64,000 nucleotides of DNA from Candidatus Equimonas faecalis. Its GTDB lineage: Bacteria; Bacteroidota; Bacteroidia; Bacteroidales; Bacteroidaceae. Shown in pieces: positions 1-64,000 of the stretch. Made by a program: the position numbers and the translations under genes. A model generated the notes under the pieces. That model was not told the origin of the DNA. It did no database searches and saw nothing but the letters and a program-made list of their open reading frames with translations. The stretch is from positions 1 through 64,000 of the forward strand of contig JAGHRT010000017.1 in assembly GCA_018066245.1 (NCBI GenBank), written 5' to 3'. The first letter of the stretch is position 1. The number at the start of each line of letters is the position of its first letter.

Positions 1-193
1 CCATGGAGACGTAGGTGCCGTCGTAAAGCTTTGGATTACGGGGGGCACGGCCCTTGCGGATGGTTTCCTCGAAACGGAACTTTCCGTCTCCCTGGCGGGA
101 TATGATGCCGTTGAGGCACTGGTTTTCGTTGATGTCCTGAACCTGCTGATATACACAGCTGAGTTCTACTTGTGAATAATTTCTCTTGTTCAT
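1..193 (-). CDS. Unrecognised protein, N-terminal part, cut by window edge
   Basis: An open frame starts at an ATG at 193 (MNKRNYSQVELSCVYQQ) and runs off the left edge after 64 codons with no stop, so only the N-terminus is visible. The visible part is polar, has no signal peptide or membrane segment, and matches no family I recognise. A Bacteroides-type -7 box lies about 55 bp upstream and an intrinsic terminator of the preceding gene lies just beyond it, so this is probably a separate transcription unit. Base composition is more AT-rich than most of the window, as for the next gene. No function is proposed. Confidence 0.6.
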   Translation of the reverse strand, partial: MNKRNYSQVELSCVYQQVQDINENQCLNGIISRQGDGKFRFEETIRKGRAPRNPKLYDGTYVSM

Positions 194-245
194 AGTTGTC
201 TTTGCTTTTTTTTGTTAATATTCTGTTTGAATTCGAATTCGCCGG

Positions 246-253
246 CAAAGGTA
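246..253 (-). promoter_or_regulatory. Probable -7 box (TACCTTTG) for the left-edge gene
   Basis: Read on the minus strand the sequence is TACCTTTG, a full match to the Bacteroidota -7 consensus TAnnTTTG. It lies 52 bp upstream of the ATG at 193. No TTG box was found at the usual 19-22 bp distance, so the call rests on the -7 box and its position between a terminator and a gene start. Confidence 0.4.
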
Positions 254-260
254 CGGACAA

Positions 261-293
261 AAAAAAGCACCCACTGGATGCTCCAATGGGTGC
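261..293 (-). terminator. Intrinsic terminator of the 373-972 gene
   Basis: On the minus strand a 7-bp stem (GCACCCA at 287-293 pairing with TGGGTGC at 267-273), extended by an inner TGGA/TCCA pairing, is followed directly by a run of T residues (261-266 region). It sits 80 bp downstream of the stop of the gene at 373-972 and just upstream of the -7 box of the left-edge gene. Confidence 0.7.
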
Positions 294-322
294 TGGTGTG
301 GGTGCCGTTGTGGGTACGGGTG

Positions 323-392
323 GCGATTAATCGATTGACGATTAGACGATTATCGATTTAACGATTAGATGATTAAACGATTAGATGATTAA
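323..392. repeat. Short tandem repeat (GATTA-type, 16-bp unit)
   Basis: Two perfect 16-bp copies of ACGATTAGATGATTAA lie at 361-376 and 377-392, preceded by degenerate GATTA/CGATT copies back to about 323. The array covers the stop codon and the last codons (HLIV) of the gene at 373-972, so the end of that protein is repeat-encoded. Confidence 0.8.
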
Positions 393-972
393 GCTTTTCC
401 TGGAAATCCCATCCGTTCTGGTAGTCGAAGGCTTTGTCCTTGGCGGATTTCAGGTTGCGCATGCCCCATAGCTCTTCGAAGGTCTTCCACACTTCGCGTA
501 TGCCAAGGCGCTTGGCGATGGCGGCGGCCATAAGGCCTGATTCGGTACGCGAACGGAGGGTGTTACAGTCTTCGTCGATGAGCGATTCGGCATAGAGTGC
601 CTGCCAGATGCCGATGGCGGCAGGGGTGCGGAGATTGGGGGGCAGAGCGTCGGTGTTGAGTGTGCCCTTGGGATGAAGGGCTCGCCACCGTTCTTCCAGC
701 TTGATCTGCTTGCGCTTTTCGGGTATGCCGAGAATGAGGGAACAAAGTGATGGTATGCTCAGGCCCTGGGTCATATACTGGTTCATGAGCATCTGGGTGA
801 TGACATTGGCTTCCTGGTCATCGGGAACATGACAGGCATACTCGCAGACGGATTCTAAACTGAGGGTGGGGTGTGGACGGGATGCCGACTGAAGGGCATC
901 TTCGGCGGTTGGAACGACGACTGCTACGATGGCGGCATTTTCTGACTCTGTGTTTTTTGTTGATGTATTCAT
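373..972 (-). CDS. Unrecognised 199-residue protein
   Basis: The frame starts at ATG 972 and encodes 199 residues with no signal peptide or membrane segment. The N-terminus (about 1-40) is low in complexity and rich in Ala, Thr and Val; the rest looks like a compact helical protein with a Trp-rich C-terminal part (VWKTFEELWGMRN, about residues 160-172). I do not recognise the family. The last residues (HLIV) and the stop lie inside a 16-bp tandem repeat, suggesting the original C-terminus was replaced or lengthened by repeat sequence. A terminator follows at 261-293. The gene lies 218 bp downstream of the ribbon-helix-helix gene; no clear -7 box was found in the gap, so it may be read through from that operon. 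Confidence 0.6.
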   Translation of the reverse strand: MNTSTKNTESENAAIVAVVVPTAEDALQSASRPHPTLSLESVCEYACHVPDDQEANVITQMLMNQYMTQGLSIPSLCSLILGIPEKRKQIKLEERWRALHPKGTLNTDALPPNLRTPAAIGIWQALYAESLIDEDCNTLRSRTESGLMAAAIAKRLGIREVWKTFEELWGMRNLKSAKDKAFDYQNGWDFQEKLNHLIV

Positions 973-1190
973 TTTATTTTGTCTTTCTTTTTCTGGTTGT
1001 TGTTAATGGGATAAAATAACTCAACTTTTCGCAAGTTCCGTTCTGGCTGGAAGCCAGTATCTTATTAACCGGTTGCATCGACAAAGGAGATGCTGCCGGA
1101 TAAACGCCTCCTCCGTTATGCCGTCCTTTCAGGACTTTCAAGCCAATATATGTTACTTGCCCGTCAATCTCCCCTCTCCCCGATTGAAGG

Positions 1191-1391
1191 TCAGCCCTGT
1201 TTCGGACGCCGTTTCGCGCGGCCCGCCTTTTTGAGGGCTTCGGCAATAATCCATTGCAACTGGCCGTTGGTGGAGCGGAACTCATCGGCCGCCCACGCCT
1301 CCACGGCTGCCATCGTCTCGGCATCGACGCGCAGGACGAAGGTCTTGGTCGTTGAGCGTGAGGTATTCCCGGTGTCTTTCGTCTGAGGCAT
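1191..1391 (-). CDS. Arc-type ribbon-helix-helix DNA-binding protein
   Basis: This is a 66-residue protein. Residues 16-58 (strand KTFVLRVD, then helices AETMAAVEAWAADEF and TNGQLQWIIAEALKKAG) match the Arc/MetJ ribbon-helix-helix fold, which binds DNA as a dimer through the N-terminal strand. A short basic tail (RAKRRPKQG) ends the protein. The start at 1391 lies only 9 bp after the stop of the membrane protein gene, so it is the last gene of the SPFH operon. Inference: it could be the autoregulator of this operon, or link membrane state to transcription; nothing in the sequence decides this. A longer overlapping frame at 974-1324 is a shadow. Confidence 0.8.
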   Translation of the reverse strand: MPQTKDTGNTSRSTTKTFVLRVDAETMAAVEAWAADEFRSTNGQLQWIIAEALKKAGRAKRRPKQG

Positions 1392-1400
1392 TATTTTTCC

Positions 1401-2150
1401 TTATTTTACGCTGAAAAACTTTATTTTGAGCCACGACCTATCACGGACGCTCTTCCAACTGTTGTCATACCTGTATTGAAGCAATGTAGCCTCGCGTTCC
1501 TTTCTCTCGTTCTTCAAGGTCCAGCGCCCTTTCCGCAAGCGACGGATGGCCTTTATGAGATGATAGACCTCCACAATGAACAGGAGGTTTATCATGGTCA
1601 TCCAGCGGATAGGTTCGTCCATCCAATCCGTGGCTGCAAGCACCATAGACAACAGTGCGAACAACACAGTTGCTTTTAACGACATGCATAGTTGAAAGGC
1701 CACCTCGTAAAGTTTCTCCGATAGCAAGGGCAGACTCTGTATTTTCAAGATGCGCCGGCTCTCCACGCTCAACTTCCCGCCATTTTCGCGGGCCAGCCGT
1801 TCTTCCTCGCGGGCTTTCTCCAACGCTTCGGCGTATTCGTCGCGCAGGTCGTTGTCGTGGGCATAGGTGAGTTCCGTGGGGTGATACCACAGGCGGGGGT
1901 AATGTTCCAACATGACTGCCAAGCCTAAACTTATCCAGGCAAAGGCATAGCACACCCAAGTCCAGAAGCGCGGCACGAGCCCGCACAGCTCTCCGTCCGG
2001 TTTTTTCCCCAACAGCGGTGCGAGTTCCGGCGTGGAAGGCCAGTGTATAGCCGCCAGCACACCAACAACGAGAAGGATAATGACACTAATGACAGTGCCA
2101 ATAGAAAAAGCCTCTGCACGGGGAAGCGTTTCGTTAATCTCTTTACGCAT
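1401..2150 (-). CDS. Four-helix inner-membrane protein of unknown function
   Basis: The 249-residue protein has hydrophobic segments at about 17-38, 60-80, 158-176 and 182-200. Between the second and third lies a charged helical region (ALEKAREEERLARENGG, about 108-124) that probably sits in the cytoplasm, and the C-terminus is strongly basic. I do not recognise a named family. It lies between an SPFH gene with an 18-codon micro-ORF upstream and a ribbon-helix-helix gene 9 bp downstream, so it is probably co-translated with them. The start at 2150 is 3 bp after the stop of the micro-ORF. Inference only: a membrane partner of the SPFH protein. Confidence 0.75.
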   Translation of the reverse strand: MRKEINETLPRAEAFSIGTVISVIILLVVGVLAAIHWPSTPELAPLLGKKPDGELCGLVPRFWTWVCYAFAWISLGLAVMLEHYPRLWYHPTELTYAHDNDLRDEYAEALEKAREEERLARENGGKLSVESRRILKIQSLPLLSEKLYEVAFQLCMSLKATVLFALLSMVLAATDWMDEPIRWMTMINLLFIVEVYHLIKAIRRLRKGRWTLKNERKEREATLLQYRYDNSWKSVRDRSWLKIKFFSVK

Positions 2151-2153
2151 AGA

Positions 2154-2210
2154 TTATTTCAGCATCATTGAAACGCACAGCACGGCTGTGCCGATAATCA
2201 CGACTATCAT
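2154..2210 (-). CDS. 18-codon hydrophobic micro-ORF in the SPFH operon
   Basis: An ATG at 2210 opens MIVVIIGTAVLCVSMMLK and stops at 2154. It fills exactly the gap between the SPFH stop (2217) and the next gene start (2150). AAGAGA just upstream of the ATG could serve as a ribosome binding site. Except for the final Lys the peptide is hydrophobic enough for a single membrane helix. Chance cannot be excluded for so short a frame; the tight spacing on both sides is the main argument. It may be a small membrane protein or simply couple translation. Confidence 0.45.
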   Translation of the reverse strand: MIVVIIGTAVLCVSMMLK

Positions 2211-2216
2211 AGTCTC

Positions 2217-3167
2217 TTAATGATTCAGCGTTCCGCTGTTGATAACGGGTTGTGCGGGTTCGTCGGCGCAGAGTACTACGAGCAGATTGCTCACCATAGC
2301 GGCTTTCTTCTCTTCGTCGAGGTCCACGACGCCTTCCTGTTCCAGCTTGCTCAGGGCCATCTTCACCATCGACACGGCGCCATCTACTATTTTCTCTCTG
2401 GCGGTGATGATGGCAGCGGCTTGCTGGCGGCGCAGCATCACGGCGGCTATCTCCGGGGCATAGGCCAAGTAGTTGATGCGGGCTTCCACCACTTCCAGGC
2501 CGGCCATTTCCAGACGCTCGTTGAGTTTCTCGGTGAGCACGGCGTTCACCTCATCGCTACCGCTGCGGAGCGTCACGCCTTCGCCCTTGCCGTCCTCGTC
2601 GTCGTAGGCATAGAGGCCGGCCACCTGGCGCAGGGCGGCATCGCTCTGCACGGCCACGTAGCGCTCGAAGCGGTTCATGCGGGCCGTAGCCATGTTGCCG
2701 GCCTGTGCGGCATTCACCTCGGTGTCGATGTCGAAGATGGCTTTGTAGGTGTCCTTCAAGCGCCACACGAGTACGAGGCCTATGAGGATGGGGTTACCCG
2801 TCCTGTCGTTCACCTTGATGGGTTCGGCGTTGAGGTTGCGGGCTCGAAGGCTCACATTCTTGGTGCTCATCAGCGGGTTAATCCAGTAGAAGCCGTTCTT
2901 GCGGAAAGTGCCGCAATACTTGCCGAAGAATGTCAGCACCTTGGCTTCGTTGGGCTCCAGCATCGTGTAGCCTTTGCAGCCGAAGATGAAGCAGATGAAA
3001 AGCAGGGCAGCGCCTACGAAGTGCCAACCGCTGCTTCCGCCTTCTTCGGCAGTAATGATGCCTGTCACGAACATCCACAGGCAGGCGGCAAAAATGGCAA
3101 TGACGATGCCAATCATCAAGAAGCCGTTAAGTGAACCTCCCGTAAAATCTCTTTCTTTCGTTTCCAT
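2217..3167 (-). CDS. SPFH/band-7 domain membrane protein
   Basis: The protein has 316 residues. Two membrane segments near the N-terminus (about 14-37 and 47-64) are followed by a band-7/SPFH domain (about 70-265), including the typical start (LEPNEAKVLTFFGKYCGT), the NPL turn and the long helix ending in LRRQQAAAIITAREKIVDGA. SPFH proteins form large membrane-attached oligomers (flotillin, stomatin, HflK/C). The charged tail (EQEGVVDLDEEKK) and a C-terminus ending in GTLNH follow. First gene of an operon with a micro-ORF, a four-helix membrane protein and an Arc-type regulator. A complete Bacteroides-type promoter lies at 3290-3321, giving a leader of about 115 nt. Confidence 0.9.
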   Translation of the reverse strand: METKERDFTGGSLNGFLMIGIVIAIFAACLWMFVTGIITAEEGGSSGWHFVGAALLFICFIFGCKGYTMLEPNEAKVLTFFGKYCGTFRKNGFYWINPLMSTKNVSLRARNLNAEPIKVNDRTGNPILIGLVLVWRLKDTYKAIFDIDTEVNAAQAGNMATARMNRFERYVAVQSDAALRQVAGLYAYDDEDGKGEGVTLRSGSDEVNAVLTEKLNERLEMAGLEVVEARINYLAYAPEIAAVMLRRQQAAAIITAREKIVDGAVSMVKMALSKLEQEGVVDLDEEKKAAMVSNLLVVLCADEPAQPVINSGTLNH

Positions 3168-3289
3168 AATGTTGGGGTTTTAAGTTGGTTTTGTTTGTAT
3201 TGTTTTTGAGATAGTTGCATCGTTCCGAGTGGCTTTTCATGCCCTTTCTTGAAAGAGCTTCGTCGTAATATCATTTTAATATCACGGTG

Positions 3290-3321
3290 CAAAAGTACGG
3301 TTTTCCTGCATTTCCTCCAAA
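3290..3321 (-). promoter_or_regulatory. Promoter of the SPFH operon
   Basis: On the minus strand a TTTG box (3318-3321) is followed after 20 bp by TACTTTTG (3290-3297), a full match to the Bacteroidota -33/-7 pattern. Predicted transcription starts near 3284, about 115 nt before the ATG at 3167. The rest of the 3168-3645 gap holds the plus-strand promoter of the next gene and AT-rich sequence with no gene. Confidence 0.6.
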
Positions 3322-3555
3322 TTTTTCTGCACTTTTTTGTTGTTTTAGCCTACGGAAGGTGCTTTTACAGGCCGTTAGGCAACTATGTCCATATATATTA
3401 TATGGCGTAAAAATGCTTGAAACTTGGGCTTGACAGGTATATTGGATAGGGTAAATCGGAAGATATGTACAATGCCGTAAAACAAGTGCTTCGTCCTGTG
3501 TTGCAAAATGGGAAGGCACAAAATATCAGGTCTTTTACGCATTTTTTGCATTTCC

Positions 3556-3588
3556 TTGCGCGAATGTGAAAACATTGTATTAATTTTG
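3556..3588 (+). promoter_or_regulatory. Promoter of the GH3 gene
   Basis: A TTG box (3556-3558) and TAATTTTG (3581-3588) are separated by 22 bp. Transcription would start near 3594, leaving a leader of about 50 nt before the ATG at 3646. Confidence 0.55.
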
Positions 3589-3645
3589 CACGCACACAAG
3601 TACGCAAAGTTTCCCCCTGCTTGCTTTTGACAAAGTATTTTGAAG

Positions 3646-6036
3646 ATGAATTTAATCTGCACACGTTTCACACACCTCAAAAACACAGTCAGGGGCTCTC
3701 TCCCCCGGCCCCTCCTTGAAGTTCCCACCCCCTTACGGCGCCTGGGAGCAGCAAGTTGCCTTCTCCTGCTGGCCGCCTGCCAGCCGACCGGCCACAGAGC
3801 CCTCATCCGCCAGCTCACTCCCGAACAGAAGGTGCGCCTCCTCATCGGCAGTGGGCAAGGTTCCGACAACGAGGACAAAAACCGCCAAATGATGGCCTCC
3901 GCCGCGAATGCCGTACCGGGGAGCGCCGCCGCCACCTACCCCGTGCCGCAGCTGGGCATCCCCTCGCTCATCTATGCCGACGGCCCCGCCGGCCTTCGCA
4001 TCGCCCCCCGCCGATCGGGCACCGATTCCACTTTCTTCTGCACGGGTTTCCCCATCGGCGAGTCATTGGCCGCCACTTGGGATGCCGACTTGCAGCAGGA
4101 GGTGGGAAAGGCCATGGGCAATGAGGTGCTGGAATACGGCGTGGACGTGCTCCTCGCCCCCGGCATCAACCTTATGCGCAATCCCCTTTGCGGCCGCAAC
4201 TTCGAGTACTACTCCGAGGATCCCATCCTCTCCGGCCGCACGGCAGCAGCCGTGATACGGGGCGTGCAGGAGAACGGCGTGGGATGCGCCGTCAAGCACT
4301 TCGCCGCCAATAATCAAGAGGTGAACCGTTGCAGCAGCGACAGCCGCGTAGGCACCCGTACCCTCCGCGAACTCTATCTCCGCAACTTCGAGGTGGCCAT
4401 ACGCGAAGGCCAGCCGTGGACCGTCATGACCGCCTACAACTATATCAACGGGCAGCACGCCAGCCAGAGCCATGAACTCACCGAGGATATTCTGCGCGGC
4501 GACTGGGGCTACAAGGGGCTCGTCATGACCGACTGGGGAGCCGGCACCGACCCCGTCGCGCAGATTCATGCCGGCAACGACAACATAATGCCCGGCGGCC
4601 GCAGCACCTATGCCAAAATCAGCGACGCCCTCCGCGACGGCCGCCTTTCCCCCTCCGACATCGACCGCAGCGTGGAGCGTATGCTCACCCTCATCGACAA
4701 GACACCGAAAGCCCGCGGCCACCGTCCCTCGCAGCATCCCGACCTCGCCGGCCACGCCCGCATCGCCCGCCGGGCAGGCGCAGAAGGCTGCGTGCTGCTA
4801 AAGAACGACGGGGCGCTCCCCCTCGCTCCGGGAGCCCGCATCGCCCTCTATGGCGTCACCTCCTACGAAACCATCGCCGGAGGCACAGGTGCCGGCGACG
4901 TGAACAAGGCCTACGTCGTCAGCCTCAACCAAGGTCTGGAAGAAGCCGGCTTTGCACTCTCCGCCCCCGTGGCCGAGGCCTACGCCGCCCACATCGCCGC
5001 CGAGGACGAGCGTCTCGCCCCCATCAACAAAAAGCGCGGATGGTGGTACGGCGCCCAGCTCAAGGACGAACTCCCCCGCTCTGTCACCGACACCCTCATC
5101 ACCCTCTCCGTCCACGAGAGCGATGCCGCCGTCATCACCATCGGCCGCCGCTCCGGCGAGGGCAACGACCGCGCCCTGGAAGGCGACTTCACCCTCACCC
5201 CCGAAGAGCACGCCCTCATCGCCGCCGTCTGCCGCACGTTCCACGCCGAGGGCAAGAAAGTGGCCGTGGTGCTGGGCGTCTGCGGCCCCGTCTGCACGGC
5301 CGACAGGGACACCCTTCCCGACGCCATCCTCCTCGCCTGGCAGCCCGGACAGGAAGCCGGACGCAGCATCGCCGACGTGCTCTCCGGCGCCGTCTGTCCC
5401 TCCGGCAAGCTCCCCATGACCTTCGCCCGTGCCTATTCCGACCACCCCAGCGCCGCCAACTTCGCCAACCTCGGCCTCCCCTTCGACGGGAAGAACAAAT
5501 CCTTCTATCACTATTCCGACCACCCCATCTACGAGCAGAAGGACGTAGACTACCAGGACTATGCCGAGGGCCTCGCCGTGGGCTATCGCCACTTCACCAC
5601 CGCCGGCGTGCCCGTTTCCTACCCCTTCGGCTACGGCCTGAGCTACACCCGTTTCGCTTTCGATGACTTCAGCGTGCGGCAGCACGGGCAGGACATCACC
5701 ATACATGTCACCGTCACCAACACCGGTTCCCGCGCCGGAAAGGAAGTCGCGCAAGTCTATTGGAGCAACCCCACCATACCCTCCGAGCCCCGCACCCAGC
5801 TCCTCTGCTATGCCAAGACCCCTCTCCTGCAACCCGGCCAATCCGTGCGTCTCACCCTCCGCGCCACCCAGGCCGACCTCGCCTGGTTCAGCGAGGCCGA
5901 ATCCGCATGGCGCACCGAGCCCCACGGCAACGTCATCGAACTCCGAGCCGATGCCAATACCCTCCTGTTCAGCCGTCCCCTCACCTTCAGGAAAGCCCTC
6001 GTCCGCCCCTGCGCCCGTGTGCTTCTCCCCCAATAG
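3646..6036 (+). CDS. GH3 beta-glucosidase-like lipoprotein
   Basis: The 796-residue protein is a family 3 glycoside hydrolase. The N-terminal (alpha/beta)8 domain contains KHFAANNQE and the nucleophile motif VMTDWG (Asp296); then come the alpha/beta sandwich domain (VLLKNDGALPL; IGRRSGEGNDR) and a C-terminal fibronectin-III-like domain (VTVTNTGSRAGKEVAQVY). LLAAC at 41-45 is a lipobox, so it is exported and lipidated at Cys45. ATG 3646 is chosen; a TTG two codons earlier is less likely. The region before the hydrophobic core is unusually long (about 33 residues) and partly encoded by a CTCTCCC-type repeat. The gene is extremely C-rich at third codon positions, producing long spurious frames. 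Substrate specificity within GH3 cannot be read from sequence. Confidence 0.9.
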   Translation: MNLICTRFTHLKNTVRGSLPRPLLEVPTPLRRLGAASCLLLLAACQPTGHRALIRQLTPEQKVRLLIGSGQGSDNEDKNRQMMASAANAVPGSAAATYPVPQLGIPSLIYADGPAGLRIAPRRSGTDSTFFCTGFPIGESLAATWDADLQQEVGKAMGNEVLEYGVDVLLAPGINLMRNPLCGRNFEYYSEDPILSGRTAAAVIRGVQENGVGCAVKHFAANNQEVNRCSSDSRVGTRTLRELYLRNFEVAIREGQPWTVMTAYNYINGQHASQSHELTEDILRGDWGYKGLVMTDWGAGTDPVAQIHAGNDNIMPGGRSTYAKISDALRDGRLSPSDIDRSVERMLTLIDKTPKARGHRPSQHPDLAGHARIARRAGAEGCVLLKNDGALPLAPGARIALYGVTSYETIAGGTGAGDVNKAYVVSLNQGLEEAGFALSAPVAEAYAAHIAAEDERLAPINKKRGWWYGAQLKDELPRSVTDTLITLSVHESDAAVITIGRRSGEGNDRALEGDFTLTPEEHALIAAVCRTFHAEGKKVAVVLGVCGPVCTADRDTLPDAILLAWQPGQEAGRSIADVLSGAVCPSGKLPMTFARAYSDHPSAANFANLGLPFDGKNKSFYHYSDHPIYEQKDVDYQDYAEGLAVGYRHFTTAGVPVSYPFGYGLSYTRFAFDDFSVRQHGQDITIHVTVTNTGSRAGKEVAQVYWSNPTIPSEPRTQLLCYAKTPLLQPGQSVRLTLRATQADLAWFSEAESAWRTEPHGNVIELRADANTLLFSRPLTFRKALVRPCARVLLPQ

Positions 6037-6219
6037 CGACAGGCCCGGCTGCAAGGCCTCCCCCTACAATCAAGACCCCTCCATTACAGACAATTGCAGC
6101 AGAAACGATATTTATTAACAAAAAAACACTGCCATTTAATAAACATCTTGAAATACGGACAATATCTGTAGAGCCAAAAATATACGTATAATTGCAGCGG
6201 TCATACAGCATCATTTTTA

Positions 6220-6227
6220 TACCTTTG
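6220..6227 (+). promoter_or_regulatory. Probable -7 box (TACCTTTG) of sbcDC
   Basis: TACCTTTG matches TAnnTTTG fully and lies 27 bp before the ATG of sbcD. A TTG is present at 6192-6194, but its 25-bp spacing is longer than usual. Confidence 0.45.
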
Positions 6228-6254
6228 CATCCGCTAACATCAAAATTCGTCAAA

Positions 6255-7520
6255 ATGAAAATACTAACGACAAGCGATTGGCACATCGGCAATCTCTTTC
6301 ACGGCAACGACCGCCTGCCGGAACACAGGCATTTCCTCCGGTGGCTCCTCACGCAGATAGAGGAGCAAAGACCGGATGCCCTCTTGGTGGCTGGCGATGT
6401 CTTCGACAATGGCAATCCCTCTGCAGCAGCTCAGGCGGCTTACTATGAGTTTCTGGCTGATGCCACACAGGCGTGTCCCAACATGCAGATAGTGGTAACG
6501 GCAGGCAATCACGATTCGGCAAGTCGTCTGGAGGCACCTCGTGCCTTACTCACACGGCACAAGGTGGAGATACGCGGTACGGTACATCGCAACTGGATAC
6601 AGAATGAGAATGGCGGATCGTGGGAGGTTGATTATGACGACCTGATGATTCCTATCACTGGCGGAGATGGCATACAGGCTGTGGTGTTGGCAGTGCCTTT
6701 CCTCCGCACGGACGTGGTGCAGAATGCGAGCTACTCGGCTGGCGTAAACAATTTCCTGCGCGAGCTGACCCGGAAGGCAAGATCCAAGCATCCCGGCACA
6801 CCGCTTGTGATGATGGCCCACATGTATGCCAAGGGGGCCGATATTGCTACACGCGATGCCAGCGAGAAGATTGTGATAGGCGGACAGGAGGAGGTAAACA
6901 TGGAGGGTTGGAACGAGCATCCCGACTACCTGACCTGCGGCCACATACACAAGCGTCAGCACATTTGGAATACGGATTGGGCTCGCTACACGGGTAGCAT
7001 TTTACCGATGTCGTTTGCCGAAATTAATTACTGCCATGGTGTGGATCTTGTAACCATTGATGGCAAGTCCAAGCCGGAGGTGGAGTTGTTGGAGTATGAG
7101 CCTCAGCACAAGTTGCGCATACTGCCTGAAGGCGGTGAGGAACTGACACCGAAGAAACTGCAGAAGCTGATACGATCGGAACTGCCCGACAAAAGCGAGG
7201 ACGGCACACCGAGCGAAGACTTTGTATATCTGGTTCTGAAAGTAAAACTGGAGAAAGTGAGTAACGATGATATCAAAGAATTGGAGGCTCTTATAGGCAC
7301 GAAGAATGCCGTGCTCTGCAAGATTCAGAAAATACTACCGGAACTTGACCTAAGCACCATCACAGGGCATCAGCAGATACAGAGTATTGATGACATTCTG
7401 AACCGGAATCCTCTGGATACACTGCGAGAGACATTTGCCGTGAAGCATGGTATGGAGATGACTGAACATCAGCAGCAGATGTTGAAAACTTTACTTGAAG
7501 ATATTAACAAAGAAGACTGA
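6255..7520 (+). CDS. sbcD: SbcD exonuclease subunit
   Basis: This is the 421-residue nuclease subunit of the SbcCD (Mre11-Rad50 type) complex, which opens hairpins and processes DNA ends. The metallophosphoesterase motifs are in order: SDWHIG (Asp8, His10), GDVFD (Asp48), GNHD (84-87), then MAHM and GHIH. A capping domain follows (about 290-410). ATG 6255 is chosen because it begins directly with the MKILTTSDWHIG family start; the frame is open 63 bases further upstream. The stop lies 5 bp before sbcC. Third positions are far less C-biased than in the neighbouring GH3 gene. Confidence 0.95.
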   Translation: MKILTTSDWHIGNLFHGNDRLPEHRHFLRWLLTQIEEQRPDALLVAGDVFDNGNPSAAAQAAYYEFLADATQACPNMQIVVTAGNHDSASRLEAPRALLTRHKVEIRGTVHRNWIQNENGGSWEVDYDDLMIPITGGDGIQAVVLAVPFLRTDVVQNASYSAGVNNFLRELTRKARSKHPGTPLVMMAHMYAKGADIATRDASEKIVIGGQEEVNMEGWNEHPDYLTCGHIHKRQHIWNTDWARYTGSILPMSFAEINYCHGVDLVTIDGKSKPEVELLEYEPQHKLRILPEGGEELTPKKLQKLIRSELPDKSEDGTPSEDFVYLVLKVKLEKVSNDDIKELEALIGTKNAVLCKIQKILPELDLSTITGHQQIQSIDDILNRNPLDTLRETFAVKHGMEMTEHQQQMLKTLLEDINKED

Positions 7521-7525
7521 AAACT

Positions 7526-10504
7526 ATGAAATTCATAAAACTGGAAATACTGAATCTTGCGTCACTTGACCGTCAGGGGGGCGAAACTATAAATTTCGAA
7601 GCCGGCGCTCTGGGCGACAGCACCATTTTCAGTATCGTCGGGCCAACTGGCAGTGGCAAATCAACTATTCTTGACGCTATCTGTCTAGCACTCTACAATC
7701 GTGCTCCACGTTATCCACGTAAGAAGGGTGACAGAAATCAGAATATCGAAATCTTCGGAGAACTGGAAGAGGGCGAAAAGAATCGTCTGGCTCCAACAGA
7801 TTCGCGCAACATACTGACTCGTGGCAAGAAAGAAGGCTATAGCAAACTTACCTTCCTCGCCAATAATGGCGACGTCTATCGTGCTGAATGGGCGGTTCGC
7901 AAACTGACCAAGAACTATGAAAACGCGCGTACCTCCTTATATAAAATAACGCAGGAAGATGGCGTTCAAGCAGAGGAAGAAGTTGAATGGGACAAGCTGC
8001 CGCAAATTATCGGCCTTGACTACGAACAGTTCCTGCGTACAGTGCTCATCGCCCAGGGGTCATTTGCCAACTTTCTTACGGCCAAGGAGAACGAACGCTA
8101 CGAGTTGCTTGAGAAGCTGATAGGCTGCGAGGAGATGTACGTCAGCATTTCCGCCAAGATAAAGCAGCAGAAGGACGAAGCCGTCAAGGCGTACGACCAG
8201 ATAGCGGCCACCTTCTCGGCTCAGGAAAAGGACATCATTCCCGAGGAAGAGCTGGGTGTGCTCAGTGAGCGCATTGCCGAGCTTGAGGTACTTGAGAAGA
8301 AAACCAAAGAGGAACTGCTGAAGGTGACGGAGGCCATCGCCTGGTACACTGCCGACGAGAAGCACCAGGAGAACATCGTCAAGTATGAAACCGCTTTCAA
8401 TGAAGCTAAAGAGAAGCGTGAGGCGCAACGTGAACAGACGGATCGCCTGACTCTGCACGATGCCACCTTGCCTGCCATCGGTTTTTATAAAGAAGCTAAG
8501 ATGGCTGAGGACAACTTCCAGCATCTTGGCGTGACCTCGAAGCTGTTCGGCGAGAGCATTGCCAAATACGAGCAGGGGCTGAAGCAAGAGGTTGAGGATA
8601 ACCTGGCCAAACTGCAGCAGGAGGCCGAGAAGGCAACCGGCGAGCTGGAGCAGCAGAAGCCTCATATCAATAAGGCACGTGAGATCAAAGCCGAATTGGA
8701 GGGGTTGAAGAAGGTGCTGAGTGAGAAGTCGGCAGCTAAGATTGAAGCCCAAAAAGCCAAGGACAAGGCCGACAAAGATGTGACTGATAATGGAGAGGCG
8801 ATAGAAAAGTCCACGTTCGCGCTACAGGAAGCCGCAGAAGCAAAGAGCCGCATGAAGAAAGACATCGAGGCGGAGAAGGCGAAGAGGAATGAGGCGCTGG
8901 CAAAGATTGAGGAAAAAATGGCCGCAGAGGAAGCGAAGATTGTGCATCTCGACATCAATCAGCTGAATGCGGACGTTGAGGCCCTGCTGCGCACCTACAC
9001 GCTGATGACCAGCGAGAACTGGGAGGAACATCGCGCCCATCTCACGGAGGGCGAACCCTGTCCGCTGTGTGGCGGCACCCACCATCCATACGCCAACCAA
9101 AGCGCGTTGTTGCAGGTGGAGAACGAGCTTAGCCTCAAGCTCAAAGACAAGCAACAGCAGCAGAAGGGCTACAACCAGACAAAGGAACTGCTTGACCAGC
9201 TGAACGTCCAGAAGAACAAAGCCAATACAGCCATCCGCGACTATGCTGACGAGGCGCAGAAGCAGATGGAGAAGTCCGACAATCTCGTGACGGCTGCCAA
9301 TACTCAGCTAGAGACGGAAAAGGGAAAAACGGACAACCTCAAGTCGCAGCAGGTCGAGAAGACGGAAGCCCTGGTCAATGCCGATGCAGCGCTTGCAAAG
9401 GCTTCTGAGGAAGTAAAGGCAAAGGCCGAGGCATTGAAGTTGGAAATCGGCGACAAGGATCCCGATGCCTTCGAGAAGGCGCTCACGGAGGCCAAGACCA
9501 GGGCCGACAATGCCGTCAGAACAAAGAATGAGGCCATCGCCGCCATGCGCGAACAGCTCACAGAAGTGAAGGGCAAAGAGGCGGCCACCAAGACTCAGAT
9601 GGAGAAGGAATCGGCAACCCGTCAGAACAAGCAGCAGAAGTTGTCCTGCTGGCTGACGGCCTACAATGCCAGCAATCCCCACTGTCTGACGGAGGAGGAT
9701 ATTGCCCTGCTCTACGCTTCCACCGACGACTGGGAGGCCATTCGCAACCGCCAGAAGGAGTTGGCAGAAGCTTATACCTCGGCCGAGACGACCCTCGGCA
9801 ACGAGAGGAAGGCCCACGAAGATCACCAGCAGAAACGGCCGGAGCAGGAGAAGGAGACTTTGCTTGCACGTAAGACAGAACTGGAGGGCATGTCAAACAC
9901 CGAACTTGTGGATGCCAAAGCTCGCCTGCAGCGTCACCAGGCAGCTAAACAGCAGATGGGCACGATGTACGGACGGAAGCAGGAGGCAGAGCAACTGAAA
10001 CAGGAATGGGAGCAGATAGCCGATGCCATAGGCGGCGACGGCAAAACGCTCCGCAAGATAGCACAATGCTACACGCTTCGCTTCCTCATTGAGCATGCCA
10101 ACGTGGAGATACGCAAGTTCAACAGCCGCTACGAGTTGCAGCAGGTGAAGAACTCACTTGGCATTCGTGTTATCGACCATGATCGTGCCGATGATGTCCG
10201 TGACACCACCTCGCTCTCCGGTGGTGAGACCTTCATCGTCAGCCTCGGCCTTGCACTGGGCCTTTCAGCCCTGTCCTCGCGTAACATCAGCTTCGAGAAC
10301 CTCTTCATCGACGAGGGCTTCGGCACGCTTGACCCTGACACGCTTGACCACGTCATCGATTCGCTGGCCATGCTCCAGACATCTCAAGGCAAGAAGGTGG
10401 GCGTCATCAGCCACACCGATACGATGAGCGAACGTATCACCACCCAGATTCGCATCATCAAAAACGGCAATTCCGGCAGCAGTTACATTAAAATTTACCC
10501 GTAA
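7526..10504 (+). CDS. sbcC: SbcC ATPase subunit
   Basis: The 992-residue SMC-like partner of SbcD. Walker A is GPTGSGKST (39-47). Long coiled coils (about 180-500 and 525-830) flank the zinc-hook CPLC (Cys512, Cys515), through which two SbcC arms join. The C-terminal ATPase half carries the signature LSGGE (from residue 897) and Walker B LFIDEGFG (from 926). The complex uses ATP to control end processing by SbcD. It starts 5 bp after sbcD and ends before a strong bidirectional terminator. All expected motifs are intact. Confidence 0.95.
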   Translation: MKFIKLEILNLASLDRQGGETINFEAGALGDSTIFSIVGPTGSGKSTILDAICLALYNRAPRYPRKKGDRNQNIEIFGELEEGEKNRLAPTDSRNILTRGKKEGYSKLTFLANNGDVYRAEWAVRKLTKNYENARTSLYKITQEDGVQAEEEVEWDKLPQIIGLDYEQFLRTVLIAQGSFANFLTAKENERYELLEKLIGCEEMYVSISAKIKQQKDEAVKAYDQIAATFSAQEKDIIPEEELGVLSERIAELEVLEKKTKEELLKVTEAIAWYTADEKHQENIVKYETAFNEAKEKREAQREQTDRLTLHDATLPAIGFYKEAKMAEDNFQHLGVTSKLFGESIAKYEQGLKQEVEDNLAKLQQEAEKATGELEQQKPHINKAREIKAELEGLKKVLSEKSAAKIEAQKAKDKADKDVTDNGEAIEKSTFALQEAAEAKSRMKKDIEAEKAKRNEALAKIEEKMAAEEAKIVHLDINQLNADVEALLRTYTLMTSENWEEHRAHLTEGEPCPLCGGTHHPYANQSALLQVENELSLKLKDKQQQQKGYNQTKELLDQLNVQKNKANTAIRDYADEAQKQMEKSDNLVTAANTQLETEKGKTDNLKSQQVEKTEALVNADAALAKASEEVKAKAEALKLEIGDKDPDAFEKALTEAKTRADNAVRTKNEAIAAMREQLTEVKGKEAATKTQMEKESATRQNKQQKLSCWLTAYNASNPHCLTEEDIALLYASTDDWEAIRNRQKELAEAYTSAETTLGNERKAHEDHQQKRPEQEKETLLARKTELEGMSNTELVDAKARLQRHQAAKQQMGTMYGRKQEAEQLKQEWEQIADAIGGDGKTLRKIAQCYTLRFLIEHANVEIRKFNSRYELQQVKNSLGIRVIDHDRADDVRDTTSLSGGETFIVSLGLALGLSALSSRNISFENLFIDEGFGTLDPDTLDHVIDSLAMLQTSQGKKVGVISHTDTMSERITTQIRIIKNGNSGSSYIKIYP

Positions 10505-10569
10505 ATCCACACGAGGAATGAGAACCGTATCCTCCCCCTCCGTTGGCCACTTGCATTCCATAGACTGCG

Positions 10570-10616
10570 AAAAACGGGCTTATACAATGGTTCTTCCTGT
10601 TGTATAGGCCCGTTTT
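10570..10616. terminator. Bidirectional terminator between sbcC and the bifunctional enzyme gene
   Basis: A long near-perfect inverted repeat: AAAAACGGGC, one mismatch, then TATACAA pairs with TTGTATA and GCCCGTTTT. Its A/T flanks would act as the U-tract in either direction. It lies between two convergent genes (stops at 10504 and 10718). Confidence 0.85.
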
Positions 10617-10717
10617 CACTGTCGTTGGGGGCTGTACTCCTTATTTATATATAGACGTGCACGGGTGTGGGTTCCTGCCGTTTCAAGCGATGGCGGGGAG
10701 CGCTTTTCGGCTGCCCT

Positions 10718-12148
10718 TCAATGCGTGGGCGCTGAGCGGCGCACGTCAATCACCTGTCCCGTGTAGTCGCTGAGCAGGGTGCGCACGGTGGCTGCCGCCA
10801 CTTGTTCCGGCTTCAGCAGGGTGTCGTCCGGTTCCACGCCGAAGTTCTGCACGCGCATGGGGGTTTTGGTGCGCTCGGGGTTGATGCAGTTCACTTTGAT
10901 GCCCTGGCTCTCCCATTCCTGGGCAAGGGCCTGCACAAGGTTCACGATGGCTGCCTTGGTGCTGGAGTAGATGCTGTAGAGGGCCCTGCCCCGGGTGTAG
11001 CTGGACGATGTGAAGAAGATGAGCTTTCCGTGCGTTTCTTTCAGGTAGGGGTAGGCGGCCAGGGCGATGTTCACGCAGCCGGTATAGTTTACGGCGATGG
11101 CGTTCTGGATTACGGCGTAGTCCATCGACACGAGGGGCTGACGGTGGAGCACGCCGGCCGTGTTCACCACATAGTCAATGCGCCCCTCGGCCTTGGCCAC
11201 TTCGCCGAGGGCCTTCTCCACTGTGCCCGGCAGGCTCACGTCGGTGCCGTTCTGCGAGCGGGAGAAGGTGTAGGTGCGTGCGCCGGCCTTCCGGAGCATT
11301 TCGGCCGTGTCCTTACCGATGCCGTAGGAGCCGCCGAACACAACGGCGACCTTGCCGGCAAGGGCGGCTTCGCTTCTGTGGGCACTGGCTTGTTCGGGAA
11401 CTTCGGGACTTCCCGCTCTTCCCCCTCCTGCGGACATTTCGGTGGTCTGGAGCTGGAAGAGCTTGTCGAGGAGGTAGGTGTCCTCGGGATATGTGAGCTT
11501 CATGTTGCTCTCCTCGCCGCGGACGAGGTGAACCGGCACCTCGGGCATGTACTTGACCATCACGCCGCAGTCGTCCGTAACCTTGAAGTGGGGGTCTTGC
11601 AGGGCTCGGCGGTAGGCTTCGCTGATGAGGGTGAGGCGGAAGGCCTGCGGCGTCTGTCCGCGCTGCAGGCGGTTGCGGTCGGGGATGTGGCTGATGCAGC
11701 CGTCCTTGTGCTCTATGATGGTATCGACGGCGGGCAGCGTCACGTCGATGGCTTCCCATTGTTCCAGAGCCTGGCATACATCGTCGATGATGCGCTGCGA
11801 CACGAGGGGCCGCACGGCATCGTGGAACACGAGGTTAATCTCTCCGGCTTGGGCTTCGCTTTCGTAGGCTCGAATGGCGGAGAGGCTGCTGTCGTAGCGC
11901 TCCTGCCCGCCCTTGAGTATGCGCTTCACCTTTGTCCAATGCGGATTGCGCAAGAGGATTTCCTCGACTTGCCCCACGAAGGCGGGGTTCGACACAATGG
12001 CCACTTCGTCGATGCGGGCGTTGCGCTGGAAGGCTTCCACCGTATGCTCGATGACCGTCTTGCCGGCCACCTTGAAAAACTGCTTGGGGGTGCCTATGCC
12101 GAGGCGTGAGCCTACACCGCCTGCAAGTACTATGGCAACGTTTCTCAT
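10718..12148 (-). CDS. Fused cytidylyltransferase / SDR reductase, CDP-ribitol-forming type
   Basis: A 476-residue fusion. Residues 1-235 are an IspD/TarI-type cytidylyltransferase (AIVLAGGVGSRLG, TPKQF, FHDAVRP, RGQTPQAF, TDDCGVM). After a Gly/Pro/Ala-rich linker (about 240-265) comes a short-chain reductase with the cofactor loop GGSYGIGK and the YSSTK catalytic pair. This order matches Haemophilus Bcs1-type enzymes, which reduce ribulose 5-phosphate and make CDP-ribitol for capsule or teichoic-acid-like polymers. A role as plain IspD is less likely because of the fusion. No polymer gene is adjacent; the nearest glycan genes are a flippase and GT2 at 46.7-49.1 kb. Substrate is inferred from architecture. 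Confidence 0.85.
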   Translation of the reverse strand: MRNVAIVLAGGVGSRLGIGTPKQFFKVAGKTVIEHTVEAFQRNARIDEVAIVSNPAFVGQVEEILLRNPHWTKVKRILKGGQERYDSSLSAIRAYESEAQAGEINLVFHDAVRPLVSQRIIDDVCQALEQWEAIDVTLPAVDTIIEHKDGCISHIPDRNRLQRGQTPQAFRLTLISEAYRRALQDPHFKVTDDCGVMVKYMPEVPVHLVRGEESNMKLTYPEDTYLLDKLFQLQTTEMSAGGGRAGSPEVPEQASAHRSEAALAGKVAVVFGGSYGIGKDTAEMLRKAGARTYTFSRSQNGTDVSLPGTVEKALGEVAKAEGRIDYVVNTAGVLHRQPLVSMDYAVIQNAIAVNYTGCVNIALAAYPYLKETHGKLIFFTSSSYTRGRALYSIYSSTKAAIVNLVQALAQEWESQGIKVNCINPERTKTPMRVQNFGVEPDDTLLKPEQVAAATVRTLLSDYTGQVIDVRRSAPTH

Positions 12149-12197
12149 AATCGGTAATCATTATCCGTTGGCAGTGGTATATGCCAACTTGTGAGTG

Positions 12198-12205
12198 CAA
12201 AATTA
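12198..12205 (-). promoter_or_regulatory. Probable -7 box (TAATTTTG) of the bifunctional enzyme gene
   Basis: On the minus strand TAATTTTG lies 50 bp upstream of the ATG at 12148. The -33 region has no clear TTTG. Confidence 0.4.
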
Positions 12206-12245
12206 AAGTTTTTTTTTGAGTTAAGTGTGTTTTGGGCGCTTTTTG

Positions 12246-12277
12246 TTTGGGTAAGTCCGAAAGATAGTGTAATTTCG
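12246..12277 (+). promoter_or_regulatory. Promoter of the DASS transporter gene
   Basis: TTTG (12246-12249), 20 bp, then TAATTTCG (12270-12277; one mismatch to TAnnTTTG). The start codon at 12334 is about 50 bp downstream of the predicted start site. Confidence 0.55.
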
Positions 12278-12333
12278 CAGAAAGATTGGATAAGTCAGTT
12301 GCCAAAACAGCCAAAACCCTTAATACAATTAAT

Positions 12334-13800
12334 ATGTCCAAACAAAACCTCATTAAGACAATCAAGCTCCTCATCGTAGCGATTGTTACCCTCACACTGT
12401 GGCTGATGCCTGTCGATAGCTTCGGCATCGAAGGGCTCACCGTCATCCAGCAGCGCATGATTGCCATTTTCGCCTTCGCCGCCGTGATGTGGATTCTGGA
12501 GGCTGTACCCGCTTGGGTAACTTCCGTGCTTATCATCGTGCTCATGCTCTTCACTGTCAGCGACTCGGCCATCGCCTCGCTCATCGACGTGGCCAACTAC
12601 CCCGGCCAGACCACCGTCAATGACAAAGGCGTGGAGCAGCTGACCGGCATCATCGGCTACAAGGACATCATGTCCGCCTTTGCCGACCCCACCGTGATGC
12701 TCTTCCTCGGCGGCTTCGTCCTTGCAGCCATGGCCTCCAAGTTTGGAGTGGACGTAACCCTTGCCCGTGCCATCCTCGGTTGCTTCGGCAAGAGCCCCAA
12801 GGTGCAATTGCTCGGCTTCATGCTCGTAACGGCCATCTTCTCCATGTTCATCAGCAACACGGCCACCGCAGCCATGATGCTCACCTTCCTTGCCCCCGTG
12901 TTCCGCGAACTCCCTACGCATGAAAAAGGCCGCATCGCCCTGGCCCTCGCCATTCCCATCGGAGCCAACATCGGCGGCATAGGCACCCCCATCGGCACCC
13001 CCCCCAACGGCATCGCCCTCGGTGCTCTGAAGGATGCCGGCATCAACATCGGTTTCCTCGATTGGGCCATGGTCATGACACCCCTCATGATTGTCATCCT
13101 CCTAGTCAGCTGGGTGGTACTTCTCACTATCTATCCCTTCAAGAGCAAAGAGCTGGAAATCAAGATAGAAGGCCGTGCTGAAAAGAACTGGAAGACCTAT
13201 GCCGTCTATATCGTTCTGGCCCTCACCATCATCCTCTGGTGCGGTGAAAAAGCCTTCGGCATCAACTCCTACGTCGTGGCCCTCTTCCCCGTGGCAGCCT
13301 TCACGGCACTCGGGCTGGCCTCCGGCGAAGACATCAAAGGTCTGGACTGGCCCGTGCTCTGGATGGTAGCCGGCGGCTTCGCCCTCGGCACCGGCATGAA
13401 AAAAAGCGGACTGGCCGAAGCCCTCGTAACGAGCATCCCCTTCAGCACATGGAACGTGTTCGCCGTCGTAATCGGCGCAGGCCTCATCTGCTGGCTCCTC
13501 AGTACCTTCATCAGCAACAGCGCCTCCGCAGCCCTCATGGTGCCCATCCTCGTAACGGTAGGTACCGGCATGAGCGAGCAGCTCGCACCCTTCGGCGGCA
13601 TCACCACTCTGGTAGTCGGCATCGCCCTGAGCGCTTCCTTCGCCATGGCTCTCCCCATCAGCACGCCCCCCAACGCCATAGCCTACTCCACAGGCCTCGT
13701 CAGCACCAAGCAGATGGCCAAGGCCGGCCTCATCGTGGGCGTCCTCTCCCTCACATTAGGCTACAGCTTGCTCTTCCTCTTCGGCAAGAGCCTCTTCTAA
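12334..13800 (+). CDS. DASS-family sodium/dicarboxylate symporter
   Basis: A 488-residue polytopic membrane protein of the divalent anion:Na+ symporter family (SLC13/CitT/VcINDY type). The two inverted halves each carry the family's SNT-type ion-site motif, SNTATAAMM and SNSASAALM, each followed by a TPPN loop (GTPIGTPPNG and STPPNAIAYS). Such carriers import succinate, fumarate, malate or related anions with sodium; the exact substrate cannot be told. ATG 12334 (MSKQNLIKT) is chosen; an in-frame TTG at 12286 is too close to the predicted transcription start. The gene stands alone with its own promoter. Confidence 0.9.
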   Translation: MSKQNLIKTIKLLIVAIVTLTLWLMPVDSFGIEGLTVIQQRMIAIFAFAAVMWILEAVPAWVTSVLIIVLMLFTVSDSAIASLIDVANYPGQTTVNDKGVEQLTGIIGYKDIMSAFADPTVMLFLGGFVLAAMASKFGVDVTLARAILGCFGKSPKVQLLGFMLVTAIFSMFISNTATAAMMLTFLAPVFRELPTHEKGRIALALAIPIGANIGGIGTPIGTPPNGIALGALKDAGINIGFLDWAMVMTPLMIVILLVSWVVLLTIYPFKSKELEIKIEGRAEKNWKTYAVYIVLALTIILWCGEKAFGINSYVVALFPVAAFTALGLASGEDIKGLDWPVLWMVAGGFALGTGMKKSGLAEALVTSIPFSTWNVFAVVIGAGLICWLLSTFISNSASAALMVPILVTVGTGMSEQLAPFGGITTLVVGIALSASFAMALPISTPPNAIAYSTGLVSTKQMAKAGLIVGVLSLTLGYSLLFLFGKSLF

Positions 13801-13893
13801 GTAGCCCCCGGCCCCCAATGTTTACCGAGCCCTGGCGGCGACAGCCGGCCCTCGGCCATAAGCCGCAGGCTCAGCAACATTAATTCCAAGCCA

Positions 13894-14424
13894 ATGAAGA
13901 ATACACTGTTCACAATCCTAGCGCTCCTCCTGTGCAGCAATCTGTACGCACAGGAGGTGCGCTTCGCTTATGTCGATGCCGACAGCGTGATGCGCTCACT
14001 GCCCGCCTATGCCGATGCTCAAAAGCAACTCGCCATGCTACGCCGTCAGTACGAGCAGGAAGTGCTGTACAACGAACAAGCCTTCCAACGCCAGTTCTCC
14101 GAGTTTCTCGAAGGCCAGAAAGACTTCCCCGAAGCCATTCTCCTCAAGCGCCAGCGCGACTTGCAGGACGCCCTGGAAAAAGGACTCGCCTTCCGCCGCG
14201 ATTGCGACAAGCTCCTCAAAGAAGCCGAACACGACATCCTCCAGCCCATACGCGAAGAAGTAGAAGCCGCCATACGCGAAGAAGGCCGCGAAGGCCACTA
14301 CACCCTGGTTTTTCCCCACGCCCCCCTCTACGCCAACCCTGGCACCCTCGACGACATCACTGCCCGCGTGATAGCCCGCATGATACGACAACAAAATGTG
14401 AGAATTAGCGAATGTGAGAATTAG
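13894..14424 (+). CDS. OmpH/Skp-family periplasmic chaperone
   Basis: A 176-residue protein with a signal peptide (about 1-19, ending LYAQ) and the OmpH/Skp pattern: RFAYVDADSVMRSLPAY, a long charged helical hairpin (about 40-130), then a short closing strand (HYTLVFPHAPLYA). These chaperones carry unfolded outer-membrane proteins across the periplasm. It lies 40 bp before the glutamate racemase gene, an arrangement common in Bacteroidales. The C-terminus is odd: VRISECEN and the TAG stop are encoded by two copies of a 16-bp repeat (14398-14429), so the native end has probably been replaced. Confidence 0.85.
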   Translation: MKNTLFTILALLLCSNLYAQEVRFAYVDADSVMRSLPAYADAQKQLAMLRRQYEQEVLYNEQAFQRQFSEFLEGQKDFPEAILLKRQRDLQDALEKGLAFRRDCDKLLKEAEHDILQPIREEVEAAIREEGREGHYTLVFPHAPLYANPGTLDDITARVIARMIRQQNVRISECEN

Positions 14425-14429
14425 CGGCT
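14398..14429. repeat. 16-bp direct repeat at the 3' end of the OmpH-like gene
   Basis: Two copies of GTGAGAATTAGCGxxx lie at 14398-14413 and 14414-14429, followed by CAATTTGCCAATTTCC. They encode the last residues of the OmpH-like protein and its stop codon. Related AATTAGCAAATT sequence recurs at 59443-59497. Confidence 0.7.
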
Positions 14430-14464
14430 AAACCAATTTGCCAATTTCCTAATACAATAAAGCC

Positions 14465-15322
14465 ATGACACCAGCTTCATCCCATCCCATTCAGGACGAG
14501 ACCGGGAAGGGAGCCATAGGCGTTTTCGACAGCGGCTACGGCGGACTCACCATTCTCAGGCAGATGCGCAGGCTCATGCCGCAATACGACTACATTTACC
14601 TCGGCGACAACGCCCGTGCGCCCTACGGCCCCCGCTCCTTCGACGTCGTCTATCGCTTCACCTTGCAGGCCGTCGAAGAACTCTTCCGTCAGGGCTGCCC
14701 CCTGGTCATACTGGCGTGCAACACCGCGTCGGCCAAAGCCCTGTGCAGCATACAGCAGCGCGACCTTGTCCGCTGGGAAAGCTATCGCCGCGTGCTCGGC
14801 GTCATCCGCCCCACGGCTGAAGCCATCGGCAGCCTCACCCAGACGCGCCACATCGGCATCCTCGCCACATCCGGCACCATCGCCTCACGCTCCTACGAAT
14901 TGGAAACGGCCAAACTCGCTCCCGACGTACAGGTTACCGGCATGGCCTGCCCCATTTGGGTGCCACTCGTGGAATGCGGCGAACACACCACGTCCGGTGC
15001 CGACTACTTCGTCCGGAAAAGCATCAGTCAAATACTGGCCGCCGACCCCCGGATAGACACACTCGTGCTGGCCTGCACCCACTATCCCCTGCTCCTGCCC
15101 CTCATCCACAAGTACGTACCCTCCACCGTCAGAGTGGTGGCACAGGGTGACCACGTGGCCCCCTCCCTCCAAAACTATCTCCTCCGCCATCCCGACATGG
15201 AGACCCGGTTAGCCCGTGGCGGCACGTGCCGCTACCTCACCACCGAAAGCGCCGCGAAATTCAGCCAGCAGGCCAGCCTCTTTGCAGGCGACAACATCCA
15301 GGCGCAGGAAATCACTTTATAA
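14465..15322 (+). CDS. murI: Glutamate racemase
   Basis: A 285-residue enzyme converting L- to D-glutamate for peptidoglycan precursors in the cytoplasm. The paired catalytic cysteines are in ACNTASAKAL (Cys85) and ACTHYPLL (Cys204); the N-terminal motif FDSGYGGL carries the conserved Asp22 and Ser23, and YLGDNARAPYG follows. The N-terminus is about 15 residues longer than the minimal family start. It lies 40 bp after the OmpH-like gene, probably in one transcript. The stop codon falls in an AATGTATAATG-type repeat. Confidence 0.95.
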   Translation: MTPASSHPIQDETGKGAIGVFDSGYGGLTILRQMRRLMPQYDYIYLGDNARAPYGPRSFDVVYRFTLQAVEELFRQGCPLVILACNTASAKALCSIQQRDLVRWESYRRVLGVIRPTAEAIGSLTQTRHIGILATSGTIASRSYELETAKLAPDVQVTGMACPIWVPLVECGEHTTSGADYFVRKSISQILAADPRIDTLVLACTHYPLLLPLIHKYVPSTVRVVAQGDHVAPSLQNYLLRHPDMETRLARGGTCRYLTTESAAKFSQQASLFAGDNIQAQEITL

Positions 15323-15357
15323 TGAAGTACAATGTATAATGAACAATGTGTAATGAG
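15320..15357. repeat. TAATG-type simple repeat at the end of murI
   Basis: Three imperfect units of about 13-15 bp (ATAATGAAGTACA, ATGTATAATGAACA, ATGTGTAATGAGG) begin at the murI stop codon. The same sequence type flanks the ABC-F gene at 62341-62386 and 62436-62476. Confidence 0.6.
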
Positions 15358-15394
15358 GCTCTCCCCCCAAGGGAGAGCTGGAGGGGAGGCTTTT
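15358..15394 (+). terminator. Possible terminator after murI (CTCTCCC/GGGAGAG hairpin)
   Basis: GCTCTCCC at 15358-15365 pairs perfectly with GGGAGAGC at 15371-15378; TTTT follows 12 bp later. Position after murI fits a terminator, but the T-run is short and displaced. The stretch from here to about 15680 (300 bp) holds no supportable gene; small frames there lack family features. Confidence 0.35.
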
Positions 15395-15685
15395 CAGTAA
15401 TCGTGTTACCGTGCTACCGATTTTTTTTCGTGAATCAGGGGGGCTTGATTCATGTACGATGACTGACGGGAGGGGGGCGAGGTTCTGCGGAAAAGATTGC
15501 GGCCCGGTTTTTTTGTATAACAATGCTACGAGGGCTTGCCGCGTTCACGTGGACGAAAGAGATGGGCTTATGTCCCAAATGGGTACAAGCTATGGCCCGA
15601 AAGAAACTATCTTCCATTGATCAATGGGTCGACCCCGTGTTTTACTCTGGACGTGTGAAATTGCGTTGTTTTTTTGTTGTTTCTG

Positions 15686-15716
15686 TTTGGGGATTGCGAT
15701 TTTTTGTGTAAATTTG
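15686..15716 (+). promoter_or_regulatory. Promoter of the GH29 operon
   Basis: TTTG (15686-15689), 19 bp, TAAATTTG (15709-15716): a full match to both Bacteroidota boxes. The GH29 ATG at 15774 gives a leader of about 50 nt. Confidence 0.65.
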
Positions 15717-15773
15717 CATCGTAAAAGTTAAGTTCTGTGCATTCAATCCATTAAAACAACGAAAAAACCAACT

Positions 15774-17285
15774 ATGTCACACAAAATCCTTCTTTGGGGG
15801 CTTGCTGCGCTGGCAGCAAGCGGTATGAAGGCCCAGAGTGAGTTTACGCTCATTAACGAGGCCCCTGCCAATCCCGACAATGAGCCCGTGGCCGTACAGC
15901 CTGTGCCCACGGAGCGTCAGATTCTGTGGAATGAGACGGAATTCTACGGCTTCTTCCACTATGGCATGAACACCTTCACCGGTCAGGAGTGGGGCTACGG
16001 CAACGAGAAAGAATCCACCTACGCTCCCACCCAGATGCCCAACCCCGAACAGTGGCTCACCGCCATCAAGGCTGCCGGCATGAAGGGCGGCATTGCCGTG
16101 GTGAAGCACCACGACGGCTTCTGCCTCTGGCCCACCTCCACCACCACCCACTCCATTGCCAACTGCGGCAATACCAACGGTCAGGCCAATATCCCCGAGC
16201 TCTTCGGCAAGGCTGCGCAGAAGCTGGGCATGAAGTACGGCTTCTACATCTCTCCGTGGGACCGCAACAGCGGCCTCTATGGCGAGGATAACTACGTGAC
16301 CGACGTGTTCCTGAAGCAGTGCGAGGAACTTGCGAAGTATGGCGACGACCAGTTTGAAATGTGGTTCGACGGCGCCAACGGCGGCGACGGCTACTACGGC
16401 GGCAAGAGCAAGACCATCAACATCGATGCCAGCTACTATTACGACGTGCCCAACCTCCGCGATCGCGTACACCGCATCTGCAAGAACTGCGTGATGTGGG
16501 GCGTAGGCGGCGAAGCCCGCTGGATCGGTAACGAGCAGGGCTACGCAGGCGAGACCAACTGGGCGATGCTGGACAAGAGCACCTCGAGCAACGCCATCCG
16601 CCAGACCGGTCAGGAAGAAGGCTGGCAGTGGAACCCCGGCGAGAGTGATGCCAAGGCAACTACCGGCGGCTGGTTCTGGCATAACGGCGAGGGCGTGCTC
16701 TCTGCCGAGCGCCTGTTCCAGATGTACCTTGAGACCGTAGGCCGCAACGCCACGCTTATCCTCAACTGCCCGCCCGACAAGACGGGCCACCTGCCCGCTG
16801 CCACCGTCAACCGCCTCGCCGAACTCGGCGAGATGATGCAGACGCGCCTGGGCAACGACCTTGCCAAGAAGGCACAGGTTACCGTGAGCGAGGAGCGCAC
16901 CGCCGGCGGTGCCCGCACCTATGCCGCCACCAACCTCACCGACGGCGAGAAGGATACCTATTGGGCTACCAACGACGGCACCAACACCGCCACCATCGAG
17001 TTCACGTGGGACGAGCCTCAGGACATCCGCTACATTATGCTGCAGGAGCCCATTCGCCTGGGCCAGCGCATCGAGAAGTTCAAGGTGGAATACACCACCG
17101 ACGGCTCTTCCTGGAAGAAGCTCGGCGGCGCCGTGCAGACTACTACTGTGGGCTACAAGCGCATCCTTCCCCTCAACGGCAGCACTTCCAACAGCTATAG
17201 CAAGAGCTACAGCGCCAAGGCAGTGCGCGTGACCATCGAGAGCAGCCGCTCCTGCCCTGCACTTCACACCATCAGTATCTATTAA
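15774..17285 (+). CDS. Secreted GH29 alpha-L-fucosidase with F5/8C domain
   Basis: A 503-residue enzyme with a signal peptide (about 1-20, ending MKAQ). The catalytic domain of family 29 (about 40-355) has FFHYGMNTFTG, VVKHHDGFCLWP, YGFYISPWDRN and the nucleophile motif MWFDGANG (Asp199). Residues about 370-503 form a discoidin/CBM32-like beta-sandwich (TNLTDGEKDTYWAT, IEFTWDEPQDIRYIML). The family removes alpha-L-fucose from glycans by retention; the type with a C-terminal F5/8C domain is often linkage-selective (GH29-B like), which is inference here. It shares an operon with the large secreted protein 18 bp downstream. It lacks the DLQGR...GKKVL tail. Confidence 0.9.
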   Translation: MSHKILLWGLAALAASGMKAQSEFTLINEAPANPDNEPVAVQPVPTERQILWNETEFYGFFHYGMNTFTGQEWGYGNEKESTYAPTQMPNPEQWLTAIKAAGMKGGIAVVKHHDGFCLWPTSTTTHSIANCGNTNGQANIPELFGKAAQKLGMKYGFYISPWDRNSGLYGEDNYVTDVFLKQCEELAKYGDDQFEMWFDGANGGDGYYGGKSKTINIDASYYYDVPNLRDRVHRICKNCVMWGVGGEARWIGNEQGYAGETNWAMLDKSTSSNAIRQTGQEEGWQWNPGESDAKATTGGWFWHNGEGVLSAERLFQMYLETVGRNATLILNCPPDKTGHLPAATVNRLAELGEMMQTRLGNDLAKKAQVTVSEERTAGGARTYAATNLTDGEKDTYWATNDGTNTATIEFTWDEPQDIRYIMLQEPIRLGQRIEKFKVEYTTDGSSWKKLGGAVQTTTVGYKRILPLNGSTSNSYSKSYSAKAVRVTIESSRSCPALHTISIY

Positions 17286-17303
17286 AGAAAGGAGGACACT
17301 AAA

Positions 17304-20075
17304 ATGAAAAAGATATTTTCCATCGTTTCCGCCTTTGTACTGTTTGCTACGCTCAGCGCACAGGCACAGACCATCACCTTCGATACCGACGACTATAAGG
17401 CCGTTGGCGTATATGACGCCTGGGAAGGTTCCCCCTTCCGCACCGGCGAACTCAAGGGCAATGCCGCCGTCGTAAACAACCATCTCAACCAGGTGGACGA
17501 AGTCCTCGGCGCGGCTCCCGACCCCTCTGCAAAGATACTCGCCGTGCAGCGTTCGCGCTTCGGCGGCAACCTCTTCGGCGTGCGCATTGACCTGAAAGAG
17601 CCCTTCCGCCTCACGAAGAACAACCGCTATGCCCACGTTATGATCAACAAGCCCGTGGAGAGCCGCGTCATGGTCATCGGCCTCGGCAAGCGTACCGAGG
17701 AAGCCTGGTCCTGGCAGGACGGCACCGCCGAGCAGTTCTGGGCCATCAGCGCAGGCCCCGTGGCCGCCAACAAATGGGTAGATGTAGTTGTCGGCTTCAA
17801 CGGCTTCAGCTATGCCGACACCGGGAAGGGCGGCATTGATATCTACTCCCTCGTCATCGTGCCCGACGTGCGCAGCGCCCATGCCGACGCCGCCGACTTC
17901 GCCTGCTACATCGACGAAATCGTCATCGACGACAGCAACGAGACGCGCTTCTCCACCGAAACCTATGCCGTAAGTTTCGACAAGAGCGTAGGCAACCAGC
18001 GCAGCGACCGTTTCATGACCAGCGTGGGCCTCACCGGCGGCACCATCAGCCCGCAGACAAAGACCCTCACCAAGGATCATCACTACTACGACCTCACCAC
18101 CACTACCATCTTCAGCGCCAAGCCCGGCGACACCCTCACCCCGACCTATGGCTACAACGGCAATTGGATGAACACCGACACCTATATCGACTTCGGCAAC
18201 GACGGTAAGTTCTCCTTCGGCGTGAATGCCGACGGCACCCCCGGCGAAGGCAGCGACATCGTCAGCTATCAGTACAGCGACGCCACCGGTTCCTTCCGCA
18301 ACAGCCTCGGCGAGAACGTCAGCGGTGGCAACCTCATTGGGTCCGCCTCTCCCTCCTTCACCCTGCCCGCCGAGATGGCCACCGGCCTCTACCGTATGCG
18401 CTACAAAGTCGATTGGAACTGCATCGATCCCGCCGGCAACACAGCTTCCGGCAACGAAATCCTCCACAACGGCGGCGGTATCGTAGATGTCCTCCTCGAC
18501 ATCCACGGCGACGAAGTCAAGGTCAGCCAGGGCGCCCTCAACGGCGAAGTGCTCGACGCCGAAGGCAACCACTTCGACAACTACACCACCGCCTACGGCC
18601 AGCCCTTCACCATCAAGATGGATCCCGCTCCCGGCTTTACCTTCAGCGGCGTAATCGTAAAGAGCGGCTACAATGTTGACGGCGAGCAAATCACCGGCCT
18701 CAACCCCAACTACATCATCAACGAGTTCCCCGCCAAGAAGTTTGACTCCGAAGGTTGCCTCACCCTCCCTGCCGACGTGATGGTAGGCGGCGAAGTGTAT
18801 ATCGAAGGCCTGTTCATGGAGAAGAAGGACGAGCCTGTGGTGGACCCTACGATGGGCAAAGAGCTCACAAGCCTCGCAGAACTCGACAACGGTAAGGTTT
18901 ACGCCATCCATAGCAGCAACGATGAAGGCTATCTCTGCTACAACGAAGATGTGAACGGTTCTTACCTCAGCATCGTAGGCGTGAAGAACGACGGCAGCGG
19001 TGCCGTGGCCGATGCTGCCGCCAAGGAAGCCTATCACGCTGAATACGAAAAGAGCAGTCCCAGCGGCCAGTGGCAGATTGTGCTCTTTGAGGACAACTAC
19101 TACCTTTACAACCTCGGAGCCAAGCAATTCGTAACCCGTGAAAACCGCGACTATCTCTTTTCTGAAGACACCCCCGCTCTTGACGGTATCCGCGAAAATG
19201 GCGACGGCACTTTCTCTTTCCACGCAGGTGGCGGCATGTCCGACAACAGTACATACTGGGCTTGCATCGTTACCAACGAAGCCCGCACTGCCGTGCGCAA
19301 CTGGACGTGGAACGACCACGGTTCCACCTTCGTCATTAACGAACTTGAAGGCCTCACCACCTACGAAGCCCTTGTGAAACTGGGCGGCGAAGAACCCAAG
19401 CCTCAGTACGACACCACCACCAAGTACTTCAATGCCGATCAGCTTCGCGCTGAGGCCGCTGCCGGTTATGCCCGCATCGGTATTCTCGGCGTGACCCGCA
19501 CAGGCAACAACTACATTACCGGCGCCACGCCTCTCGGCACCGTGTCCGAGGACAATACCCTTGAAGGTGCCCGTGCCCCCGAGGCATCAGAAGTACTCGA
19601 AGTCATCCCCACAGAGGGAGGCTATCTCCTCCGCCTTGAATCCCTTGAGGAAGGTGAGGGCTACCTCTCCTGCGCTGCCGGCGGTAACTTCAGCCTCGTG
19701 GATGCAGAGAATGCCAATGTATGGGAAATCGCCGGCCCCGAGGATGAGAACTACGGTTCCATCAGCGGCTTCGACGACCTCTACGTGGACATCGAGAAGG
19801 AGGTCAACGAACTTATGGTACGCTTCATCTCCAACGGCCAATATATGAACGGCCAGGGCAACGGCAGCATTGGCGGTCTCCGTCCCGGCACCGGCGCCTG
19901 GAGCTTCAACTACATCTACAACGCCAATTATGCAGGAGGCGAGGACGATCCCGTGGGCATAGGCACCGTGCTTGCTCCCGAAGCCACTCGGGGCATCTTC
20001 AGCCTGCAGGGCATCCGTGTGCCCGGCAACGGGCGCGGCATCCGCATCGTGGACGGCAAGAAAGTGCTGAAATAA
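17304..20075 (+). CDS. Large secreted multidomain protein with T9SS-like tail
   Basis: A 923-residue protein with a signal peptide (about 1-22, ending AQAQ) and a strong ribosome binding site (AGGAGG). Residues about 23-215 look like a beta-sandwich binding domain (ITFDTDDYKAVGVYDAWEG start). About 265-420 resembles GEVED-type repeats (GNWMNTDTYIDFGNDGKF). About 515-700 and 715-870 contain ricin-like segments (GKVYAIHSSNDEGYLCY; YLLRLESLEEGEGYLSC). It ends in FSLQGIRVPGNGRG and IVDGKKVLK, the short tail shared with three other secreted proteins here. No catalytic motif was recognised. Downstream of the GH29 gene, it may bind the same glycans; this is inference. Confidence 0.8.
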   Translation: MKKIFSIVSAFVLFATLSAQAQTITFDTDDYKAVGVYDAWEGSPFRTGELKGNAAVVNNHLNQVDEVLGAAPDPSAKILAVQRSRFGGNLFGVRIDLKEPFRLTKNNRYAHVMINKPVESRVMVIGLGKRTEEAWSWQDGTAEQFWAISAGPVAANKWVDVVVGFNGFSYADTGKGGIDIYSLVIVPDVRSAHADAADFACYIDEIVIDDSNETRFSTETYAVSFDKSVGNQRSDRFMTSVGLTGGTISPQTKTLTKDHHYYDLTTTTIFSAKPGDTLTPTYGYNGNWMNTDTYIDFGNDGKFSFGVNADGTPGEGSDIVSYQYSDATGSFRNSLGENVSGGNLIGSASPSFTLPAEMATGLYRMRYKVDWNCIDPAGNTASGNEILHNGGGIVDVLLDIHGDEVKVSQGALNGEVLDAEGNHFDNYTTAYGQPFTIKMDPAPGFTFSGVIVKSGYNVDGEQITGLNPNYIINEFPAKKFDSEGCLTLPADVMVGGEVYIEGLFMEKKDEPVVDPTMGKELTSLAELDNGKVYAIHSSNDEGYLCYNEDVNGSYLSIVGVKNDGSGAVADAAAKEAYHAEYEKSSPSGQWQIVLFEDNYYLYNLGAKQFVTRENRDYLFSEDTPALDGIRENGDGTFSFHAGGGMSDNSTYWACIVTNEARTAVRNWTWNDHGSTFVINELEGLTTYEALVKLGGEEPKPQYDTTTKYFNADQLRAEAAAGYARIGILGVTRTGNNYITGATPLGTVSEDNTLEGARAPEASEVLEVIPTEGGYLLRLESLEEGEGYLSCAAGGNFSLVDAENANVWEIAGPEDENYGSISGFDDLYVDIEKEVNELMVRFISNGQYMNGQGNGSIGGLRPGTGAWSFNYIYNANYAGGEDDPVGIGTVLAPEATRGIFSLQGIRVPGNGRGIRIVDGKKVLK

Positions 20076-20140
20076 CAAATCATCAAGGCGCTGCGCTTGC
20101 CTCTGCGGGGGCATGGGCGTATGGCGGCTTGCTGAATATA

Positions 20141-20186
20141 AAAGAAATGTCCGCTGACGGTTTTTTCCTGTCGGCGGACATTTCTT
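20141..20186. terminator. Bidirectional hairpin built from two oppositely oriented repeat cores
   Basis: GAAATGTCCGCTGACGG pairs with CTGTCGGCGGACATTTC across a T-rich loop, flanked by AAA on the left and TT on the right. It lies between convergent genes (stops 20075 and 20252). The arms are TCCGC and GGCGGA cores in the same T-rich frame as the 21-bp tandem arrays further right, so the terminator may have come from that repeat family. Confidence 0.7.
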
Positions 20187-20251
20187 GTCTCTGTATCATC
20201 GTTACGGCGTTAACGCCGTATCAGCATAGCTGCGGCACATGGGGCGGGGGC

Positions 20252-21841
20252 TTACTCCCTGATTTGTTTCAGAATGTTGTAGGCTTGATAGATGCCCAGC
20301 TCGCCGGCGCGGGACAGGTCGGAGGTCGCTTCGGTGCGGCGACCCTCGCGGATGTGGAGGAGGGCACGGTTGTAGTAGGCCTGTCCGAGGCGGGGCCACA
20401 GGCGGATGGCTTCGGTGAAATCGGCAATGGCGCTGTCGGTCAGCCCTATGTCGGCGTGCATACAGCCGCTGTTGTAGCGCAGCCTGGCCCGGGCGGCGGC
20501 ATCGTCGGGCAGTTCGGCCAGCAGGCGTTGCACGTCGCCGTTGTCGAAAGGCGGGAGGAGGGTCTGCTCCACGGTGCGGTTTTGTATGTGGCCGGCCACT
20601 TCGCTGATGAAGAAGCGGGTGGTATCGGTTTCGGCTTCCACGAGTTCCTGATAGTGGTCCAGTTCGTGTTCGGAGCGGCGGCGCACTTGCTTGATGGGCT
20701 GGCGGCGCGTGGTGCCGAAGGCTATGTCGAGGTCGGCCCGGCGTGCCACGGTCTCGTCCTGTAGGGCCAAGGCCGTTTTTCCCTGCCGGCGGCGACAGCG
20801 GGCTCGTGCGGCGTAGCCGGCATAGAAGGTGGGATAGAGCTGAATTAGGGCCGTGAAGTCGCTCTCGGCTGCTGCGAAGTGGCCGGTTTGCTCATGGAGG
20901 AGGGCCCGGTTATAGAGAGCCAGGGTGTTGTCGGGCTCCAGTTTTAGAATGAAGTCGAAATCTTCAATGGCGAGGTTGTCGGCGCCTATCAGGGCTCGGA
21001 GTAGTCCTCGGTTGTAGTGTGCCACGAAGTGTTCCGGTACGAGTTGGATGGCGGCGTCGTAGTCCTCCAGGGCGTCGTTGTAGCGGTTCATGGCATGGCG
21101 GGCCTGAGCGCGGGCGATGTGGTTGTCGGCAGTGCGTCCGCCGCAGGCGATGGCGGCAGAGAGGAGGGAGTCGGCCTTGCGGTCATCGGCTTGCCACAGG
21201 CTCAGGCGGCCACGCAGTGAGAGCGCGTCGCGGTCGTGCGGGTGCTTGGCGAGGAGCGTGTCGGCCCATGCTATGGCGGCAAGTGTGTCGGCTTCCTCCA
21301 GTGAGAGCTGTGCGCTGACCAGATAGGCGCGTCCCCACTGCGGCCAGCGCTGGAGGGTGTAGTTCAGGTCTTCGCGGGCGGCTCCGTAGTCTTTCAGTTC
21401 CATGTGGCAGAGCGCACGGTTGTAGCGCGAGTTCTGCTCGTCGGGCATCTGGCGGAGGACGTGGGAGTAGTCGTCTATGGCTCCCCGGTAGTCTTTCCTG
21501 TTGATGCGGCACAGTCCGCGAAGCTGCTGAAACTCAATCCTGAAGGGGTTTAAGCTTATAGCTTTGCTGCAATCGTTTTCGGCTCCGTCGTAATCCTCCA
21601 AGGCATACTTGGCATAGCCGCGGTAATAATAGACCTCGGCCTTGCGCGGCCTGACTAAGAGCACGTCGTTGAAGTGCTGGATGGCCGTAACGTAGTCTTC
21701 GTAGTAGAGGGAGGAGCGCCCGAGATTGACGGCGGTCTCCACGTTGATTTGGGCGCAGGCTGGGCGGGCAATGGCGCACAGGCATACGACCGCCATGAGG
21801 CGGAAGGGAAAAGCTGTCCTTGGGCTCAGTCCTTTTTTCAT
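20252..21841 (-). CDS. Secreted TPR-repeat protein
   Basis: A 529-residue protein with a signal peptide (about 1-31, ending ACAQ) and tetratricopeptide repeats over most of its length, for example YYYRGYAKYALEDYDGAEND, SRYNRALCHMELKDYGAARED and ALYNRALLHEQTGHFAAAESD, with a final group after about residue 455. A less regular charged stretch (about 360-440) lies before the last repeats. TPR arrays are protein-binding scaffolds; the partner is unknown. The start at 21841 is 43 bp after the S41 protease stop, so the gene probably ends the operon dCMP deaminase, protease, TPR. Confidence 0.8.
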   Translation of the reverse strand: MKKGLSPRTAFPFRLMAVVCLCAIARPACAQINVETAVNLGRSSLYYEDYVTAIQHFNDVLLVRPRKAEVYYYRGYAKYALEDYDGAENDCSKAISLNPFRIEFQQLRGLCRINRKDYRGAIDDYSHVLRQMPDEQNSRYNRALCHMELKDYGAAREDLNYTLQRWPQWGRAYLVSAQLSLEEADTLAAIAWADTLLAKHPHDRDALSLRGRLSLWQADDRKADSLLSAAIACGGRTADNHIARAQARHAMNRYNDALEDYDAAIQLVPEHFVAHYNRGLLRALIGADNLAIEDFDFILKLEPDNTLALYNRALLHEQTGHFAAAESDFTALIQLYPTFYAGYAARARCRRRQGKTALALQDETVARRADLDIAFGTTRRQPIKQVRRRSEHELDHYQELVEAETDTTRFFISEVAGHIQNRTVEQTLLPPFDNGDVQRLLAELPDDAAARARLRYNSGCMHADIGLTDSAIADFTEAIRLWPRLGQAYYNRALLHIREGRRTEATSDLSRAGELGIYQAYNILKQIRE

Positions 21842-21883
21842 AGGCGGTCGGGTGCAGCAGCCTCCTTGTTGCGGGGGCTGCCT

Positions 21884-23473
21884 TTACTGGCGGAAGGCTT
21901 GCTTGAGTGCGGGGTCTTGCTCGTTGTAGAAGCGTATGGCGGCCTCGGTGCCCTGTATGTCGTCCACGATGAATCGGATGATGTAGCGGTTGAACAGGGC
22001 GTAGCTCTGCCGGAGGAGGTTGTTGCGGCGGCGGAGGCCCTTGTGTTCGGCGTAGGTGGCGAATTGGTCGGGCAGGCCTGCTTTCAGGAGATACTGCGCG
22101 AGGTCGTCCTTTTCTTCGAGTGCGTCGCGGTGGCTGTCGGTGTAGGCGTAGGCAAATTCTTGGATGAGGCCGCGCATCGAAGCTTCTTTCAGATATGACG
22201 TAAAGCCGAGCGTGTCGAGCGGCACGAACACGTCGGGGATGATGCCGCCTCCGCCATACACCTTGCGGCCTGCCACGGTGCGATACACCTTTCCGTTGGT
22301 CTTGATGCTGTCGGCGTTGAAGAGTTCGCCGCCCAGTTCGCGGTTGATGAGGTCCTGACTGTAGCTGTCCTCGGGGTCGCCGTGCTGATAGGGCTTTTGG
22401 ACGCACCGTCCGGAGGGCGTGTAGTAGCGGGCTTTGGTGAGGCGCAGCAGGGAGCCGTCGCGAAATTCGATGGGCACCTGGACAAGTCCCTTTCCGAAGG
22501 TGCGGCGTCCCACTATGCGGGCGCGGTCGTTGTCCTGCATGGCTCCGGCGAAAATCTCACTGGCCGATGCGCTGTATTCATCGACGAGGACGACGAGCGG
22601 CATGTGCTGATAGGTGCCCCTGCCGTCGCTCCTGAAGTTTTCGCGGGGAGAGCGGCGGCCCTCGGTATAGACGATGAGGCGTCCTGCGGGCAGGAACTCG
22701 TTGGCCATCTGTACGGCTGGTTCCATGTAGCCGCCGAGGTTGCCGCGCAGGTCGAGAATAAGCCTCTCGAAGCCTTCGCTGCGCAGTTGGGCCAGTGCGC
22801 TGATAAATTCGCTGTAGGTGGTGCTGGCGAATGTCCTTATGCTGATGTAGCCTGTCGTGTCGTCGAGCATATACACGGCATCGATGCTCTCCACGGGCAC
22901 GTTGCCGCGCGTTACCGTAATCTGGTGGGCTTTTCCTCCGGCGGAGGGACGGGCCACTGTCAGGCGCACGGTGCTGCCCTTGGGTCCTTTCAGGGCTTTG
23001 CGGGCCTTTTCCTCATTGATGTCCTTGCCTGTGAAGTTTTTGCCATCCACGGCCACGATGCGGTCGCCCGGTCGCAGTCCGCTGCCGTCGGACGGGCCGC
23101 CTTCGATGACCTTTACTATGTTCACGGTGTCGCGGAGTATGTAGAACTGTATGCCGATGCCTGAGAAGTGGCCCTCCAGTCCTTGCATTTCCATCTCCAC
23201 GTCGGCTGCTCCGACGTAGGTGCTGTGCGGGTCGAGTTCACGGAGGATGTTCGGGAGCGACTTCTCCACGAGGTCGGCCATATTGACGGTATCAACATAC
23301 TGGTCGTCAATGAGGTGGAGCAGGTCGCTTATCTTATTGCTCGAAGCGTTGATGATGCTCAGCCGCCGACCTCCGAAGTGGTTGGCGTAGAAGCTTCCAA
23401 TCAGTATGCCTAACACGATTCCCACGGCCAGGATGATGGGCACGAGGCGTATGGTGTTGAGTCTGGTGGTCAT
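21884..23473 (-). CDS. S41-family C-terminal processing protease
   Basis: A 529-residue CtpA/Prc-type serine protease with one N-terminal membrane anchor (about 9-30). A PDZ domain follows (about 100-185; GHFSGIGIQF, GLRPGDRIVAVDG) and then the S41 core with LDLRGNLGGYM, the SASASEIFAG motif (probable nucleophile Ser303) and GRRTFGKGL (Lys328, the general base). It would act in the periplasm on C-termini of envelope proteins. The ATG overlaps the dCMP deaminase stop as ATGA, so translation is probably coupled. The frame is open far upstream, but the overlap and the anchor start favour ATG 23473. Confidence 0.9.
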   Translation of the reverse strand: MTTRLNTIRLVPIILAVGIVLGILIGSFYANHFGGRRLSIINASSNKISDLLHLIDDQYVDTVNMADLVEKSLPNILRELDPHSTYVGAADVEMEMQGLEGHFSGIGIQFYILRDTVNIVKVIEGGPSDGSGLRPGDRIVAVDGKNFTGKDINEEKARKALKGPKGSTVRLTVARPSAGGKAHQITVTRGNVPVESIDAVYMLDDTTGYISIRTFASTTYSEFISALAQLRSEGFERLILDLRGNLGGYMEPAVQMANEFLPAGRLIVYTEGRRSPRENFRSDGRGTYQHMPLVVLVDEYSASASEIFAGAMQDNDRARIVGRRTFGKGLVQVPIEFRDGSLLRLTKARYYTPSGRCVQKPYQHGDPEDSYSQDLINRELGGELFNADSIKTNGKVYRTVAGRKVYGGGGIIPDVFVPLDTLGFTSYLKEASMRGLIQEFAYAYTDSHRDALEEKDDLAQYLLKAGLPDQFATYAEHKGLRRRNNLLRQSYALFNRYIIRFIVDDIQGTEAAIRFYNEQDPALKQAFRQ

Positions 23474-24105
23474 AGCTTTGTTTTGTCGATATAGTCCACT
23501 TGTATGCCTGCACGGCGCAGGAGGTCGATGCCGTCGGTGAGGCGGTAGTGCTCGCCATAGACCACGCGCTTGATGCCGCACTGTATGATGAGTTTGGCGC
23601 ACTCTATGCAGGGCGAGGCCGTAACGTAGAGCGTGGCTCCGTCGGAATTGTTGCCTGAGCGGGCGATTTTGGTGATGGCGTTGGCTTCGGCGTGGAGTAC
23701 GTAGGGCTTTGTGAGGCCGTTTTCGTCCTCGCACACGTTTTCAAAGCCTGAGGGGGTGCCGTTGAAGCCGTCGGAGATGATCATTTTCTCCTTTACGATG
23801 AGCGCACCCACCTTTCGGCGCGTGCAATAGGAGTTTTCGGACCAGATGTCGGCCATGCGGAGGTAGCGCTCGTCGAACTTGCGCTCTTTGTCGGCGGCGC
23901 TCTTCTCCCCGCTCTTACTTAAAGGGAGAGGGCTGCCGGGGCCGTCGTTACTATCGGCGGAGTAGTTTTTTCTGTCGGCGGAGTAGTTCGCACTGTCGGT
24001 GGAGTAGTTTTTCCTGTCGGCGGAGTAGTTCGCACTCTCCTTGGAGGTGTTGCAACGCTCTGTGGGAGAGGGCGCTGCGGTGTTGGACTTATTTTCGTAT
24101 TCCAT
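23470..24105 (-). CDS. dCMP deaminase with a repeat-derived N-terminal extension
   Basis: Residues about 73-211 are a zinc-dependent deoxycytidylate deaminase (dCMP to dUMP for dTTP supply): FDERYLRMADIWSENSYC, HAEANAI (His138, Glu140) and PCIEC (Cys166, Cys169). Bacteroidales homologues, from memory, are near 145 residues, with only about ten residues before the FDERYLRM-like segment. Here residues about 10-72 come from intergenic repeat sequence: residues 25-52 repeat NYSADRK/NYSADS (four 21-bp units at 23951-24034) and the flanks come from CTCTCCC-type repeats. ATG 24105 overlaps the M3 peptidase stop; the next in-frame ATG (Met84) would cut the fold. The stop overlaps the S41 start. The catalytic residues are intact, so it is probably active. 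Confidence 0.85.
   Translation of the reverse strand: MEYENKSNTAAPSPTERCNTSKESANYSADRKNYSTDSANYSADRKNYSADSNDGPGSPLPLSKSGEKSAADKERKFDERYLRMADIWSENSYCTRRKVGALIVKEKMIISDGFNGTPSGFENVCEDENGLTKPYVLHAEANAITKIARSGNNSDGATLYVTASPCIECAKLIIQCGIKRVVYGEHYRLTDGIDLLRRAGIQVDYIDKTKL
23951..24034. repeat. Array 1: four 21-bp TCGGCGGAGTAG units inside the dCMP deaminase gene
   Basis: Units start at 23951, 23972, 23993 and 24014; each is 21 bp with core TCGGCGGAGTAG (one TCGGTGGAGTAG) and tail TTTTTTC or TTCGCAC. Since 21 bp is seven codons, the array is translated in frame on the minus strand as NYSADRK/NYS(A/T)DSA. Confidence 0.9.
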
Positions 24106-26125
24106 CGCGTTGGAGTAAGGCTTCGATAGAGGGTTTGCGACCACGGAAGGCCTCGTAGAGAGCCATCGGCTCACGGGTGTTGCCACGGGCGAGTATCTCG
24201 CGGCGGAAGCGGGCTGCGGTGTCTTTGTTGAAGATGCCCTCTTCCTTGAAGGCGGCGAAGGCATCGGCATCGAGCACTTCGGCCCACTTGTAGGAGTAGT
24301 AGCCTGCGGCATAGCCGCCGCTCATGATATGGCCGAACTGCACGCTGGTGCAAGCCTCGGGCGCGTGTTCCATCACGTCGGCTTCGGCGCAGGCCTCGGT
24401 TTCGAACTGCCGCAGGTCGCCCTGCAAGGGTGAGGTGAGGGAGTAGTAGGCCATGTCGAGCAGGCCGAAGCTCACCTGGCGCAGGCAGCTGTAGCCCACG
24501 TTGTAGTGGCGGGCGCGGTCCATGCGGTCGATGAGTTCTTGCGGCAGGGGCTCTCCCGTCTGGTAGTGGCGGGCAAAGGTGCGGAGGAACTCGGGTTCGA
24601 GGAGGTAGTTCTCCATGAATTGCGAGGGGAGCTCCACAAAGTCCCAATAGACGTTGGTTCCGCCCATGTTGCGGCGGCGCACGTTGGAGAACATGCCGTG
24701 GAGGGCGTGGCCGAACTCATGGAGCAGGGTGCCTACTTCGCCGAGGGTGAGCAGGGCGGGGGCATCGGGCGTGGGCTTCGTGAAGTTCATGACGATGCTC
24801 ACATGGGGCAGCCGGCGCTGTCCCTGGTCGTCGGTCCACTGGTCGCGGTAGGATGTCATCCATGCGCCTCCCTGCTTGCTTTCGCGGGGGAAGAAGTCGG
24901 CGTAGAGCAGGGCGAGGGGTGTGCCGTCGGCTTCAAGCACGTCGAAGGCTTGGACGTCGGGATGGTAGAGGGGGCACTCGGTGTTGGGGCGGAAGGTGAG
25001 GCCGTAGAGGCGGGTGGCCAGGCCGAACACGCCGTCGATGACTTGCTGCAAGGGCAGGTAGGGGCGGAACATCTCGCTGTCGAGGTTGTACTTCTCCAGT
25101 TGCAGCTTGTGGTTGTAGTAGCCGAAGTCCCAGGGCTTCAGCTCAAAGTCGTCGCCCTCCATCTTGCGTGCCTGCCGGCGTATGGCTTCTACGTCGGCGA
25201 GGGCGGCGGGCCGGTAGCTGCCTATGAGTTGGTGCAGCAGGTCGTACACGGCCTGTGTGCTGCCCGCCATCCGCCGCGACAGCACGTAGTCGGCGTAGCA
25301 GGGGTAGCCCAGCAGTTGGGCCGTTTCCTGCCTGAGGTTGATGAGCTGGCGGGCGGTTTCGGTGTTGTCGTAGGGGGAATGTTCGGTGCAGCGGAGTATG
25401 CTGGCGTAGTACATCTGCCGGCGCAGTTCGCGGTCGTGGGCGTAGGTCATGAAGGGGCCGTAGCTGGGGCTCTGGAGGGTGAACACCCATCCGTCCAGCC
25501 CGCGCTCCTGGGCGGTGGCGGCTGCCTGCTTGCGCAGGGTGTCGGGCAGGCCGCTGAGCTTGGACTCGTCGGTGATGTGCAGCTGGTAGTCGTTGGTGGC
25601 CTTGAGGTTGTTGTCGGAGAATTGCAGGCTGAGCTGGCTCATCTGCATGGAGATTTCGCGGAAGCGTGCCTTCTTGTCGTCGGGCAGGCAGGCTCCGCTG
25701 CGCTCGAAGCCCTCGAAGGTGCCGTCGGTCATGCGCAGGTCTTCTTCGCTCAGCTCGGGCAGTTGGCCGGCCTCGGCTTGCTCCTTCACCTGCCGCACGC
25801 GCTGGAAGAGGCGTGCGTTCATGGCGATGTTGTTGGAGTGTTCGGCGAGGAGGGGGGCCATTTCTTGCGACAGGGCCTGCAGTTCGTCGGAGGTGCAGGC
25901 CGACAGGAGGTTGTACATCGCCGTGGAGGCACGCTCCAGCATGGCTCCGCTTTCTTCGATGGCCAGTATGGTGTTGGCGAATGTGGGGGGAGCGGGATTG
26001 CCGGCTATGGCTTCTATCTCGGCTTCGGCCTCGCGTATGCCCTGGACTATGGCCTCGCGGATGTTGTCGGGAGTGATGCGGTCGAAGGGCGTGTATTTCA
26101 GTTCTTCTTTGAAGGGGTTTTGCAT
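24089..26125 (-). CDS. M3-family oligopeptidase
   Basis: A 678-residue zinc peptidase of the thimet oligopeptidase / oligopeptidase A / Dcp family. The HEFGH motif is at His469 within TLLHEFGHALHGMFSNV, and the third ligand region (FVELPSQFMENYL) follows about 25 residues on; the substrate-binding segment near SGGYAAGYYSYKWAEVLDADAF is intact. These enzymes degrade short peptides. No signal peptide is seen, so it probably acts in the cytoplasm. ATG 26125 (MQNPFKEELKYTPF) matches the family start; the frame is open a further 280 bases upstream through repeat DNA, which I treat as leader. The stop overlaps the dCMP deaminase start by 17 bp. Confidence 0.9.
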   Translation of the reverse strand: MQNPFKEELKYTPFDRITPDNIREAIVQGIREAEAEIEAIAGNPAPPTFANTILAIEESGAMLERASTAMYNLLSACTSDELQALSQEMAPLLAEHSNNIAMNARLFQRVRQVKEQAEAGQLPELSEEDLRMTDGTFEGFERSGACLPDDKKARFREISMQMSQLSLQFSDNNLKATNDYQLHITDESKLSGLPDTLRKQAAATAQERGLDGWVFTLQSPSYGPFMTYAHDRELRRQMYYASILRCTEHSPYDNTETARQLINLRQETAQLLGYPCYADYVLSRRMAGSTQAVYDLLHQLIGSYRPAALADVEAIRRQARKMEGDDFELKPWDFGYYNHKLQLEKYNLDSEMFRPYLPLQQVIDGVFGLATRLYGLTFRPNTECPLYHPDVQAFDVLEADGTPLALLYADFFPRESKQGGAWMTSYRDQWTDDQGQRRLPHVSIVMNFTKPTPDAPALLTLGEVGTLLHEFGHALHGMFSNVRRRNMGGTNVYWDFVELPSQFMENYLLEPEFLRTFARHYQTGEPLPQELIDRMDRARHYNVGYSCLRQVSFGLLDMAYYSLTSPLQGDLRQFETEACAEADVMEHAPEACTSVQFGHIMSGGYAAGYYSYKWAEVLDADAFAAFKEEGIFNKDTAARFRREILARGNTREPMALYEAFRGRKPSIEALLQRDGIRK

Positions 26126-26194
26126 GGCTTGGTCGTAAGGGCTGTGTTCCCTCCCGCCCTTGAGGGGAGGAGGCTCTTGGAGAGTGGCGTTTCT

Positions 26195-26257
26195 TATCGG
26201 CGGACTAATTTTTCCTATCGGCGGAGTAGGGGAAACTGTCGGCGGGACGGTTTTTCC
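26195..26257. repeat. Array 2: three 21-bp TCGGCGGA-type units upstream of the M3 peptidase gene
   Basis: Units at 26195, 26216 and 26237 with cores TATCGGCGGACTA, TATCGGCGGAGTA and TGTCGGCGGGACG. Purine/pyrimidine palindromes (CCCTCCC/GGGGAGG at 26147-26173; CTCCC/GGGGAG at 26277-26293) flank the array on both sides. It occupies the leader between smpB and the peptidase gene. Confidence 0.85.
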
Positions 26258-26310
26258 TCTCCTTAGGGGTAGTGTTCTCCCTCTTTGGGGGAGTTTGCGC
26301 GGGGGTGTGG

Positions 26311-26775
26311 TCAGTATGAATGTCCCTTGCGGATGCGGTCGATTTCGCGCTGGCCTTCGCGGTCTTTCACGCTGGCCCGCTTGTCGTACTCGCGCTTGCC
26401 CCGGCACAGGGCAATGTCCAGTTTCACGCGCCCGTTTTCGTCGATGTAGAGAAGCAGGGGCCCGATGGTCAGGCCGGGGGTGCGCGTCTCGGCTTCGAGG
26501 TGGCGTATTTCCTTGCGGTTGAGCAGGAGCTTGCGGTCGCGGCGCACTTGGTGGTTGTTGTAGCTGCCGTTCACATATTCAGCCACATACATATTCTTGA
26601 CCCATACTTCGTGGTTGAGCGTAAAGCAGAAGGTATCGACAAGGCCGGCCTTGCCGTCGCGTATGCTCTTGACCTCGGTGCCTGTCAGCACGATGCCCGC
26701 CGTCCAGGTGTCGAGTACGAGGTAGTCGTGTTGGGCACGCTTGTTTTTTATATTGACGGTGGTTTTCTTTTTCAT
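26311..26775 (-). CDS. smpB: SmpB, tmRNA-binding protein
   Basis: A 154-residue protein of full family length. It binds tmRNA and brings it to stalled ribosomes for trans-translation. Visible family features are the N-terminal beta-barrel ([23 protein letters not shown]), the central [12 protein letters not shown] and the basic C-terminal tail with [20 protein letters not shown]. The start overlaps the stop of the DMP19-like gene as ATGA. The tmRNA gene itself was not seen in this window. Confidence 0.95.
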
Positions 26776-27272
26776 ACGATTTCTACAAAGTCAGTCAGGT
26801 GCTCGTCCACGTAGCGGGCCACCTGCTCGGTGTAAGCTTCCTCATCGACGAGGAAAGCGTCGTCCAGGTCGTCGAACTCGGGCAGCTGCTCGTAGAGGGC
26901 CATGAACTCCTCGTCGGTGAGCTCCCTCTCTATCATCTGCCGCTTGGCCTCGTAGAGCTTGCGGCCCTTATAGACGAGTTTGCTCAGGTCGTGCAGCCCC
27001 CACAGGCGGAGGGCCTTGGCGAAGGGGTTGAGGAAGATGAACGGGCCCAGGCCGTTGTGAATCAACTGTACGAAGCCGCCGTCCATCAGCTCCTCGCGCA
27101 TGAGCCAGTAGCCCCACAGGGTGATTTGGTCGGGCTTGAGCTGCCCGAGGGCTTCGGCGGTGAGCTCGCCGCCCGCCGCTTCGCTTATGGCTCCCACCAC
27201 GGCGGCCACGAAACTGTCCATCGAGGCAGCGGCTTCACGCAGGGCCGCATCGCTAATCGTCGGATTCTTCAT
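26772..27272 (-). CDS. DMP19-like (DUF4375) protein
   Basis: A 166-residue acidic soluble protein with the DMP19/DUF4375 pattern: a helical N-terminus, [21 protein letters not shown] in the middle and a very acidic C-terminus ([13 protein letters not shown], then [20 protein letters not shown]). DMP19 in Neisseria is described as a DNA-mimic protein; whether that applies here is unknown. ATG 27272 (MKNPTISD) is chosen; an in-frame start 48 bases upstream would add residues with no family match. It overlaps the GH25 gene by 20 bp and the smpB start by 4 bp, so translation is probably coupled on both sides. Confidence 0.75.
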
Positions 27273-28086
27273 AGTTGATGCAGAGTTTTTTGAGGTCGTA
27301 CATAGACCCGTTGTAAACATTCAAGTCCACGTCGCCCCGGATGCCCCGCACCCGCCCGCAATCGGTGTGCTGCCAGAACTTCCACTCGCCCTTGTAGCCC
27401 ACCTGCTTGACGTAGTAGTGGGCTATCCAGTAGGGGTAGCGGTCGAACTCGGGGCCGTCGAGGTACTGCTCCTTGAATTTGTAATACGTGTATATGATGG
27501 GGGGCAGCCCGTAGGCTTTCTCGCACTCGTCCAGCCAGGCTTTCACCTCGCTCCTCACCTGAGCCTTCGTCAGACTCCCGACCTTCTCCACATCGAGAAT
27601 AGGCGGGAGGTCGTCATCGCCCAGATGCACCTGCTTCAAGTACCACTTGGCTTGCTTGCGGGCGGTGCCGGCCGTGGGCACGTAGAAGTGATAGACACCG
27701 CGGATATAGCGCCACTGACTGGCCTGATAGAAGTTGTCGTTGAAGCAGTCGTCCAGCAGGCTCTGCCCCTCGGTGCCTTTCATCAGCACGAAGGTAATGG
27801 GCGCGTCGCCAAGGGTAGCCTTGCTCAGTTCCTCCCAATCGATGTCGCCTTGGTGGTGGCTGATGTCTATGCCGTGGATGCTGTAGCCTGCCGGCAGTTC
27901 CACTTTGCCGTAGCGGGCTTGCCAGCGCACGTTGTAGGGGGCTACGAGGAACGTCCAGCAGAGGTAGGCGTACACGGCCACCGCCAGAATGAAGGCAATC
28001 AGGCAGCCGGGCTTGTGAAAGCACTGAAGGCAGCGAGACATAAAGCCTCGCTGCCCACGTTTGCGGCTGCTGTTTTGCCTGGCCAT
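27253..28086 (-). CDS. GH25 lysozyme with N-terminal membrane anchor
   Basis: The 277-residue protein has a basic N-terminus and one membrane segment (about 28-46), then a family 25 muramidase domain (about 68-265): GIDISHHQGDIDW with the conserved Asp near 74, VLMKGTEG, GVYHFYVP, PPILDVEKVG (catalytic Asp/Glu) and VDLNVYNG near the end. Family 25 enzymes cut the MurNAc-GlcNAc bond of peptidoglycan; anchoring places it on the periplasmic face, suggesting cell-wall remodelling. It starts 18 bp after the pfp stop. Confidence 0.9.
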   Translation of the reverse strand: MARQNSSRKRGQRGFMSRCLQCFHKPGCLIAFILAVAVYAYLCWTFLVAPYNVRWQARYGKVELPAGYSIHGIDISHHQGDIDWEELSKATLGDAPITFVLMKGTEGQSLLDDCFNDNFYQASQWRYIRGVYHFYVPTAGTARKQAKWYLKQVHLGDDDLPPILDVEKVGSLTKAQVRSEVKAWLDECEKAYGLPPIIYTYYKFKEQYLDGPEFDRYPYWIAHYYVKQVGYKGEWKFWQHTDCGRVRGIRGDVDLNVYNGSMYDLKKLCINYEESDD

Positions 28087-28104
28087 GGAAGTGCTCCGTG
28101 CGGG

Positions 28105-29751
28105 TTAAGCCTGTTCGAGTGCGAGAGTACGGGTGCACTGGTCGCAAACCTCCGTGGGACCCCAGTACTGGATAGGACCGGGATAGATGTAGCACGTCTC
28201 CTTGGCCCACTCGGCACGCTTAGAAGCAAAGTACTTGAAGGGAGCGCCGTCCAGTTCTACGAGAGCCTTGCGGATAACGGGCTTGTTCTGGCCGTTGCGA
28301 CGTTCGATGTTCATCATCATGGTGATGGGCACACCGCCGGCTATCCACTCGGCTGCGGGAGCGGTGGTGTTCTTCACCACACTCATATACCCCGTTTTGC
28401 CATTGGCAATCAAGCGGCTGGCATTGTAGCCCAAGCTGTAGCAATAGTCGGCATCGTAGTTGCTGGGGGCGGCGCAGCGGCCTTCGTAGCCGAAGAAGTG
28501 ATGCTGGGCGCTGAACTTGCCGGCATACTTCTTCTGCTTCTCCCATTCAGCCAGCTTGGAGGCCACCATGCGGCTCAGGAGCTTCTCAGTTTCGATGAGC
28601 GAAACCTGCACATTGCCGTGGGGGTCGCGGTCGAGGCAGAGCTGGCGGGCCACGTCGGCGGGCAGGCTTTCCAGGATGGCGAGGTTCTCGGGTGCGATGT
28701 TACCCTTGACGAAAGCAATCTGCTCCTCGGCATCGGCGAAGACGCGACTCTCGCCCGTGGCGGGGTCGGTGAGCACTTCGTTCAGCTCACGGATGAGCTT
28801 CTTGATGGCGGGAATGAACTCGATGAGGCCTTCGGGGATGAGCACGGTGCCGAAGTTGTGGCCTGCTGCGGCTCGGTCGGCTACAATCTGGGCGATGTAG
28901 GTTACTACGTCGTCGAGGCTCATTTCTTTCTGTTCGATTTCTTCGCTTATCAGGCAGATGTTGGGCTGTGTCTGCAAGGCACATTCGAGGGCGATATGGC
29001 TGGCGGAGCGTCCCATAAGCTTGATGAAGTGCCAATACTTACGGGCGGAGTTGCAGTCGCGCTGGATGTTGCCGATAAGTTCGGCGTAGGTCTTGCAGGC
29101 GGTGTCGAAGCCGAAGGAGGTCTCAATCTGCTCGTTCTTCAGGTCGCCGTCGATGGTCTTGGGGCAGCCGATGACCTGCACGCCGTAGTTCTTGGCGGCA
29201 TAATACTCGGCCAGGACGCAAGCGTTGGTGTTGGAGTCGTCGCCACCGATAATGACGAGGGCCTTGATGCCCAGCTTACGCAGGATGTCGATACCCTTTT
29301 CAAATTGCTCTTCCTTTTCCAGTTTGGTGCGTCCGCTGCCGATGATGTCGAAACCGCCGGTGTTGCGGTATTCGTCTATGAACTCGTCGGTGAACTCTAC
29401 GTACTTGTGGTCCACAAGGCCGCCGGGGCCCATCAGGAAGCCGTAGAGCTTGCTGTCTTTGTTGAGGGACTTCACGCCGTCGTACAGGCCGCTGATGACG
29501 TTGTGGCCGCCGGGAGCCTGACCGCCGCTGAGGATGATGCCCACGTTGGTGGGTTCGCATTCCTTGGGCTGGCCTGCCGTGAAGGTTACTACGGGCATAC
29601 CGTAGGTATTGGGGAAGAGGGCTTTGATTTCGTCCTGATTGCCCACGCTCTGGGTGGCTTCGCCTTCGACGGCGGTAACGGGGCCTTGCAGGGCCTTGGG
29701 AAGTTTGGGCTGATAGGCAGCACGGGCTACCTGAAGTGCGCTTTTGTTCAT
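28105..29751 (-). CDS. pfp: Pyrophosphate--fructose 6-phosphate 1-phosphotransferase
   Basis: The 548-residue protein is a long-form PPi-dependent phosphofructokinase, interconverting fructose 6-phosphate and fructose 1,6-bisphosphate with pyrophosphate in cytoplasmic glycolysis. Visible motifs: NVGIILSGGQAPGGHNV (substrate loop), VIIGGDDSNTNA (the DD form rather than the ATP-binding form, about 167-178), PKTIDGDLKN with the catalytic Asp, and MGRSASHIALECAL. Length fits the long PFP clade (about 550). It has its own promoter (29822-29852) and is followed closely by the GH25, DMP19-like and smpB genes. Confidence 0.95.
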   Translation of the reverse strand: MNKSALQVARAAYQPKLPKALQGPVTAVEGEATQSVGNQDEIKALFPNTYGMPVVTFTAGQPKECEPTNVGIILSGGQAPGGHNVISGLYDGVKSLNKDSKLYGFLMGPGGLVDHKYVEFTDEFIDEYRNTGGFDIIGSGRTKLEKEEQFEKGIDILRKLGIKALVIIGGDDSNTNACVLAEYYAAKNYGVQVIGCPKTIDGDLKNEQIETSFGFDTACKTYAELIGNIQRDCNSARKYWHFIKLMGRSASHIALECALQTQPNICLISEEIEQKEMSLDDVVTYIAQIVADRAAAGHNFGTVLIPEGLIEFIPAIKKLIRELNEVLTDPATGESRVFADAEEQIAFVKGNIAPENLAILESLPADVARQLCLDRDPHGNVQVSLIETEKLLSRMVASKLAEWEKQKKYAGKFSAQHHFFGYEGRCAAPSNYDADYCYSLGYNASRLIANGKTGYMSVVKNTTAPAAEWIAGGVPITMMMNIERRNGQNKPVIRKALVELDGAPFKYFASKRAEWAKETCYIYPGPIQYWGPTEVCDQCTRTLALEQA

Positions 29752-29821
29752 TGTATTTTTAGTAAGGATTGGTTTTGTCGTTAGGGAGGGTGGGGAAGGA
29801 GCGCAGGCTCATTCTTGCCTG

Positions 29822-29852
29822 CAAAGTTACAAATTCTTTCTGTCTTGGCCAA
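29822..29852 (-). promoter_or_regulatory. Promoter of pfp
   Basis: On the minus strand TTG (29850-29852), 20 bp, TAACTTTG (29822-29829). The -33 region reads TTGGCCAAG, as at the bS6 promoter. It lies about 70 bp upstream of the pfp ATG at 29751. Confidence 0.6.
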
Positions 29853-29968
29853 GCGAAAACGGCACTTTTGAGGATGCGGACGCGGCTTTGGGCGTGCATA
29901 TCTATCCTTTGGATAGGATTTGCTAGCTTTACGCACGTTTTTTGCCTTCTATAAGAGAGTGGGATTTG

Positions 29969-30078
29969 CCGTATAGGGCAAGGAAAACTAGTGTATAGGG
30001 CAGTTAAAACTACTGTATAGGGTAGTTAAAACTAGTGTATAGAGTAGTCGGAACTACTGTATAGGGTAAGAAAACGCA
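29969..30078. repeat. Array 3: five 22-bp TGTATAGGGTAG-type units between pfp and the TonB receptor gene
   Basis: Units start at 29969, 29991, 30013, 30035 and 30057. The core is (C/T)GTATAGGG(C/T)AG and the tail GTTAAAACTA. Some units form AACTAC...GTAGTT inverted repeats. It ends directly at the terminator hairpin 30079-30109. Confidence 0.9.
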
Positions 30079-30109
30079 TCCCGCCGAGGGCTTTGGGCTC
30101 TCGGCGGGA
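30071..30109 (-). terminator. Terminator of the TonB-receptor gene
   Basis: TCCCGCCGAG (30079-30088) pairs with CTCGGCGGGA (30100-30109 region) across a short loop; on the minus strand GCGTTTTCTT follows. It lies 43 bp after the receptor stop. The stem is made of CCGCCGA/TCGGCGG, like the 21-bp repeat cores. Confidence 0.75.
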
Positions 30110-30151
30110 AGGGAAAACGTGTCCGCAGGAAGGCGGTGCCTCGGGGCGGAT

Positions 30152-33100
30152 TTAGAAGGTGTAGCGCACGTTGAAGAGCACTTGGAAGGTGCTGAGCACG
30201 CTGGAGTAGTTCTGCGTGGTGGTGAGGTGGCGGCTGCCGTTCACGAGGTTGTAGGTGTAGTTGCCGCCGGCGTAGTTCAACAGGGCGTTGGAGGTAACTT
30301 CCTTGTAGGCTCCCCACTTGTGGCAGAGCAGGTTGGGCAGGTTGGTGATGTCGCAACCCAGGGTGAGGGTGTGCTTGCGCCCGTTGGCCTGCTCGAAGAA
30401 TATGTTCTGCGCAAACTTGAAGTTGAGCTGGTGATGCCAGGGCATACGGGCTCCGCCGCGCTCGGCGTACTTGCCCTTGCGGCCTTTGAGGTAGTTGTCC
30501 TGATTGATATAGCTCCAGAAGTCGTCGCGCTGCTGGTTGGCGGTATAGGTCTGCTTCTGGCCGCTCTCGTCGGTGTAGGTGCCGTTGTCCACGAAGTTCC
30601 ATTCGTCAAGCTCGGCACGGCTGGCCGGCACGCGGATGAGGTTGCCCTGAGCCAAGGCGTCGTTGTTTACATTGGAGGAGAAGATGTAGCTGTAGCGCGT
30701 GAACTGGGCGGCACTCAGCACGCCTACTTCTCCGCCCTCGTACATCAGGCTGAGCACGCTGTTGGTGTGGCGACCCTCGTTTATGGTGTAGGCGGCGGTA
30801 AACAGCACGCGGTTGGGCTGGACGTAGGTGGCGTAGCCCAGCTCGTTGTCGTTCACGCCATTCACGCTGTTGCGGTAGTAATTGTAGGCACCGGACACTT
30901 GGTCGCCTATGCCCTCGCTGTAGCAGCGGGCGGCGGAGTGGGTGTAGGCGGCAGAGAGGGCCAGGCCGAAGCCCCATTGCTTGCGCAGGCTGGCCGTCAG
31001 GCTCCAATAGTAAGCCTTGCGGCCTGCATTTTCCAGCACGTAGCAGCTGTGATTGGCATCGTAGTAGGCGTAGGAGCGGCGCGTGTCGTAGGGATTGAGG
31101 GTAACGGTGGACGTGCCGTCCCAGTAGATGTCGCGGTTGCTGACAACCACGGGATTGAGCTCACGGCTGTAGATGCCTTCCAGCGTGAAATCCACTCCGC
31201 CGGGCAGCACGATGTCGGCGGCCAGGGAGCTCTTCCACGTCATGGGCATTTCCAGATTGCGCGACAGTATGGTGGGGCCGCTGGGTATGCTGACTGCGCT
31301 GGTGGCTCCTATGGCTTGCAGCATTTCGCCGCGGTCGGTGGTGAAGTAGGAGCCGTTGGCGTATTGCGGCATCGTGTGCCCCTTGGCGCTGCGCAGCACG
31401 GTGGTGGTCTGTCCGAGGCCGTCGTTCAGCACGGCACTTACGAGCCAGGCAAAAGGCAGGCGGCCCACAAACAGGCCCGTGCCGCCACGCAGCACAAGGC
31501 GTTGGTTACCCAATACGTCCCAGTTGAAGCCTACGCGCGGGCTTACGCTGATTTTGGCTTTCGGCGTCTGGTCGGTGCGGTAGTGCTGGCCGCCGAAGTC
31601 GATGGCATAGAAGCCTTCGTTGTAGGCAGGCGGGGCGGGTGTCGGTGTGAAGGATGAACTCCACGGGAAGTCCCTGACGGCAGATTGGCTGGGGTGCAGG
31701 GCGGGGTAGAGGGGGAGTTCGAAGCGCACGCCGTAGGACAGGCGGAAGCGGTCGGACACCTTGAAGTTGTCCTGGGCGTAGAGCGAGAGGTTGTGGAGCG
31801 ACAGGTGCGAGGTGTACTGCGAATGGTCGGCGTTGTTGCCGTAGCCGATGCCGAACACGCGGGGGGCTTGGCCGAACACGCTGGCCCAGTCGCCGGCAGC
31901 CGCCTGCTCGGGCGTTACCTCAAAGGCGAAATAGCCTGCTCCGGCCTGTGTGTAGCCGTTGGCCGCCTTCGTGAGTTCGTATTGCAGGCCCAGGATGAGG
32001 TCGTGGCGGCCCAGCTTGCCCGTCAGCTCCTCGGTTACCACGGCATTCTTGGCCTGTACGAGGTTGCCCACCGTGAAGAGGTCGCTTCCGGTAAAGGACC
32101 ATGCGGGATAGATGCCCTGGCCGTTGTTCATTACCAGTTCGAGGGTCGGTTGGCTGCCGTACTCGCTGCTGCGCGGCTGATCCTGGAAAGAGTAGGTGGC
32201 ACGCAGCACGTTGCTCCAACGGTCGCTCAGCTCCGAGTTGAGTTCGGCGGCAGCGGAGGTGAAGTTGTAATGCTTGAAGTAGCGGGCGGCAAAGGAGGTC
32301 ATGCCGTAGTAGCTCTTGGAGCCGTAGGTGGTGTTGCTTCCGCCGTAGATGTAGGTGCTCTGGTTGCTTCCGATGCTGCGGCTGTTGGACGCGTCGCTGT
32401 TCTCCTTGCTCTCGCTGTGGGTGAAGCGCACGCTCAGCTTGTGGCGGTCGTTGATGTTCCAATCCAAACGGGCAAGGAGGCGATAGGCGGGGGTGCTTAC
32501 GTCGAAGCCCTGCCACTGGCCTGTTTGGAATCCGTAGTGTTCGTTCAGGTATTTGCTCAGGGAATTAAGCTGATCCAGCGTGGGGCGGCGGTTGGTGTCG
32601 GTGTACTTGCCGTTGTCGCCGCCAGTCGCACGGGCCACGGGGCCGGCCGTAACATTATCCATATATTCGCCGTTTACGAAAAAGAAGAGACGGTCCTTCA
32701 CGATAGGGCCACCCACGCTTACGCCATAGGTGCGGCTGTAGCCCTTGTCGAGAGAGAACTTCTCCTGCCCCCCAACGTGGGTGCCCCGTAGCCGGTTGCC
32801 TGTCATATAGGCGTAGGCCGTGGCGTGGAAGTCGTTGGAACCTGAACGGGTTACGGCATTGATGGAAGCGCCGTTGAATCCGCTCTGACGCACGTCGTAG
32901 GGCGTGCTGCTTACGCTAACCTGCTCCAAAGCATCCAGCGAAATAGGCTGGCCGCCACCGGGGAGTATGGAGGACTGAGCCAGGCCAAAAGAGTTGTTGA
33001 ACTGCGCTCCGTCCACCGTAACGCTGCTTTGGCGGAAGTTTCCGCCGCCCACGGCAAAGGCTCCGCACGCTGCGCTGCCCTGCGGGGTAAGATTGAGTAA

Positions 33101-33574
33101 GTCGTCGAACTGGCGGGTAACCGTAGGCAGCTCTTGGATTTGCTTTTGGCTGACGGAAGTGAGGGTACCCGACCGCTCGAAGCGCATATTTCCACGGTTG
33201 GCCACGGCACTCACTACGGCTTCGTCAAGTCCTGTGGCGCTTTCGTCCATTGTCAGCTTGAGTGAAACGGGGGCTCCTAATTGCAAGGTGAGGTCTTCTA
33301 CCGATACTTTCTTGTAACCTATATAACTTACTGTAAGAGTGTAGGGTCCGCCGGTCTTGAGGCCGTTCAGGAGAAAACTACCCTTGGTGTTCGTCGTCGT
33401 GGCGTAGCGGGTACCGGTGGGTTGATGCACGGCGATGATGTTGGCTCCTACGATGCTCTGGCCTTCGGCATCGGTAAGTTCGCCGTTGATAGCGGAAGTG
33501 GTTACTTGCGCCTGGGTGGTGAGAGCCATCAGGGCGATGAGTGCCAACATGGCTTGTCTGATGAAACGTGGCAT
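30152..33574 (-). CDS. Oar-like TonB-dependent receptor
   Basis: A 1140-residue outer-membrane protein. Signal peptide about 1-22 (ALTTQAQ); carboxypeptidase-regulatory-like domain about 25-110 (INGELTDAEGQSIVGANI, GSFLLNGLKTGGPYTLTVSYIGY); plug domain about 120-245 (QIQELPTVTRQFDDLLNLTP); then a large beta-barrel ending in the aromatic VLFNVRYTF. Unlike SusC proteins it has no SusD partner next to it, and its form follows the Oar group. The ligand is unknown. No separate promoter was found in the 94 bp between it and the bL9 gene, so it may depend on readthrough past the hairpin at 33601-33635 or on an unrecognised promoter. Confidence 0.9.
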   Translation of the reverse strand: MPRFIRQAMLALIALMALTTQAQVTTSAINGELTDAEGQSIVGANIIAVHQPTGTRYATTTNTKGSFLLNGLKTGGPYTLTVSYIGYKKVSVEDLTLQLGAPVSLKLTMDESATGLDEAVVSAVANRGNMRFERSGTLTSVSQKQIQELPTVTRQFDDLLNLTPQGSAACGAFAVGGGNFRQSSVTVDGAQFNNSFGLAQSSILPGGGQPISLDALEQVSVSSTPYDVRQSGFNGASINAVTRSGSNDFHATAYAYMTGNRLRGTHVGGQEKFSLDKGYSRTYGVSVGGPIVKDRLFFFVNGEYMDNVTAGPVARATGGDNGKYTDTNRRPTLDQLNSLSKYLNEHYGFQTGQWQGFDVSTPAYRLLARLDWNINDRHKLSVRFTHSESKENSDASNSRSIGSNQSTYIYGGSNTTYGSKSYYGMTSFAARYFKHYNFTSAAAELNSELSDRWSNVLRATYSFQDQPRSSEYGSQPTLELVMNNGQGIYPAWSFTGSDLFTVGNLVQAKNAVVTEELTGKLGRHDLILGLQYELTKAANGYTQAGAGYFAFEVTPEQAAAGDWASVFGQAPRVFGIGYGNNADHSQYTSHLSLHNLSLYAQDNFKVSDRFRLSYGVRFELPLYPALHPSQSAVRDFPWSSSFTPTPAPPAYNEGFYAIDFGGQHYRTDQTPKAKISVSPRVGFNWDVLGNQRLVLRGGTGLFVGRLPFAWLVSAVLNDGLGQTTTVLRSAKGHTMPQYANGSYFTTDRGEMLQAIGATSAVSIPSGPTILSRNLEMPMTWKSSLAADIVLPGGVDFTLEGIYSRELNPVVVSNRDIYWDGTSTVTLNPYDTRRSYAYYDANHSCYVLENAGRKAYYWSLTASLRKQWGFGLALSAAYTHSAARCYSEGIGDQVSGAYNYYRNSVNGVNDNELGYATYVQPNRVLFTAAYTINEGRHTNSVLSLMYEGGEVGVLSAAQFTRYSYIFSSNVNNDALAQGNLIRVPASRAELDEWNFVDNGTYTDESGQKQTYTANQQRDDFWSYINQDNYLKGRKGKYAERGGARMPWHHQLNFKFAQNIFFEQANGRKHTLTLGCDITNLPNLLCHKWGAYKEVTSNALLNYAGGNYTYNLVNGSRHLTTTQNYSSVLSTFQVLFNVRYTF

Positions 33575-33600
33575 AAGGATAATGGTGCTTAATTAAAGAG

Positions 33601-33635
33601 CAAGCCGTTCCTGCCAATATGGTGAGAACGGCTTG
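33601..33635 (-). terminator. Hairpin after the bS6-bS18-bL9 operon
   Basis: CAAGCCGTTC (33601-33610) pairs with GAACGGCTTG (33626-33635). On the minus strand CTCTTTAATT follows, a weak U-tract, so termination may be partial and allow the downstream receptor gene to be read. Confidence 0.65.
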
Positions 33636-33667
33636 TGTCTGAGTTGTAGAATTTGGTTCAAAAGGGA

Positions 33668-34228
33668 TTATTCTTCTGCTTGGGCAGGGGCTTCCTCTTC
33701 AGCGGGTGCTTCAACTTCCTCTGCGGGAGCGGGCTCGGCTGCGGGTGCTTCTTCGGCGGGAGCTTCCTCTACGGGAGCTTCTGCGCCTTCTGCAATGACG
33801 GTGAAGGGGAGTTCGGCGGTTACGCCCTTGTAGATCTGTACGGTGGCTATGTAGTTGCCCACGCTCTTCACGTCCTTGACGGCAATGGTCCTGCGATCCA
33901 ACTCAATGCCGCGCTTCTGGAGCTCTTCGGCGAGGTGCTGGTTGTTCACGCTGCCGTAGATGGTGCCGGTAGCGCTTACCTTGGCAGAAATGACAATGTC
34001 CTTGATGGCCTCGATGCGCTGCTGGAGCGTCTGAGCCTCCTGCTGGAGCTTCTCAATCTTCTTGGCCTGCTGCTTGAGCGTCTCGGCGAGTTGCTTGCGG
34101 GCGCTCTGGGAGGCAATGACGGCTTTTCCCGAGGGAATGAGGTAGTTGCGGCCATAGCCGTCCTTAACGGTAACGATGTCGTTCTTGTAGCCAAGTCCGA
34201 CTACGTTTTCTTTCAGTATTATTTCCAT
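33668..34228 (-). CDS. rplI: Ribosomal protein bL9 with Ala/Glu/Pro-rich tail
   Basis: A 186-residue bL9. The N-terminal rRNA-binding domain is typical (MEIILKENVVGLGYKNDIV, VKDGYGRNYLIPSGKA), the long connecting helix (about 45-80) and the C-terminal domain follow up to about 148, which is the usual full length. About 38 further residues consist of E, A and P (EEAPAEEAPAAEPAPAEEV and similar), a disordered acidic tail not needed for the bL9 fold. ATG 34228 is set by the family start; the frame is open further upstream into the bS18 gene. Last gene of the bS6-bS18-bL9 operon. Confidence 0.95.
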   Translation of the reverse strand: MEIILKENVVGLGYKNDIVTVKDGYGRNYLIPSGKAVIASQSARKQLAETLKQQAKKIEKLQQEAQTLQQRIEAIKDIVISAKVSATGTIYGSVNNQHLAEELQKRGIELDRRTIAVKDVKSVGNYIATVQIYKGVTAELPFTVIAEGAEAPVEEAPAEEAPAAEPAPAEEVEAPAEEEAPAQAEE

Positions 34229-34248
34229 AATGCTTGTTCCTCCTTTAG

Positions 34249-34512
34249 TTATTTCATCAAATCGGTTACGAAGGGTAGCAGGGCGAGGTGGCGGGCACGC
34301 TTCACGGCCTGTGCCACGCGGCGCTGGTACTTCAGGGATGTGCCTGTGATGCGGCGGGGCAGGATTTTGCCCTGCTCGTTGAGGAACTTCTTCAGAAATT
34401 CGGGATCTTTGTAGTCGATGTACTTGATACCGCTCTTCTTGAAGCGGCAATACTTTTTCTTCTTAACGTCGATTGCGGGGGCGTTGAGGTAACGAATTTC
34501 GCTTTGTGCCAT
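34249..34512 (-). CDS. rpsR: Ribosomal protein bS18
   Basis: An 87-residue small-subunit protein that binds with bS6 on the platform. Family features seen: [42 protein letters not shown] and [27 protein letters not shown] (quoted in parts by position 12-30, 32-54 and 55-81). It starts 3 bp after the bS6 stop and ends 20 bp before bL9. Confidence 0.95.
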
Positions 34513-34515
34513 GAT

Positions 34516-34854
34516 TTAATCCTCCTTTTGCTGTTTGTGACAACGCTTTTCGGCATAAGCCACGGCGTACTTGTCGAGTTTGACGGTGAGGAAGCGAATC
34601 ACACGCTCGTCGCGGCGGAATCCAACCTCAAGCTGATTGATTACTTCGGGCTCTGCCTTGAACTGGAAGAGCTGATAGAAGCCGGTACTCTTCTTGTCGA
34701 TGGTGTAAGCCATCTTTTTGAGGCCCCAACTCTCTTCGTTCACAATCTCAGCCCCTTTGTCGGTGAGCAGAGTCTTGAACTTGTTTACCGTCTCCTTCAT
34801 CTGGTCTTCAGACAAAACGGGAGTAAGGATGAAGACGGTTTCGTAATTGTTCAT
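34516..34854 (-). CDS. rpsF: Ribosomal protein bS6
   Basis: A 112-residue small-subunit protein pairing with bS18. It shows [19 protein letters not shown] at the N-terminus, [20 protein letters not shown] in the middle and [18 protein letters not shown] near the end. ATG 34854 is preferred over the adjacent ATG at 34857 because it matches the family start; the frame is open further upstream. First gene of the operon, with a complete promoter at 34928-34958. Confidence 0.95.
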
Positions 34855-34927
34855 CATTGTTTTGATGTTTTGGTTAATTGGTTGATTGATTTTATCTGCT
34901 TGCGGCACAATGTGCGCAAAAGCGTTG

Positions 34928-34958
34928 CAAATTTAGCGCTTTCCTGTGAGTTGGCCAA
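34928..34958 (-). promoter_or_regulatory. Promoter of the bS6-bS18-bL9 operon
   Basis: On the minus strand TTG (34956-34958, in TTGGCCAA), 20 bp, TAAATTTG (34928-34935). About 75 bp upstream of the bS6 ATG. Beyond it, up to the repeat array at 35091, there is no gene. Confidence 0.65.
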
Positions 34959-35090
34959 GCTTTCCTGCTGTTTTTTCGCTCAAAAGCTTTGGGGACGCTT
35001 TGTTTTGCTTTGTTGGGCCTGCGTTTCGGCGGCTAAAGCGTGCCTGACCTGCAAAAGAGGGATTTCGCTCTGCGGTATCGGTAAGGCCTG

Positions 35091-35222
35091 TCGTACAGAG
35101 TAGCGAAAACTAGTGTATGGAGTAGTGCGAACTAGTGTATAGAGTAGGAAAAATTAGTGTATGGAGTAGTGCAAACTAGTGTATAGAGTAGGAAAAACTA
35201 GTGTATGGAGTAGTGAAACGCG
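35091..35222. repeat. Array 4: six 22-bp TGTATAGAGTAG-type units upstream of the bS6 operon
   Basis: Units start at 35091, 35113, 35135, 35157, 35179 and 35201. Units alternate between GTGTATGGAGTAGTG and GTGTATAGAGTAGGA cores, with tails ending AAACTA. It ends 20 bp before the stop of the next gene (35243). Confidence 0.92.
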
Positions 35223-35242
35223 TAGGCTATGCCGCTTCTTTC

Positions 35243-35842
35243 TTACAGGCTTTCAAGTTCTTCTATTTGGGCGAGGATTTTGTCGGCTTCGCGCATGGCG
35301 GGGCGGTGGAAGCAGGTCCAGCCGATAAGTCCGCCGATGCAACCGCCTATCAGGGCGCAGAGCCCCATGGAGGCTATTTCTTTCACGCTGGTCATGCCCA
35401 TGGCACGCGTTACTTCATAGACGTAGCCTGCGCCCCACAGCAGGGTGATGGGCAGCCCTATGCGGATGTGCCGGCTGTTGAGCCGCTTGTAGCGCTCCAC
35501 GCGTCGGGCGGTGGCCAGCATGTCGGCCTGCGTGCTGCATTGCCGCTTTTCCATGCGCAGGAAGTAGGCGCTTACGGCGTTTCCGGCAAGGAAAATGAAG
35601 GTCAGTATTAGGAAATAGGGGCGTATGCCTTGTTCAAAGGAGACGCTCAGCACGAGTACGAGGGCCAAAAGGCACACGGCCAGGCCCTTGTTGCCCAATG
35701 CGTGGAGGGAATCTACGCTGGATTTTACGGCCTTGCGCATCTGTTTGTCGGTAAAGTCGGCCTGGCTGTCGAGGCGTTGCTGAAGGGTGGCGAGTTGGCG
35801 GCGCATCTCTTCGAGTTCGGGGGAATGGGTGTCGTTAGTCAT
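35243..35842 (-). CDS. Membrane protein paired with an ECF sigma factor
   Basis: A 199-residue protein. The N-terminal half is cytoplasmic and helical (EEMRRQLATLQQRLDSQAD, then TDKQMRKAVKSSVDSLHALG), followed by membrane segments at about 52-70, 74-92, 126-144 and 152-172. It starts 12 bp after the stop of the sigma factor gene and is probably co-translated. That pairing, with a cytoplasmic N-terminus, suggests an anti-sigma or sensor role, but it has no zinc-binding anti-sigma motif (HxxxCxxC), so this is inference. No named family was recognised. Confidence 0.75.
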   Translation of the reverse strand: MTNDTHSPELEEMRRQLATLQQRLDSQADFTDKQMRKAVKSSVDSLHALGNKGLAVCLLALVLVLSVSFEQGIRPYFLILTFIFLAGNAVSAYFLRMEKRQCSTQADMLATARRVERYKRLNSRHIRIGLPITLLWGAGYVYEVTRAMGMTSVKEIASMGLCALIGGCIGGLIGWTCFHRPAMREADKILAQIEELESL

Positions 35843-35854
35843 GGCTGAGGGGTG

Positions 35855-36355
35855 TTAGTGTTCGGGAGCTTCGTTCATGTGTTTGAGTTGTTCGCGGATG
35901 CGTACCAGCCGCACGCTTACGTTCTTGGCCGAGATGCCCACGATGCTGGCTATTTCCTCGTAGCTGAGGTCTTCGAGCCAGAGCAGCACGATGGCGCGGT
36001 CGAAAAGCCCCAGCCGGTGGATGCGGTCGTGGAGCAGGCGGATTTGGCGGTCGTCGGCATTGTCGCTGGCCACGTCGGCGCTGTGCAGGCCGATGGATTC
36101 GAGGGAGTTGGTGGCGGGTTGTCGGCGGGCGCGGCGGTCGGCGCTGATGCAGGTGTTCATGGCTACGCGCCATACCCACGACCGTGGCCGGTCCTTCTGC
36201 TGCACGTCTGCGTAGCCCTGCCAGAGATTGATGAGAACTTGCTGCACGAGGTCGTCCACCTCCTCCGGGCTGTCGGAGAACATAAGGCACACGGTGTAGA
36301 TGGTGCCTTTCTGTTCTTTCACCATGCGGGTGAAGTCTTTCTCCTGTTGAGTCAT
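35855..36355 (-). CDS. ECF-type RNA polymerase sigma factor
   Basis: A 166-residue sigma-70 family protein. Region 2 is at about 12-75 (FSDSPEEVDDLVQQVLINLW, then RPRSWVWRVAMNTCISADRR), region 4 at about 105-158 (LHDRIHRLGLFDRAIVLLWL, EDLSYEEIASIVGISAKNVS). It lacks regions 1.1 and 3, as in extracytoplasmic-function factors, which redirect RNA polymerase to a small regulon. The partner membrane gene follows 12 bp downstream. Target promoters are not known. Confidence 0.9.
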   Translation of the reverse strand: MTQQEKDFTRMVKEQKGTIYTVCLMFSDSPEEVDDLVQQVLINLWQGYADVQQKDRPRSWVWRVAMNTCISADRRARRQPATNSLESIGLHSADVASDNADDRQIRLLHDRIHRLGLFDRAIVLLWLEDLSYEEIASIVGISAKNVSVRLVRIREQLKHMNEAPEH

Positions 36356-36442
36356 AATGTGTGGTGTTAGGGTCAGGCACTTTGGCCGTGCCTTCTGCGA
36401 ATTAAGACGCTTTCCTGGTGCCGTTTGCTACGCGACGCGTCC

Positions 36443-36490
36443 AAAAAAGTGTTCCGCAAAGGCTTTTTTCTTGGCTTTTGCGGAACACTT
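36443..36490 (-). terminator. Intrinsic terminator of the Dtd gene
   Basis: AAGTGTTCCGCAAA (36448-36461) pairs with TTTGCGGAACACTT (36477-36490). On the minus strand the stem is followed by TTTTTT (36443-36448 region). It lies 6 bp after the dtd stop. Confidence 0.85.
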
Positions 36491-36495
36491 CAGGC

Positions 36496-36948
36496 TTATT
36501 CGGGATTTTTACTGTCCATGCAGATGGTTACGGGGCCGTCGTTGAGGAGCGTTACTTGCATGTCGGCTCCGAACTCTCCCGTGGGCACGTCGCGGCCGGT
36601 CAGTTGGCGGAGCTTCTCCACGTAGAGCTCGTAGAGCGGCACGGCGATGTCGTGCCCGGCCGCCCCGATGTAGCTCGGACGGTTGCCCTTGCGGTAGCTC
36701 GCCATCAGCGTGAACTGGCTCACCACGAGGGCCTGGCCGCCAATGTCGGTAAGGGAGCGGTTCATCACGCCCCGCTCGTCGTCGAAGATGCGGAGGGCGG
36801 CCACCTTACGCGCCAGCCAGTCGGCATCGGCGGGCGTGTCGTCGGGACAGATGCCCAAGAGGATGAGCAGCCCCTGCCGGATTTCGCCGTGCGTCCGGCC
36901 TCCGATTTCCACTTTCGCGTGCTTCACGCGCTGCACTACTGCCCGCAT
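36496..36948 (-). CDS. dtd: D-aminoacyl-tRNA deacylase
   Basis: A 150-residue protein of full family length that hydrolyses D-amino acids mis-loaded on tRNA. Motifs: MRAVVQRVKHAKVEI at the start, SQFTLMAS (77-84, with the SQxT site) and NDGPVTI near the C-terminus, the cross-subunit Gly-Pro motif that excludes L-amino acids. It starts 3 bp after the pyrF stop, so the two are probably co-transcribed. Confidence 0.95.
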   Translation of the reverse strand: MRAVVQRVKHAKVEIGGRTHGEIRQGLLILLGICPDDTPADADWLARKVAALRIFDDERGVMNRSLTDIGGQALVVSQFTLMASYRKGNRPSYIGAAGHDIAVPLYELYVEKLRQLTGRDVPTGEFGADMQVTLLNDGPVTICMDSKNPE

Positions 36949-36951
36949 GGC

Positions 36952-37776
36952 TTACTTCTTCCAGGGCAGGAGCGCACTCATCTGCTGCTGGAGTTCACGG
37001 GCCTTCTCTCCCGCCACTTCGGCGTAGTGCTCGCTGTGGTCGGCGTAGATGATGCCGCGACTGGAATTGACCAAGAGGCCACAATCGGCGGTCATGCCGT
37101 ACTTGCACACCTCCTCAAGGCTGCCGCCCTGCGCTCCCACGCCAGGCACCAGCAGGAAGTGGCGCGGAGCCAAGCGGCGGATGTCGGCAAACAGGCTTCC
37201 CTGCGTGGCACCTACGACGTACATCATCTGGGACAGGTCGCCCCACAGCTGACTCGTGGTCAGCACTTTCTCAAACAGCCGCTCGCCGCGCATGTCGGCG
37301 GTCAGCTGGAAGTCGCGGCTGCCCTTGTTGCTCGTGAGGGCGAGGAGGATGACCCATTTCCCCTGATAGCTGAGGAAGGGGCTGACGGAGTCTTCACCCA
37401 TGTAGGGCGCGACGGTCAGCGCATCGACATCCAAATCCTCGAAAAAGGCGCGGGCGTACATGGCGGAGGTGTTGCCGATGTCGCCCCGCTTTGCGTCGGC
37501 AATGATGAACTGCTCGGGATAGTTGGCCCTGATGTACTTGATGGTCTTCTCAAAGGCCTGCCAACCCTTCAAGCCGAAGCATTCATAGAAGGCGAGGTTG
37601 GGCTTGTAAGCCACGCAGTAGGGCGCGGTGGCGTCTATGATGGCTTTGTTGAACGTATAGATGGGGTCTTCTTCTCCCAGCAGATGCTCGGGAATCTTCT
37701 TGAGGTCGGTGTCAAGCCCCACGCAGAGGAAACTTTCCTTCTTGCGGATTTCGGAAACGAGGTCGGTGTATGTCAT
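36952..37776 (-). CDS. pyrF: Orotidine 5'-phosphate decarboxylase
   Basis: A 274-residue enzyme of the last UMP-forming step of pyrimidine synthesis. The catalytic motif is [13 protein letters not shown] with Asp94, Lys96 and Asp99. Other conserved parts are [25 protein letters not shown] and [10 protein letters not shown] (phosphate site). The length and order fit the longer type 2 group of PyrF rather than the 230-residue form. It lies between prfA (36 bp upstream) and dtd. Confidence 0.95.
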
Positions 37777-37812
37777 GCTATATTATATATAATGTGTATT
37801 GCCGGGAGCGGA

Positions 37813-38916
37813 CTACAGTTCGGCTTCTTGCAGGCGGTTGGCGTTTTCGGCTACGATGAGCTGGTCTATGCAGCCTTGGATGTCGCCGTCCATAAAGGCT
37901 CCGAGATTGTAGATGGTGTAGTTGATGCGGTGGTCGGTGATGCGGCCTTGCGGATAGTTATAGGTGCGAATCTTGGCGGAGCGGTCGCCCGTGCTGACGA
38001 GGGACTTGCGCCGATTGGCTATGTCCTCGGCATACTTCCTGTGCTCATTGTCGTAGATGAACGTGCGCAGGCGTGCCAGCGCACGCTCCTTGTTCTTGGG
38101 CTGGTCGCGCGTTTCGGTACACTCAATCAGGATTTCCTGCACCTCGCCGGTGTTGGGGTTTTTCCAGTTGTAGCGGAGGCGCACGCCGCTCTCCACCTTG
38201 TTTACGTTCTGGCCGCCCGCGCCGGAGCTGCGGAAGGTGTCCCACTTTATTTCGCCCTCGTTGATGACCACATCGAAGGCTTCGGCTTCAGGCAGGACGG
38301 CCACGGTGGCAGCACTCGTATGGACGCGGCCTTGGGTCTCGGTGGCGGGCACACGCTGCACGCGATGCACGCCGCTCTCGTACTTCAAGGTGCCATAGAC
38401 GTCGGCCCCCGTAACGCTGCACACGATTTCCTTGTAACCGCCGGCGGCTCCCTCGCTGTAGCTGCTTACTTCGAGGTGCCAGCCCTTCTGCTCGCAGTAT
38501 TTGGTGTACATGCGGAACAGGTCGCCGGCAAAGAGGGCCGCTTCGTCGCCGCCTGTGCCGCCGCGTATTTCGAGGATGGCGTTTTTGCTGTCCTCGGGGT
38601 CTTTGGGGATGAGCAGGATTTTTATTTTCTCTTCCAGGGCGGGGAGGCGCTCTTCGCAGTCGGCCACTTGCTCGCGTGCCATCTCTTTCAGGTCGGGGTC
38701 TGACTCGTTGATGAGCATGTCCTTTCCTTCTTCGAGGTTGCCCAGGAGGTCGGCGTATTCCTTGCGCACGGCCATGAGGTCTTCCAGGTCTTTATACTCC
38801 TTGGTAAGGCGCACGAAGCGTTGCTGGTCGGCTATGACGGAGGGGTCGGTGATGAGTGTGCTGACCTCGGCAAAGCGTGAGCGGAGGCCGTCGAGTTTTT
38901 CTAAGAGTGTGTTCAA
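37813..38916 (-). CDS. prfA: Peptide chain release factor 1
   Basis: A 367-residue class I release factor that reads UAA and UAG. It carries the GGQ motif (234-236, in SSGAGGQNVNKVESGVR) that triggers peptide release and the PAT tripeptide (190-192, in RVPATETQGR) that marks RF1 rather than RF2. The helical N-terminal domain (1-105) and GTGGDEAALFAGDLFRMY are typical. It is followed by pyrF. The repeat array 38991-39077 lies 74 bp upstream, and no clear -7 box was found between. Confidence 0.95.
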   Translation of the reverse strand: MNTLLEKLDGLRSRFAEVSTLITDPSVIADQQRFVRLTKEYKDLEDLMAVRKEYADLLGNLEEGKDMLINESDPDLKEMAREQVADCEERLPALEEKIKILLIPKDPEDSKNAILEIRGGTGGDEAALFAGDLFRMYTKYCEQKGWHLEVSSYSEGAAGGYKEIVCSVTGADVYGTLKYESGVHRVQRVPATETQGRVHTSAATVAVLPEAEAFDVVINEGEIKWDTFRSSGAGGQNVNKVESGVRLRYNWKNPNTGEVQEILIECTETRDQPKNKERALARLRTFIYDNEHRKYAEDIANRRKSLVSTGDRSAKIRTYNYPQGRITDHRINYTIYNLGAFMDGDIQGCIDQLIVAENANRLQEAEL

Positions 38917-38990
38917 GGGTGATGGGGTTTAGGTGCCCCTTTTGCGCTTCGTCGGGGTGGATTCGCGGACAGGGGGGCGGGTGTGAACTG

Positions 38991-39077
38991 TCGTATAAAG
39001 GAGTGAAAACTGTCGTATAGGATAGGTGAAACCGTCGTATAGGGTAGGTGAAACTGTCGGCGGGATAGTTTTGCCGG
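38991..39077. repeat. Array 5: three 22-bp and one 21-bp unit ending at the endonuclease stop codon
   Basis: Units at 38991, 39013 and 39035 (core TCGTATAGGGTAGGTG, 22 bp) and 39057 (TCGGCGGGATAG, 21 bp). Both core types therefore occur in one array in phase. The last base (39077) directly precedes the stop codon (39078-39080) of the endonuclease gene, and the following TCAGCGGACGAG still resembles a unit core. Confidence 0.9.
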
Positions 39078-40598
39078 TCAGCGGACGAGTATTTTCCGGC
39101 CTGCTTGCAGGTAGATGCCGCGTGCCGACTGCAGGTCGTGGACGGGGCGGCCCGTAAGGTCGCGCAGGGAGTGGCGGTGGCTGTCGCCGAGGGGGAGCGT
39201 GCTGACGCTTTCAGGCACAGGCTTTTTCCCCTGATAGATTTGCACGGGGGTCTGCTCGGTCTTGTAGCAGGCGAAGCGGGGGGCGCCGGAGTTGTACTGG
39301 ATGGAATAGTTGCTGCGGCTGACGCTACGGATGTCGGCATTGCCCTCGCCATCGAAGCTGATGTCCCACAGCGCGTCCTGATCGGCCTGTTCAATGGTGT
39401 AGAGCTTGTTCGCGCTCCCCGTCAGGGCCAGATAGCCCTTGCCCACGGAGTCATAGAGGGTGAAGTGGGTGCCGGAAGTGCCGAGCGTAACGGCATAGGG
39501 CTTGTTGTGGGTGCCCGTCTCGGTGATGATGATTCCGTTTTCGGCCTTCAAATCGACCTCAGCGCGGATGTCCTTGCCCTGCTCGCTCATGACCGTGCCG
39601 GCTGTGCCGCACACGATGAGCAGAGGTGCGCCTTCCGTGAGGTCGGAGGTACGGATTACGAGGCGGTATTCCCGCTCATCCACGATGGGGTCGGGCACGT
39701 CGGGGAGGTCGGTCGTATCGGAAGGCGTGGGGGGAATGGTGTCCGGATAGACTTTGTGGTCGTAGGGGTTCTTGTAGTCGGTGGAGCTGAACTGCTCCGT
39801 CTTGTACTTGCCGCCCCAGACGTACTGCTCCAAGCCGGGGAAGTCGATGTAGGGATTGCGATTGCCCTGCACCGCGTAAGCGGCGTTGTTCCTGTCAATC
39901 TCTTTCTGGCTCACGGGGTCGTTCTCGGCCCACTCCAGAAACATATCCACGCACCAGCTTGCCATACCGGGGTAGGAGCCGTGCCCGAACACCTCGCCGC
40001 TCCAACCGTTGATGCGGTCCTCGTAGCAAGTGGCCATGTAGAAGTAAGTGCGGGCGAAGTCGCCTTTGTATTCGTCGTTCGGCTCAAACACGATGCCGCT
40101 GTAGCCCTTGCGGGTGCTCTGGCCCAGCTTGCTGAAGCCGCCTTCGCTCTTGTACTTGTCGCCGGTAGTTTCGCCGAAGGGATAGTTGCTGCGGCGGTTG
40201 TTTACGTAGCCGTCGGTGGGATAGACGTGGAAGATGTCGGCCTTCATCGGCGAGGCTTCATTGAACCAGCTTTGGGGCACGGAGTGCTCACGGTTGTAGG
40301 CATCGCCCTCCTGCTTGTAATTCTTTCCCTGGGCCGAGCCGCCAATCTCGTAGTTGGTGGTGCAGGAATACATGTCCCAGAGTTTGCCGTCGGCTCGGCG
40401 GTCGGTCTTCTTGTAGGCTCCCCACAGGCCGTCGTAGCCGATGTTGGTGTGTGGGCCTATGATGCGGAACAGGGCCGTTTTGAGCGATGCGCCAGTCTTG
40501 CCGTTGGCATCTGTGTAGTAGCCTTCAGGGGCTTGTGCCGTCGCGCCGGTTGCGACCAGAAGCAGGAGGCTGATAAGGTTAAAGCGTAAGCTTTTCAT
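39078..40598 (-). CDS. Secreted endonuclease I-family nuclease with T9SS-like tail
   Basis: A 506-residue protein with a signal peptide (about 1-22, ending ATAQA). Residues about 25-260 match the endonuclease I family (EndA/NucM): NREHSVPQSWF with the catalytic His105, DIFHVYPTDGYVNN, RSNYPFGE and an aromatic C-terminal part. Residues about 300-460 form an extra beta-rich region. It ends in LRDLTGRPVHDLQSARG and YLQAGRKILVR, the tail shared with other secreted proteins here. The family degrades DNA and RNA outside the cell. ATG 40598 (MKSLRF) is preferred over 40622 because it opens a standard signal peptide. The stop abuts array 5. Confidence 0.88.
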   Translation of the reverse strand: MKSLRFNLISLLLLVATGATAQAPEGYYTDANGKTGASLKTALFRIIGPHTNIGYDGLWGAYKKTDRRADGKLWDMYSCTTNYEIGGSAQGKNYKQEGDAYNREHSVPQSWFNEASPMKADIFHVYPTDGYVNNRRSNYPFGETTGDKYKSEGGFSKLGQSTRKGYSGIVFEPNDEYKGDFARTYFYMATCYEDRINGWSGEVFGHGSYPGMASWCVDMFLEWAENDPVSQKEIDRNNAAYAVQGNRNPYIDFPGLEQYVWGGKYKTEQFSSTDYKNPYDHKVYPDTIPPTPSDTTDLPDVPDPIVDEREYRLVIRTSDLTEGAPLLIVCGTAGTVMSEQGKDIRAEVDLKAENGIIITETGTHNKPYAVTLGTSGTHFTLYDSVGKGYLALTGSANKLYTIEQADQDALWDISFDGEGNADIRSVSRSNYSIQYNSGAPRFACYKTEQTPVQIYQGKKPVPESVSTLPLGDSHRHSLRDLTGRPVHDLQSARGIYLQAGRKILVR

Positions 40599-40642
40599 GT
40601 GTGTATGGGTTTGTCGTTGCATGTTTATGAGAGGGTTTCCCG

Positions 40643-40730
40643 TAGTCTATAGGGTAGTGTTTCCTGTCGTATAGGACAGTTTTCCGTAGTCTATAGGACA
40701 GTTTCTCCTGTCGTATAGGGTAGTTTCTTT
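40643..40730. repeat. Array 6: four 22-bp units upstream of the endonuclease gene
   Basis: Units at 40643, 40665, 40687 and 40709 alternate TAGTCTATAGGGTAG and TGTCGTATAGGACAG cores with TTTCC-type tails. It lies between the endonuclease start (40598) and the EnvC-like stop (40783). Confidence 0.9.
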
Positions 40731-40782
40731 TCTTTTGCGGACAGGGCGCAGGGGTCTTGGGCGGGTGCGGCCTCCTCCTGCC

Positions 40783-42126
40783 TTAGCGGGCAATCCACGC
40801 TTCGGGGTTGAGCTTGGCCGTCTCCTTGCGGAGCTGGAACTGCAAGGTGCAGTTGCCCGAGGCATCGCGGGCCACCGTGCCCAGCACCTGCCTGGTGGTA
40901 ACCTTCTGCCCCTTGCGCACGGAAGCCCCCGAGAGATTGCAATACACGCTCATGTAGCTGCCGTGGCGGACGATGATGTTCGTCATGCCCCCGTAGGAGA
41001 ACACGGCGGTAACCTCGCCGTCGAACACGGCACGGGCCTGCGCACCGGCCTGCCCTGTGTAGTTCGTGCCGTTGTTCGGGATGCTCACGCCGCTCAGGCC
41101 CTCGATGGCATTCTGCCCGTAGTGGCCCGTAATGCTGTACGGCCCCGTGATGGGCACGGGCAGGCGGCCCTTGTTGTTGGCGAAGTTGGCCGAGAGTTGC
41201 CGGTCCACGTTGTCGGCGGCTCGGAAGCTGCCTTTCTTGTTGCTGTTGCCGCTGGCGTAAGGGGCGGTTTCCGACTTCTTGCCCTTCGACTTTTTGCCCT
41301 TCTTGGCGGCTTCGGCTTCGGCAGCCTTACGGGCGCGTTCTTCCTCGGCCTTGCGTCGTGCTTCCTCAGCCTTGCGCTTGGCCTCCTGGCGGCGTATTTC
41401 TTCCTGAATGAGCTTGTCGATTTTAGCATTCAGGTTGGCGGCTTTCTTTTTGTTGGCGGCAATGGCTCCTTGCAGCTGGCGGCTCTTGGCGTTCAGCCCG
41501 TCCACGACTTTCTGCCGCTCCACCTGCTTTTCTTCCAGCACTTTCTGTTCGGCGCGGCCCTGCGCCGCCATCTGCTCCTTGGCCGACTTGGCACGCACCA
41601 GCTCCTCGCGTTTGCGCACCACGGCCTTCTCTTTCTCCTTCACTATGAGACCCTGCGCACGCTGGTACTTGGCGTATTCCTGCATGTACCGCATACGCAA
41701 ATACATCTGCCGAAAGTCTTTCGCGGAAAAGATGAAGACCAGCTTGTTCTGCATTATCTGATTGCGGAACATATAGATGGCTCCCTTCTGGAACTTGGCT
41801 TTGCATTCGTCCAGCTCCTTTTGGAGTGCGGCAAGCTGGACTTCGAGTGCGTTCACCTCGCGCTGCATCGTATCGACCTGCTGCTGGATGCCGGCCACGT
41901 ACTTGCGCTTGTCGCTAATCTGGGAGTTGATGAGCATGAGGTTGGACAGCTGCGACTGCACGTCCTTTTTCGTGGTTTTAAGCAGCTGTTCGCCTTCGGC
42001 AATCTTGGACTTGAGCGCAGCCTGCTCCTGCTGGAGCTTCTGGATGCTCTTGTTGGTAACCTTCTGGGCGGGTGCGGCCAGGGCTATCAGCAGGAAGGCG
42101 ACGATGGTGGGTAAGAGGCGTTTCAT
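40783..42126 (-). CDS. EnvC-like murein hydrolase activator, degenerate M23 domain
   Basis: A 447-residue protein with a signal peptide (about 1-20, ending AAPAQ), a long coiled coil (about 25-255), a Lys/Ala/Glu-rich linker and a C-terminal LytM/M23 domain (about 325-447). The zinc ligands of active M23 peptidases are missing: where HxxxD is expected the sequence is GLSGVSIPNN, and where HLHFEL is expected it is CTLQFQLRK. This is the EnvC pattern, in which a coiled-coil protein with an inactive LytM domain activates amidases at the septum. ATG 42126 begins the signal peptide. It follows the DUF4292 gene by 22 bp. Confidence 0.88.
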   Translation of the reverse strand: MKRLLPTIVAFLLIALAAPAQKVTNKSIQKLQQEQAALKSKIAEGEQLLKTTKKDVQSQLSNLMLINSQISDKRKYVAGIQQQVDTMQREVNALEVQLAALQKELDECKAKFQKGAIYMFRNQIMQNKLVFIFSAKDFRQMYLRMRYMQEYAKYQRAQGLIVKEKEKAVVRKREELVRAKSAKEQMAAQGRAEQKVLEEKQVERQKVVDGLNAKSRQLQGAIAANKKKAANLNAKIDKLIQEEIRRQEAKRKAEEARRKAEEERARKAAEAEAAKKGKKSKGKKSETAPYASGNSNKKGSFRAADNVDRQLSANFANNKGRLPVPITGPYSITGHYGQNAIEGLSGVSIPNNGTNYTGQAGAQARAVFDGEVTAVFSYGGMTNIIVRHGSYMSVYCNLSGASVRKGQKVTTRQVLGTVARDASGNCTLQFQLRKETAKLNPEAWIAR

Positions 42127-42148
42127 GGAAGGGTGGGGGAGTGTGGGT

Positions 42149-42781
42149 TCACAGGGCGAGAAGGGCCTTAAACAGGGCGTTGGCATCGCGTTTCTTATAC
42201 TTCGTCTCGTCTATCTCGGTGCGCGTGGCCCATTGCCTTTCGTTGCTGATTTCCGTGAGCGACATATTGAAGCCTGCTTCCTTGGAGGCTGTGCGGAAGC
42301 GTACCTGATGGTTGGAGGGAATCTTGTGGCGGTTCACCTTGCCGAAGGCGGAGTAGGTCCAGCTCAACTGGCTGTCGGTGCGCCCCGCCATGTTGTCGCC
42401 CCAAAACAGGGCCTGGATTTCCCTGAAGCCCATCTGGCGCTCGCTGAGGGCGGCGATGTCGGCATAGGGGGCGCGGACGTATTGCTTGTTCACGCGGTCG
42501 ATGAGCAGCACCGTGTCGGGCGTGAACTCCAGCGTGCCGACATTCATGCCGAGCAGTACGAGGTTGAGCTGCACCACGTCGTCGCGCAGCATTCTCAGCC
42601 TGCCGGAGCAACTGAGGTCTTCGCCGATGAGTTCCACGCCTGCCCGAGCCGACACGGCTTCGGGCAGCGACACGACGTCGGCGGGGCTTGTGCCGCCTGT
42701 CGTGGGGGAAGTGGCGTTTTGGCTTCCGTGGCAACCGGCCATCAGCAGGACGGCGAGGAGGAGGTATAGGGTGTGCTTCAT
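42149..42781 (-). CDS. DUF4292 lipoprotein
   Basis: A 210-residue lipoprotein: the signal ends in LLMAGC with Cys17 as the lipidated residue. The rest matches the DUF4292 pattern of Bacteroidales (SCSGRLRMLRDDVVQLNLVL, then LLGMNVGTLEFTPDTVLLID, then VNKQYVRAPYADIAAL), resembling LolA-like half-barrels that bind lipids. The function is not established. It is the middle gene of the TPR / DUF4292 / EnvC group; start spacing to EnvC is 22 bp. The repeat array 42805-42913 lies just upstream. Confidence 0.8.
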   Translation of the reverse strand: MKHTLYLLLAVLLMAGCHGSQNATSPTTGGTSPADVVSLPEAVSARAGVELIGEDLSCSGRLRMLRDDVVQLNLVLLGMNVGTLEFTPDTVLLIDRVNKQYVRAPYADIAALSERQMGFREIQALFWGDNMAGRTDSQLSWTYSAFGKVNRHKIPSNHQVRFRTASKEAGFNMSLTEISNERQWATRTEIDETKYKKRDANALFKALLAL

Positions 42782-42804
42782 GGTCGGGTAGGGATGGTTG
42801 TTCG

Positions 42805-42913
42805 TGGTCTATAGGGTGGCTGTTCTTAGTCCGCCGATAGTTTTTCCTGTCGTATAGGGCAGTGCGGCTTAGTCTATAGGATAATTTCTCTTGGTCTTTA
42901 GGGCTGGAGTTTC
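42805..42913. repeat. Array 7: mixed 22- and 21-bp units between the TPR and DUF4292 genes
   Basis: Units at 42805 (22), 42827 (21, core TAGTCCGCCGATAG), 42848 (22), 42870 (22) and 42892 (22). The 21-bp unit has its GC core inverted (TCCGCCGA rather than TCGGCGGA) inside the same flanks. It separates two genes usually close together. Confidence 0.88.
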
Positions 42914-42968
42914 TCTCCCTTGTGCGGTTTTCTTTCTCCTATGAATGAGTTTGTTGAAGTCCTTCACT

Positions 42969-44402
42969 TCATTTCTTTCTTGAACGGGGCGGTTTGCCCT
43001 TTCCCGCCCCCTCTCGGATGAGGCGCTGGTGTTCGGAGAGTTCCTCGTCGGGGACGTCGCTCAACTCCACGGCCCGGTTGATGTAGCGCAGGGCTTCGCG
43101 GTCGCGCCCCATGCAATGCAGAATCCAGGCGTAGGTGTCGAGAAACGTAATGCTTTCGGGCTCTTCCTCCAAGGTGCGGCGGCTCAGTTCCTCGGCACGC
43201 TGGAGGTTGCGCCCCAGCTGCGAGAGCTGGTAGGCGTAGTTGTTGAGCATCATCACGTCGGTGGAGTCCATCTGGATGGCCGTCTCGTAGGCTTCCACCG
43301 AGGCTTCGGTGTTGTTCAGGTTGGTGTAGATGTCGCCGCATAGGCCGTAGAGGCGCGGAGCCATGGGGTCGTCGGACGGGAGCTGCACCGTGTTGATGCC
43401 CCTTTGGCAGGCATCGAGGGCTTTCAGCGTGTCGCCGAGGCTGAAGTGGCCGAGGGCTTCGTAGAAGTAGTAGCTCAGGAAGTCGGGCTCAAAGGCTTCG
43501 CCTTCGGCGCAAAGCTTCACGATTTGCTGCGACTGCTCCCGTTCCTGCTCCTCCGTCCAGAGGCTGACAGTGTCCACAATGACCGTGTCGGTTTCCAGCG
43601 CGAGGGTGTCGTCCATGACTGCGGTGTCGGCCACTGCCTGTTCGGAAAGCCTGATGGTCGCTATGAGGGCTTGGCGCAGGGCCTTCACCTTGTCGTAGTA
43701 GCGGGGCGTGCCTTTCAGTTTCTCCTTAATGCGTTCGGGCGTGGAGGGGTCCGGCATAGCCTTCACAAGGAGAGAGTCGTAGGTGGCCTCAGCCAGTTCG
43801 CGCCGCCCCATGCAGTCGTAAATCTCAAACCGCTCCCACGCCGTCATGGCGTCGGGCTCGTCCAACTGCTCCATACGCTCCACCGTGGCCAAGGCTTGCG
43901 GGTATTGCGCCTGTATCTTGTAGAGTTGCACAAGCAGGCCCAGATCGCCATAGCCCGGGCGCGGCTCGCGGCAAATCCTTTCGTAGAGGCGCGTAGCCCC
44001 TGCGTAGTCGCCACGGCTCAGCAGGTGGTCGGCCAGCCTCTCGCGGATGGTGGCGTTGGCCGTATCGGTGCGGTAGGCCCGGCGCAGGAGCGAGTCGCCC
44101 TCTGCCACCCAGGCGCTGTCGATAAGCGCCGATGCTGCCAGCTTGAGGTTGGCCATGTCGTAGAGGGCCGCCGTGTGGTCGGGCGCAATGCGGAGGCATT
44201 CGTTCAGAAGCTCAAAGGCGGCGTCGGGATGCCCCGCCATGCGCTGGCATACTGCCGACATGTACAGCGCACTCAGCACCGTGTCGGTCCTTTCCGTCCG
44301 GCTCTTGCGCTCCTGGGCGGACTGCCGCAGGGCAGGCCTGCCGGCCACAGCCGTCAGCGCTACGAGGGCCAGCAGTATGTAGGCGACTTTTCTGAGCATC
44401 AT
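42969..44402 (-). CDS. TPR-repeat protein with N-terminal signal or anchor
   Basis: A 477-residue protein with a hydrophobic N-terminus (about 4-21) and TPR motifs at about 42-110 (SALYMSAVCQRMAGHPDAAF, LNECLRIAPDHTAALYDMA), 125-210 and 325-460 (LYGLCGDIYTNLNNTEASVE, ALRYINRAVEL). Between them, about 235-300 is acidic and less regular. In Bacteroidales a TPR gene commonly precedes the DUF4292 and EnvC-like genes, which suggests a shared envelope role. The start overlaps the dGTPase stop as ATGA. Confidence 0.8.
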   Translation of the reverse strand: MMLRKVAYILLALVALTAVAGRPALRQSAQERKSRTERTDTVLSALYMSAVCQRMAGHPDAAFELLNECLRIAPDHTAALYDMANLKLAASALIDSAWVAEGDSLLRRAYRTDTANATIRERLADHLLSRGDYAGATRLYERICREPRPGYGDLGLLVQLYKIQAQYPQALATVERMEQLDEPDAMTAWERFEIYDCMGRRELAEATYDSLLVKAMPDPSTPERIKEKLKGTPRYYDKVKALRQALIATIRLSEQAVADTAVMDDTLALETDTVIVDTVSLWTEEQEREQSQQIVKLCAEGEAFEPDFLSYYFYEALGHFSLGDTLKALDACQRGINTVQLPSDDPMAPRLYGLCGDIYTNLNNTEASVEAYETAIQMDSTDVMMLNNYAYQLSQLGRNLQRAEELSRRTLEEEPESITFLDTYAWILHCMGRDREALRYINRAVELSDVPDEELSEHQRLIREGAGKGKPPRSRKK

Positions 44403-45733
44403 ACCATCGGGAGCGAATGACCGTTGATTTTGCGGTAAAGGTCAAGGGCGTAAACGTCCGTCATCCCGCTGAGGTAATCCAGCACCGCCATGACCCGTGT
44501 GCTGAGGTCGTCGGCTCGCAGCTCGTACTGGCTGGAGGCTTGGTTCAGAAGCAGGCGCGAGTAAGCCTTGTCGGGGTGCGTGACGGCCTCGGTTACCTGT
44601 TCGAGGAGCGTATATATAATATGGTAGCCCGCAAGGTCGATGTCGGTAACCTCTTTGCAGTTGTAGATGCGGCTGACGGCCACTTTCTGGCAACGGGCGT
44701 AGGCTTGCTGCAAAGGCTCGGGCAGGTGGTCGATGAGCGCTCCTTGGAACTGTCCGCTCAGTATGAGGGATTCGTTGTCGATAAAGAGCTTCACGCACGC
44801 CGACTCCAGGGCTCCGATGACGCATGAGCGGTAATAGACCATCTGGTCGTTGAGGTCGGTGCAGCCGGGATAGGCATTTCTCATTTGTTCCTGCACGTCG
44901 GCGGGGAAGAAGTCGAGGAGCAGTTGGCTGGCTTCGTCGTAGGAGAGCAGGCGGAGCTTGAATGCGTCCTCGATGTCCATAATCTCGTAGCAAATATCGT
45001 CGGCCGCCTCCACAAGATACACCAGCGGGTGCCGCGCAAAGCGCACGCCGTCGGCATTGCACTGTATTTCCGTCAGCCCCAGTTCACGCGCTATGCGGAG
45101 GTAGTCCTCACGCTCGGCGGTGAAGAAGCCGAACTTGCTTTTCGTGCCGCACAGGTTGCTGCTGTAGGGGTACTTCACGATGCTGGCCAGCGTGCTGTAG
45201 GTGAGCACGAAGCCGCCTTTCCTGCGTCCTGCAAACTGGTGGGTGAGCAGGCGGAAGGTGTTGGCGTTGCCGTCGAAGTTCACTATGTCGGCCCAGACCG
45301 CCGGGGGGAGCATCCCCTTCAGGATTTGTCCCTTGCCCTCGCTGAAGTAGCTGCGTATGGCCCGCTCTCCGCTGTGGCCGAAGGGGGGGTTGCCCATGTC
45401 GTGGGCGAGGCAGGCCGCACTGACGATGGCCCCGATGCTCTGGAAGTCGGCTTCGGGAGCCTGATCGGGGTGGAGGCGCAGAAGTTCGCTGCCCACGTCG
45501 TTGCCAAGGGAGCGCCCCACGCTGCTCACCTCAAGGGAGTGCGTCAGGCGGTTATGGACGAACACGCTGCCGGGCAGGGGAAAAACCTGCGTCTTGTTTT
45601 GCATTCGGCGGAAGGCCGAACTGAAAATCAGGCGGTCGTATTCCCGTTGGAACTCGGGGCGGCGTTCTGTAGGGCCGGCCTTCACGCCTTCTTTGCCAAG
45701 GCGCTTCGACGATATGAGTTGCTGCCAATTCAT
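44399..45733 (-). CDS. dGTPase-like deoxynucleoside triphosphohydrolase
   Basis: A 444-residue HD-domain enzyme that removes triphosphate from dNTPs. Metal ligands are in RLTHSLEVS (His65) and CLAHDMGNPPFGHSGE (His111, Asp112), with a later Asp in VEAADDICYEIMDIEDA. The N-terminus QREYDRLIFSSAFRRMQNKTQVF (in two parts, about 29-51) is typical of Dgt. ATG 45733 matches the family start and lies just downstream of a -7 box; the frame is open about 100 bases further upstream. The gene stands between the dUTPase (divergent) and the TPR gene. The preferred dNTP is unknown. Confidence 0.9.
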   Translation of the reverse strand: MNWQQLISSKRLGKEGVKAGPTERRPEFQREYDRLIFSSAFRRMQNKTQVFPLPGSVFVHNRLTHSLEVSSVGRSLGNDVGSELLRLHPDQAPEADFQSIGAIVSAACLAHDMGNPPFGHSGERAIRSYFSEGKGQILKGMLPPAVWADIVNFDGNANTFRLLTHQFAGRRKGGFVLTYSTLASIVKYPYSSNLCGTKSKFGFFTAEREDYLRIARELGLTEIQCNADGVRFARHPLVYLVEAADDICYEIMDIEDAFKLRLLSYDEASQLLLDFFPADVQEQMRNAYPGCTDLNDQMVYYRSCVIGALESACVKLFIDNESLILSGQFQGALIDHLPEPLQQAYARCQKVAVSRIYNCKEVTDIDLAGYHIIYTLLEQVTEAVTHPDKAYSRLLLNQASSQYELRADDLSTRVMAVLDYLSGMTDVYALDLYRKINGHSLPMV

Positions 45734-45756
45734 TTGCGTAATCCGGTTTGAGCCTA

Positions 45757-45764
45757 CAAAGTTA
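45757..45764 (-). promoter_or_regulatory. Probable -7 box (TAACTTTG) of the dGTPase gene
   Basis: On the minus strand TAACTTTG lies 23 bp upstream of the ATG at 45733, giving a short leader. No good TTTG was seen at the -33 position. Confidence 0.4.
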
Positions 45765-45927
45765 AGCATTTTCTCGCACTTATTCCCCTTTTTCGAAGAA
45801 AAACTGCGCCGAGCCTCGTTTTTTCGCCTGTTCAAGCCTTGCTTCCTCCTGCTTTTCGCTTTTCCATCTGCCCGATGCTCATCCCTCTCCGGCGGCGAGG
45901 AGGGGCGCCCGGCTGGATGGTTTTCAC

Positions 45928-46015
45928 TAGTGTATAGGCTAGTTTTTTCTAGAGTATAGGCTAGTTTTTTCTAGAGTATAGACTAGTTTTTTCTAGTGTA
46001 TAGAGTAGGGCGTGT
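45928..46015. repeat. Array 8: four 22-bp units between the divergent dGTPase and dUTPase genes
   Basis: Units at 45928, 45950, 45972 and 45994. The core is TAG(T/A)GTATAGGCTAG with a TTTTTTC tail; CTAG-TGTATAGG-CTAG is an exact 4-bp inverted repeat, extended to AAAACTAG/CTAGTTTT in part. The rest of the 45765-46190 gap holds a GAAAGGGAGG-type segment and no recognisable gene. Confidence 0.92.
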
Positions 46016-46190
46016 GGTCGGTAAGGGCTTGAAATCAGGGGTATAGACCTCTGCCGAGCAGCCCTCTGCCAAACGCTCCGCTCCTGCCTTCTCCCGCCAC
46101 GAAAGGGAGGCTGCGCAAAAAAATCGGTGCGCCGGCATAATTTTTAAGCTTTTTTAGAGTTATAGAATGTGTAAAGCCCCTTTCACGACC

Positions 46191-46625
46191 ATGACCATTG
46201 AAGTAATCAATCGTTCACACCACGCTCTTCCGGCCTATGCCACGCCGCTCAGTGCCGGCCTTGACCTGCGGGCCAACCTTGAAGCTCCCGTTACGCTCCA
46301 GCCCATGGAGCGCCGCCTCATTCCCACAGGACTTTTCATCGCCCTGCCCGCCGGCTATGAGGCGCAGGTGCGGCCCCGTTCCGGCCTGGCCCTGAAACAT
46401 GGCCTTACGGTGCTCAACGCCCCGGGCACGATAGATGCCGACTACCGTGGCGAAGTGGGCGTTGTCCTTATCAACCAGTCGGAGCAGCCCTTTACCATTG
46501 AGGACGGCGAGCGGGTGGCGCAACTCGTCGTGGCACGCCACGAACAGGTGGAATGGCGCCCCGTGGAACAACTCGCCGACACCGAGCGCGGTGCGGGGGG
46601 CTTCGGCCACTCTGGAAGGGAGTAG
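46191..46625 (+). CDS. dut: dUTP diphosphatase
   Basis: A 144-residue trimeric dUTPase that hydrolyses dUTP to dUMP, keeping uracil out of DNA. All five family motifs are present: AGLDLRA (22-28), [11 protein letters not shown] (61-71), [15 protein letters not shown] (76-90, with the catalytic Asp), ERVAQLV (107-113) and [10 protein letters not shown] (133-142). ATG 46191 (MTIEVINRS) matches the family start; an upstream ATG at 46167 would add eight unmatched residues. Next to a dNTP triphosphohydrolase on the other strand. Confidence 0.95.
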
Positions 46626-46712
46626 ATGAGATAAGTGTAGCACGAAGAGTAATTTGACCCTCCCTCCGATTCGTCTGTCTGCCCATTAGTTCCTACTCAC
46701 ATTCCCTCGCTG

Positions 46713-48146
46713 ATGACTGCGCCTACGAAGAAATCCGTTTTCCGTGCCACGTCGCTCATGGGCGGCGTGCAGGTGCTCACCATCCTCATCAACATTGTCC
46801 GCAACAAGCTGGCGGCTGTGCTTATCGGAGCGGCGGGCATGGGCCTCGCCGACCTGTATAGCCGCACGGCCGACTTCCTTTCGCAAGCCACCAGCTTCGG
46901 CATAGGCATCTCCTCGGTACGCCGCCTTGCCGCTATGCACGAAGCCGGCAACCAGCGGGAATGTGCGCATTACGTCAGGCTCATCCGCACGCTCACCCTT
47001 TGGCTGGCCGCCCTCGGTGCAGTAGTGTGCCTTGTGGCCGCCCCCCTCCTCAGCCGCTGGAGCGTGGGCGGAAGCAGCATTACCCCGGGTTTCTGGAAAC
47101 TGGCCGCAATGGTGGCTTTCATTACGCTGGCTGCCGGCGAAACGGCCATACTCAAGGCTACCCAGCAACTTCGCAAAATTGCCGTAAACACCACACTCAG
47201 CGCCGTAGCCACGCTCGCTTACGCCGCTGCATTCTACACGGCTTTCGGTATGCGCGGTATCATTCCCGTGCTCATCCTGTCGTCTGCCACGGTGTGGCTG
47301 CTCACGCTCCGCAGCACACTCCAAAACTTCCCGCTGGCCCTGCTCCGTCCCCGCAGGGATTTCTTCCGCCGCAGCCGGAGCGTACTGGCCATGGGGCTGG
47401 CCCTTGTGAGTGCCGGCATCCTGGGCAGCGGCAGCGAAATGGTCATCCGTTCTTTCGTTATTTCCCACGGTTCCCTCGCCGACGCAGGTCTCTATGCCGC
47501 AGGCCTGACGCTCACAGTGAGCTACGCACGCATCATTTTCTCAGCGATGGATGCCGATTACTACCCGCGACTTTCCGCTGCCATTACTTCGCCCACGTTT
47601 CTCTCGGCGACCGTCAATCGGCAAATAGACGTGCTGGTGCTTATGATGGCTCCGTTCCTCATTCTCTTTGCCCTCGTGCTGCCTGTCGCCGTGCGGGTGC
47701 TCTACGCCCCTGAATTTATGGCGGTCGAACCTATGGTACTTCTCGCTCTCGGCTACATGCTGTTCAAGTCCGTATATTCCCCCATGGCCTACCTCCCCCT
47801 GGCGGCCGGCCACTCGCGCGTATATCTTATAATGGAGTTGAGCTACGACGTGGTGTTCTGCCTGCTCGTCATTCTGGGCTACACCTTCTTCGGCCTGCCG
47901 GGCACGGGCGTGGCCCTCTCGGTGGCCAACGCCCTCGACCTCCTGGCCCTGTGGACCTTCTACCACCACCGCTATAAATACAGCCTTGAACGCGCCACGC
48001 TCCTCCGCGCCGCCTTTCAAGCCGTCCTCTTGGCGGCCACGCTTGCCCTCTGCCTGTCTGCGCCCTCCCTCGTGATGCGCTGCACCGTGGGCGGCGGGCT
48101 TTTCGCCCTCTCGCTGGCCTATTCCGTGTATTCCTATAAAAGATGA
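46713..48146 (+). CDS. Wzx-type polysaccharide flippase
   Basis: A 477-residue membrane protein with about twelve to fourteen hydrophobic segments and the start of O-antigen/oligosaccharide flippases (SLMGGVQVLTILINIVRNKL, then AAGMGLADLYSRTADFLSQA). Such proteins move lipid-linked glycan units across the inner membrane. It overlaps the following glycosyltransferase gene by 4 bp (ATGA), so the two are translated together, pointing to one small glycan pathway; no other polymer gene is adjacent. Start at ATG 46713, 87 bp after dut. Confidence 0.85.
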   Translation: MTAPTKKSVFRATSLMGGVQVLTILINIVRNKLAAVLIGAAGMGLADLYSRTADFLSQATSFGIGISSVRRLAAMHEAGNQRECAHYVRLIRTLTLWLAALGAVVCLVAAPLLSRWSVGGSSITPGFWKLAAMVAFITLAAGETAILKATQQLRKIAVNTTLSAVATLAYAAAFYTAFGMRGIIPVLILSSATVWLLTLRSTLQNFPLALLRPRRDFFRRSRSVLAMGLALVSAGILGSGSEMVIRSFVISHGSLADAGLYAAGLTLTVSYARIIFSAMDADYYPRLSAAITSPTFLSATVNRQIDVLVLMMAPFLILFALVLPVAVRVLYAPEFMAVEPMVLLALGYMLFKSVYSPMAYLPLAAGHSRVYLIMELSYDVVFCLLVILGYTFFGLPGTGVALSVANALDLLALWTFYHHRYKYSLERATLLRAAFQAVLLAATLALCLSAPSLVMRCTVGGGLFALSLAYSVYSYKR

Positions 48147-49093
48147 AATTCTCCATACTTGTAGCCGCCTACAACGCCCAGAAGTATCTTCCACGCTGCC
48201 TCGACTCGCTCTTCCAGCAGACAGAGCAGAGCCTGCAGGTTATAGTGATTGACGACTGTTCTACGGACGATTCCCTTCAGGTGGAACAAAGCTATACCAA
48301 AGTACGCGACAACTGCGTCCTCGTGCTGCATACGCCGCACAACAGCGGGCAGGCTGAAGCCCGCAACTTGGGTCTGAAATACGCCGTGGGCGAGCTTACG
48401 CTCATGGTCGATGCCGATGACTGGCTGGCCCCCGATTGCCTGGAGCAAATCTGGCGGACTTACACCTCCGCCCCCGACATTGACGCCGTGCCCATGCGTC
48501 TGCGCCTCGTGGCCGGCGACGGGATGGAGCAGGAGTGGAACGACCCGTCGCAGCTGCCCGTCATCATGACCGGCACGCAGGCCTGTGCCTACACGCTCAG
48601 CCGCAAGCTCCACGGGCTCTACGCCGTGCGCACCTCACTCCACCAGGAGTTCCCCTTCGACACCTCCTCGCGCCTCTATTCCGACGACAACACCACCTAT
48701 ATCCACTACCTCCACTCCCGCAAGGTGGCCCGCTCCGAGGGCATCTACTACTACCGCCAGCACGCGGCCAGCGCCACGCACCAGTACGGCCTCTCGCGCC
48801 TCATGTTCCTCCGGGCCAACATGTCGCTCCGCCTCCAGTTGGAGCAGTACGGCTGCGACGACGACATACTCCGCCTCTGCGAGGAGCATTGCTGGAACAA
48901 CTATCTCGGCATCTACCGCGAAATGCAGGAACTGCGCCGCTCCGACTTCCTCACCGAGGAGCAGGAGGACGAAATCCGCACCACCTTGGACGAAGCCTAC
49001 CATGCCCTGCGCCTCGACCGCCTCGGCAAAAAGCGGCTGCCCTTTGCCCTTTTCCAACTGGAGCAGAAGGCCATCATGACGGTGAAGCGCTGA
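48143..49093 (+). CDS. Family 2 glycosyltransferase
   Basis: A 316-residue GT-A fold transferase: FSILVAAYNAQKYLPRCLDS at the N-terminus, VIDDCSTDDS (about 35-44), NSGQAEARNLGL and VDADDW with the DxD-type metal/nucleotide site (90-93). The C-terminal 110 residues are helical and family-variable. It transfers a sugar from a nucleotide donor to an acceptor that cannot be read from sequence. Coupled by ATGA overlap to the flippase gene. Confidence 0.88.
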   Translation: MKFSILVAAYNAQKYLPRCLDSLFQQTEQSLQVIVIDDCSTDDSLQVEQSYTKVRDNCVLVLHTPHNSGQAEARNLGLKYAVGELTLMVDADDWLAPDCLEQIWRTYTSAPDIDAVPMRLRLVAGDGMEQEWNDPSQLPVIMTGTQACAYTLSRKLHGLYAVRTSLHQEFPFDTSSRLYSDDNTTYIHYLHSRKVARSEGIYYYRQHAASATHQYGLSRLMFLRANMSLRLQLEQYGCDDDILRLCEEHCWNNYLGIYREMQELRRSDFLTEEQEDEIRTTLDEAYHALRLDRLGKKRLPFALFQLEQKAIMTVKR

Positions 49094-49205
49094 CGGCCCC
49101 TCTGCCACCTGCGGGCCACGGCCTATGCAGGAGCCTTTCCTGCCGTATAAAGCCCCTTCCCCCATCCTCCCTTAAAGCGAGAGTGCCGGCGAGGCGGCTT
49201 TTTTA

Positions 49206-49291
49206 TAGTCCGCCGACAGGGGAAATTAGTCCGCCGACAGTTTTTCCTCCCTTATAGGACAGTTTTTCCTTCCGTATAGTAGAGTTGCAAG
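49206..49291. repeat. Array 9: two 21-bp and two 22-bp units between convergent genes
   Basis: Units at 49206 and 49227 (TAGTCCGCCGACAG, 21 bp), 49248 and 49270 (TTATAGGACAG and CGTATAGTAGAG, 22 bp). An isolated degenerate unit (TGCCGTATAAAG) is at 49141-49162, followed by a CTCCCTTAAAG-type segment. It lies between the GT2 stop and the C10 protease stop. Confidence 0.85.
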
Positions 49292-49304
49292 CGCCCGGCA
49301 TACA

Positions 49305-49336
49305 AAGAAAGCCTCCCTTTGCGGGGAGGCTTTCTT
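49305..49336. terminator. Bidirectional terminator between GT2 and C10 protease genes
   Basis: AAGAAAGCCTCCC (49305-49317) pairs with GGGAGGCTTTCTT (49324-49336) across a short TTTGCG-type loop, with A/T-rich flanks on both sides. Confidence 0.85.
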
Positions 49337-49365
49337 ATTAGTGGGCGCGTGTGCCTCGGCAGGGC

Positions 49366-51600
49366 CTAACGCAACACTTTCTTGCTGCCGACGATGTGGA
49401 GCGAAGAGGGCGTGGCGAGGGGCCGGCCTTGAAGGTCGAATGTCTGGGGATTGCCCTTGTCCGGCGTAGCGGGGGCGGCGGCAATGCCTTCGGGATCGAC
49501 GCGCAGCAGGTAGGCCGTGCGGTCGTTTATAAGCCAGAGGGTGTGGTCGGCGTGGGAGGTTTTGTTGCAGAACACGGTGGCGAGGTTGGCAGCCTTGTCG
49601 CAGCCCAAGTAGCCCGCTTCGCAGCGCACGCGGCAGATGCGCGAGGTGGCGCGGAAGTCGGCATCGCCCGTCGTAACGGGCAGGGAGGTGGGCTCAATGT
49701 AGAGGGTGAGCGGCGTGTCGGAGGTGGCGGAGCCGTTGCCCGTCTTGAAGCCCGTGCTCTTGGCGCTCACGATGCCCGTACCCTCGGCCACGCTCATCTG
49801 CCAGCCGTCGGCGTGGGGCAGGATTTGCAGTTGGGTGGGGTCGCCCGTGGCGGAAAGGGCGGAGCTCACCTTGACTTGCATGGGGAAGGCCTTGCCGTCT
49901 TCCCAGAGGCTCATGGTGTAGTAGTGCTCAGGATTGAAGAGCTCCGTCTGGGTGTTCCAGTCGCCCTGCTCCGTGCTTAGGCGGGTGGGGAGTATCATCC
50001 AGCAGGCGTGGCCGAGAGAGTCGGCCGGTGTGGCCGTTCCCCAGCCTGCTATGCCCTGGGAGCCGGGTTCGTTGCAGTCCATCACGGTGCCGTCCTGCTT
50101 CAGCCAGAAGTACTGGGGAGCCTTGTCGGGGAACATCTGCCCCACGGTGTAGGCGGCTGTGGGCTGGGCGGTTGAGCCGGCGTTGCCCCCGTTGGTGAGT
50201 GCGCCGAAGTAGTCGCCCGTGCCTGTCTGTATGTAGTATGTGCCGGCCTTCTTGTCCTTGGCGATGAAGCGCACCAGCTGGGGGGCTCCCACTTCGGTGG
50301 GCTCGCCGCCAATGACGAAGCGCGAGTTCTGCACGGTCTTGCCCAAGCCTGAGGAGTGGGCGGCGGAGTAGCGACCGGCGTTGTAGAGGACGTACCAAGT
50401 GCCTTCCTCCAATTTCGTAACGGGGTGGAAGATGTCGGCTGCGGCATAGAGCCCGCGCAATTCTTCAAGCGGGGCGTCGTCGCTGAGGCGGACTTGGTCG
50501 TCGGGGTCTGGGGCGAAGAAGTTGGCGGTCTGTGCTTGCGAGAAGCCGTTCATATTGGCTATGGTGTAGTAGCCGTTGCCTCCGCCGCTCCATCCCATGT
50601 TCAGGTGGAGGCGGCCCTGGCTGTCGTAGCCGTCGGCCACAAAGGCATGGTTGCCTTGTCCGTTGTTGCCGCTGATGAGTATGGGGTGGCCTGCGTCCAA
50701 CTCGTCGTAGATGCGTTGCTCGTAGGCGCTGAGGTCGTAGCCGGAGAAGTCGGAGTGGATGCCCTCGAAGAAGGCGTTCACGCCCTCGGTGCAGGAGGAT
50801 GTGTAGGTGCCGGAGTTGCCGGGAGCGTAGTACATCTCGGAGGCCACGCCGCAGGCATACATCAGACGGGCCACGGCCATCTGGCTTTTGTAGGGCGAGG
50901 AGCTGCTGTAAGTGGCTCGGAGGTTGGCCCAATCCATGGGCAAGGCGCTCAGGTTGGCGGTAACGTAGGCCATGTGGTAGGTGCCGTCGAGATAGAAGTA
51001 GCGCTTCTGTCCACGGGCGCGGGTGGGGTAGCCCGTCTTCTGGTTCAGGGTGTAGAGAATCTGCGCCAGGGCCGTAGCCACGCAGCCGGAAGCCGAGCGC
51101 CTGTCCTCACCGTTCTGATAGAGGGTGGGGCACATCAGGTTGTAGGGCTCACCCTGGTCCCAGCGGCACTTCATGAGTTCCTTCACGCCTGAGGGATTGT
51201 AGGTGGCGGAGGCTCCGATGAACTGGGGGGCGGTGTGGGTGTCGGCACAGTGCTGGAGGTAGGCATCGAGGGCGGAGATGTAGCCTTGGAAATTGGCGTT
51301 GGCATTGGCTTCGGCGAAGGAGCCTTCGGCATAGCCTATGACGGCGGGCAGGCGGTCGTCGTGGCTGACGAGGGCAAAGCCGCTGGCGTTGCTTCCCACC
51401 ACGCTCATCTGCCTCATCCGGCTGAGGGTGGTCAGCGTCTGGGGCTGTGCGGTGTGCTTCTCTACGGATGGGATGCGGCGTGCCTGGCCGAGCACTTGCC
51501 GTGCTGCTCCAATCATTTCGTTTTCGCTGCGCTGGCCGGCTGCGGCAGGCAGGACGAGGGCGGCGGCCACCGCCCACAGGCTAAGTTTTCTGAGCGTCAT
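49366..51600 (-). CDS. Secreted C10 (streptopain-like) cysteine protease with T9SS-like tail
   Basis: A 744-residue protein with a signal peptide (about 1-22), a propeptide of the Spi/SpeB type (about 25-130) and a C10 peptidase domain (about 135-375) with the catalytic Cys173 in SASGCVATALAQ and His318 in NGQGNHAFVADGY, followed by LHLNMGWSGGGNGYY. A long beta-rich region with ricin-like segments follows (about 400-700). The end is QTFDLQGRPLATPS and IVGSKKVLR, the shared tail. C10 proteases are secreted and activated by loss of the propeptide. It has its own promoter at 51629-51659, divergent from the M60 protease gene. Confidence 0.9.
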   Translation of the reverse strand: MTLRKLSLWAVAAALVLPAAAGQRSENEMIGAARQVLGQARRIPSVEKHTAQPQTLTTLSRMRQMSVVGSNASGFALVSHDDRLPAVIGYAEGSFAEANANANFQGYISALDAYLQHCADTHTAPQFIGASATYNPSGVKELMKCRWDQGEPYNLMCPTLYQNGEDRRSASGCVATALAQILYTLNQKTGYPTRARGQKRYFYLDGTYHMAYVTANLSALPMDWANLRATYSSSSPYKSQMAVARLMYACGVASEMYYAPGNSGTYTSSCTEGVNAFFEGIHSDFSGYDLSAYEQRIYDELDAGHPILISGNNGQGNHAFVADGYDSQGRLHLNMGWSGGGNGYYTIANMNGFSQAQTANFFAPDPDDQVRLSDDAPLEELRGLYAAADIFHPVTKLEEGTWYVLYNAGRYSAAHSSGLGKTVQNSRFVIGGEPTEVGAPQLVRFIAKDKKAGTYYIQTGTGDYFGALTNGGNAGSTAQPTAAYTVGQMFPDKAPQYFWLKQDGTVMDCNEPGSQGIAGWGTATPADSLGHACWMILPTRLSTEQGDWNTQTELFNPEHYYTMSLWEDGKAFPMQVKVSSALSATGDPTQLQILPHADGWQMSVAEGTGIVSAKSTGFKTGNGSATSDTPLTLYIEPTSLPVTTGDADFRATSRICRVRCEAGYLGCDKAANLATVFCNKTSHADHTLWLINDRTAYLLRVDPEGIAAAPATPDKGNPQTFDLQGRPLATPSSLHIVGSKKVLR

Positions 51601-51628
51601 GTTTTCGTGCGATATACAGTTGCGTCTG

Positions 51629-51659
51629 CGAAATTACGGAAAAACGGGCATTTGAGCAA
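51629..51659 (-). promoter_or_regulatory. Promoter of the C10 protease gene
   Basis: On the minus strand TTG (51657-51659), 20 bp, TAATTTCG (51629-51636; one mismatch). The ATG at 51600 is 29 bp downstream of the -7 box. Confidence 0.5.
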
Positions 51660-51778
51660 GAGAAATGCCGTTTTTCTGCGATTCCGGGGTGTGGCAGTGG
51701 CGGACGGGTGTCTTTTCCAAGCCCTGCGCTCCGTGCAATCCTCCGTCCGGGAGAAAGAGGCCGAGGGGACGTTTTTCC

Positions 51779-51888
51779 TAGTGTATGGACTAGTTTTTTC
51801 TAGTGTATAGAATAGTTTTTTCTAGTGTATAGAATAGTTTTTTCTGGTGTATAGAGTAGTTTTTCCTGGTGTATGGAGTAGTTCGCCG
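51779..51888. repeat. Array 10: five 22-bp units between the divergent C10 and M60 protease genes
   Basis: Units at 51779, 51801, 51823, 51845 and 51867 with core T(A/G)GTGTATAGAATAG or TGTATGGACTAG and TTTTTTC tails. Units 2 and 3 are identical. The array lies between, and does not overlap, the two divergent promoters. Confidence 0.92.
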
Positions 51889-51922
51889 CCTGCCGCCGAC
51901 AGCATATTTTAGAGGCTAAGTC

Positions 51923-51953
51923 TTGCCCATTTGCAGGGAATTTGCTAATTTTG
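51923..51953 (+). promoter_or_regulatory. Promoter of the M60 protease gene
   Basis: TTG (51923-51925), 20 bp, TAATTTTG (51946-51953). The ATG at 51980 follows after a short leader of about 20 nt. Confidence 0.6.
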
Positions 51954-51979
51954 TGCCGTCAAATCATAAATTCTCAACC

Positions 51980-54900
51980 ATGAAGCGCATTTCATCCTTC
52001 TTCTTGATGCTGCTGGCTGTCAGCTTGATGCTGCCTGCCGGCGCACAGACAACCGACGTTATCGGCACCCTGCTGAAAAACGGCGGGGCATTCACCTTCG
52101 GCAGCCGCCGAGGCACGGGCTACGTGCTGGCAGAGACAGGCACCCACACCGTGAAGGGCCAGACGGGCAAGGCCGATGCGGCCAGCGGGCAGTGGGTGGT
52201 GGAGCCTTATAGCAACGGCTATACCCTGCGCAACATAGGCTCAGGGCGCTATCTACAGGCCACCGATGGCGTGAACAAGACCTACACCACAGGGGCGGGC
52301 AAGGCCACATTCTTTATCAAGGCATCGCCCAAAAGCAGCACGGCCCATCCCCGCGTCATCATAAGCACTACGGGCGACTACAGCGACTACACCTGCCTGC
52401 ACGACGACGCTTCGCACAACGTGGTGAACTGGAACGCCAACAACTCCTCCGATGCCAATCCCTGCTCCGACTGGGAGGTGAAGGCCGTGGAGGGGCTCGA
52501 CTTAGAGGCCGTTCGCACACATTTTGAGGAGGTGGGCCACCTGTGCGCACCTGCCGACGGCCAATATGTCAGAATACGCAACGGCGTGACGGGTATGTAC
52601 ATCGCGGAACGCCCCGACGACAACGGCCTCACCTGCGCCTACGACGATTCCACCAATCTGGCGCAATGCTGGAAAGTGACGGCGGCCTCGGGCGGCAAGT
52701 TCACCCTACAGAATGCCCGCACGCTGCGCTACATGGCCGTGTCGGGGCAGAACGGCTATCTGTTCACGACCCTGACGCAGAAGCCCCTCATTACCATTGC
52801 CGAAGTCAGCAGCACGTGGGAACGCTACTATAACATCACGTGTGGCGGCGTGTGCTTCTACAATTCGGGCGGCAACAACATTATTAACGGCAATACCACC
52901 GATGCCCGTTGCAAGTGGCTCTTTGTGAAGAGCAGCCTGACTGAGGAGCAGATACGGGAGGAGCAGGGCGACTATGCCCTGTATGCCGACCTCAGCGCCA
53001 ACCAGACGAAATACAGCCTCGCCTTCATGAAGTTCTTCACGGACGGCTCATGCTCCGAATTGCAGGATGACTACAAGCAGATGAGCGATGCCGAACTGAC
53101 CGCCGCCGTGGCTGCCGCCGGCCTCCCCGAATACTTGCAGAAAGTGGCCCTCAGGGTGAAGAATGCCGATTGGGCACCCTACGAGCAGAGCTTCCGCGTG
53201 GCCAGCTACGGCCCCTATTCCAAGGGGGACAGCTGGGCGGCGGTGAACAACCCCAAGACCACCGGCACATCCTACACCTACGGCCGCCTGTCGAACCCCA
53301 CGGGCATCGTGGCGCACGCCGGCGACATGCTGGTGGTGTTCTGCGACCGCGCAGCCCCCTCGGGAGCCACCTTGCAACTGGAAGCCGTGCAGGGCACCGC
53401 CTACTCGGGCACGACCTACACGCTGAAGAAGGGCATGAACGTGTTTACCTTTGCCAACGACGTGCTGACCTACGTCTATTATCAGCTCAACTCCATCACA
53501 CGCAACCTGAGCGACTTCCCACGCGTGAACGTCCACATTGAAGGCGGCGCGGTGAACGGCTGCTTCGACCTGACGCGCGGCCACACCAACGCCGATTGGC
53601 AATACATGGTGGCCAACATGCTGAAAGAAAGCCCCGTGCTTAATCTCAAGACCCCCAACCTCGTGTTTGCCTTCAATGCCGCCGCCGTGAAGAAGGCCTG
53701 CCCCAGCGACATGGAGGGCGTGCTGGCCGTGTGGGACGGCACCATCGGGCTTGACCGCGAGTTGCTGGGCTTCAACAACCAGTACATCCCCAACATCGAG
53801 GAACGCTTCAACAACATCTACAACTGCTTTAGCGGCGACGACGCCTACACCGGCTACATGCACGCCACCAACTATGGCGGCTACTTCAACGACACCACGC
53901 TGCCCACCATAATGAACCTCGAACAGCTGCAGCAGGGAGGCGTCTGGGGGCCGTCGCACGAAATAGGCCACCTGCACCAGGCCCTCTTCAATCTGGTGGG
54001 AAGCACCGAAGCCTCCAACAACATGTTTGCCAATGCCTACGTCTATCATCAGGGACGCACCACGGAACGCGCAGCCGCACCCCAGACGCTGTTCGATGCC
54101 TTCGCCAAGGGCACCTCGTGGTACGACCAGGACATCTGGACCATGACCAAGCTCTACTATCAGCTCTATCTCCACTACGTCGTGCAGGAAAACTGCCCCA
54201 CATTCTTCCCCCAGCTGTTCGCAAAGTTCCGTGAAGACGGCCTCGACCGCCACAGCGCCACCCCCTCCGTCATTCGCGGCACGGGCGACTGCCTCAAGTT
54301 TGCACGCTACTGCTGCGAAGTGGCACAGGAAGACCTCACCGAACTCTTCCAAGCCTATGGCTTCTTCGTGCCCTGCACCGACCGCGCCGTCAGCGACTAC
54401 GGCCAGTACACCGTCAATACTACGCAGGCCGACATCGACGAGACCCTTGCCGCTCTCCGCCAGTATCCGCGCAAGATGGGCAACCTCCTTTTCCTCGACG
54501 ACCGCATCAAGCCCGTGCCCGCCACCTACGAGGGACACAAGGCCGGCGAAACCAAGAAGCGCCGCAGCGACGATCAGGTGGGCGAGGGCGTGAGCGCAGG
54601 CGACTACGGCCAGTACACCGACTATATCAGCGGCTACACGCGCGACACCTACCGCCCCAAGGCCGACGGCTACTACTACAACGTAACCTCAGGCGGCAAA
54701 ATCACCATACGCGGCACAGGAGCCGAAGGGCTCGTAGGCATCAAGGTCTATGACGAAGCCGGCAAGCTCAGCTATCTGGCCAACAAAACCAGCTTCACCC
54801 TGCCCGCCGCACTCCGCAAGCAGGCCTACAGCGTGTTCGCCGCTATGGGCGACGGCACCGACATACAGCTGGGACTCAACGAGCCTCTGCCCGCCGCCAT

Positions 54901-55033
54901 CAATGCCCCCGAGACCGCGACGCAGCCCTCGGAGGGAGGCATCCTCCTCGACCTACAGGGCCGCCGCCTTGCCCCAAACCGTCAGCAAGCCCACGGCCTG
55001 TTCCTGCAAAACGGGCGTAAAGTCCTGCGCTAA
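51980..55033 (+). CDS. Secreted M60 (mucin-peptidase type) metalloprotease with T9SS-like tail
   Basis: A 1017-residue protein with a signal peptide (about 1-22, ending AGAQ). Two ricin-like repeats lie at about 30-170 and 190-320 (YTLRNIGSGRYLQATDG; QYVRIRNGVTGMYIAE). The M60 domain covers about 450-790, with the gluzincin motif GPSHEIGHLHQ (His660, Glu661, His664) and a downstream Glu in GSTEASNN. It ends in LLDLQGRRLAPNRQQAHG and FLQNGRKVLR. M60 proteases cut O-glycosylated proteins such as mucins; together with the GH29 enzyme this suggests use of host glycoproteins, which is inference. ATG 51980 is chosen over an upstream in-frame start because it opens the signal peptide. Confidence 0.9.
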   Translation: MKRISSFFLMLLAVSLMLPAGAQTTDVIGTLLKNGGAFTFGSRRGTGYVLAETGTHTVKGQTGKADAASGQWVVEPYSNGYTLRNIGSGRYLQATDGVNKTYTTGAGKATFFIKASPKSSTAHPRVIISTTGDYSDYTCLHDDASHNVVNWNANNSSDANPCSDWEVKAVEGLDLEAVRTHFEEVGHLCAPADGQYVRIRNGVTGMYIAERPDDNGLTCAYDDSTNLAQCWKVTAASGGKFTLQNARTLRYMAVSGQNGYLFTTLTQKPLITIAEVSSTWERYYNITCGGVCFYNSGGNNIINGNTTDARCKWLFVKSSLTEEQIREEQGDYALYADLSANQTKYSLAFMKFFTDGSCSELQDDYKQMSDAELTAAVAAAGLPEYLQKVALRVKNADWAPYEQSFRVASYGPYSKGDSWAAVNNPKTTGTSYTYGRLSNPTGIVAHAGDMLVVFCDRAAPSGATLQLEAVQGTAYSGTTYTLKKGMNVFTFANDVLTYVYYQLNSITRNLSDFPRVNVHIEGGAVNGCFDLTRGHTNADWQYMVANMLKESPVLNLKTPNLVFAFNAAAVKKACPSDMEGVLAVWDGTIGLDRELLGFNNQYIPNIEERFNNIYNCFSGDDAYTGYMHATNYGGYFNDTTLPTIMNLEQLQQGGVWGPSHEIGHLHQALFNLVGSTEASNNMFANAYVYHQGRTTERAAAPQTLFDAFAKGTSWYDQDIWTMTKLYYQLYLHYVVQENCPTFFPQLFAKFREDGLDRHSATPSVIRGTGDCLKFARYCCEVAQEDLTELFQAYGFFVPCTDRAVSDYGQYTVNTTQADIDETLAALRQYPRKMGNLLFLDDRIKPVPATYEGHKAGETKKRRSDDQVGEGVSAGDYGQYTDYISGYTRDTYRPKADGYYYNVTSGGKITIRGTGAEGLVGIKVYDEAGKLSYLANKTSFTLPAALRKQAYSVFAAMGDGTDIQLGLNEPLPAAINAPETATQPSEGGILLDLQGRRLAPNRQQAHGLFLQNGRKVLR

Positions 55034-55072
55034 GCACGATTAGGCGCAATAAGCCGCCCCCATACAAAACGA

Positions 55073-55113
55073 AGTGCCTGCGACACTGCCAATCGTGCAG
55101 CCCCGCAGGCACT
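55073..55113 (+). terminator. Hairpin after the M60 protease gene
   Basis: AGTGCCTGCG (55073-55082) pairs with CGCAGGCACT (55104-55113). There is no clear T-run, so termination strength is uncertain; it lies between convergent genes. Confidence 0.5.
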
Positions 55114-55134
55114 CTCGTTATTAACGTTTACATT

Positions 55135-56757
55135 TTACTTCGCCACTCTGAGCACAGGGCGCACGGTTCTCCCATAGTAACGGTCAGAGTACTCAGGGGC
55201 TAAGACCACTGAGGGAAGCGAGTAGCCTGCCTTGCGCCAGAGTTCAAAACGAAAGAAGTACGCGTTCGGCGAATATTCCGTGCGGAGCGAAGACGACCAG
55301 TAGTAGCCGTTGTCGCGGGTTTCGTCGGTCGAGTGGAGTATACCTGTGAAAGCAGATTTGTAGATGCAGCCCGCAGCGGGTAAGAAAATGGATTTCGACG
55401 CATCGGATTTGTTGGTGAACACGTATCCTTTGACGCCAGTATTGTTGTAATTGTCACTCCAAACAGAAGTCGTGTTATTTATCAACGCTTGGAATTCGGC
55501 CTTCGTAGGCATCACCCAATCACCGCCCCAGTTCTGACGGACAGCATCATCATCGAGTTCGAGTTGGGTCTTGTTATCAACAACCGTGCCATAAGTCGCG
55601 TTATTGTTGTACTTGGTGAGGGTCTTGTCTGTTCCTTCACACCACTTGTAGATCACCCAATTATAACCATAGCGTTTATAATCCTTGGGAGTTGTCTTCC
55701 ACGTGCAATTAAATACAGTACCCATGCTGCCACCGATTGACCAGCCAGCTTCAGTGTCATAATAAGGCTCCGTCTCACCCCAAGCAAAGTAGTCGCCAAA
55801 CTTCTCGGGTGCGCTTGCGCCGACATTCATCGTAGCCCAAAGCAACTTGTATGTCTTGCCACCTTCTTCAATCTCAATGCCAAGATCGACATACTCATGG
55901 CCGTTAGCATCCACAGTCGGAAACTCAGACATCTTGCCCACATTGAGGATTTGAGAACGCTCTACCTCGACAGGCGTATCGATGTTGAGCGCGTAATCGG
56001 CCGTAGCACTGCTGCTCGTCTTGTAAGCCTCCAGCGTGAAGCCGTCCTCAAACGCCTGCGGCAGCACGGAGATGTAGTAAGTGCCGGCAGCGAAAGAGGT
56101 GGCTGCGCTGATTGGCTTGAGCTCTATGGACTCGGCACCGCCTGTAACCGTAGGCGCAGCGGCCACAGTGATGCTCACATTGCCTGCCACCTTCTCGCCA
56201 TTATTGCCTTTGAAGACAATCTTTGCCAAAGGCTCCGTGGTGGTAACCTTCACCAAGCCGCACACATTCTTGAAGCCGAAGGTCATCTCCGTGTTCGTCG
56301 TAGAAGCTACGCTAAGTACAGCCTGCGGGTCGAACGTCGTGCCAGACTGCGCATACTGCGTCGCAGGAAGTTCTGCAGAGATTACGCCACCGCTAATCGA
56401 TGCGCCCTCTTGGTAGGGATAGAGCGCCGTGTAGGTCTCACTCTCGGGGGCTGCTCCGTAGAAGGTAACGCTTGCACCAGACTCTTTGGTAGCAAAGCGT
56501 TTGTTCTGCGACGTCGTGCCGTCGAACACGCTGATAGCATCACCGGAGCAGAACGTCACGCTGTTGCCTTCATTGGGGTGCAACTGCGTCTTCATACGCC
56601 CGGACACGTAGGAAGGGCGGCGGCCTGCGTCGGCAACGGCAGAAAAGGAGAGTTGTTTCAATGTGCCACTGCCTGTGGCATCCTCATCGCTCGTACAGCC
56701 CACGAAGGCCGCGGAAGCCAGCAAGGCAACGAGCAAAGCATACATTTTAGTTTGCAT
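55135..56757 (-). CDS. Fimbrillin-like lipoprotein with FISUMP-type C-terminal domain
   Basis: A 540-residue lipoprotein; the signal ends in AAFVGC (Cys20). Residues about 30-285 resemble fimbrillin-type surface proteins of Bacteroidales (VTFCSGDAISVFDG, YTALYPYQEGASISGG, AAGTYYISVLPQ). Residues about 300-540 match the FISUMP-type domain (EYVDLGIEIEEGGKTYKLLW, ATMNVGASAPEKFGDYFAWG, NWGGDWVMPTKAEFQALIN, YYWSSS, RTVRPVLRV). It is probably displayed at the cell surface; the ligand is unknown. ATG 56757 (MQTKMYALL) begins the signal peptide; the frame stays open across the small gene upstream. 61 bp separate it from that gene, probably one transcript. Confidence 0.85.
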   Translation of the reverse strand: MQTKMYALLVALLASAAFVGCTSDEDATGSGTLKQLSFSAVADAGRRPSYVSGRMKTQLHPNEGNSVTFCSGDAISVFDGTTSQNKRFATKESGASVTFYGAAPESETYTALYPYQEGASISGGVISAELPATQYAQSGTTFDPQAVLSVASTTNTEMTFGFKNVCGLVKVTTTEPLAKIVFKGNNGEKVAGNVSITVAAAPTVTGGAESIELKPISAATSFAAGTYYISVLPQAFEDGFTLEAYKTSSSATADYALNIDTPVEVERSQILNVGKMSEFPTVDANGHEYVDLGIEIEEGGKTYKLLWATMNVGASAPEKFGDYFAWGETEPYYDTEAGWSIGGSMGTVFNCTWKTTPKDYKRYGYNWVIYKWCEGTDKTLTKYNNNATYGTVVDNKTQLELDDDAVRQNWGGDWVMPTKAEFQALINNTTSVWSDNYNNTGVKGYVFTNKSDASKSIFLPAAGCIYKSAFTGILHSTDETRDNGYYWSSSLRTEYSPNAYFFRFELWRKAGYSLPSVVLAPEYSDRYYGRTVRPVLRVAK

Positions 56758-56818
56758 GATGGATATTTGTTTTAGGTAGGTTATGATAAACAAAAAGGGC
56801 AAGGGAAAACGGCGCGGA

Positions 56819-57034
56819 CTATTCGCCGATATTCTTCTCTGTGAAGCCTTCGCTCGACGCACCGCCACCGCCCCAGATACTCTCGCTGAAGACTTTGTTA
56901 GCACTTTGGCTGCTGCCATACTGATTTTCGATGCCGAAACTCTCACTGGTGGCAGTAAACTCACTGGCCGCCAACATAGCCTCGGACGACAATAGCACAA
57001 AACGTGCGAGAGGCTTTCGATAAGGTTTATTCAT
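56819..57034 (-). CDS. Small conserved-looking protein before the fimbrillin-like gene
   Basis: A 71-residue protein, MNKPYRKPLARFVLLSSEAM at the start followed by LAASEF and a Ser/Gly-rich tail. Similar short proteins starting MKKxYxKPxxRVVxL...ML are common in Bacteroidales, often before surface protein genes; their function is unknown to me. It is not a signal peptide and has no membrane helix. Its own -7 box is at 57099-57106. It may be a small regulatory or secreted peptide, or leader of the fimbrillin-like gene. Confidence 0.65.
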   Translation of the reverse strand: MNKPYRKPLARFVLLSSEAMLAASEFTATSESFGIENQYGSSQSANKVFSESIWGGGGASSEGFTEKNIGE

Positions 57035-57098
57035 TGTGATAGGAGATGTATAATTTAGTTTTTAAGCGTATGGGGGCATAACCTCCACAATTTGCCGC

Positions 57099-57106
57099 CA
57101 AATTTA
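57099..57106 (-). promoter_or_regulatory. Probable -7 box (TAAATTTG) of the small protein/fimbrillin operon
   Basis: On the minus strand TAAATTTG lies 65 bp upstream of the ATG at 57034. No TTG at standard distance. The rest of the 57035-57345 gap is AT-rich with no gene. Confidence 0.4.
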
Positions 57107-57345
57107 CTAAAAAACTCCATTCTCCCTCCCCCCAATATATTAATAATGATTATGGCGTAAAAAATAATGCAATGCGGGCAGAAGATTGCGAGGTAGAGGT
57201 GGCAGAATAGAAGCAGACGGAGCAGTCTATGGATTTTAGAACGCATTAAAATCGCATACAACGCTTGATGAGCTGAATAATTGGTGATTTAAGAATCAGC
57301 GCTTTGAATTTGTTCTTGCTGTAAAGCCTGATGGGGTGAGTACTG

Positions 57346-57387
57346 AAATGAGGGGGCCTCAGCGCGATTGCCGAGGCTCCCTCATTT
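57346..57387 (-). terminator. Terminator of the M13 peptidase gene
   Basis: AAATGAGGGGGCCTC (57346-57360) pairs with GAGGCTCCCTCATTT (57373-57387), with one mismatch. It lies 14 bp after the M13 stop; the TTT of the stem end acts as a short U-tract. Confidence 0.65.
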
Positions 57388-57401
57388 ATTCCCGTGTGCG
57401 T

Positions 57402-59420
57402 TTACCAGCACTTTACGCGCTGCTTGGGGGGAAGGTAGAGCTTGTCCTTACGACTGATGTTGAAGGCATCGTACCATGCGTCGATGTGGGGCAGGGTGCC
57501 GTTCACGCGCCAGCGGCCGTTGCTGTGGGGGTCCATGGCGTTGAGCTGGCGGAGCGTCTCTTCAGTAATCTGGCCTGCCCACACGAAGGCGTAGGAGAGG
57601 AAGAAGCGCTGTTCGGGCGTGAGGCCTTCCACGGTCTGGAGGGGTGCCGAGGCGGTGGCGTTGCGGAAGGCTTGGAGGGCCACCGTGAGCCCGCCGTGGT
57701 CGGCCATGTTTTCGCCGAGGGTGAGGCGGCCGTTGGCGTGGAGGCCGGGCAGGACTTCTATCTTGTCGAAGTGGGCGGCGAGTTGGTCGGTGCGCTGCTG
57801 GAACTTCTTGAGGTCCTGTTCGGTCCACCAGTTGTTGAGGTTGCCGTCCTTGTCGTATTGTGAGCCCTGGTCGTCGAATCCGTGGGTCATTTCGTGGCCT
57901 ATCACTACGCCGATGGCACCGTAGTTGGCTGCATCGTCGGCCTCGGCATCGAAGAAGGGGGGCTGGAGTATGCCGGCGGGGAAGCATATTTCGTTGGTGG
58001 TGGGGTTGTAGTAGGCATTGATGGTCTGGGGTGTCATGAACCACTCGTCCTTATCGACAGGCTTTCCCACTTTGGTGCGGGTCTCATAGTCGCTGTGCCA
58101 AAGGGCGGCTCGCTGCATGTTTTCGTAGAAGGAGAGGCTTTCGTCAATCTGGAGGTCGCTGTAGTCCTTCCACTTATCGGGATAGCCAATCTTGACGTAG
58201 AAGGCATCCAGCTTCTCGTGGGCTTTGGCCTTGGTCTCGTCGCTCATCCAGTCCTGCGCGTCGATGCGCTGGCCGAGGGCCGTCTGGAGGTTGCGCACGA
58301 GCTTCATCATGCGTTCCTTACTGCTTTCGGGGAAGTAGCGCTTAACGTAGATTTGTCCTACGGCCTCGCCCAGTACGTTATCGACTGTGGCTACGGCACG
58401 CTTCCAGCGGGGCTTGTCTTTCTGGGTGCCGCTCATGGTGCAGCCGTAGAAGGCGAAGGAGAGGGCGCGGAAATCGTCGCTGAGGTAGTTGGCGGCATCG
58501 TTCACGAGCTTGAACTCGGCGTAGGCCTTGAGTTCGTCGAGCGAACATTCGGCCAGGATTTTCTCTACCTCGTGGATGGGAGCGGGCTGGCCGAGCACGA
58601 CTTCACCGAATGCGGGGAAGGAGTTCTGCATGAAGAACGTGCTCCAGTCGATGCCCGGATATTCCTGTAGGAGTTGGGCGTAGGTCATCTTGTGGTAGTT
58701 GCCCTCGGGGTTGCGCAACTGCACCTTGCTGAAGGTGGGGCCTGCAAGGCGCGTCTCTATGGCCATCATCTGCTCCATCTTGCGGGTGGCTTCTTCCTCG
58801 GAGTTGCCCACGAGTTTCAGCACGCCGGCGGCGTAGTTCTTGAAGTTCGTCCGTACATTCCTGGTTATTTCATCGTCGTTCAGATAGTAGTCGCGGTTGT
58901 TGAGGGTCAGGCCGCTCTGCGCGATTTGCACGATGTTGCGGGTGGCCATCTTCTCGTCGGCTCCTACGCCAATGTTGATGAATGTGGGTACGCCGGCGTG
59001 GAAGAGCTGCGCGGTGATGACCCAGAGTTCCGTCTTGCTCTGTGCGCCACGGATGCGCTCCACCTGAGGCATGATGGGCTGGGCTCCCTCGGCGTTGCGG
59101 CGGGTGGAGTCCATGGCGAGGCGGTAGAGGCTGGCTACTTTCTGCTCCACCGTGCCTTGGGCGGGGCTTTGTGCGGCGAGGCCGAGGATGATGTCGCGCA
59201 GGCGCACTTCGTTGTCATCCTGAAGCTTGTTGAACATACTGTAGCGTGAGTGCTCGGCATCAAGGGGATTGTTTTTCATCCATGTGCCGCCGGCATACTC
59301 GTAGAAGTCATTGCCCGGCTTTTTCGTCAAGTCCATGGCAGACTTGTCGTAAGGTGTGTTCAATTGTGCAAAAGCTGACGAAGCCAATGCCATTGAAAGG
59401 AAGAAAATCTTGAGTTTCAT
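57402..59420 (-). CDS. M13-family (neprilysin-like) metallopeptidase
   Basis: A 672-residue zinc peptidase with a signal peptide (about 1-18, ending SAFAQ). The N-terminal domain starts DLTKKPGNDFYEYAGGTWMK; the catalytic domain has VIGHEMTHGFDDQGSQYDKDG in part (His509, Glu510, His513), NAYYNPTTNEICFPAGIL and GENMADHGG (Glu570, Asp574), the ExxxD ligand motif of the family. It ends in the usual CW (KQRVKCW). M13 enzymes cut short peptides; the signal places it in the periplasm or outside. Confidence 0.93.
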   Translation of the reverse strand: MKLKIFFLSMALASSAFAQLNTPYDKSAMDLTKKPGNDFYEYAGGTWMKNNPLDAEHSRYSMFNKLQDDNEVRLRDIILGLAAQSPAQGTVEQKVASLYRLAMDSTRRNAEGAQPIMPQVERIRGAQSKTELWVITAQLFHAGVPTFINIGVGADEKMATRNIVQIAQSGLTLNNRDYYLNDDEITRNVRTNFKNYAAGVLKLVGNSEEEATRKMEQMMAIETRLAGPTFSKVQLRNPEGNYHKMTYAQLLQEYPGIDWSTFFMQNSFPAFGEVVLGQPAPIHEVEKILAECSLDELKAYAEFKLVNDAANYLSDDFRALSFAFYGCTMSGTQKDKPRWKRAVATVDNVLGEAVGQIYVKRYFPESSKERMMKLVRNLQTALGQRIDAQDWMSDETKAKAHEKLDAFYVKIGYPDKWKDYSDLQIDESLSFYENMQRAALWHSDYETRTKVGKPVDKDEWFMTPQTINAYYNPTTNEICFPAGILQPPFFDAEADDAANYGAIGVVIGHEMTHGFDDQGSQYDKDGNLNNWWTEQDLKKFQQRTDQLAAHFDKIEVLPGLHANGRLTLGENMADHGGLTVALQAFRNATASAPLQTVEGLTPEQRFFLSYAFVWAGQITEETLRQLNAMDPHSNGRWRVNGTLPHIDAWYDAFNISRKDKLYLPPKQRVKCW

Positions 59421-59442
59421 TGTTGTTGTTAGGATTTTGGGG

Positions 59443-59497
59443 AATTAGCAAATTGGGAATTAGCAAATGAGTAAATTAGCAAATTGGCAAATTGGGG
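59443..59497. repeat. AATTAGCAAATTGG simple tandem repeat (about 15-bp unit)
   Basis: Units at 59443-59457, 59458-59472, 59473-59487 and a partial copy to 59497. It lies between the M13 start and the EEP stop. A related sequence is at the end of the OmpH-like gene (14398-14450). Confidence 0.75.
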
Positions 59498-59513
59498 ATT
59501 TTGCTCATTTTGA

Positions 59514-60434
59514 TTACTGCATCTTTACTTTGGCCCACACGGGATAGTGGTCGGAAGGGAGGCGGCGGGCGTGGCGTTCAAAGGAGATTTCGGCGGGTGC
59601 CGTAGTGCTTTTCAGCTGTTCGTCGTCGAGGGCCTCGGAAGACCAATAGCTGTTGGTCATCACGGCGTAGTGCTCCACGGCGAACTGCTTGGTAACAAAC
59701 ACGTGGTCGATGCGGCTGGGCGTGAAGAGGTCGGGGTTGAAGACGTTGAAGGTGCCGTTCTCAGCGAAGCGCTGCCGTGCAATTTCGTATGAATCGAAGA
59801 GGAGGCCGGAGCTGGTAAAGATGGCGTATATCTCGTTGGCCTGGTCCACGTTGAAGTCGCCGGTCAGCACGGCGGGCTTGTTGCCAGCAATCTCCCTGAT
59901 GCGCTGCACCACGAGTTTGGCGGCCTCGCGGCGGGCCACCACGCCGACGTGATCCATGTGGAGATTGAAGTAGAAGAAGCGTTTACCGCTCTTCCTGTCC
60001 TTGAACTCGCCCCACGTGCAAATGCGGCGGCAGGCGGCATCCCATCCCAGCGAGGGCTCCTCGGGCGTCTCGGAAAGCCAGAAATTGCCCTGATGTTTCA
60101 GCGTAAGGCGGTCGGTGCGGTAGAAGATGGCGGAGTGTTCGCCTTTCTTCTTGCCGTCCTCGCGGGCCACGCCGATATAGGCGTAGCCGGGAAGCAGGGC
60201 CAGCATATCCTGCAACTGGTTGATATGCCCCTCCTGAGTGCCGAAGATGTCGGGTTGCTCAAAGTTTATCTGCCCGCAGATGCGGCCGACGCGCTCACTC
60301 CAGCCGTTGCCTTCCCGGGCATCGTTGTTGTGGTTGTTGCGGATGTTGTAGGTGCCAATAAATAACTGCTGTGCGGAGAGCGTCAGGATGGTAATGCTCA
60401 ATGACAGTACAGCAAGTATCCTTCTCTTTCTCAT
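59514..60434 (-). CDS. Endonuclease/exonuclease/phosphatase-family hydrolase, secreted
   Basis: A 306-residue protein with an N-terminal signal (about 1-21, ending LSAQ) and the EEP fold: FIGTYNIRNNHNNDA, PDIFGTQEGH (metal-binding Glu), FFYFNLHMDHVG, VLTGDFNVD (Asp-x-Asn), RIDHVFVT and SDHYPVWAKV (final Asp-His). These enzymes cut phosphodiesters or sugar/lipid phosphates; the substrate is unknown. The ATG overlaps the ABC-F stop (TAATG), so translation is coupled. An in-frame ATG 30 bases upstream would put polar residues before the signal. Confidence 0.88.
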   Translation of the reverse strand: MRKRRILAVLSLSITILTLSAQQLFIGTYNIRNNHNNDAREGNGWSERVGRICGQINFEQPDIFGTQEGHINQLQDMLALLPGYAYIGVAREDGKKKGEHSAIFYRTDRLTLKHQGNFWLSETPEEPSLGWDAACRRICTWGEFKDRKSGKRFFYFNLHMDHVGVVARREAAKLVVQRIREIAGNKPAVLTGDFNVDQANEIYAIFTSSGLLFDSYEIARQRFAENGTFNVFNPDLFTPSRIDHVFVTKQFAVEHYAVMTNSYWSSEALDDEQLKSTTAPAEISFERHARRLPSDHYPVWAKVKMQ

Positions 60435-62338
60435 TATCCTAAGTTTTCTATTGCTTTCTCCCATTCTTCCACGGCGGCTTCGAGCTTGTGCTGCACGGCG
60501 GCATACTCCTCAAACACCTGCGAGGAAGCCTCGCCGCCGGCCATTCGCTCTTCCAGGGTGGCCTTTTCGGCCTCGAATTTGCCGACGAGGGCCTCGGCCT
60601 CTTCCGCTGCACGCTCCAGGCGCTTGCGGGCTTTGGCCAGTTCCTTCTGTTCGGCATAGGACTGTGCGCCTTGGGTTGAGGAAGCCTGCGGTACAGAGGA
60701 AGACTGCGGTTGGGCCATCGTGGGGGCTTGCACGGCTTCCAGCGTCTGCAGGTAGTCGTAGATGCCGCCGAGGTGTTCGCGCACCTTTCCGCCGCCGAAG
60801 GCATAGACCTTATCCACCAGCCCGTCGAGGAACTCGCGGTCGTGGCTGACGATAATGGCTGTGCCGTCGAAGGTGCGTATGGCTTCTTTCAGCACGTCCT
60901 TGGTGCGCATGTCCAGATGGTTGGTGGGTTCGTCGAGGATGAGCAGATTGACGGGCTGAAGGAGGAGCTGTATCATGGCGAGGCGGCTGCGCTCGCCGCC
61001 GCTGAGCACTTTCACTTTCTTGTCGGAGGCTTCGCCGCCGAACATGAAGGCTCCGAGGATGTCGCGTATCTTGAGGCGTATGTCGCCGGTGGCGGCGTGG
61101 TCGATGGTGTCGAACACGGTGAGGCTCTCGTCCAGCAGCTGCGCCTGGTTCTGGGCGTAGTAGCCGATGTGTACGTTATGCCCGATTTTCAGGGAGCCGC
61201 CGTGAGTGATTTCCTGCATGATGCACTTCACGAGGGTACTCTTGCCCTCGCCGTTCCTTCCCACGAAGGCCACCTTCTCGCCACGCTTGATGGTAAGGTT
61301 CACGCGACTGAACACCCGGTGCGCCCCGTAGATCTTTTCCACCTCGTCGCAGATGACGGGGTAGTCGCCGGAGCGCAGGCAGGGCGGAAACTTCAGGTGG
61401 AGCGAGGCGTTGTCCACCTCGTCGATTTCAACGGGTACGATTTTCTCCAACTGCTTGATGCGGCTCTGCACCTGGTTGCTTTTCGTGGGCTTGTAGCGGA
61501 AGCGCTCGATGAAGTCCTTCAGGTCGGCAATCTCCTTCTGCTGGTTTTCCCAGGCCCGCAACTGGCTCTCGCGCCGTTCTGCACGGAGTTGGAGGTATTC
61601 GTCGTAGCGTACCCGGTAGTCTATGATTTTGCCGCAGCTGATTTCCAGGGTGCGGTTGGTTACGTTGTTGATGAAGGCCCGGTCGTGGCTGACCAGCACC
61701 ACTGCTCCGCCCACCTGTGTGAGGTATTGCTCCAGCCAGCGTATGGAATCTATGTCGAGGTGGTTGGTAGGCTCATCGAGAAGGAGCACGTCGGGGCGCA
61801 TCAGCAGGAGCTTGGCCAGTTCGATGCGCATACGCCAGCCGCCGCTAAATTCGCGGGTGGGGCGCGTCAGGTCGGAAGGCAGGAAGCCAAGGCCGGTGAG
61901 GGTCTTGTCGATTTGTGCGCGGTAGTCGGCCCCTCCCATCATCTGGTGGCGTTCCTGCGCCAGGGTGAGCTGCTGGCACAGGTCAAGGTAGGCCTCGCTC
62001 TCGTAGTCGGTGCGTTCGGCCAGTTCCTGCTCCAGCTGGCGGAGGTGTGCCTCGGCTTCGTGGAGGTGGCCGAAAGCCTTTTCAGCCTCCTGCTCCACGG
62101 TAACGTCGTCCGTCAGTACCATCACCTGCGGCAGATAGCCCACGCTGATGCCCTTCTGCACGGCCACCGTGCCGGCCGTGGGTTCCTGCTCTCCGGCCAG
62201 CATTTTGAGCAACGTGCTCTTGCCTGCGCCGTTCTTGCCCACAAGGGCAATGCGGTCGCGCGGATTGACGACAAACTGCGCCCCGCTGAACAGCGGGCGT
62301 GCGGCAAACTCTATGGAAAGGTTTTCTACGCTAATCAT
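60434..62338 (-). CDS. ABC-F family ATPase
   Basis: A 634-residue protein with two ABC ATPase domains and no membrane segments. First Walker A VGKNGAGKST (33-42) and signature FSGGWRMRIELAK; second Walker A VGRNGEGKST and signature LSGGERSRLAM, each with LLLDEPTNHLD or LILDEPTNHLD. The linker between domains (about 240-310) is basic and helical, and a coiled-coil C-terminal extension (about 560-634) resembles Uup-type members. ABC-F proteins act on ribosomes during translation; antibiotic-protection members exist, but nothing marks this one as such. Confidence 0.93.
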   Translation of the reverse strand: MISVENLSIEFAARPLFSGAQFVVNPRDRIALVGKNGAGKSTLLKMLAGEQEPTAGTVAVQKGISVGYLPQVMVLTDDVTVEQEAEKAFGHLHEAEAHLRQLEQELAERTDYESEAYLDLCQQLTLAQERHQMMGGADYRAQIDKTLTGLGFLPSDLTRPTREFSGGWRMRIELAKLLLMRPDVLLLDEPTNHLDIDSIRWLEQYLTQVGGAVVLVSHDRAFINNVTNRTLEISCGKIIDYRVRYDEYLQLRAERRESQLRAWENQQKEIADLKDFIERFRYKPTKSNQVQSRIKQLEKIVPVEIDEVDNASLHLKFPPCLRSGDYPVICDEVEKIYGAHRVFSRVNLTIKRGEKVAFVGRNGEGKSTLVKCIMQEITHGGSLKIGHNVHIGYYAQNQAQLLDESLTVFDTIDHAATGDIRLKIRDILGAFMFGGEASDKKVKVLSGGERSRLAMIQLLLQPVNLLILDEPTNHLDMRTKDVLKEAIRTFDGTAIIVSHDREFLDGLVDKVYAFGGGKVREHLGGIYDYLQTLEAVQAPTMAQPQSSSVPQASSTQGAQSYAEQKELAKARKRLERAAEEAEALVGKFEAEKATLEERMAGGEASSQVFEEYAAVQHKLEAAVEEWEKAIENLG

Positions 62339-62340
62339 TA

Positions 62341-62476
62341 CTGTTAATGTATAATGTAAAATGTAGAATGTAGAATGTGAAGGCGAAGGGTACGAGCGTC
62401 TTTACTGCCGCCTTTATTGGTGTTAGACATCAAGCGTTCTCCATTATACATCATACATTTCCCATTCTCCATTCAT
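62341..62476. repeat. Facing AATGTATAATG-type repeats upstream of the ABC-F gene
   Basis: AATGTATAATGTAAAATG and TAGAATG copies (62345-62378) face ATTATACATCATACATTT and CCATTCTCCATTC copies (62441-62474) on the other strand. They are partly complementary, so the intervening 60 bp could form a long imperfect hairpin. The sequence type also occurs at 15320-15357. Confidence 0.6.
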
Positions 62477-62491
62477 GGACGGGCGCTGGGG

Positions 62492-63112
62492 CTAATACTC
62501 CTCCACGATGACGGTTTTGGCCTGCGGCGTGGCTCCGAGGGCCTGTCCGAGACCTTGCACTATGTCATCCTTGCGGTCGATGGTGGCCTTGCGGAACTTA
62601 CCCGTCATGCGGGCCAGCTTGGTGCCGTTTTTGGAGAGGGCTTCCTTGTCGGTAATCCACTCTTCGGCCCGGAACGTGGCAATGTCCTCGGCCCGCTCGG
62701 TGAGCTCATAGACGTAGCGCAGGTTGCGGAGCGTGAGCATGAGTTGCCCGTCCTTGGCTTCGCACACCACCTGATAGTAGAACTGGCAGAAGTCGCTGCG
62801 CATGGGTTTGCGAAGGAACCACAGCGTTTCCTGAATGGAGGCGGCCAGGACCCCGGCGTCGGGCGAAATCTCGGTGATGCGGGCCTGATTGCCATGTTCG
62901 GGGCCTTCCACCAGCTGGCTCTGCACGTAGGATTGGGCGAGGGCGAGGATGTCGGCAGCCGGCTTGCCCGGCACGGTATAGGTTTTTTGGAAGATGACCT
63001 GACCGTCCACTTCGGGCACGGCACCGGCCAGATACTTTTTTTCAACGGGCTTGGCGGCCGTCAGGGCCAGCGTGGTGGCAAGAGCCACAAGCAGGAGGGT
63101 GAGTTTTCTCAT
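62492..63112 (-). CDS. DUF4468-type secreted protein
   Basis: A 206-residue protein with a signal peptide (about 1-20, ending LTAAK). It shows the DUF4468 layout of Bacteroidales: VIFQKTYTVPGKPAADILAL (about 39-58), a central strand set (FCQFYYQVVCEAKDGQLMLT) and LRNLRYVYE followed by an acidic segment (WITDKEALSKNG). A TBP-like fold is described for the family; its function is unknown. The promoter at 63180-63211 is partly built from the 84-bp tandem repeat upstream. Confidence 0.8.
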   Translation of the reverse strand: MRKLTLLLVALATTLALTAAKPVEKKYLAGAVPEVDGQVIFQKTYTVPGKPAADILALAQSYVQSQLVEGPEHGNQARITEISPDAGVLAASIQETLWFLRKPMRSDFCQFYYQVVCEAKDGQLMLTLRNLRYVYELTERAEDIATFRAEEWITDKEALSKNGTKLARMTGKFRKATIDRKDDIVQGLGQALGATPQAKTVIVEEY

Positions 63113-63179
63113 AGAGCTGTGTATGATTGGGCACTCCTTATCTATATATATAGGAGCGCGTGGTTGGCATTTTGAGGTG

Positions 63180-63211
63180 CAAAGTTACGAATAAGCGAGG
63201 GAAAAGCCAAA
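63180..63211 (-). promoter_or_regulatory. Promoter of the DUF4468 gene, within an 84-bp repeat
   Basis: On the minus strand TTTG (63208-63211), 20 bp, TAACTTTG (63180-63187), about 70 bp upstream of the ATG. The -33 box and spacer are part of repeat unit 1. Confidence 0.6.
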
Positions 63212-63375
63212 TGAGCGCAGCGAAATTTGAGCATTTCCGAGCGGAAGTATCTTGGAGCGCAGCTCAGAGTACGAATAAGCGAGGGAAAAGCAAAGGAGAG
63301 CGAAGCTTTTCTTTGCTTTTCCGAGCTAAAGTGGCTTGGAACTCAGTTCAGAGTACGAATAGGCGAGGGCTTGTT
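63187..63375. repeat. 84-bp tandem repeat (two full units and a partial third)
   Basis: Units begin with TACGAATAAGCGAGGGAAAA at about 63187 and 63271; a third begins at about 63355 (TACGAATAGGCGAGGG). Unit ends share TTCCGAGC...TTGGA(G/A)C(G/T)CAG and CAGAGTACGAATA. The plus strand is open as 28-residue repeats (NKRGKS...AAQST), but there is no plausible gene start or ribosome binding site, so I regard it as non-coding. Confidence 0.8.
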
Positions 63376-63411
63376 GTGGCGTGGCAGGGCTTCGGACGAT
63401 TGCTTCTTGGC

Positions 63412-64000
63412 CTATGACTTTGTGATGAGGGCTTGATAGAGGCGGAACAGTGCGGCCACGCAGTCGCTTTCGGCGAACAGGGGGCCGGGCTTGAAGCCAT
63501 AGGCTTGCATCACGGCTCGGTCGTTTTGCTGGTGGGCCTGTCGGAGTTCGGGCGGCATGGCCACTTCGTCGTAGAGGTCGGCGAGGCTGCTGGTGGGGTA
63601 GAGTGCGCGTGCGTCGAGTATGGCTTGTGCTGTCTGTTCTATCTTGGCTCGTTGCTCTTCGGAGGGGCTGGGCCACGGGAAGTTGTTATAGACAATGTCT
63701 TTGCTGTAGCGATAATCGCTTTTCAGCCGTCCGCAAACGGCTCTCATCCATGCCATGTGAACGTTGGAGGTGAGTACGCCGAAGTGGTAGAGGGTGGCGG
63801 AGGGGATGATGAGCGTGGAGTCGCTGGCCACTACGTCTTGCCCCATGAAAGCAAGCGGAATGTATCTGCGGTTTTCGGAAGAGTGCCGAGGAACAATAAT
63901 GAAAGGTTGGCCAAGAGGCTGAGTAATTTGCGCAAAAAGGGTTGGCGTGTCGGCCATCTTGCGTGTACTGGCGGCTTTGCTATCAGCTCGCATTTTGCGA
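63412..64000 (-). CDS. MmeI-like DNA methyltransferase, C-terminal part, cut by window edge
   Basis: The 196 visible codons end at 63412 and run off the right edge without a start. They match the C-terminal target-recognition and tail part of class I adenine methyltransferases of the MmeI/type IIG-IIL kind: PFIIVPRHSSENRRYIPLAF, ATLYHFGVLTSNVHMAWMR, VCGRLKSDYRYSKDIVYNNF and PWPSPSEEQRAKIE, then a helical tail (ALYPTSSLADLYDEVAMPPEL). MmeI-type proteins combine nuclease, methyltransferase and target recognition in one chain; whether a nuclease domain is present here cannot be seen. The last codons lie next to the 84-bp repeat. Confidence 0.85.
   Translation of the reverse strand, partial: RKMRADSKAASTRKMADTPTLFAQITQPLGQPFIIVPRHSSENRRYIPLAFMGQDVVASDSTLIIPSATLYHFGVLTSNVHMAWMRAVCGRLKSDYRYSKDIVYNNFPWPSPSEEQRAKIEQTAQAILDARALYPTSSLADLYDEVAMPPELRQAHQQNDRAVMQAYGFKPGPLFAESDCVAALFRLYQALITKS

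What the first reader, a model, noticed from the sequence alone, without database searches (positions are those of the whole stretch)
23951..51888. Family of 21/22-bp tandem arrays, about 44 units in ten arrays within 28 kb
Arrays at 23951, 26195, 29969, 35091, 38991, 40643, 42805, 45928, 49206 and 51779 contain 3-6 units each. Units keep a strict period: 22 bp for the TGTATAGGGTAG core and 21 bp for the TCGGCGGAGTAG core. Both types mix in phase within arrays 5, 7 and 9. There are no spacers, so this is not CRISPR. The period is two DNA helical turns, putting every core on the same face, as expected for binding sites of an oligomeric protein. Many units hold a short inverted repeat (CTAG-TGTATAGG-CTAG). 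I know of no described element of this kind. Alternative: non-functional repeats that spread by slippage or conversion.
Basis: seen in the sequence. Interest (0 to 1): 0.85.

Follow-up and report, generated by a model that had tools for sequence, protein, structure and literature searches.

The report
Fixed-spacing palindrome arrays between genes
Many gaps between genes in this Alloprevotella-like bacterium carry short rows of mirror-image DNA elements whose spacing did not vary in the stretches examined although their letters change freely, and sampled relatives carry rows of other letters at about the same two-helix-turn spacing, which hints at a rule about DNA geometry rather than sequence.

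Summary
All ten arrays exist (43 units counted) and belong to a genome-wide family in an Alloprevotella-like genome. In 618 kb examined, two unit types occur: 16 bp (GTATAG core) and 15 bp (GGCGG core). Neighbouring units up to 30 bp apart are separated by exactly 6 bp in 272 of 286 pairs; the other 14 gaps fit one unscored unit. The 272 linkers show 110 sequences.

The sequence is private: none of 57 congeners has the 22-bp unit at density (0-5 hits against 78), and the nearest lacks arrays at 5 of 5 comparable sites. The period is shared: 98 intergenic arrays of period 20-23 bp from sampled members of the order fall into 62 sequence clusters; samples from outside the order gave 0 of 7. Three species of the genus share a half-site grammar, GACAG-6-CTGTC, with different cores.

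Best reading: helically phased, symmetric DNA-protein sites under geometric constraint, whose sequences turn over fast. A selfish copying process with fixed unit length is the main rival. No cognate protein was identified.

The parts
23951..24028 (+). Array 1: four 21-bp G-type units, read in frame in the 5' end of the dCMP deaminase-like ORF
26194..26250 (+). Array 2: three 21-bp G-type units between smpB and M3 peptidase genes
29966..30069 (+). Array 3: five 22-bp T-type units
35088..35213 (+). Array 4: six 22-bp T-type units
38988..39068 (+). Array 5: three T-type units then a G-type unit, in register
40642..40723 (+). Array 6: four T-type units
42804..42884 (+). Array 7: T, inverted G (42826-42840), T, T units in register
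45927..46008 (+). Array 8: four T-type units, divergent intergenic region
49205..49284 (.). Array 9: two inverted G-type units then two T-type units, convergent region
51778..51881 (+). Array 10: five T-type units, divergent intergenic region
23470..24105 (-). dCMP deaminase-like ORF (name recalled from motifs, no family scan run on it) carrying array 1 as an N-terminal extension absent in the sister species

Best explanation
The arrays are one species' version of a class of intergenic palindromic minisatellites, found in sampled members of several families of the order, whose geometry rather than sequence is conserved. Each unit here is an inverted-repeat element of 15-16 bp plus a 6-bp A/T-rich linker, so half-sites alternate in orientation every 10-11 bp and the unit spans two turns of DNA. 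Shown: invariant linker length with free linker sequence in this genome, nearly the same period in 62 sequence clusters, a half-site grammar shared by three species of the genus with different cores, and no shared positions with the nearest relative at the sites compared. Inferred: the spacing is held because a dimeric or oligomeric DNA-binding protein occupies successive units on one face of the helix (an architectural or roadblock role at gene ends and between genes), its recognition resting on symmetry, a short half-site and a bendable A/T linker; arrays grow, shrink and move by copying of whole units, and new unit sequences replace old ones as recognition drifts.
For: Linker of exactly 6 bp in 272 of 286 neighbouring pairs up to 30 bp apart, the other 14 being 27 or 28 bp (one missed unit); 110 distinct linkers. 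Core TAT.G 99% constant while the arms vary (with the selection caveat). Intergenic arrays of period 20-23 bp: G000 35 of 54, other genus samples 21 of 32, 71 named loci 35 of 59, other order samples 7 of 14, against 0 of 7 outside the order and 0 of 1 in E. coli; of the 71 named loci 11 prove to be same-genus genomes (6 of 9 arrays) and the other 60 give 29 of 50. These 98 arrays form 62 clusters, modal period 21 in 22, 22 in 33, 23 in 7. L114: 15 successive steps of 21 bp through different palindromes, centres staying within 3 bp of register. GACAG-6-CTGTC and CTGTC-5-GACAG peaks in G000, G004 and G043, no peak in G056 and G016. A/T runs of 4 or more: 185 against 79 (sd 14) after permuting columns. 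T-T neighbours are in genes in 0 of 170 pairs; arrays lie nearer the upstream stop than the next start (medians 36 and 129 bp, n=35; 15 of 21 in a second sample).
Against: No protein found. Positions are not conserved: 0 of 5 sites in the nearest relative. Several unrelated unit families in one genome (nine clusters among 35 arrays in G000) do not fit one sequence-specific protein. Arm covariation in G000 is weak (z=2.0), and inverted symmetry is also raised in arrays of other periods (9 of 16 and 8 of 16 with z above 2, against 34 of 50). A purely helical rule would allow 11- or 33-bp steps, and none is seen. With lower thresholds one odd 17-bp step appears, and one 70-bp T-T distance was seen. 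Most samples outside G000 have no such array (8 of 24, 31 of 71 and 6 of 23 samples have one).
Confidence: 0.45

Rival explanations
1. Selfish palindromic minisatellites with no host function: whole units are copied by slippage, template switching at hairpins or conversion, and the copying machinery fixes unit length at about two turns.
For: Private sequence (57 congeners with 0-5 hits), no positional conservation at 5 of 5 sites, several unrelated families per genome, linkers on either strand relative to the core (T-rich 37, A-rich 22, other 23 of 82; a possible fold-back copying signature), an array-bearing block inserted in frame in a gene, no 9-mer shared by 5 or more of 122 array flanks except the unit's own.
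Against: I know of no copying process that sets 21-22 bp across unrelated sequences (recalled); no decayed arrays with odd gaps up to 30 bp at the main threshold; core better conserved than linker; half-site grammar shared between distant congeners.
Confidence: 0.33
2. RNA-level elements: hairpin rows in transcripts acting as terminators, attenuators or 3' end stabilisers.
For: Near-stop location; the GTATAG strand is antisense to flanking co-directional genes in 25 of 27 arrays (one tie) and 10 of 14 in a second sample (seven ties, p=0.18); some units look like hairpin plus T-run.
Against: Arrays are as frequent in divergent regions (6 of 24) as in co-directional (33 of 185) and convergent ones (5 of 21). 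In the three outer arm pairs the mismatches are G-T on the GTATAG strand (about 80 against 13 A-C), hence A-C on the usual sense strand, and relatives show no asymmetry, 36 to 32. The terminator scan of 34000-52500 flags one array unit, on the strand antisense to the neighbouring genes. RNA hairpins need no fixed period. The mismatch bias fits the general C over G excess of intergenic sense strands.
Confidence: 0.12
3. Ordinary operators of one species-specific transcription factor.
For: Conserved asymmetric core and many intergenic sites.
Against: Placed away from starts, in arrays of 2-6, also in convergent regions, and unrelated families share the period.
Confidence: 0.06
4. REP/BIME elements moved by a REP-associated Y1 transposase.
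For: Short palindromes, intergenic; PF01797 matches in 28 of 58 genomes including three in G000.
Against: No match in G004 and G043, which carry arrays (both assemblies are incomplete, 86 and 90%); the one G000 copy inspected is flanked by its own different repeats.
Confidence: 0.03

Closest known systems
BrickBuilt MITE and the 22/23/41-nt tandem repeats of Porphyromonas gingivalis (PMC4596501, passages seen)
   Same: Same order, spacerless tandem units of 22-23 nt, intergenic, many loci per genome
   Different: BrickBuilt has leader and tail with inverted-repeat ends around one unit sequence; here no shared flanks were found, units are themselves inverted repeats and many sequences share one period
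REP / BIME palindromes (PMC3733652, passages seen)
   Same: Short palindromes, repeat families, sometimes reiterated in tandem
   Different: Fixed 6-bp linker and no consistent Y1 transposase partner; a GTAG or CGTC tag was not tested for
Plasmid iterons and phased operator arrays (recalled)
   Same: Direct repeats about two turns apart, same helical face
   Different: Here dispersed between chromosomal genes; protein unknown
Phased A-tract DNA in bacterial nucleoids (PMC3940949, passages seen)
   Same: A/T runs in helical phase, proposed link to nucleoid proteins
   Different: Here combined with palindromes in discrete arrays

Membership tests
CRISPR | Repeats separated by unique spacers of similar length | tested here: not met
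   6-bp linkers only; 286 of 286 neighbouring pairs in register
REP/BIME with RAYT | Associated Y1 (REP-associated) transposase | tested here: not met
   No PF01797 match in G004 and G043 (incomplete assemblies); different repeats flank the one G000 copy inspected
REP/BIME with RAYT | Imperfect palindrome of 20-40 bp | tested here: inconclusive
   Units are 15-16 bp inverted repeats in tandem
REP/BIME with RAYT | GTAG or CGTC tag at one end | not tested
   -
BrickBuilt-type MITE | Leader and tail with inverted-repeat ends around the array | tested here: not met
   No 9-mer in 5 or more of 122 flanks except the unit's own
BrickBuilt-type MITE | Spacerless tandem units of 22-23 nt | tested here: met
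   Period 22 (and 21) without spacers
Intrinsic terminator | Hairpin plus U-run at gene 3' ends, not expected in divergent regions | tested here: not met
   6 of 24 divergent regions carry arrays
Phased protein-binding array | Fixed helical spacing with tolerant sequence | tested here: met
Phased protein-binding array | A protein that binds the array | not testable with these tools
   no binding data

The most novel reading that the evidence does not exclude
Genomes of this order carry a chromatin-like code in which geometry is the signal: rows of almost any palindromic element, held at two helical turns by a fixed linker, form platforms for an unknown architectural protein family whose sequence preference drifts so fast that near relatives share no sites, as satellite DNA does in eukaryotes.
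Probability: 0.25. Interest if true: 0.9.

Novelty: new variant of a known kind. Interest (0 to 1): 0.72.

Why it matters
Bacterial tandem repeats are usually recognised by sequence. Here sequence is free and length is not, in sampled members of several families of a bacterial order common in animal guts and mouths (habitat recalled). That gives a direct test of whether bacterial chromosomes carry structure-coded, rapidly evolving platforms, and a clean system for asking how palindromic repeats arise and spread.

Tried and rejected
Y1 transposase as mover: rejected. Shared flanks or a MITE body: none found. Rfam at E up to 1 over 23500-52500: one match, at 43930-44000 and outside the arrays. 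Plasmid relatives of array 4: none (the phage collection was not searched). Exact unit in viral contigs: 0 stretches for the T-type, 3 for a 17-base G-type string, not read further. Rho-site idea (C over G on the sense strand): rejected because array-free intergenic DNA shows the excess more strongly. Arm covariation as proof of hairpins: weak, z=2.0; an earlier unfiltered count (z about 4.5) included chance core pairs. Sequence-independent palindrome spacing peaks near 10-11, 21-22, 32-33 and 42-44 bp but cannot separate the two dyads of one unit, so it is not used. A first clustering by shared 9-mers chained nearly everything (113 of 119 in one cluster) and was replaced by a stricter one. 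Literature searches listed no paper that I recognised as describing such arrays; most subscription journals are not held.

Rows dropped: eight named loci that repeat genomes already sampled, the low-complexity locus L168 (8 arrays, 6 of them at 20-23 bp), and L058, L063, L066 (replaced by longer samples of the same species) were left out; one search kept L168. Before that cut one search had one genic 23-bp array. The group called 'named other genera' is mislabelled: at least 11 of its 71 loci are same-genus genomes and more may be. The 'order' group holds one genome of the same family (G104). Gene calls come from my own simple caller, not a published one.
Full report
Observation. The ten arrays are present at the stated places. 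I count 43 units. They are of two kinds: a 16-bp T-type, consensus YTRNYGTATRGRNYRG (from the column counts), and a 15-bp G-type such as CTGTCGGCGGAGTAG. Score matrices for both were run on 618 kb of the genome: the 64-kb window, 400 kb of contiguous stretches along contigs that had hits, and 154 kb chosen around further hits. They give 298 T and 141 G units against 34 and 34 in the reversed sequence. Neighbouring units with a gap of 30 bp or less are separated by 6 bp in 272 of 286 pairs and by 27 or 28 bp in the other 14, the length of one unscored unit with two linkers. The 272 linkers comprise 110 sequences, commonest GAAAAA on one strand or the other (81), 71% A+T. Exceptions seen elsewhere: one 17-bp step at lower thresholds and one 70-bp T-T distance. 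So sequence varies and length does not. The 173 T-type units of the first 464 kb would scale to about a thousand genome-wide; that is an extrapolation, biased upward because the contigs were known to have hits.

Organism. Five genomes that the tool puts in the same genus have contig lengths equal to records titled Alloprevotella (G006, G018, G019, G041, G043); other same-genus genomes match records titled Prevotellamassilia, Prevotella or Equimonas (with titles). I therefore write Alloprevotella-like.

Where the arrays lie. In the 464-kb sample arrays of period 20-23 or 42-44 bp occupy 33 of 185 co-directional, 6 of 24 divergent and 5 of 21 convergent gaps of at least 40 bp. In co-directional gaps they lie nearer the upstream stop (median 36 bp) than the next start (129 bp; n=35); in the second sample 15 of 21 are nearer the stop. 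T-T neighbours are in genes in 0 of 170 pairs, G-G in 14 of 53, mixed in 5 of 63: 21 bp keeps frame, 22 bp does not. Array 1 is such a case: compared with G032, a block of roughly 200 bp holding the array sits just after the start of the dCMP deaminase-like gene, in frame. T-type orientation tends to follow gene direction: the GTATAG strand is antisense in 25 of 27 co-directional arrays with one tie, and in 10 of 14 with seven ties in the second sample, which was picked around near-palindromic hits. The second result alone is not significant (p=0.18).

Not conserved in position or sequence. Of 58 genomes in the genus only the window's own has the unit at density (78 hits; the 57 others 0 to 5, 18 of them with at least one). 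Sites 1, 2, 5, 6 and 7 of the window can be compared with G032 (SmpB 84% identical, the highest) and none carries an array there; sites 3 and 4 fall between contigs and 8-10 lay outside the query. The G032 stretches have intergenic arrays of their own, lags 21, 21, 22, 43, 24 and 32.

Conserved period. The reversed control pattern unexpectedly hit 70 times in G004, which led to other palindromic repeats there. A sequence-blind scan for self-similarity at lags of 12-60 bp shows in intergenic DNA: G000 35 of 54 arrays at 20-23 bp plus 7 at 40-46; 24 other same-genus samples 21 of 32 plus 5; 71 named loci 35 of 59 plus 4; 23 other samples of the order 7 of 14 plus 5; 20 samples of other orders and classes of the phylum 0 of 7; 100 kb of E. 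coli 0 of 1. Eleven of the 71 named loci are same-genus genomes (6 of 9 plus 3); the other 60 give 29 of 50 plus 1. Samples with at least one such array: 4 of 4, 8 of 24, 31 of 71, 6 of 23, 0 of 20, 0 of 2. The outgroup counts are small. Within genes no array of 20, 22 or 23 bp occurs in any group; 21-bp ones number 8 in G000 and 2 in other genus samples. The 98 arrays form 62 sequence clusters with modal periods 21 (22 clusters), 22 (33) and 23 (7), the largest holding 30 arrays. One genome can hold several: G056 has GTTTG-type, CTCACGA-type and TTTCACCGTGGTGAAA-type arrays; G016 has TGGCA, CTGCA and CATGCGCATG types. In L114 (titled Bacteroidales bacterium SUG1025, a same-genus genome) 15 successive 21-bp steps run through TGTCTGCGCAGACA, TTATCACGGAGATAA, GTTACAAACTTTGTAAC and others; the best palindrome centres move from offset 6.5 to 9.5 over the 15 rows, and 8 of 15 rows pair at 5 or 6 of 6 positions. 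The lag scan needs ungapped periodicity, so arrays with indels would be missed in relatives; the G000 linker count does not have that limit.

Grammar. In G000, G004 and G043 the half-sites GACAG/CTGTC (or GATAG/CTATC) stand 6 bp apart in one orientation (21, 41 and 19 cases; adjacent gap sizes 0 to 2) and 5 bp, in G000 also 6 bp, in the other (14 and 8; 28; 17); G056 and G016 show no peak. The G004 stretches were chosen by a pattern that contains the 6-bp gap and the G043 stretch contains known hits, so the 5-bp peaks are the more independent evidence. Half-sites thus alternate every 10-11 bp.

Structure evidence. A/T runs of four or more are 185 in about 399 units against 79 (sd 14) after permuting unit columns; linkers are more A/T-rich than stems in 38 of 58 palindromic arrays. 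Inverted symmetry exceeds permuted columns (z above 2) in 34 of 50 relatives' arrays, but also in 9 of 16 and 8 of 16 arrays of shorter and longer period, so symmetry is not special to this period. Covariation of the arms in G000 is weak (411 paired of 695, expected 392.7, sd 8.9).

Mechanism. DNA rather than RNA is favoured: divergent gaps carry arrays, and the strand asymmetry of mismatches is against hairpins in the usual sense strand of G000 and absent in relatives (36 to 32). The mismatch bias agrees with a general excess of C over G on intergenic sense strands (105 of 124 array-free gaps). I therefore commit to phased, symmetric DNA-protein platforms under geometric constraint, with copying of whole units as the way arrays grow and move; the protein is inferred, not found. 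The selfish alternative explains turnover and privacy better, and explains a fixed period across unrelated sequences worse.

Known relatives. The closest printed case of which I saw passages is BrickBuilt, a 23-nt spacerless array inside a MITE of P. gingivalis, whose paper also cites 41-, 23- and 22-nt repeats in strain W83 (PMC4596501). REP elements (PMC3733652, passages) share palindromy. Passages of PMC5771137 added nothing on such arrays. Eight searches listed no paper that I recognised as describing a fixed-period class; for most listed papers I saw only titles and abstract openings.

Noticed in passing
L216 1862-2096 (G000:C49): Y1 transposase gene flanked by a separate 125-bp tandem repeat with GTCTTCCAGACG inverted repeats, possibly the true REP-like family of this genome.
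   Followed up: partly
L288 3069-3213; L290 2982-3125: Repeat units fused to another repeated element around GGTTGCCGCAC..GCGGCTCG.
   Followed up: no
L240-L244 (G127): A genome of another family of the order has 22-bp arrays, several with ACC...GGT ends and changing palindromic centres (AGTACT, TATATA and others).
   Followed up: partly
L260-L279 (G004), L217-L223 (G043): Congeners less similar in SmpB share the GACAG-6-CTGTC grammar with the window genome while the nearer G056 does not; loss, convergence or transfer is open.
   Followed up: partly
L257, L258, L259: Three viral contigs contain a 17-base G-type string; not read.
   Followed up: no
window 1-23900 and 52000-64000: Only 3-mismatch hits to the unit patterns in these 36 kb, so arrays are unevenly spread.
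   Followed up: no
window 59437-59493 and 63186-63369: Unrelated tandem repeats of 8/15 bp and 84 bp.
   Followed up: no
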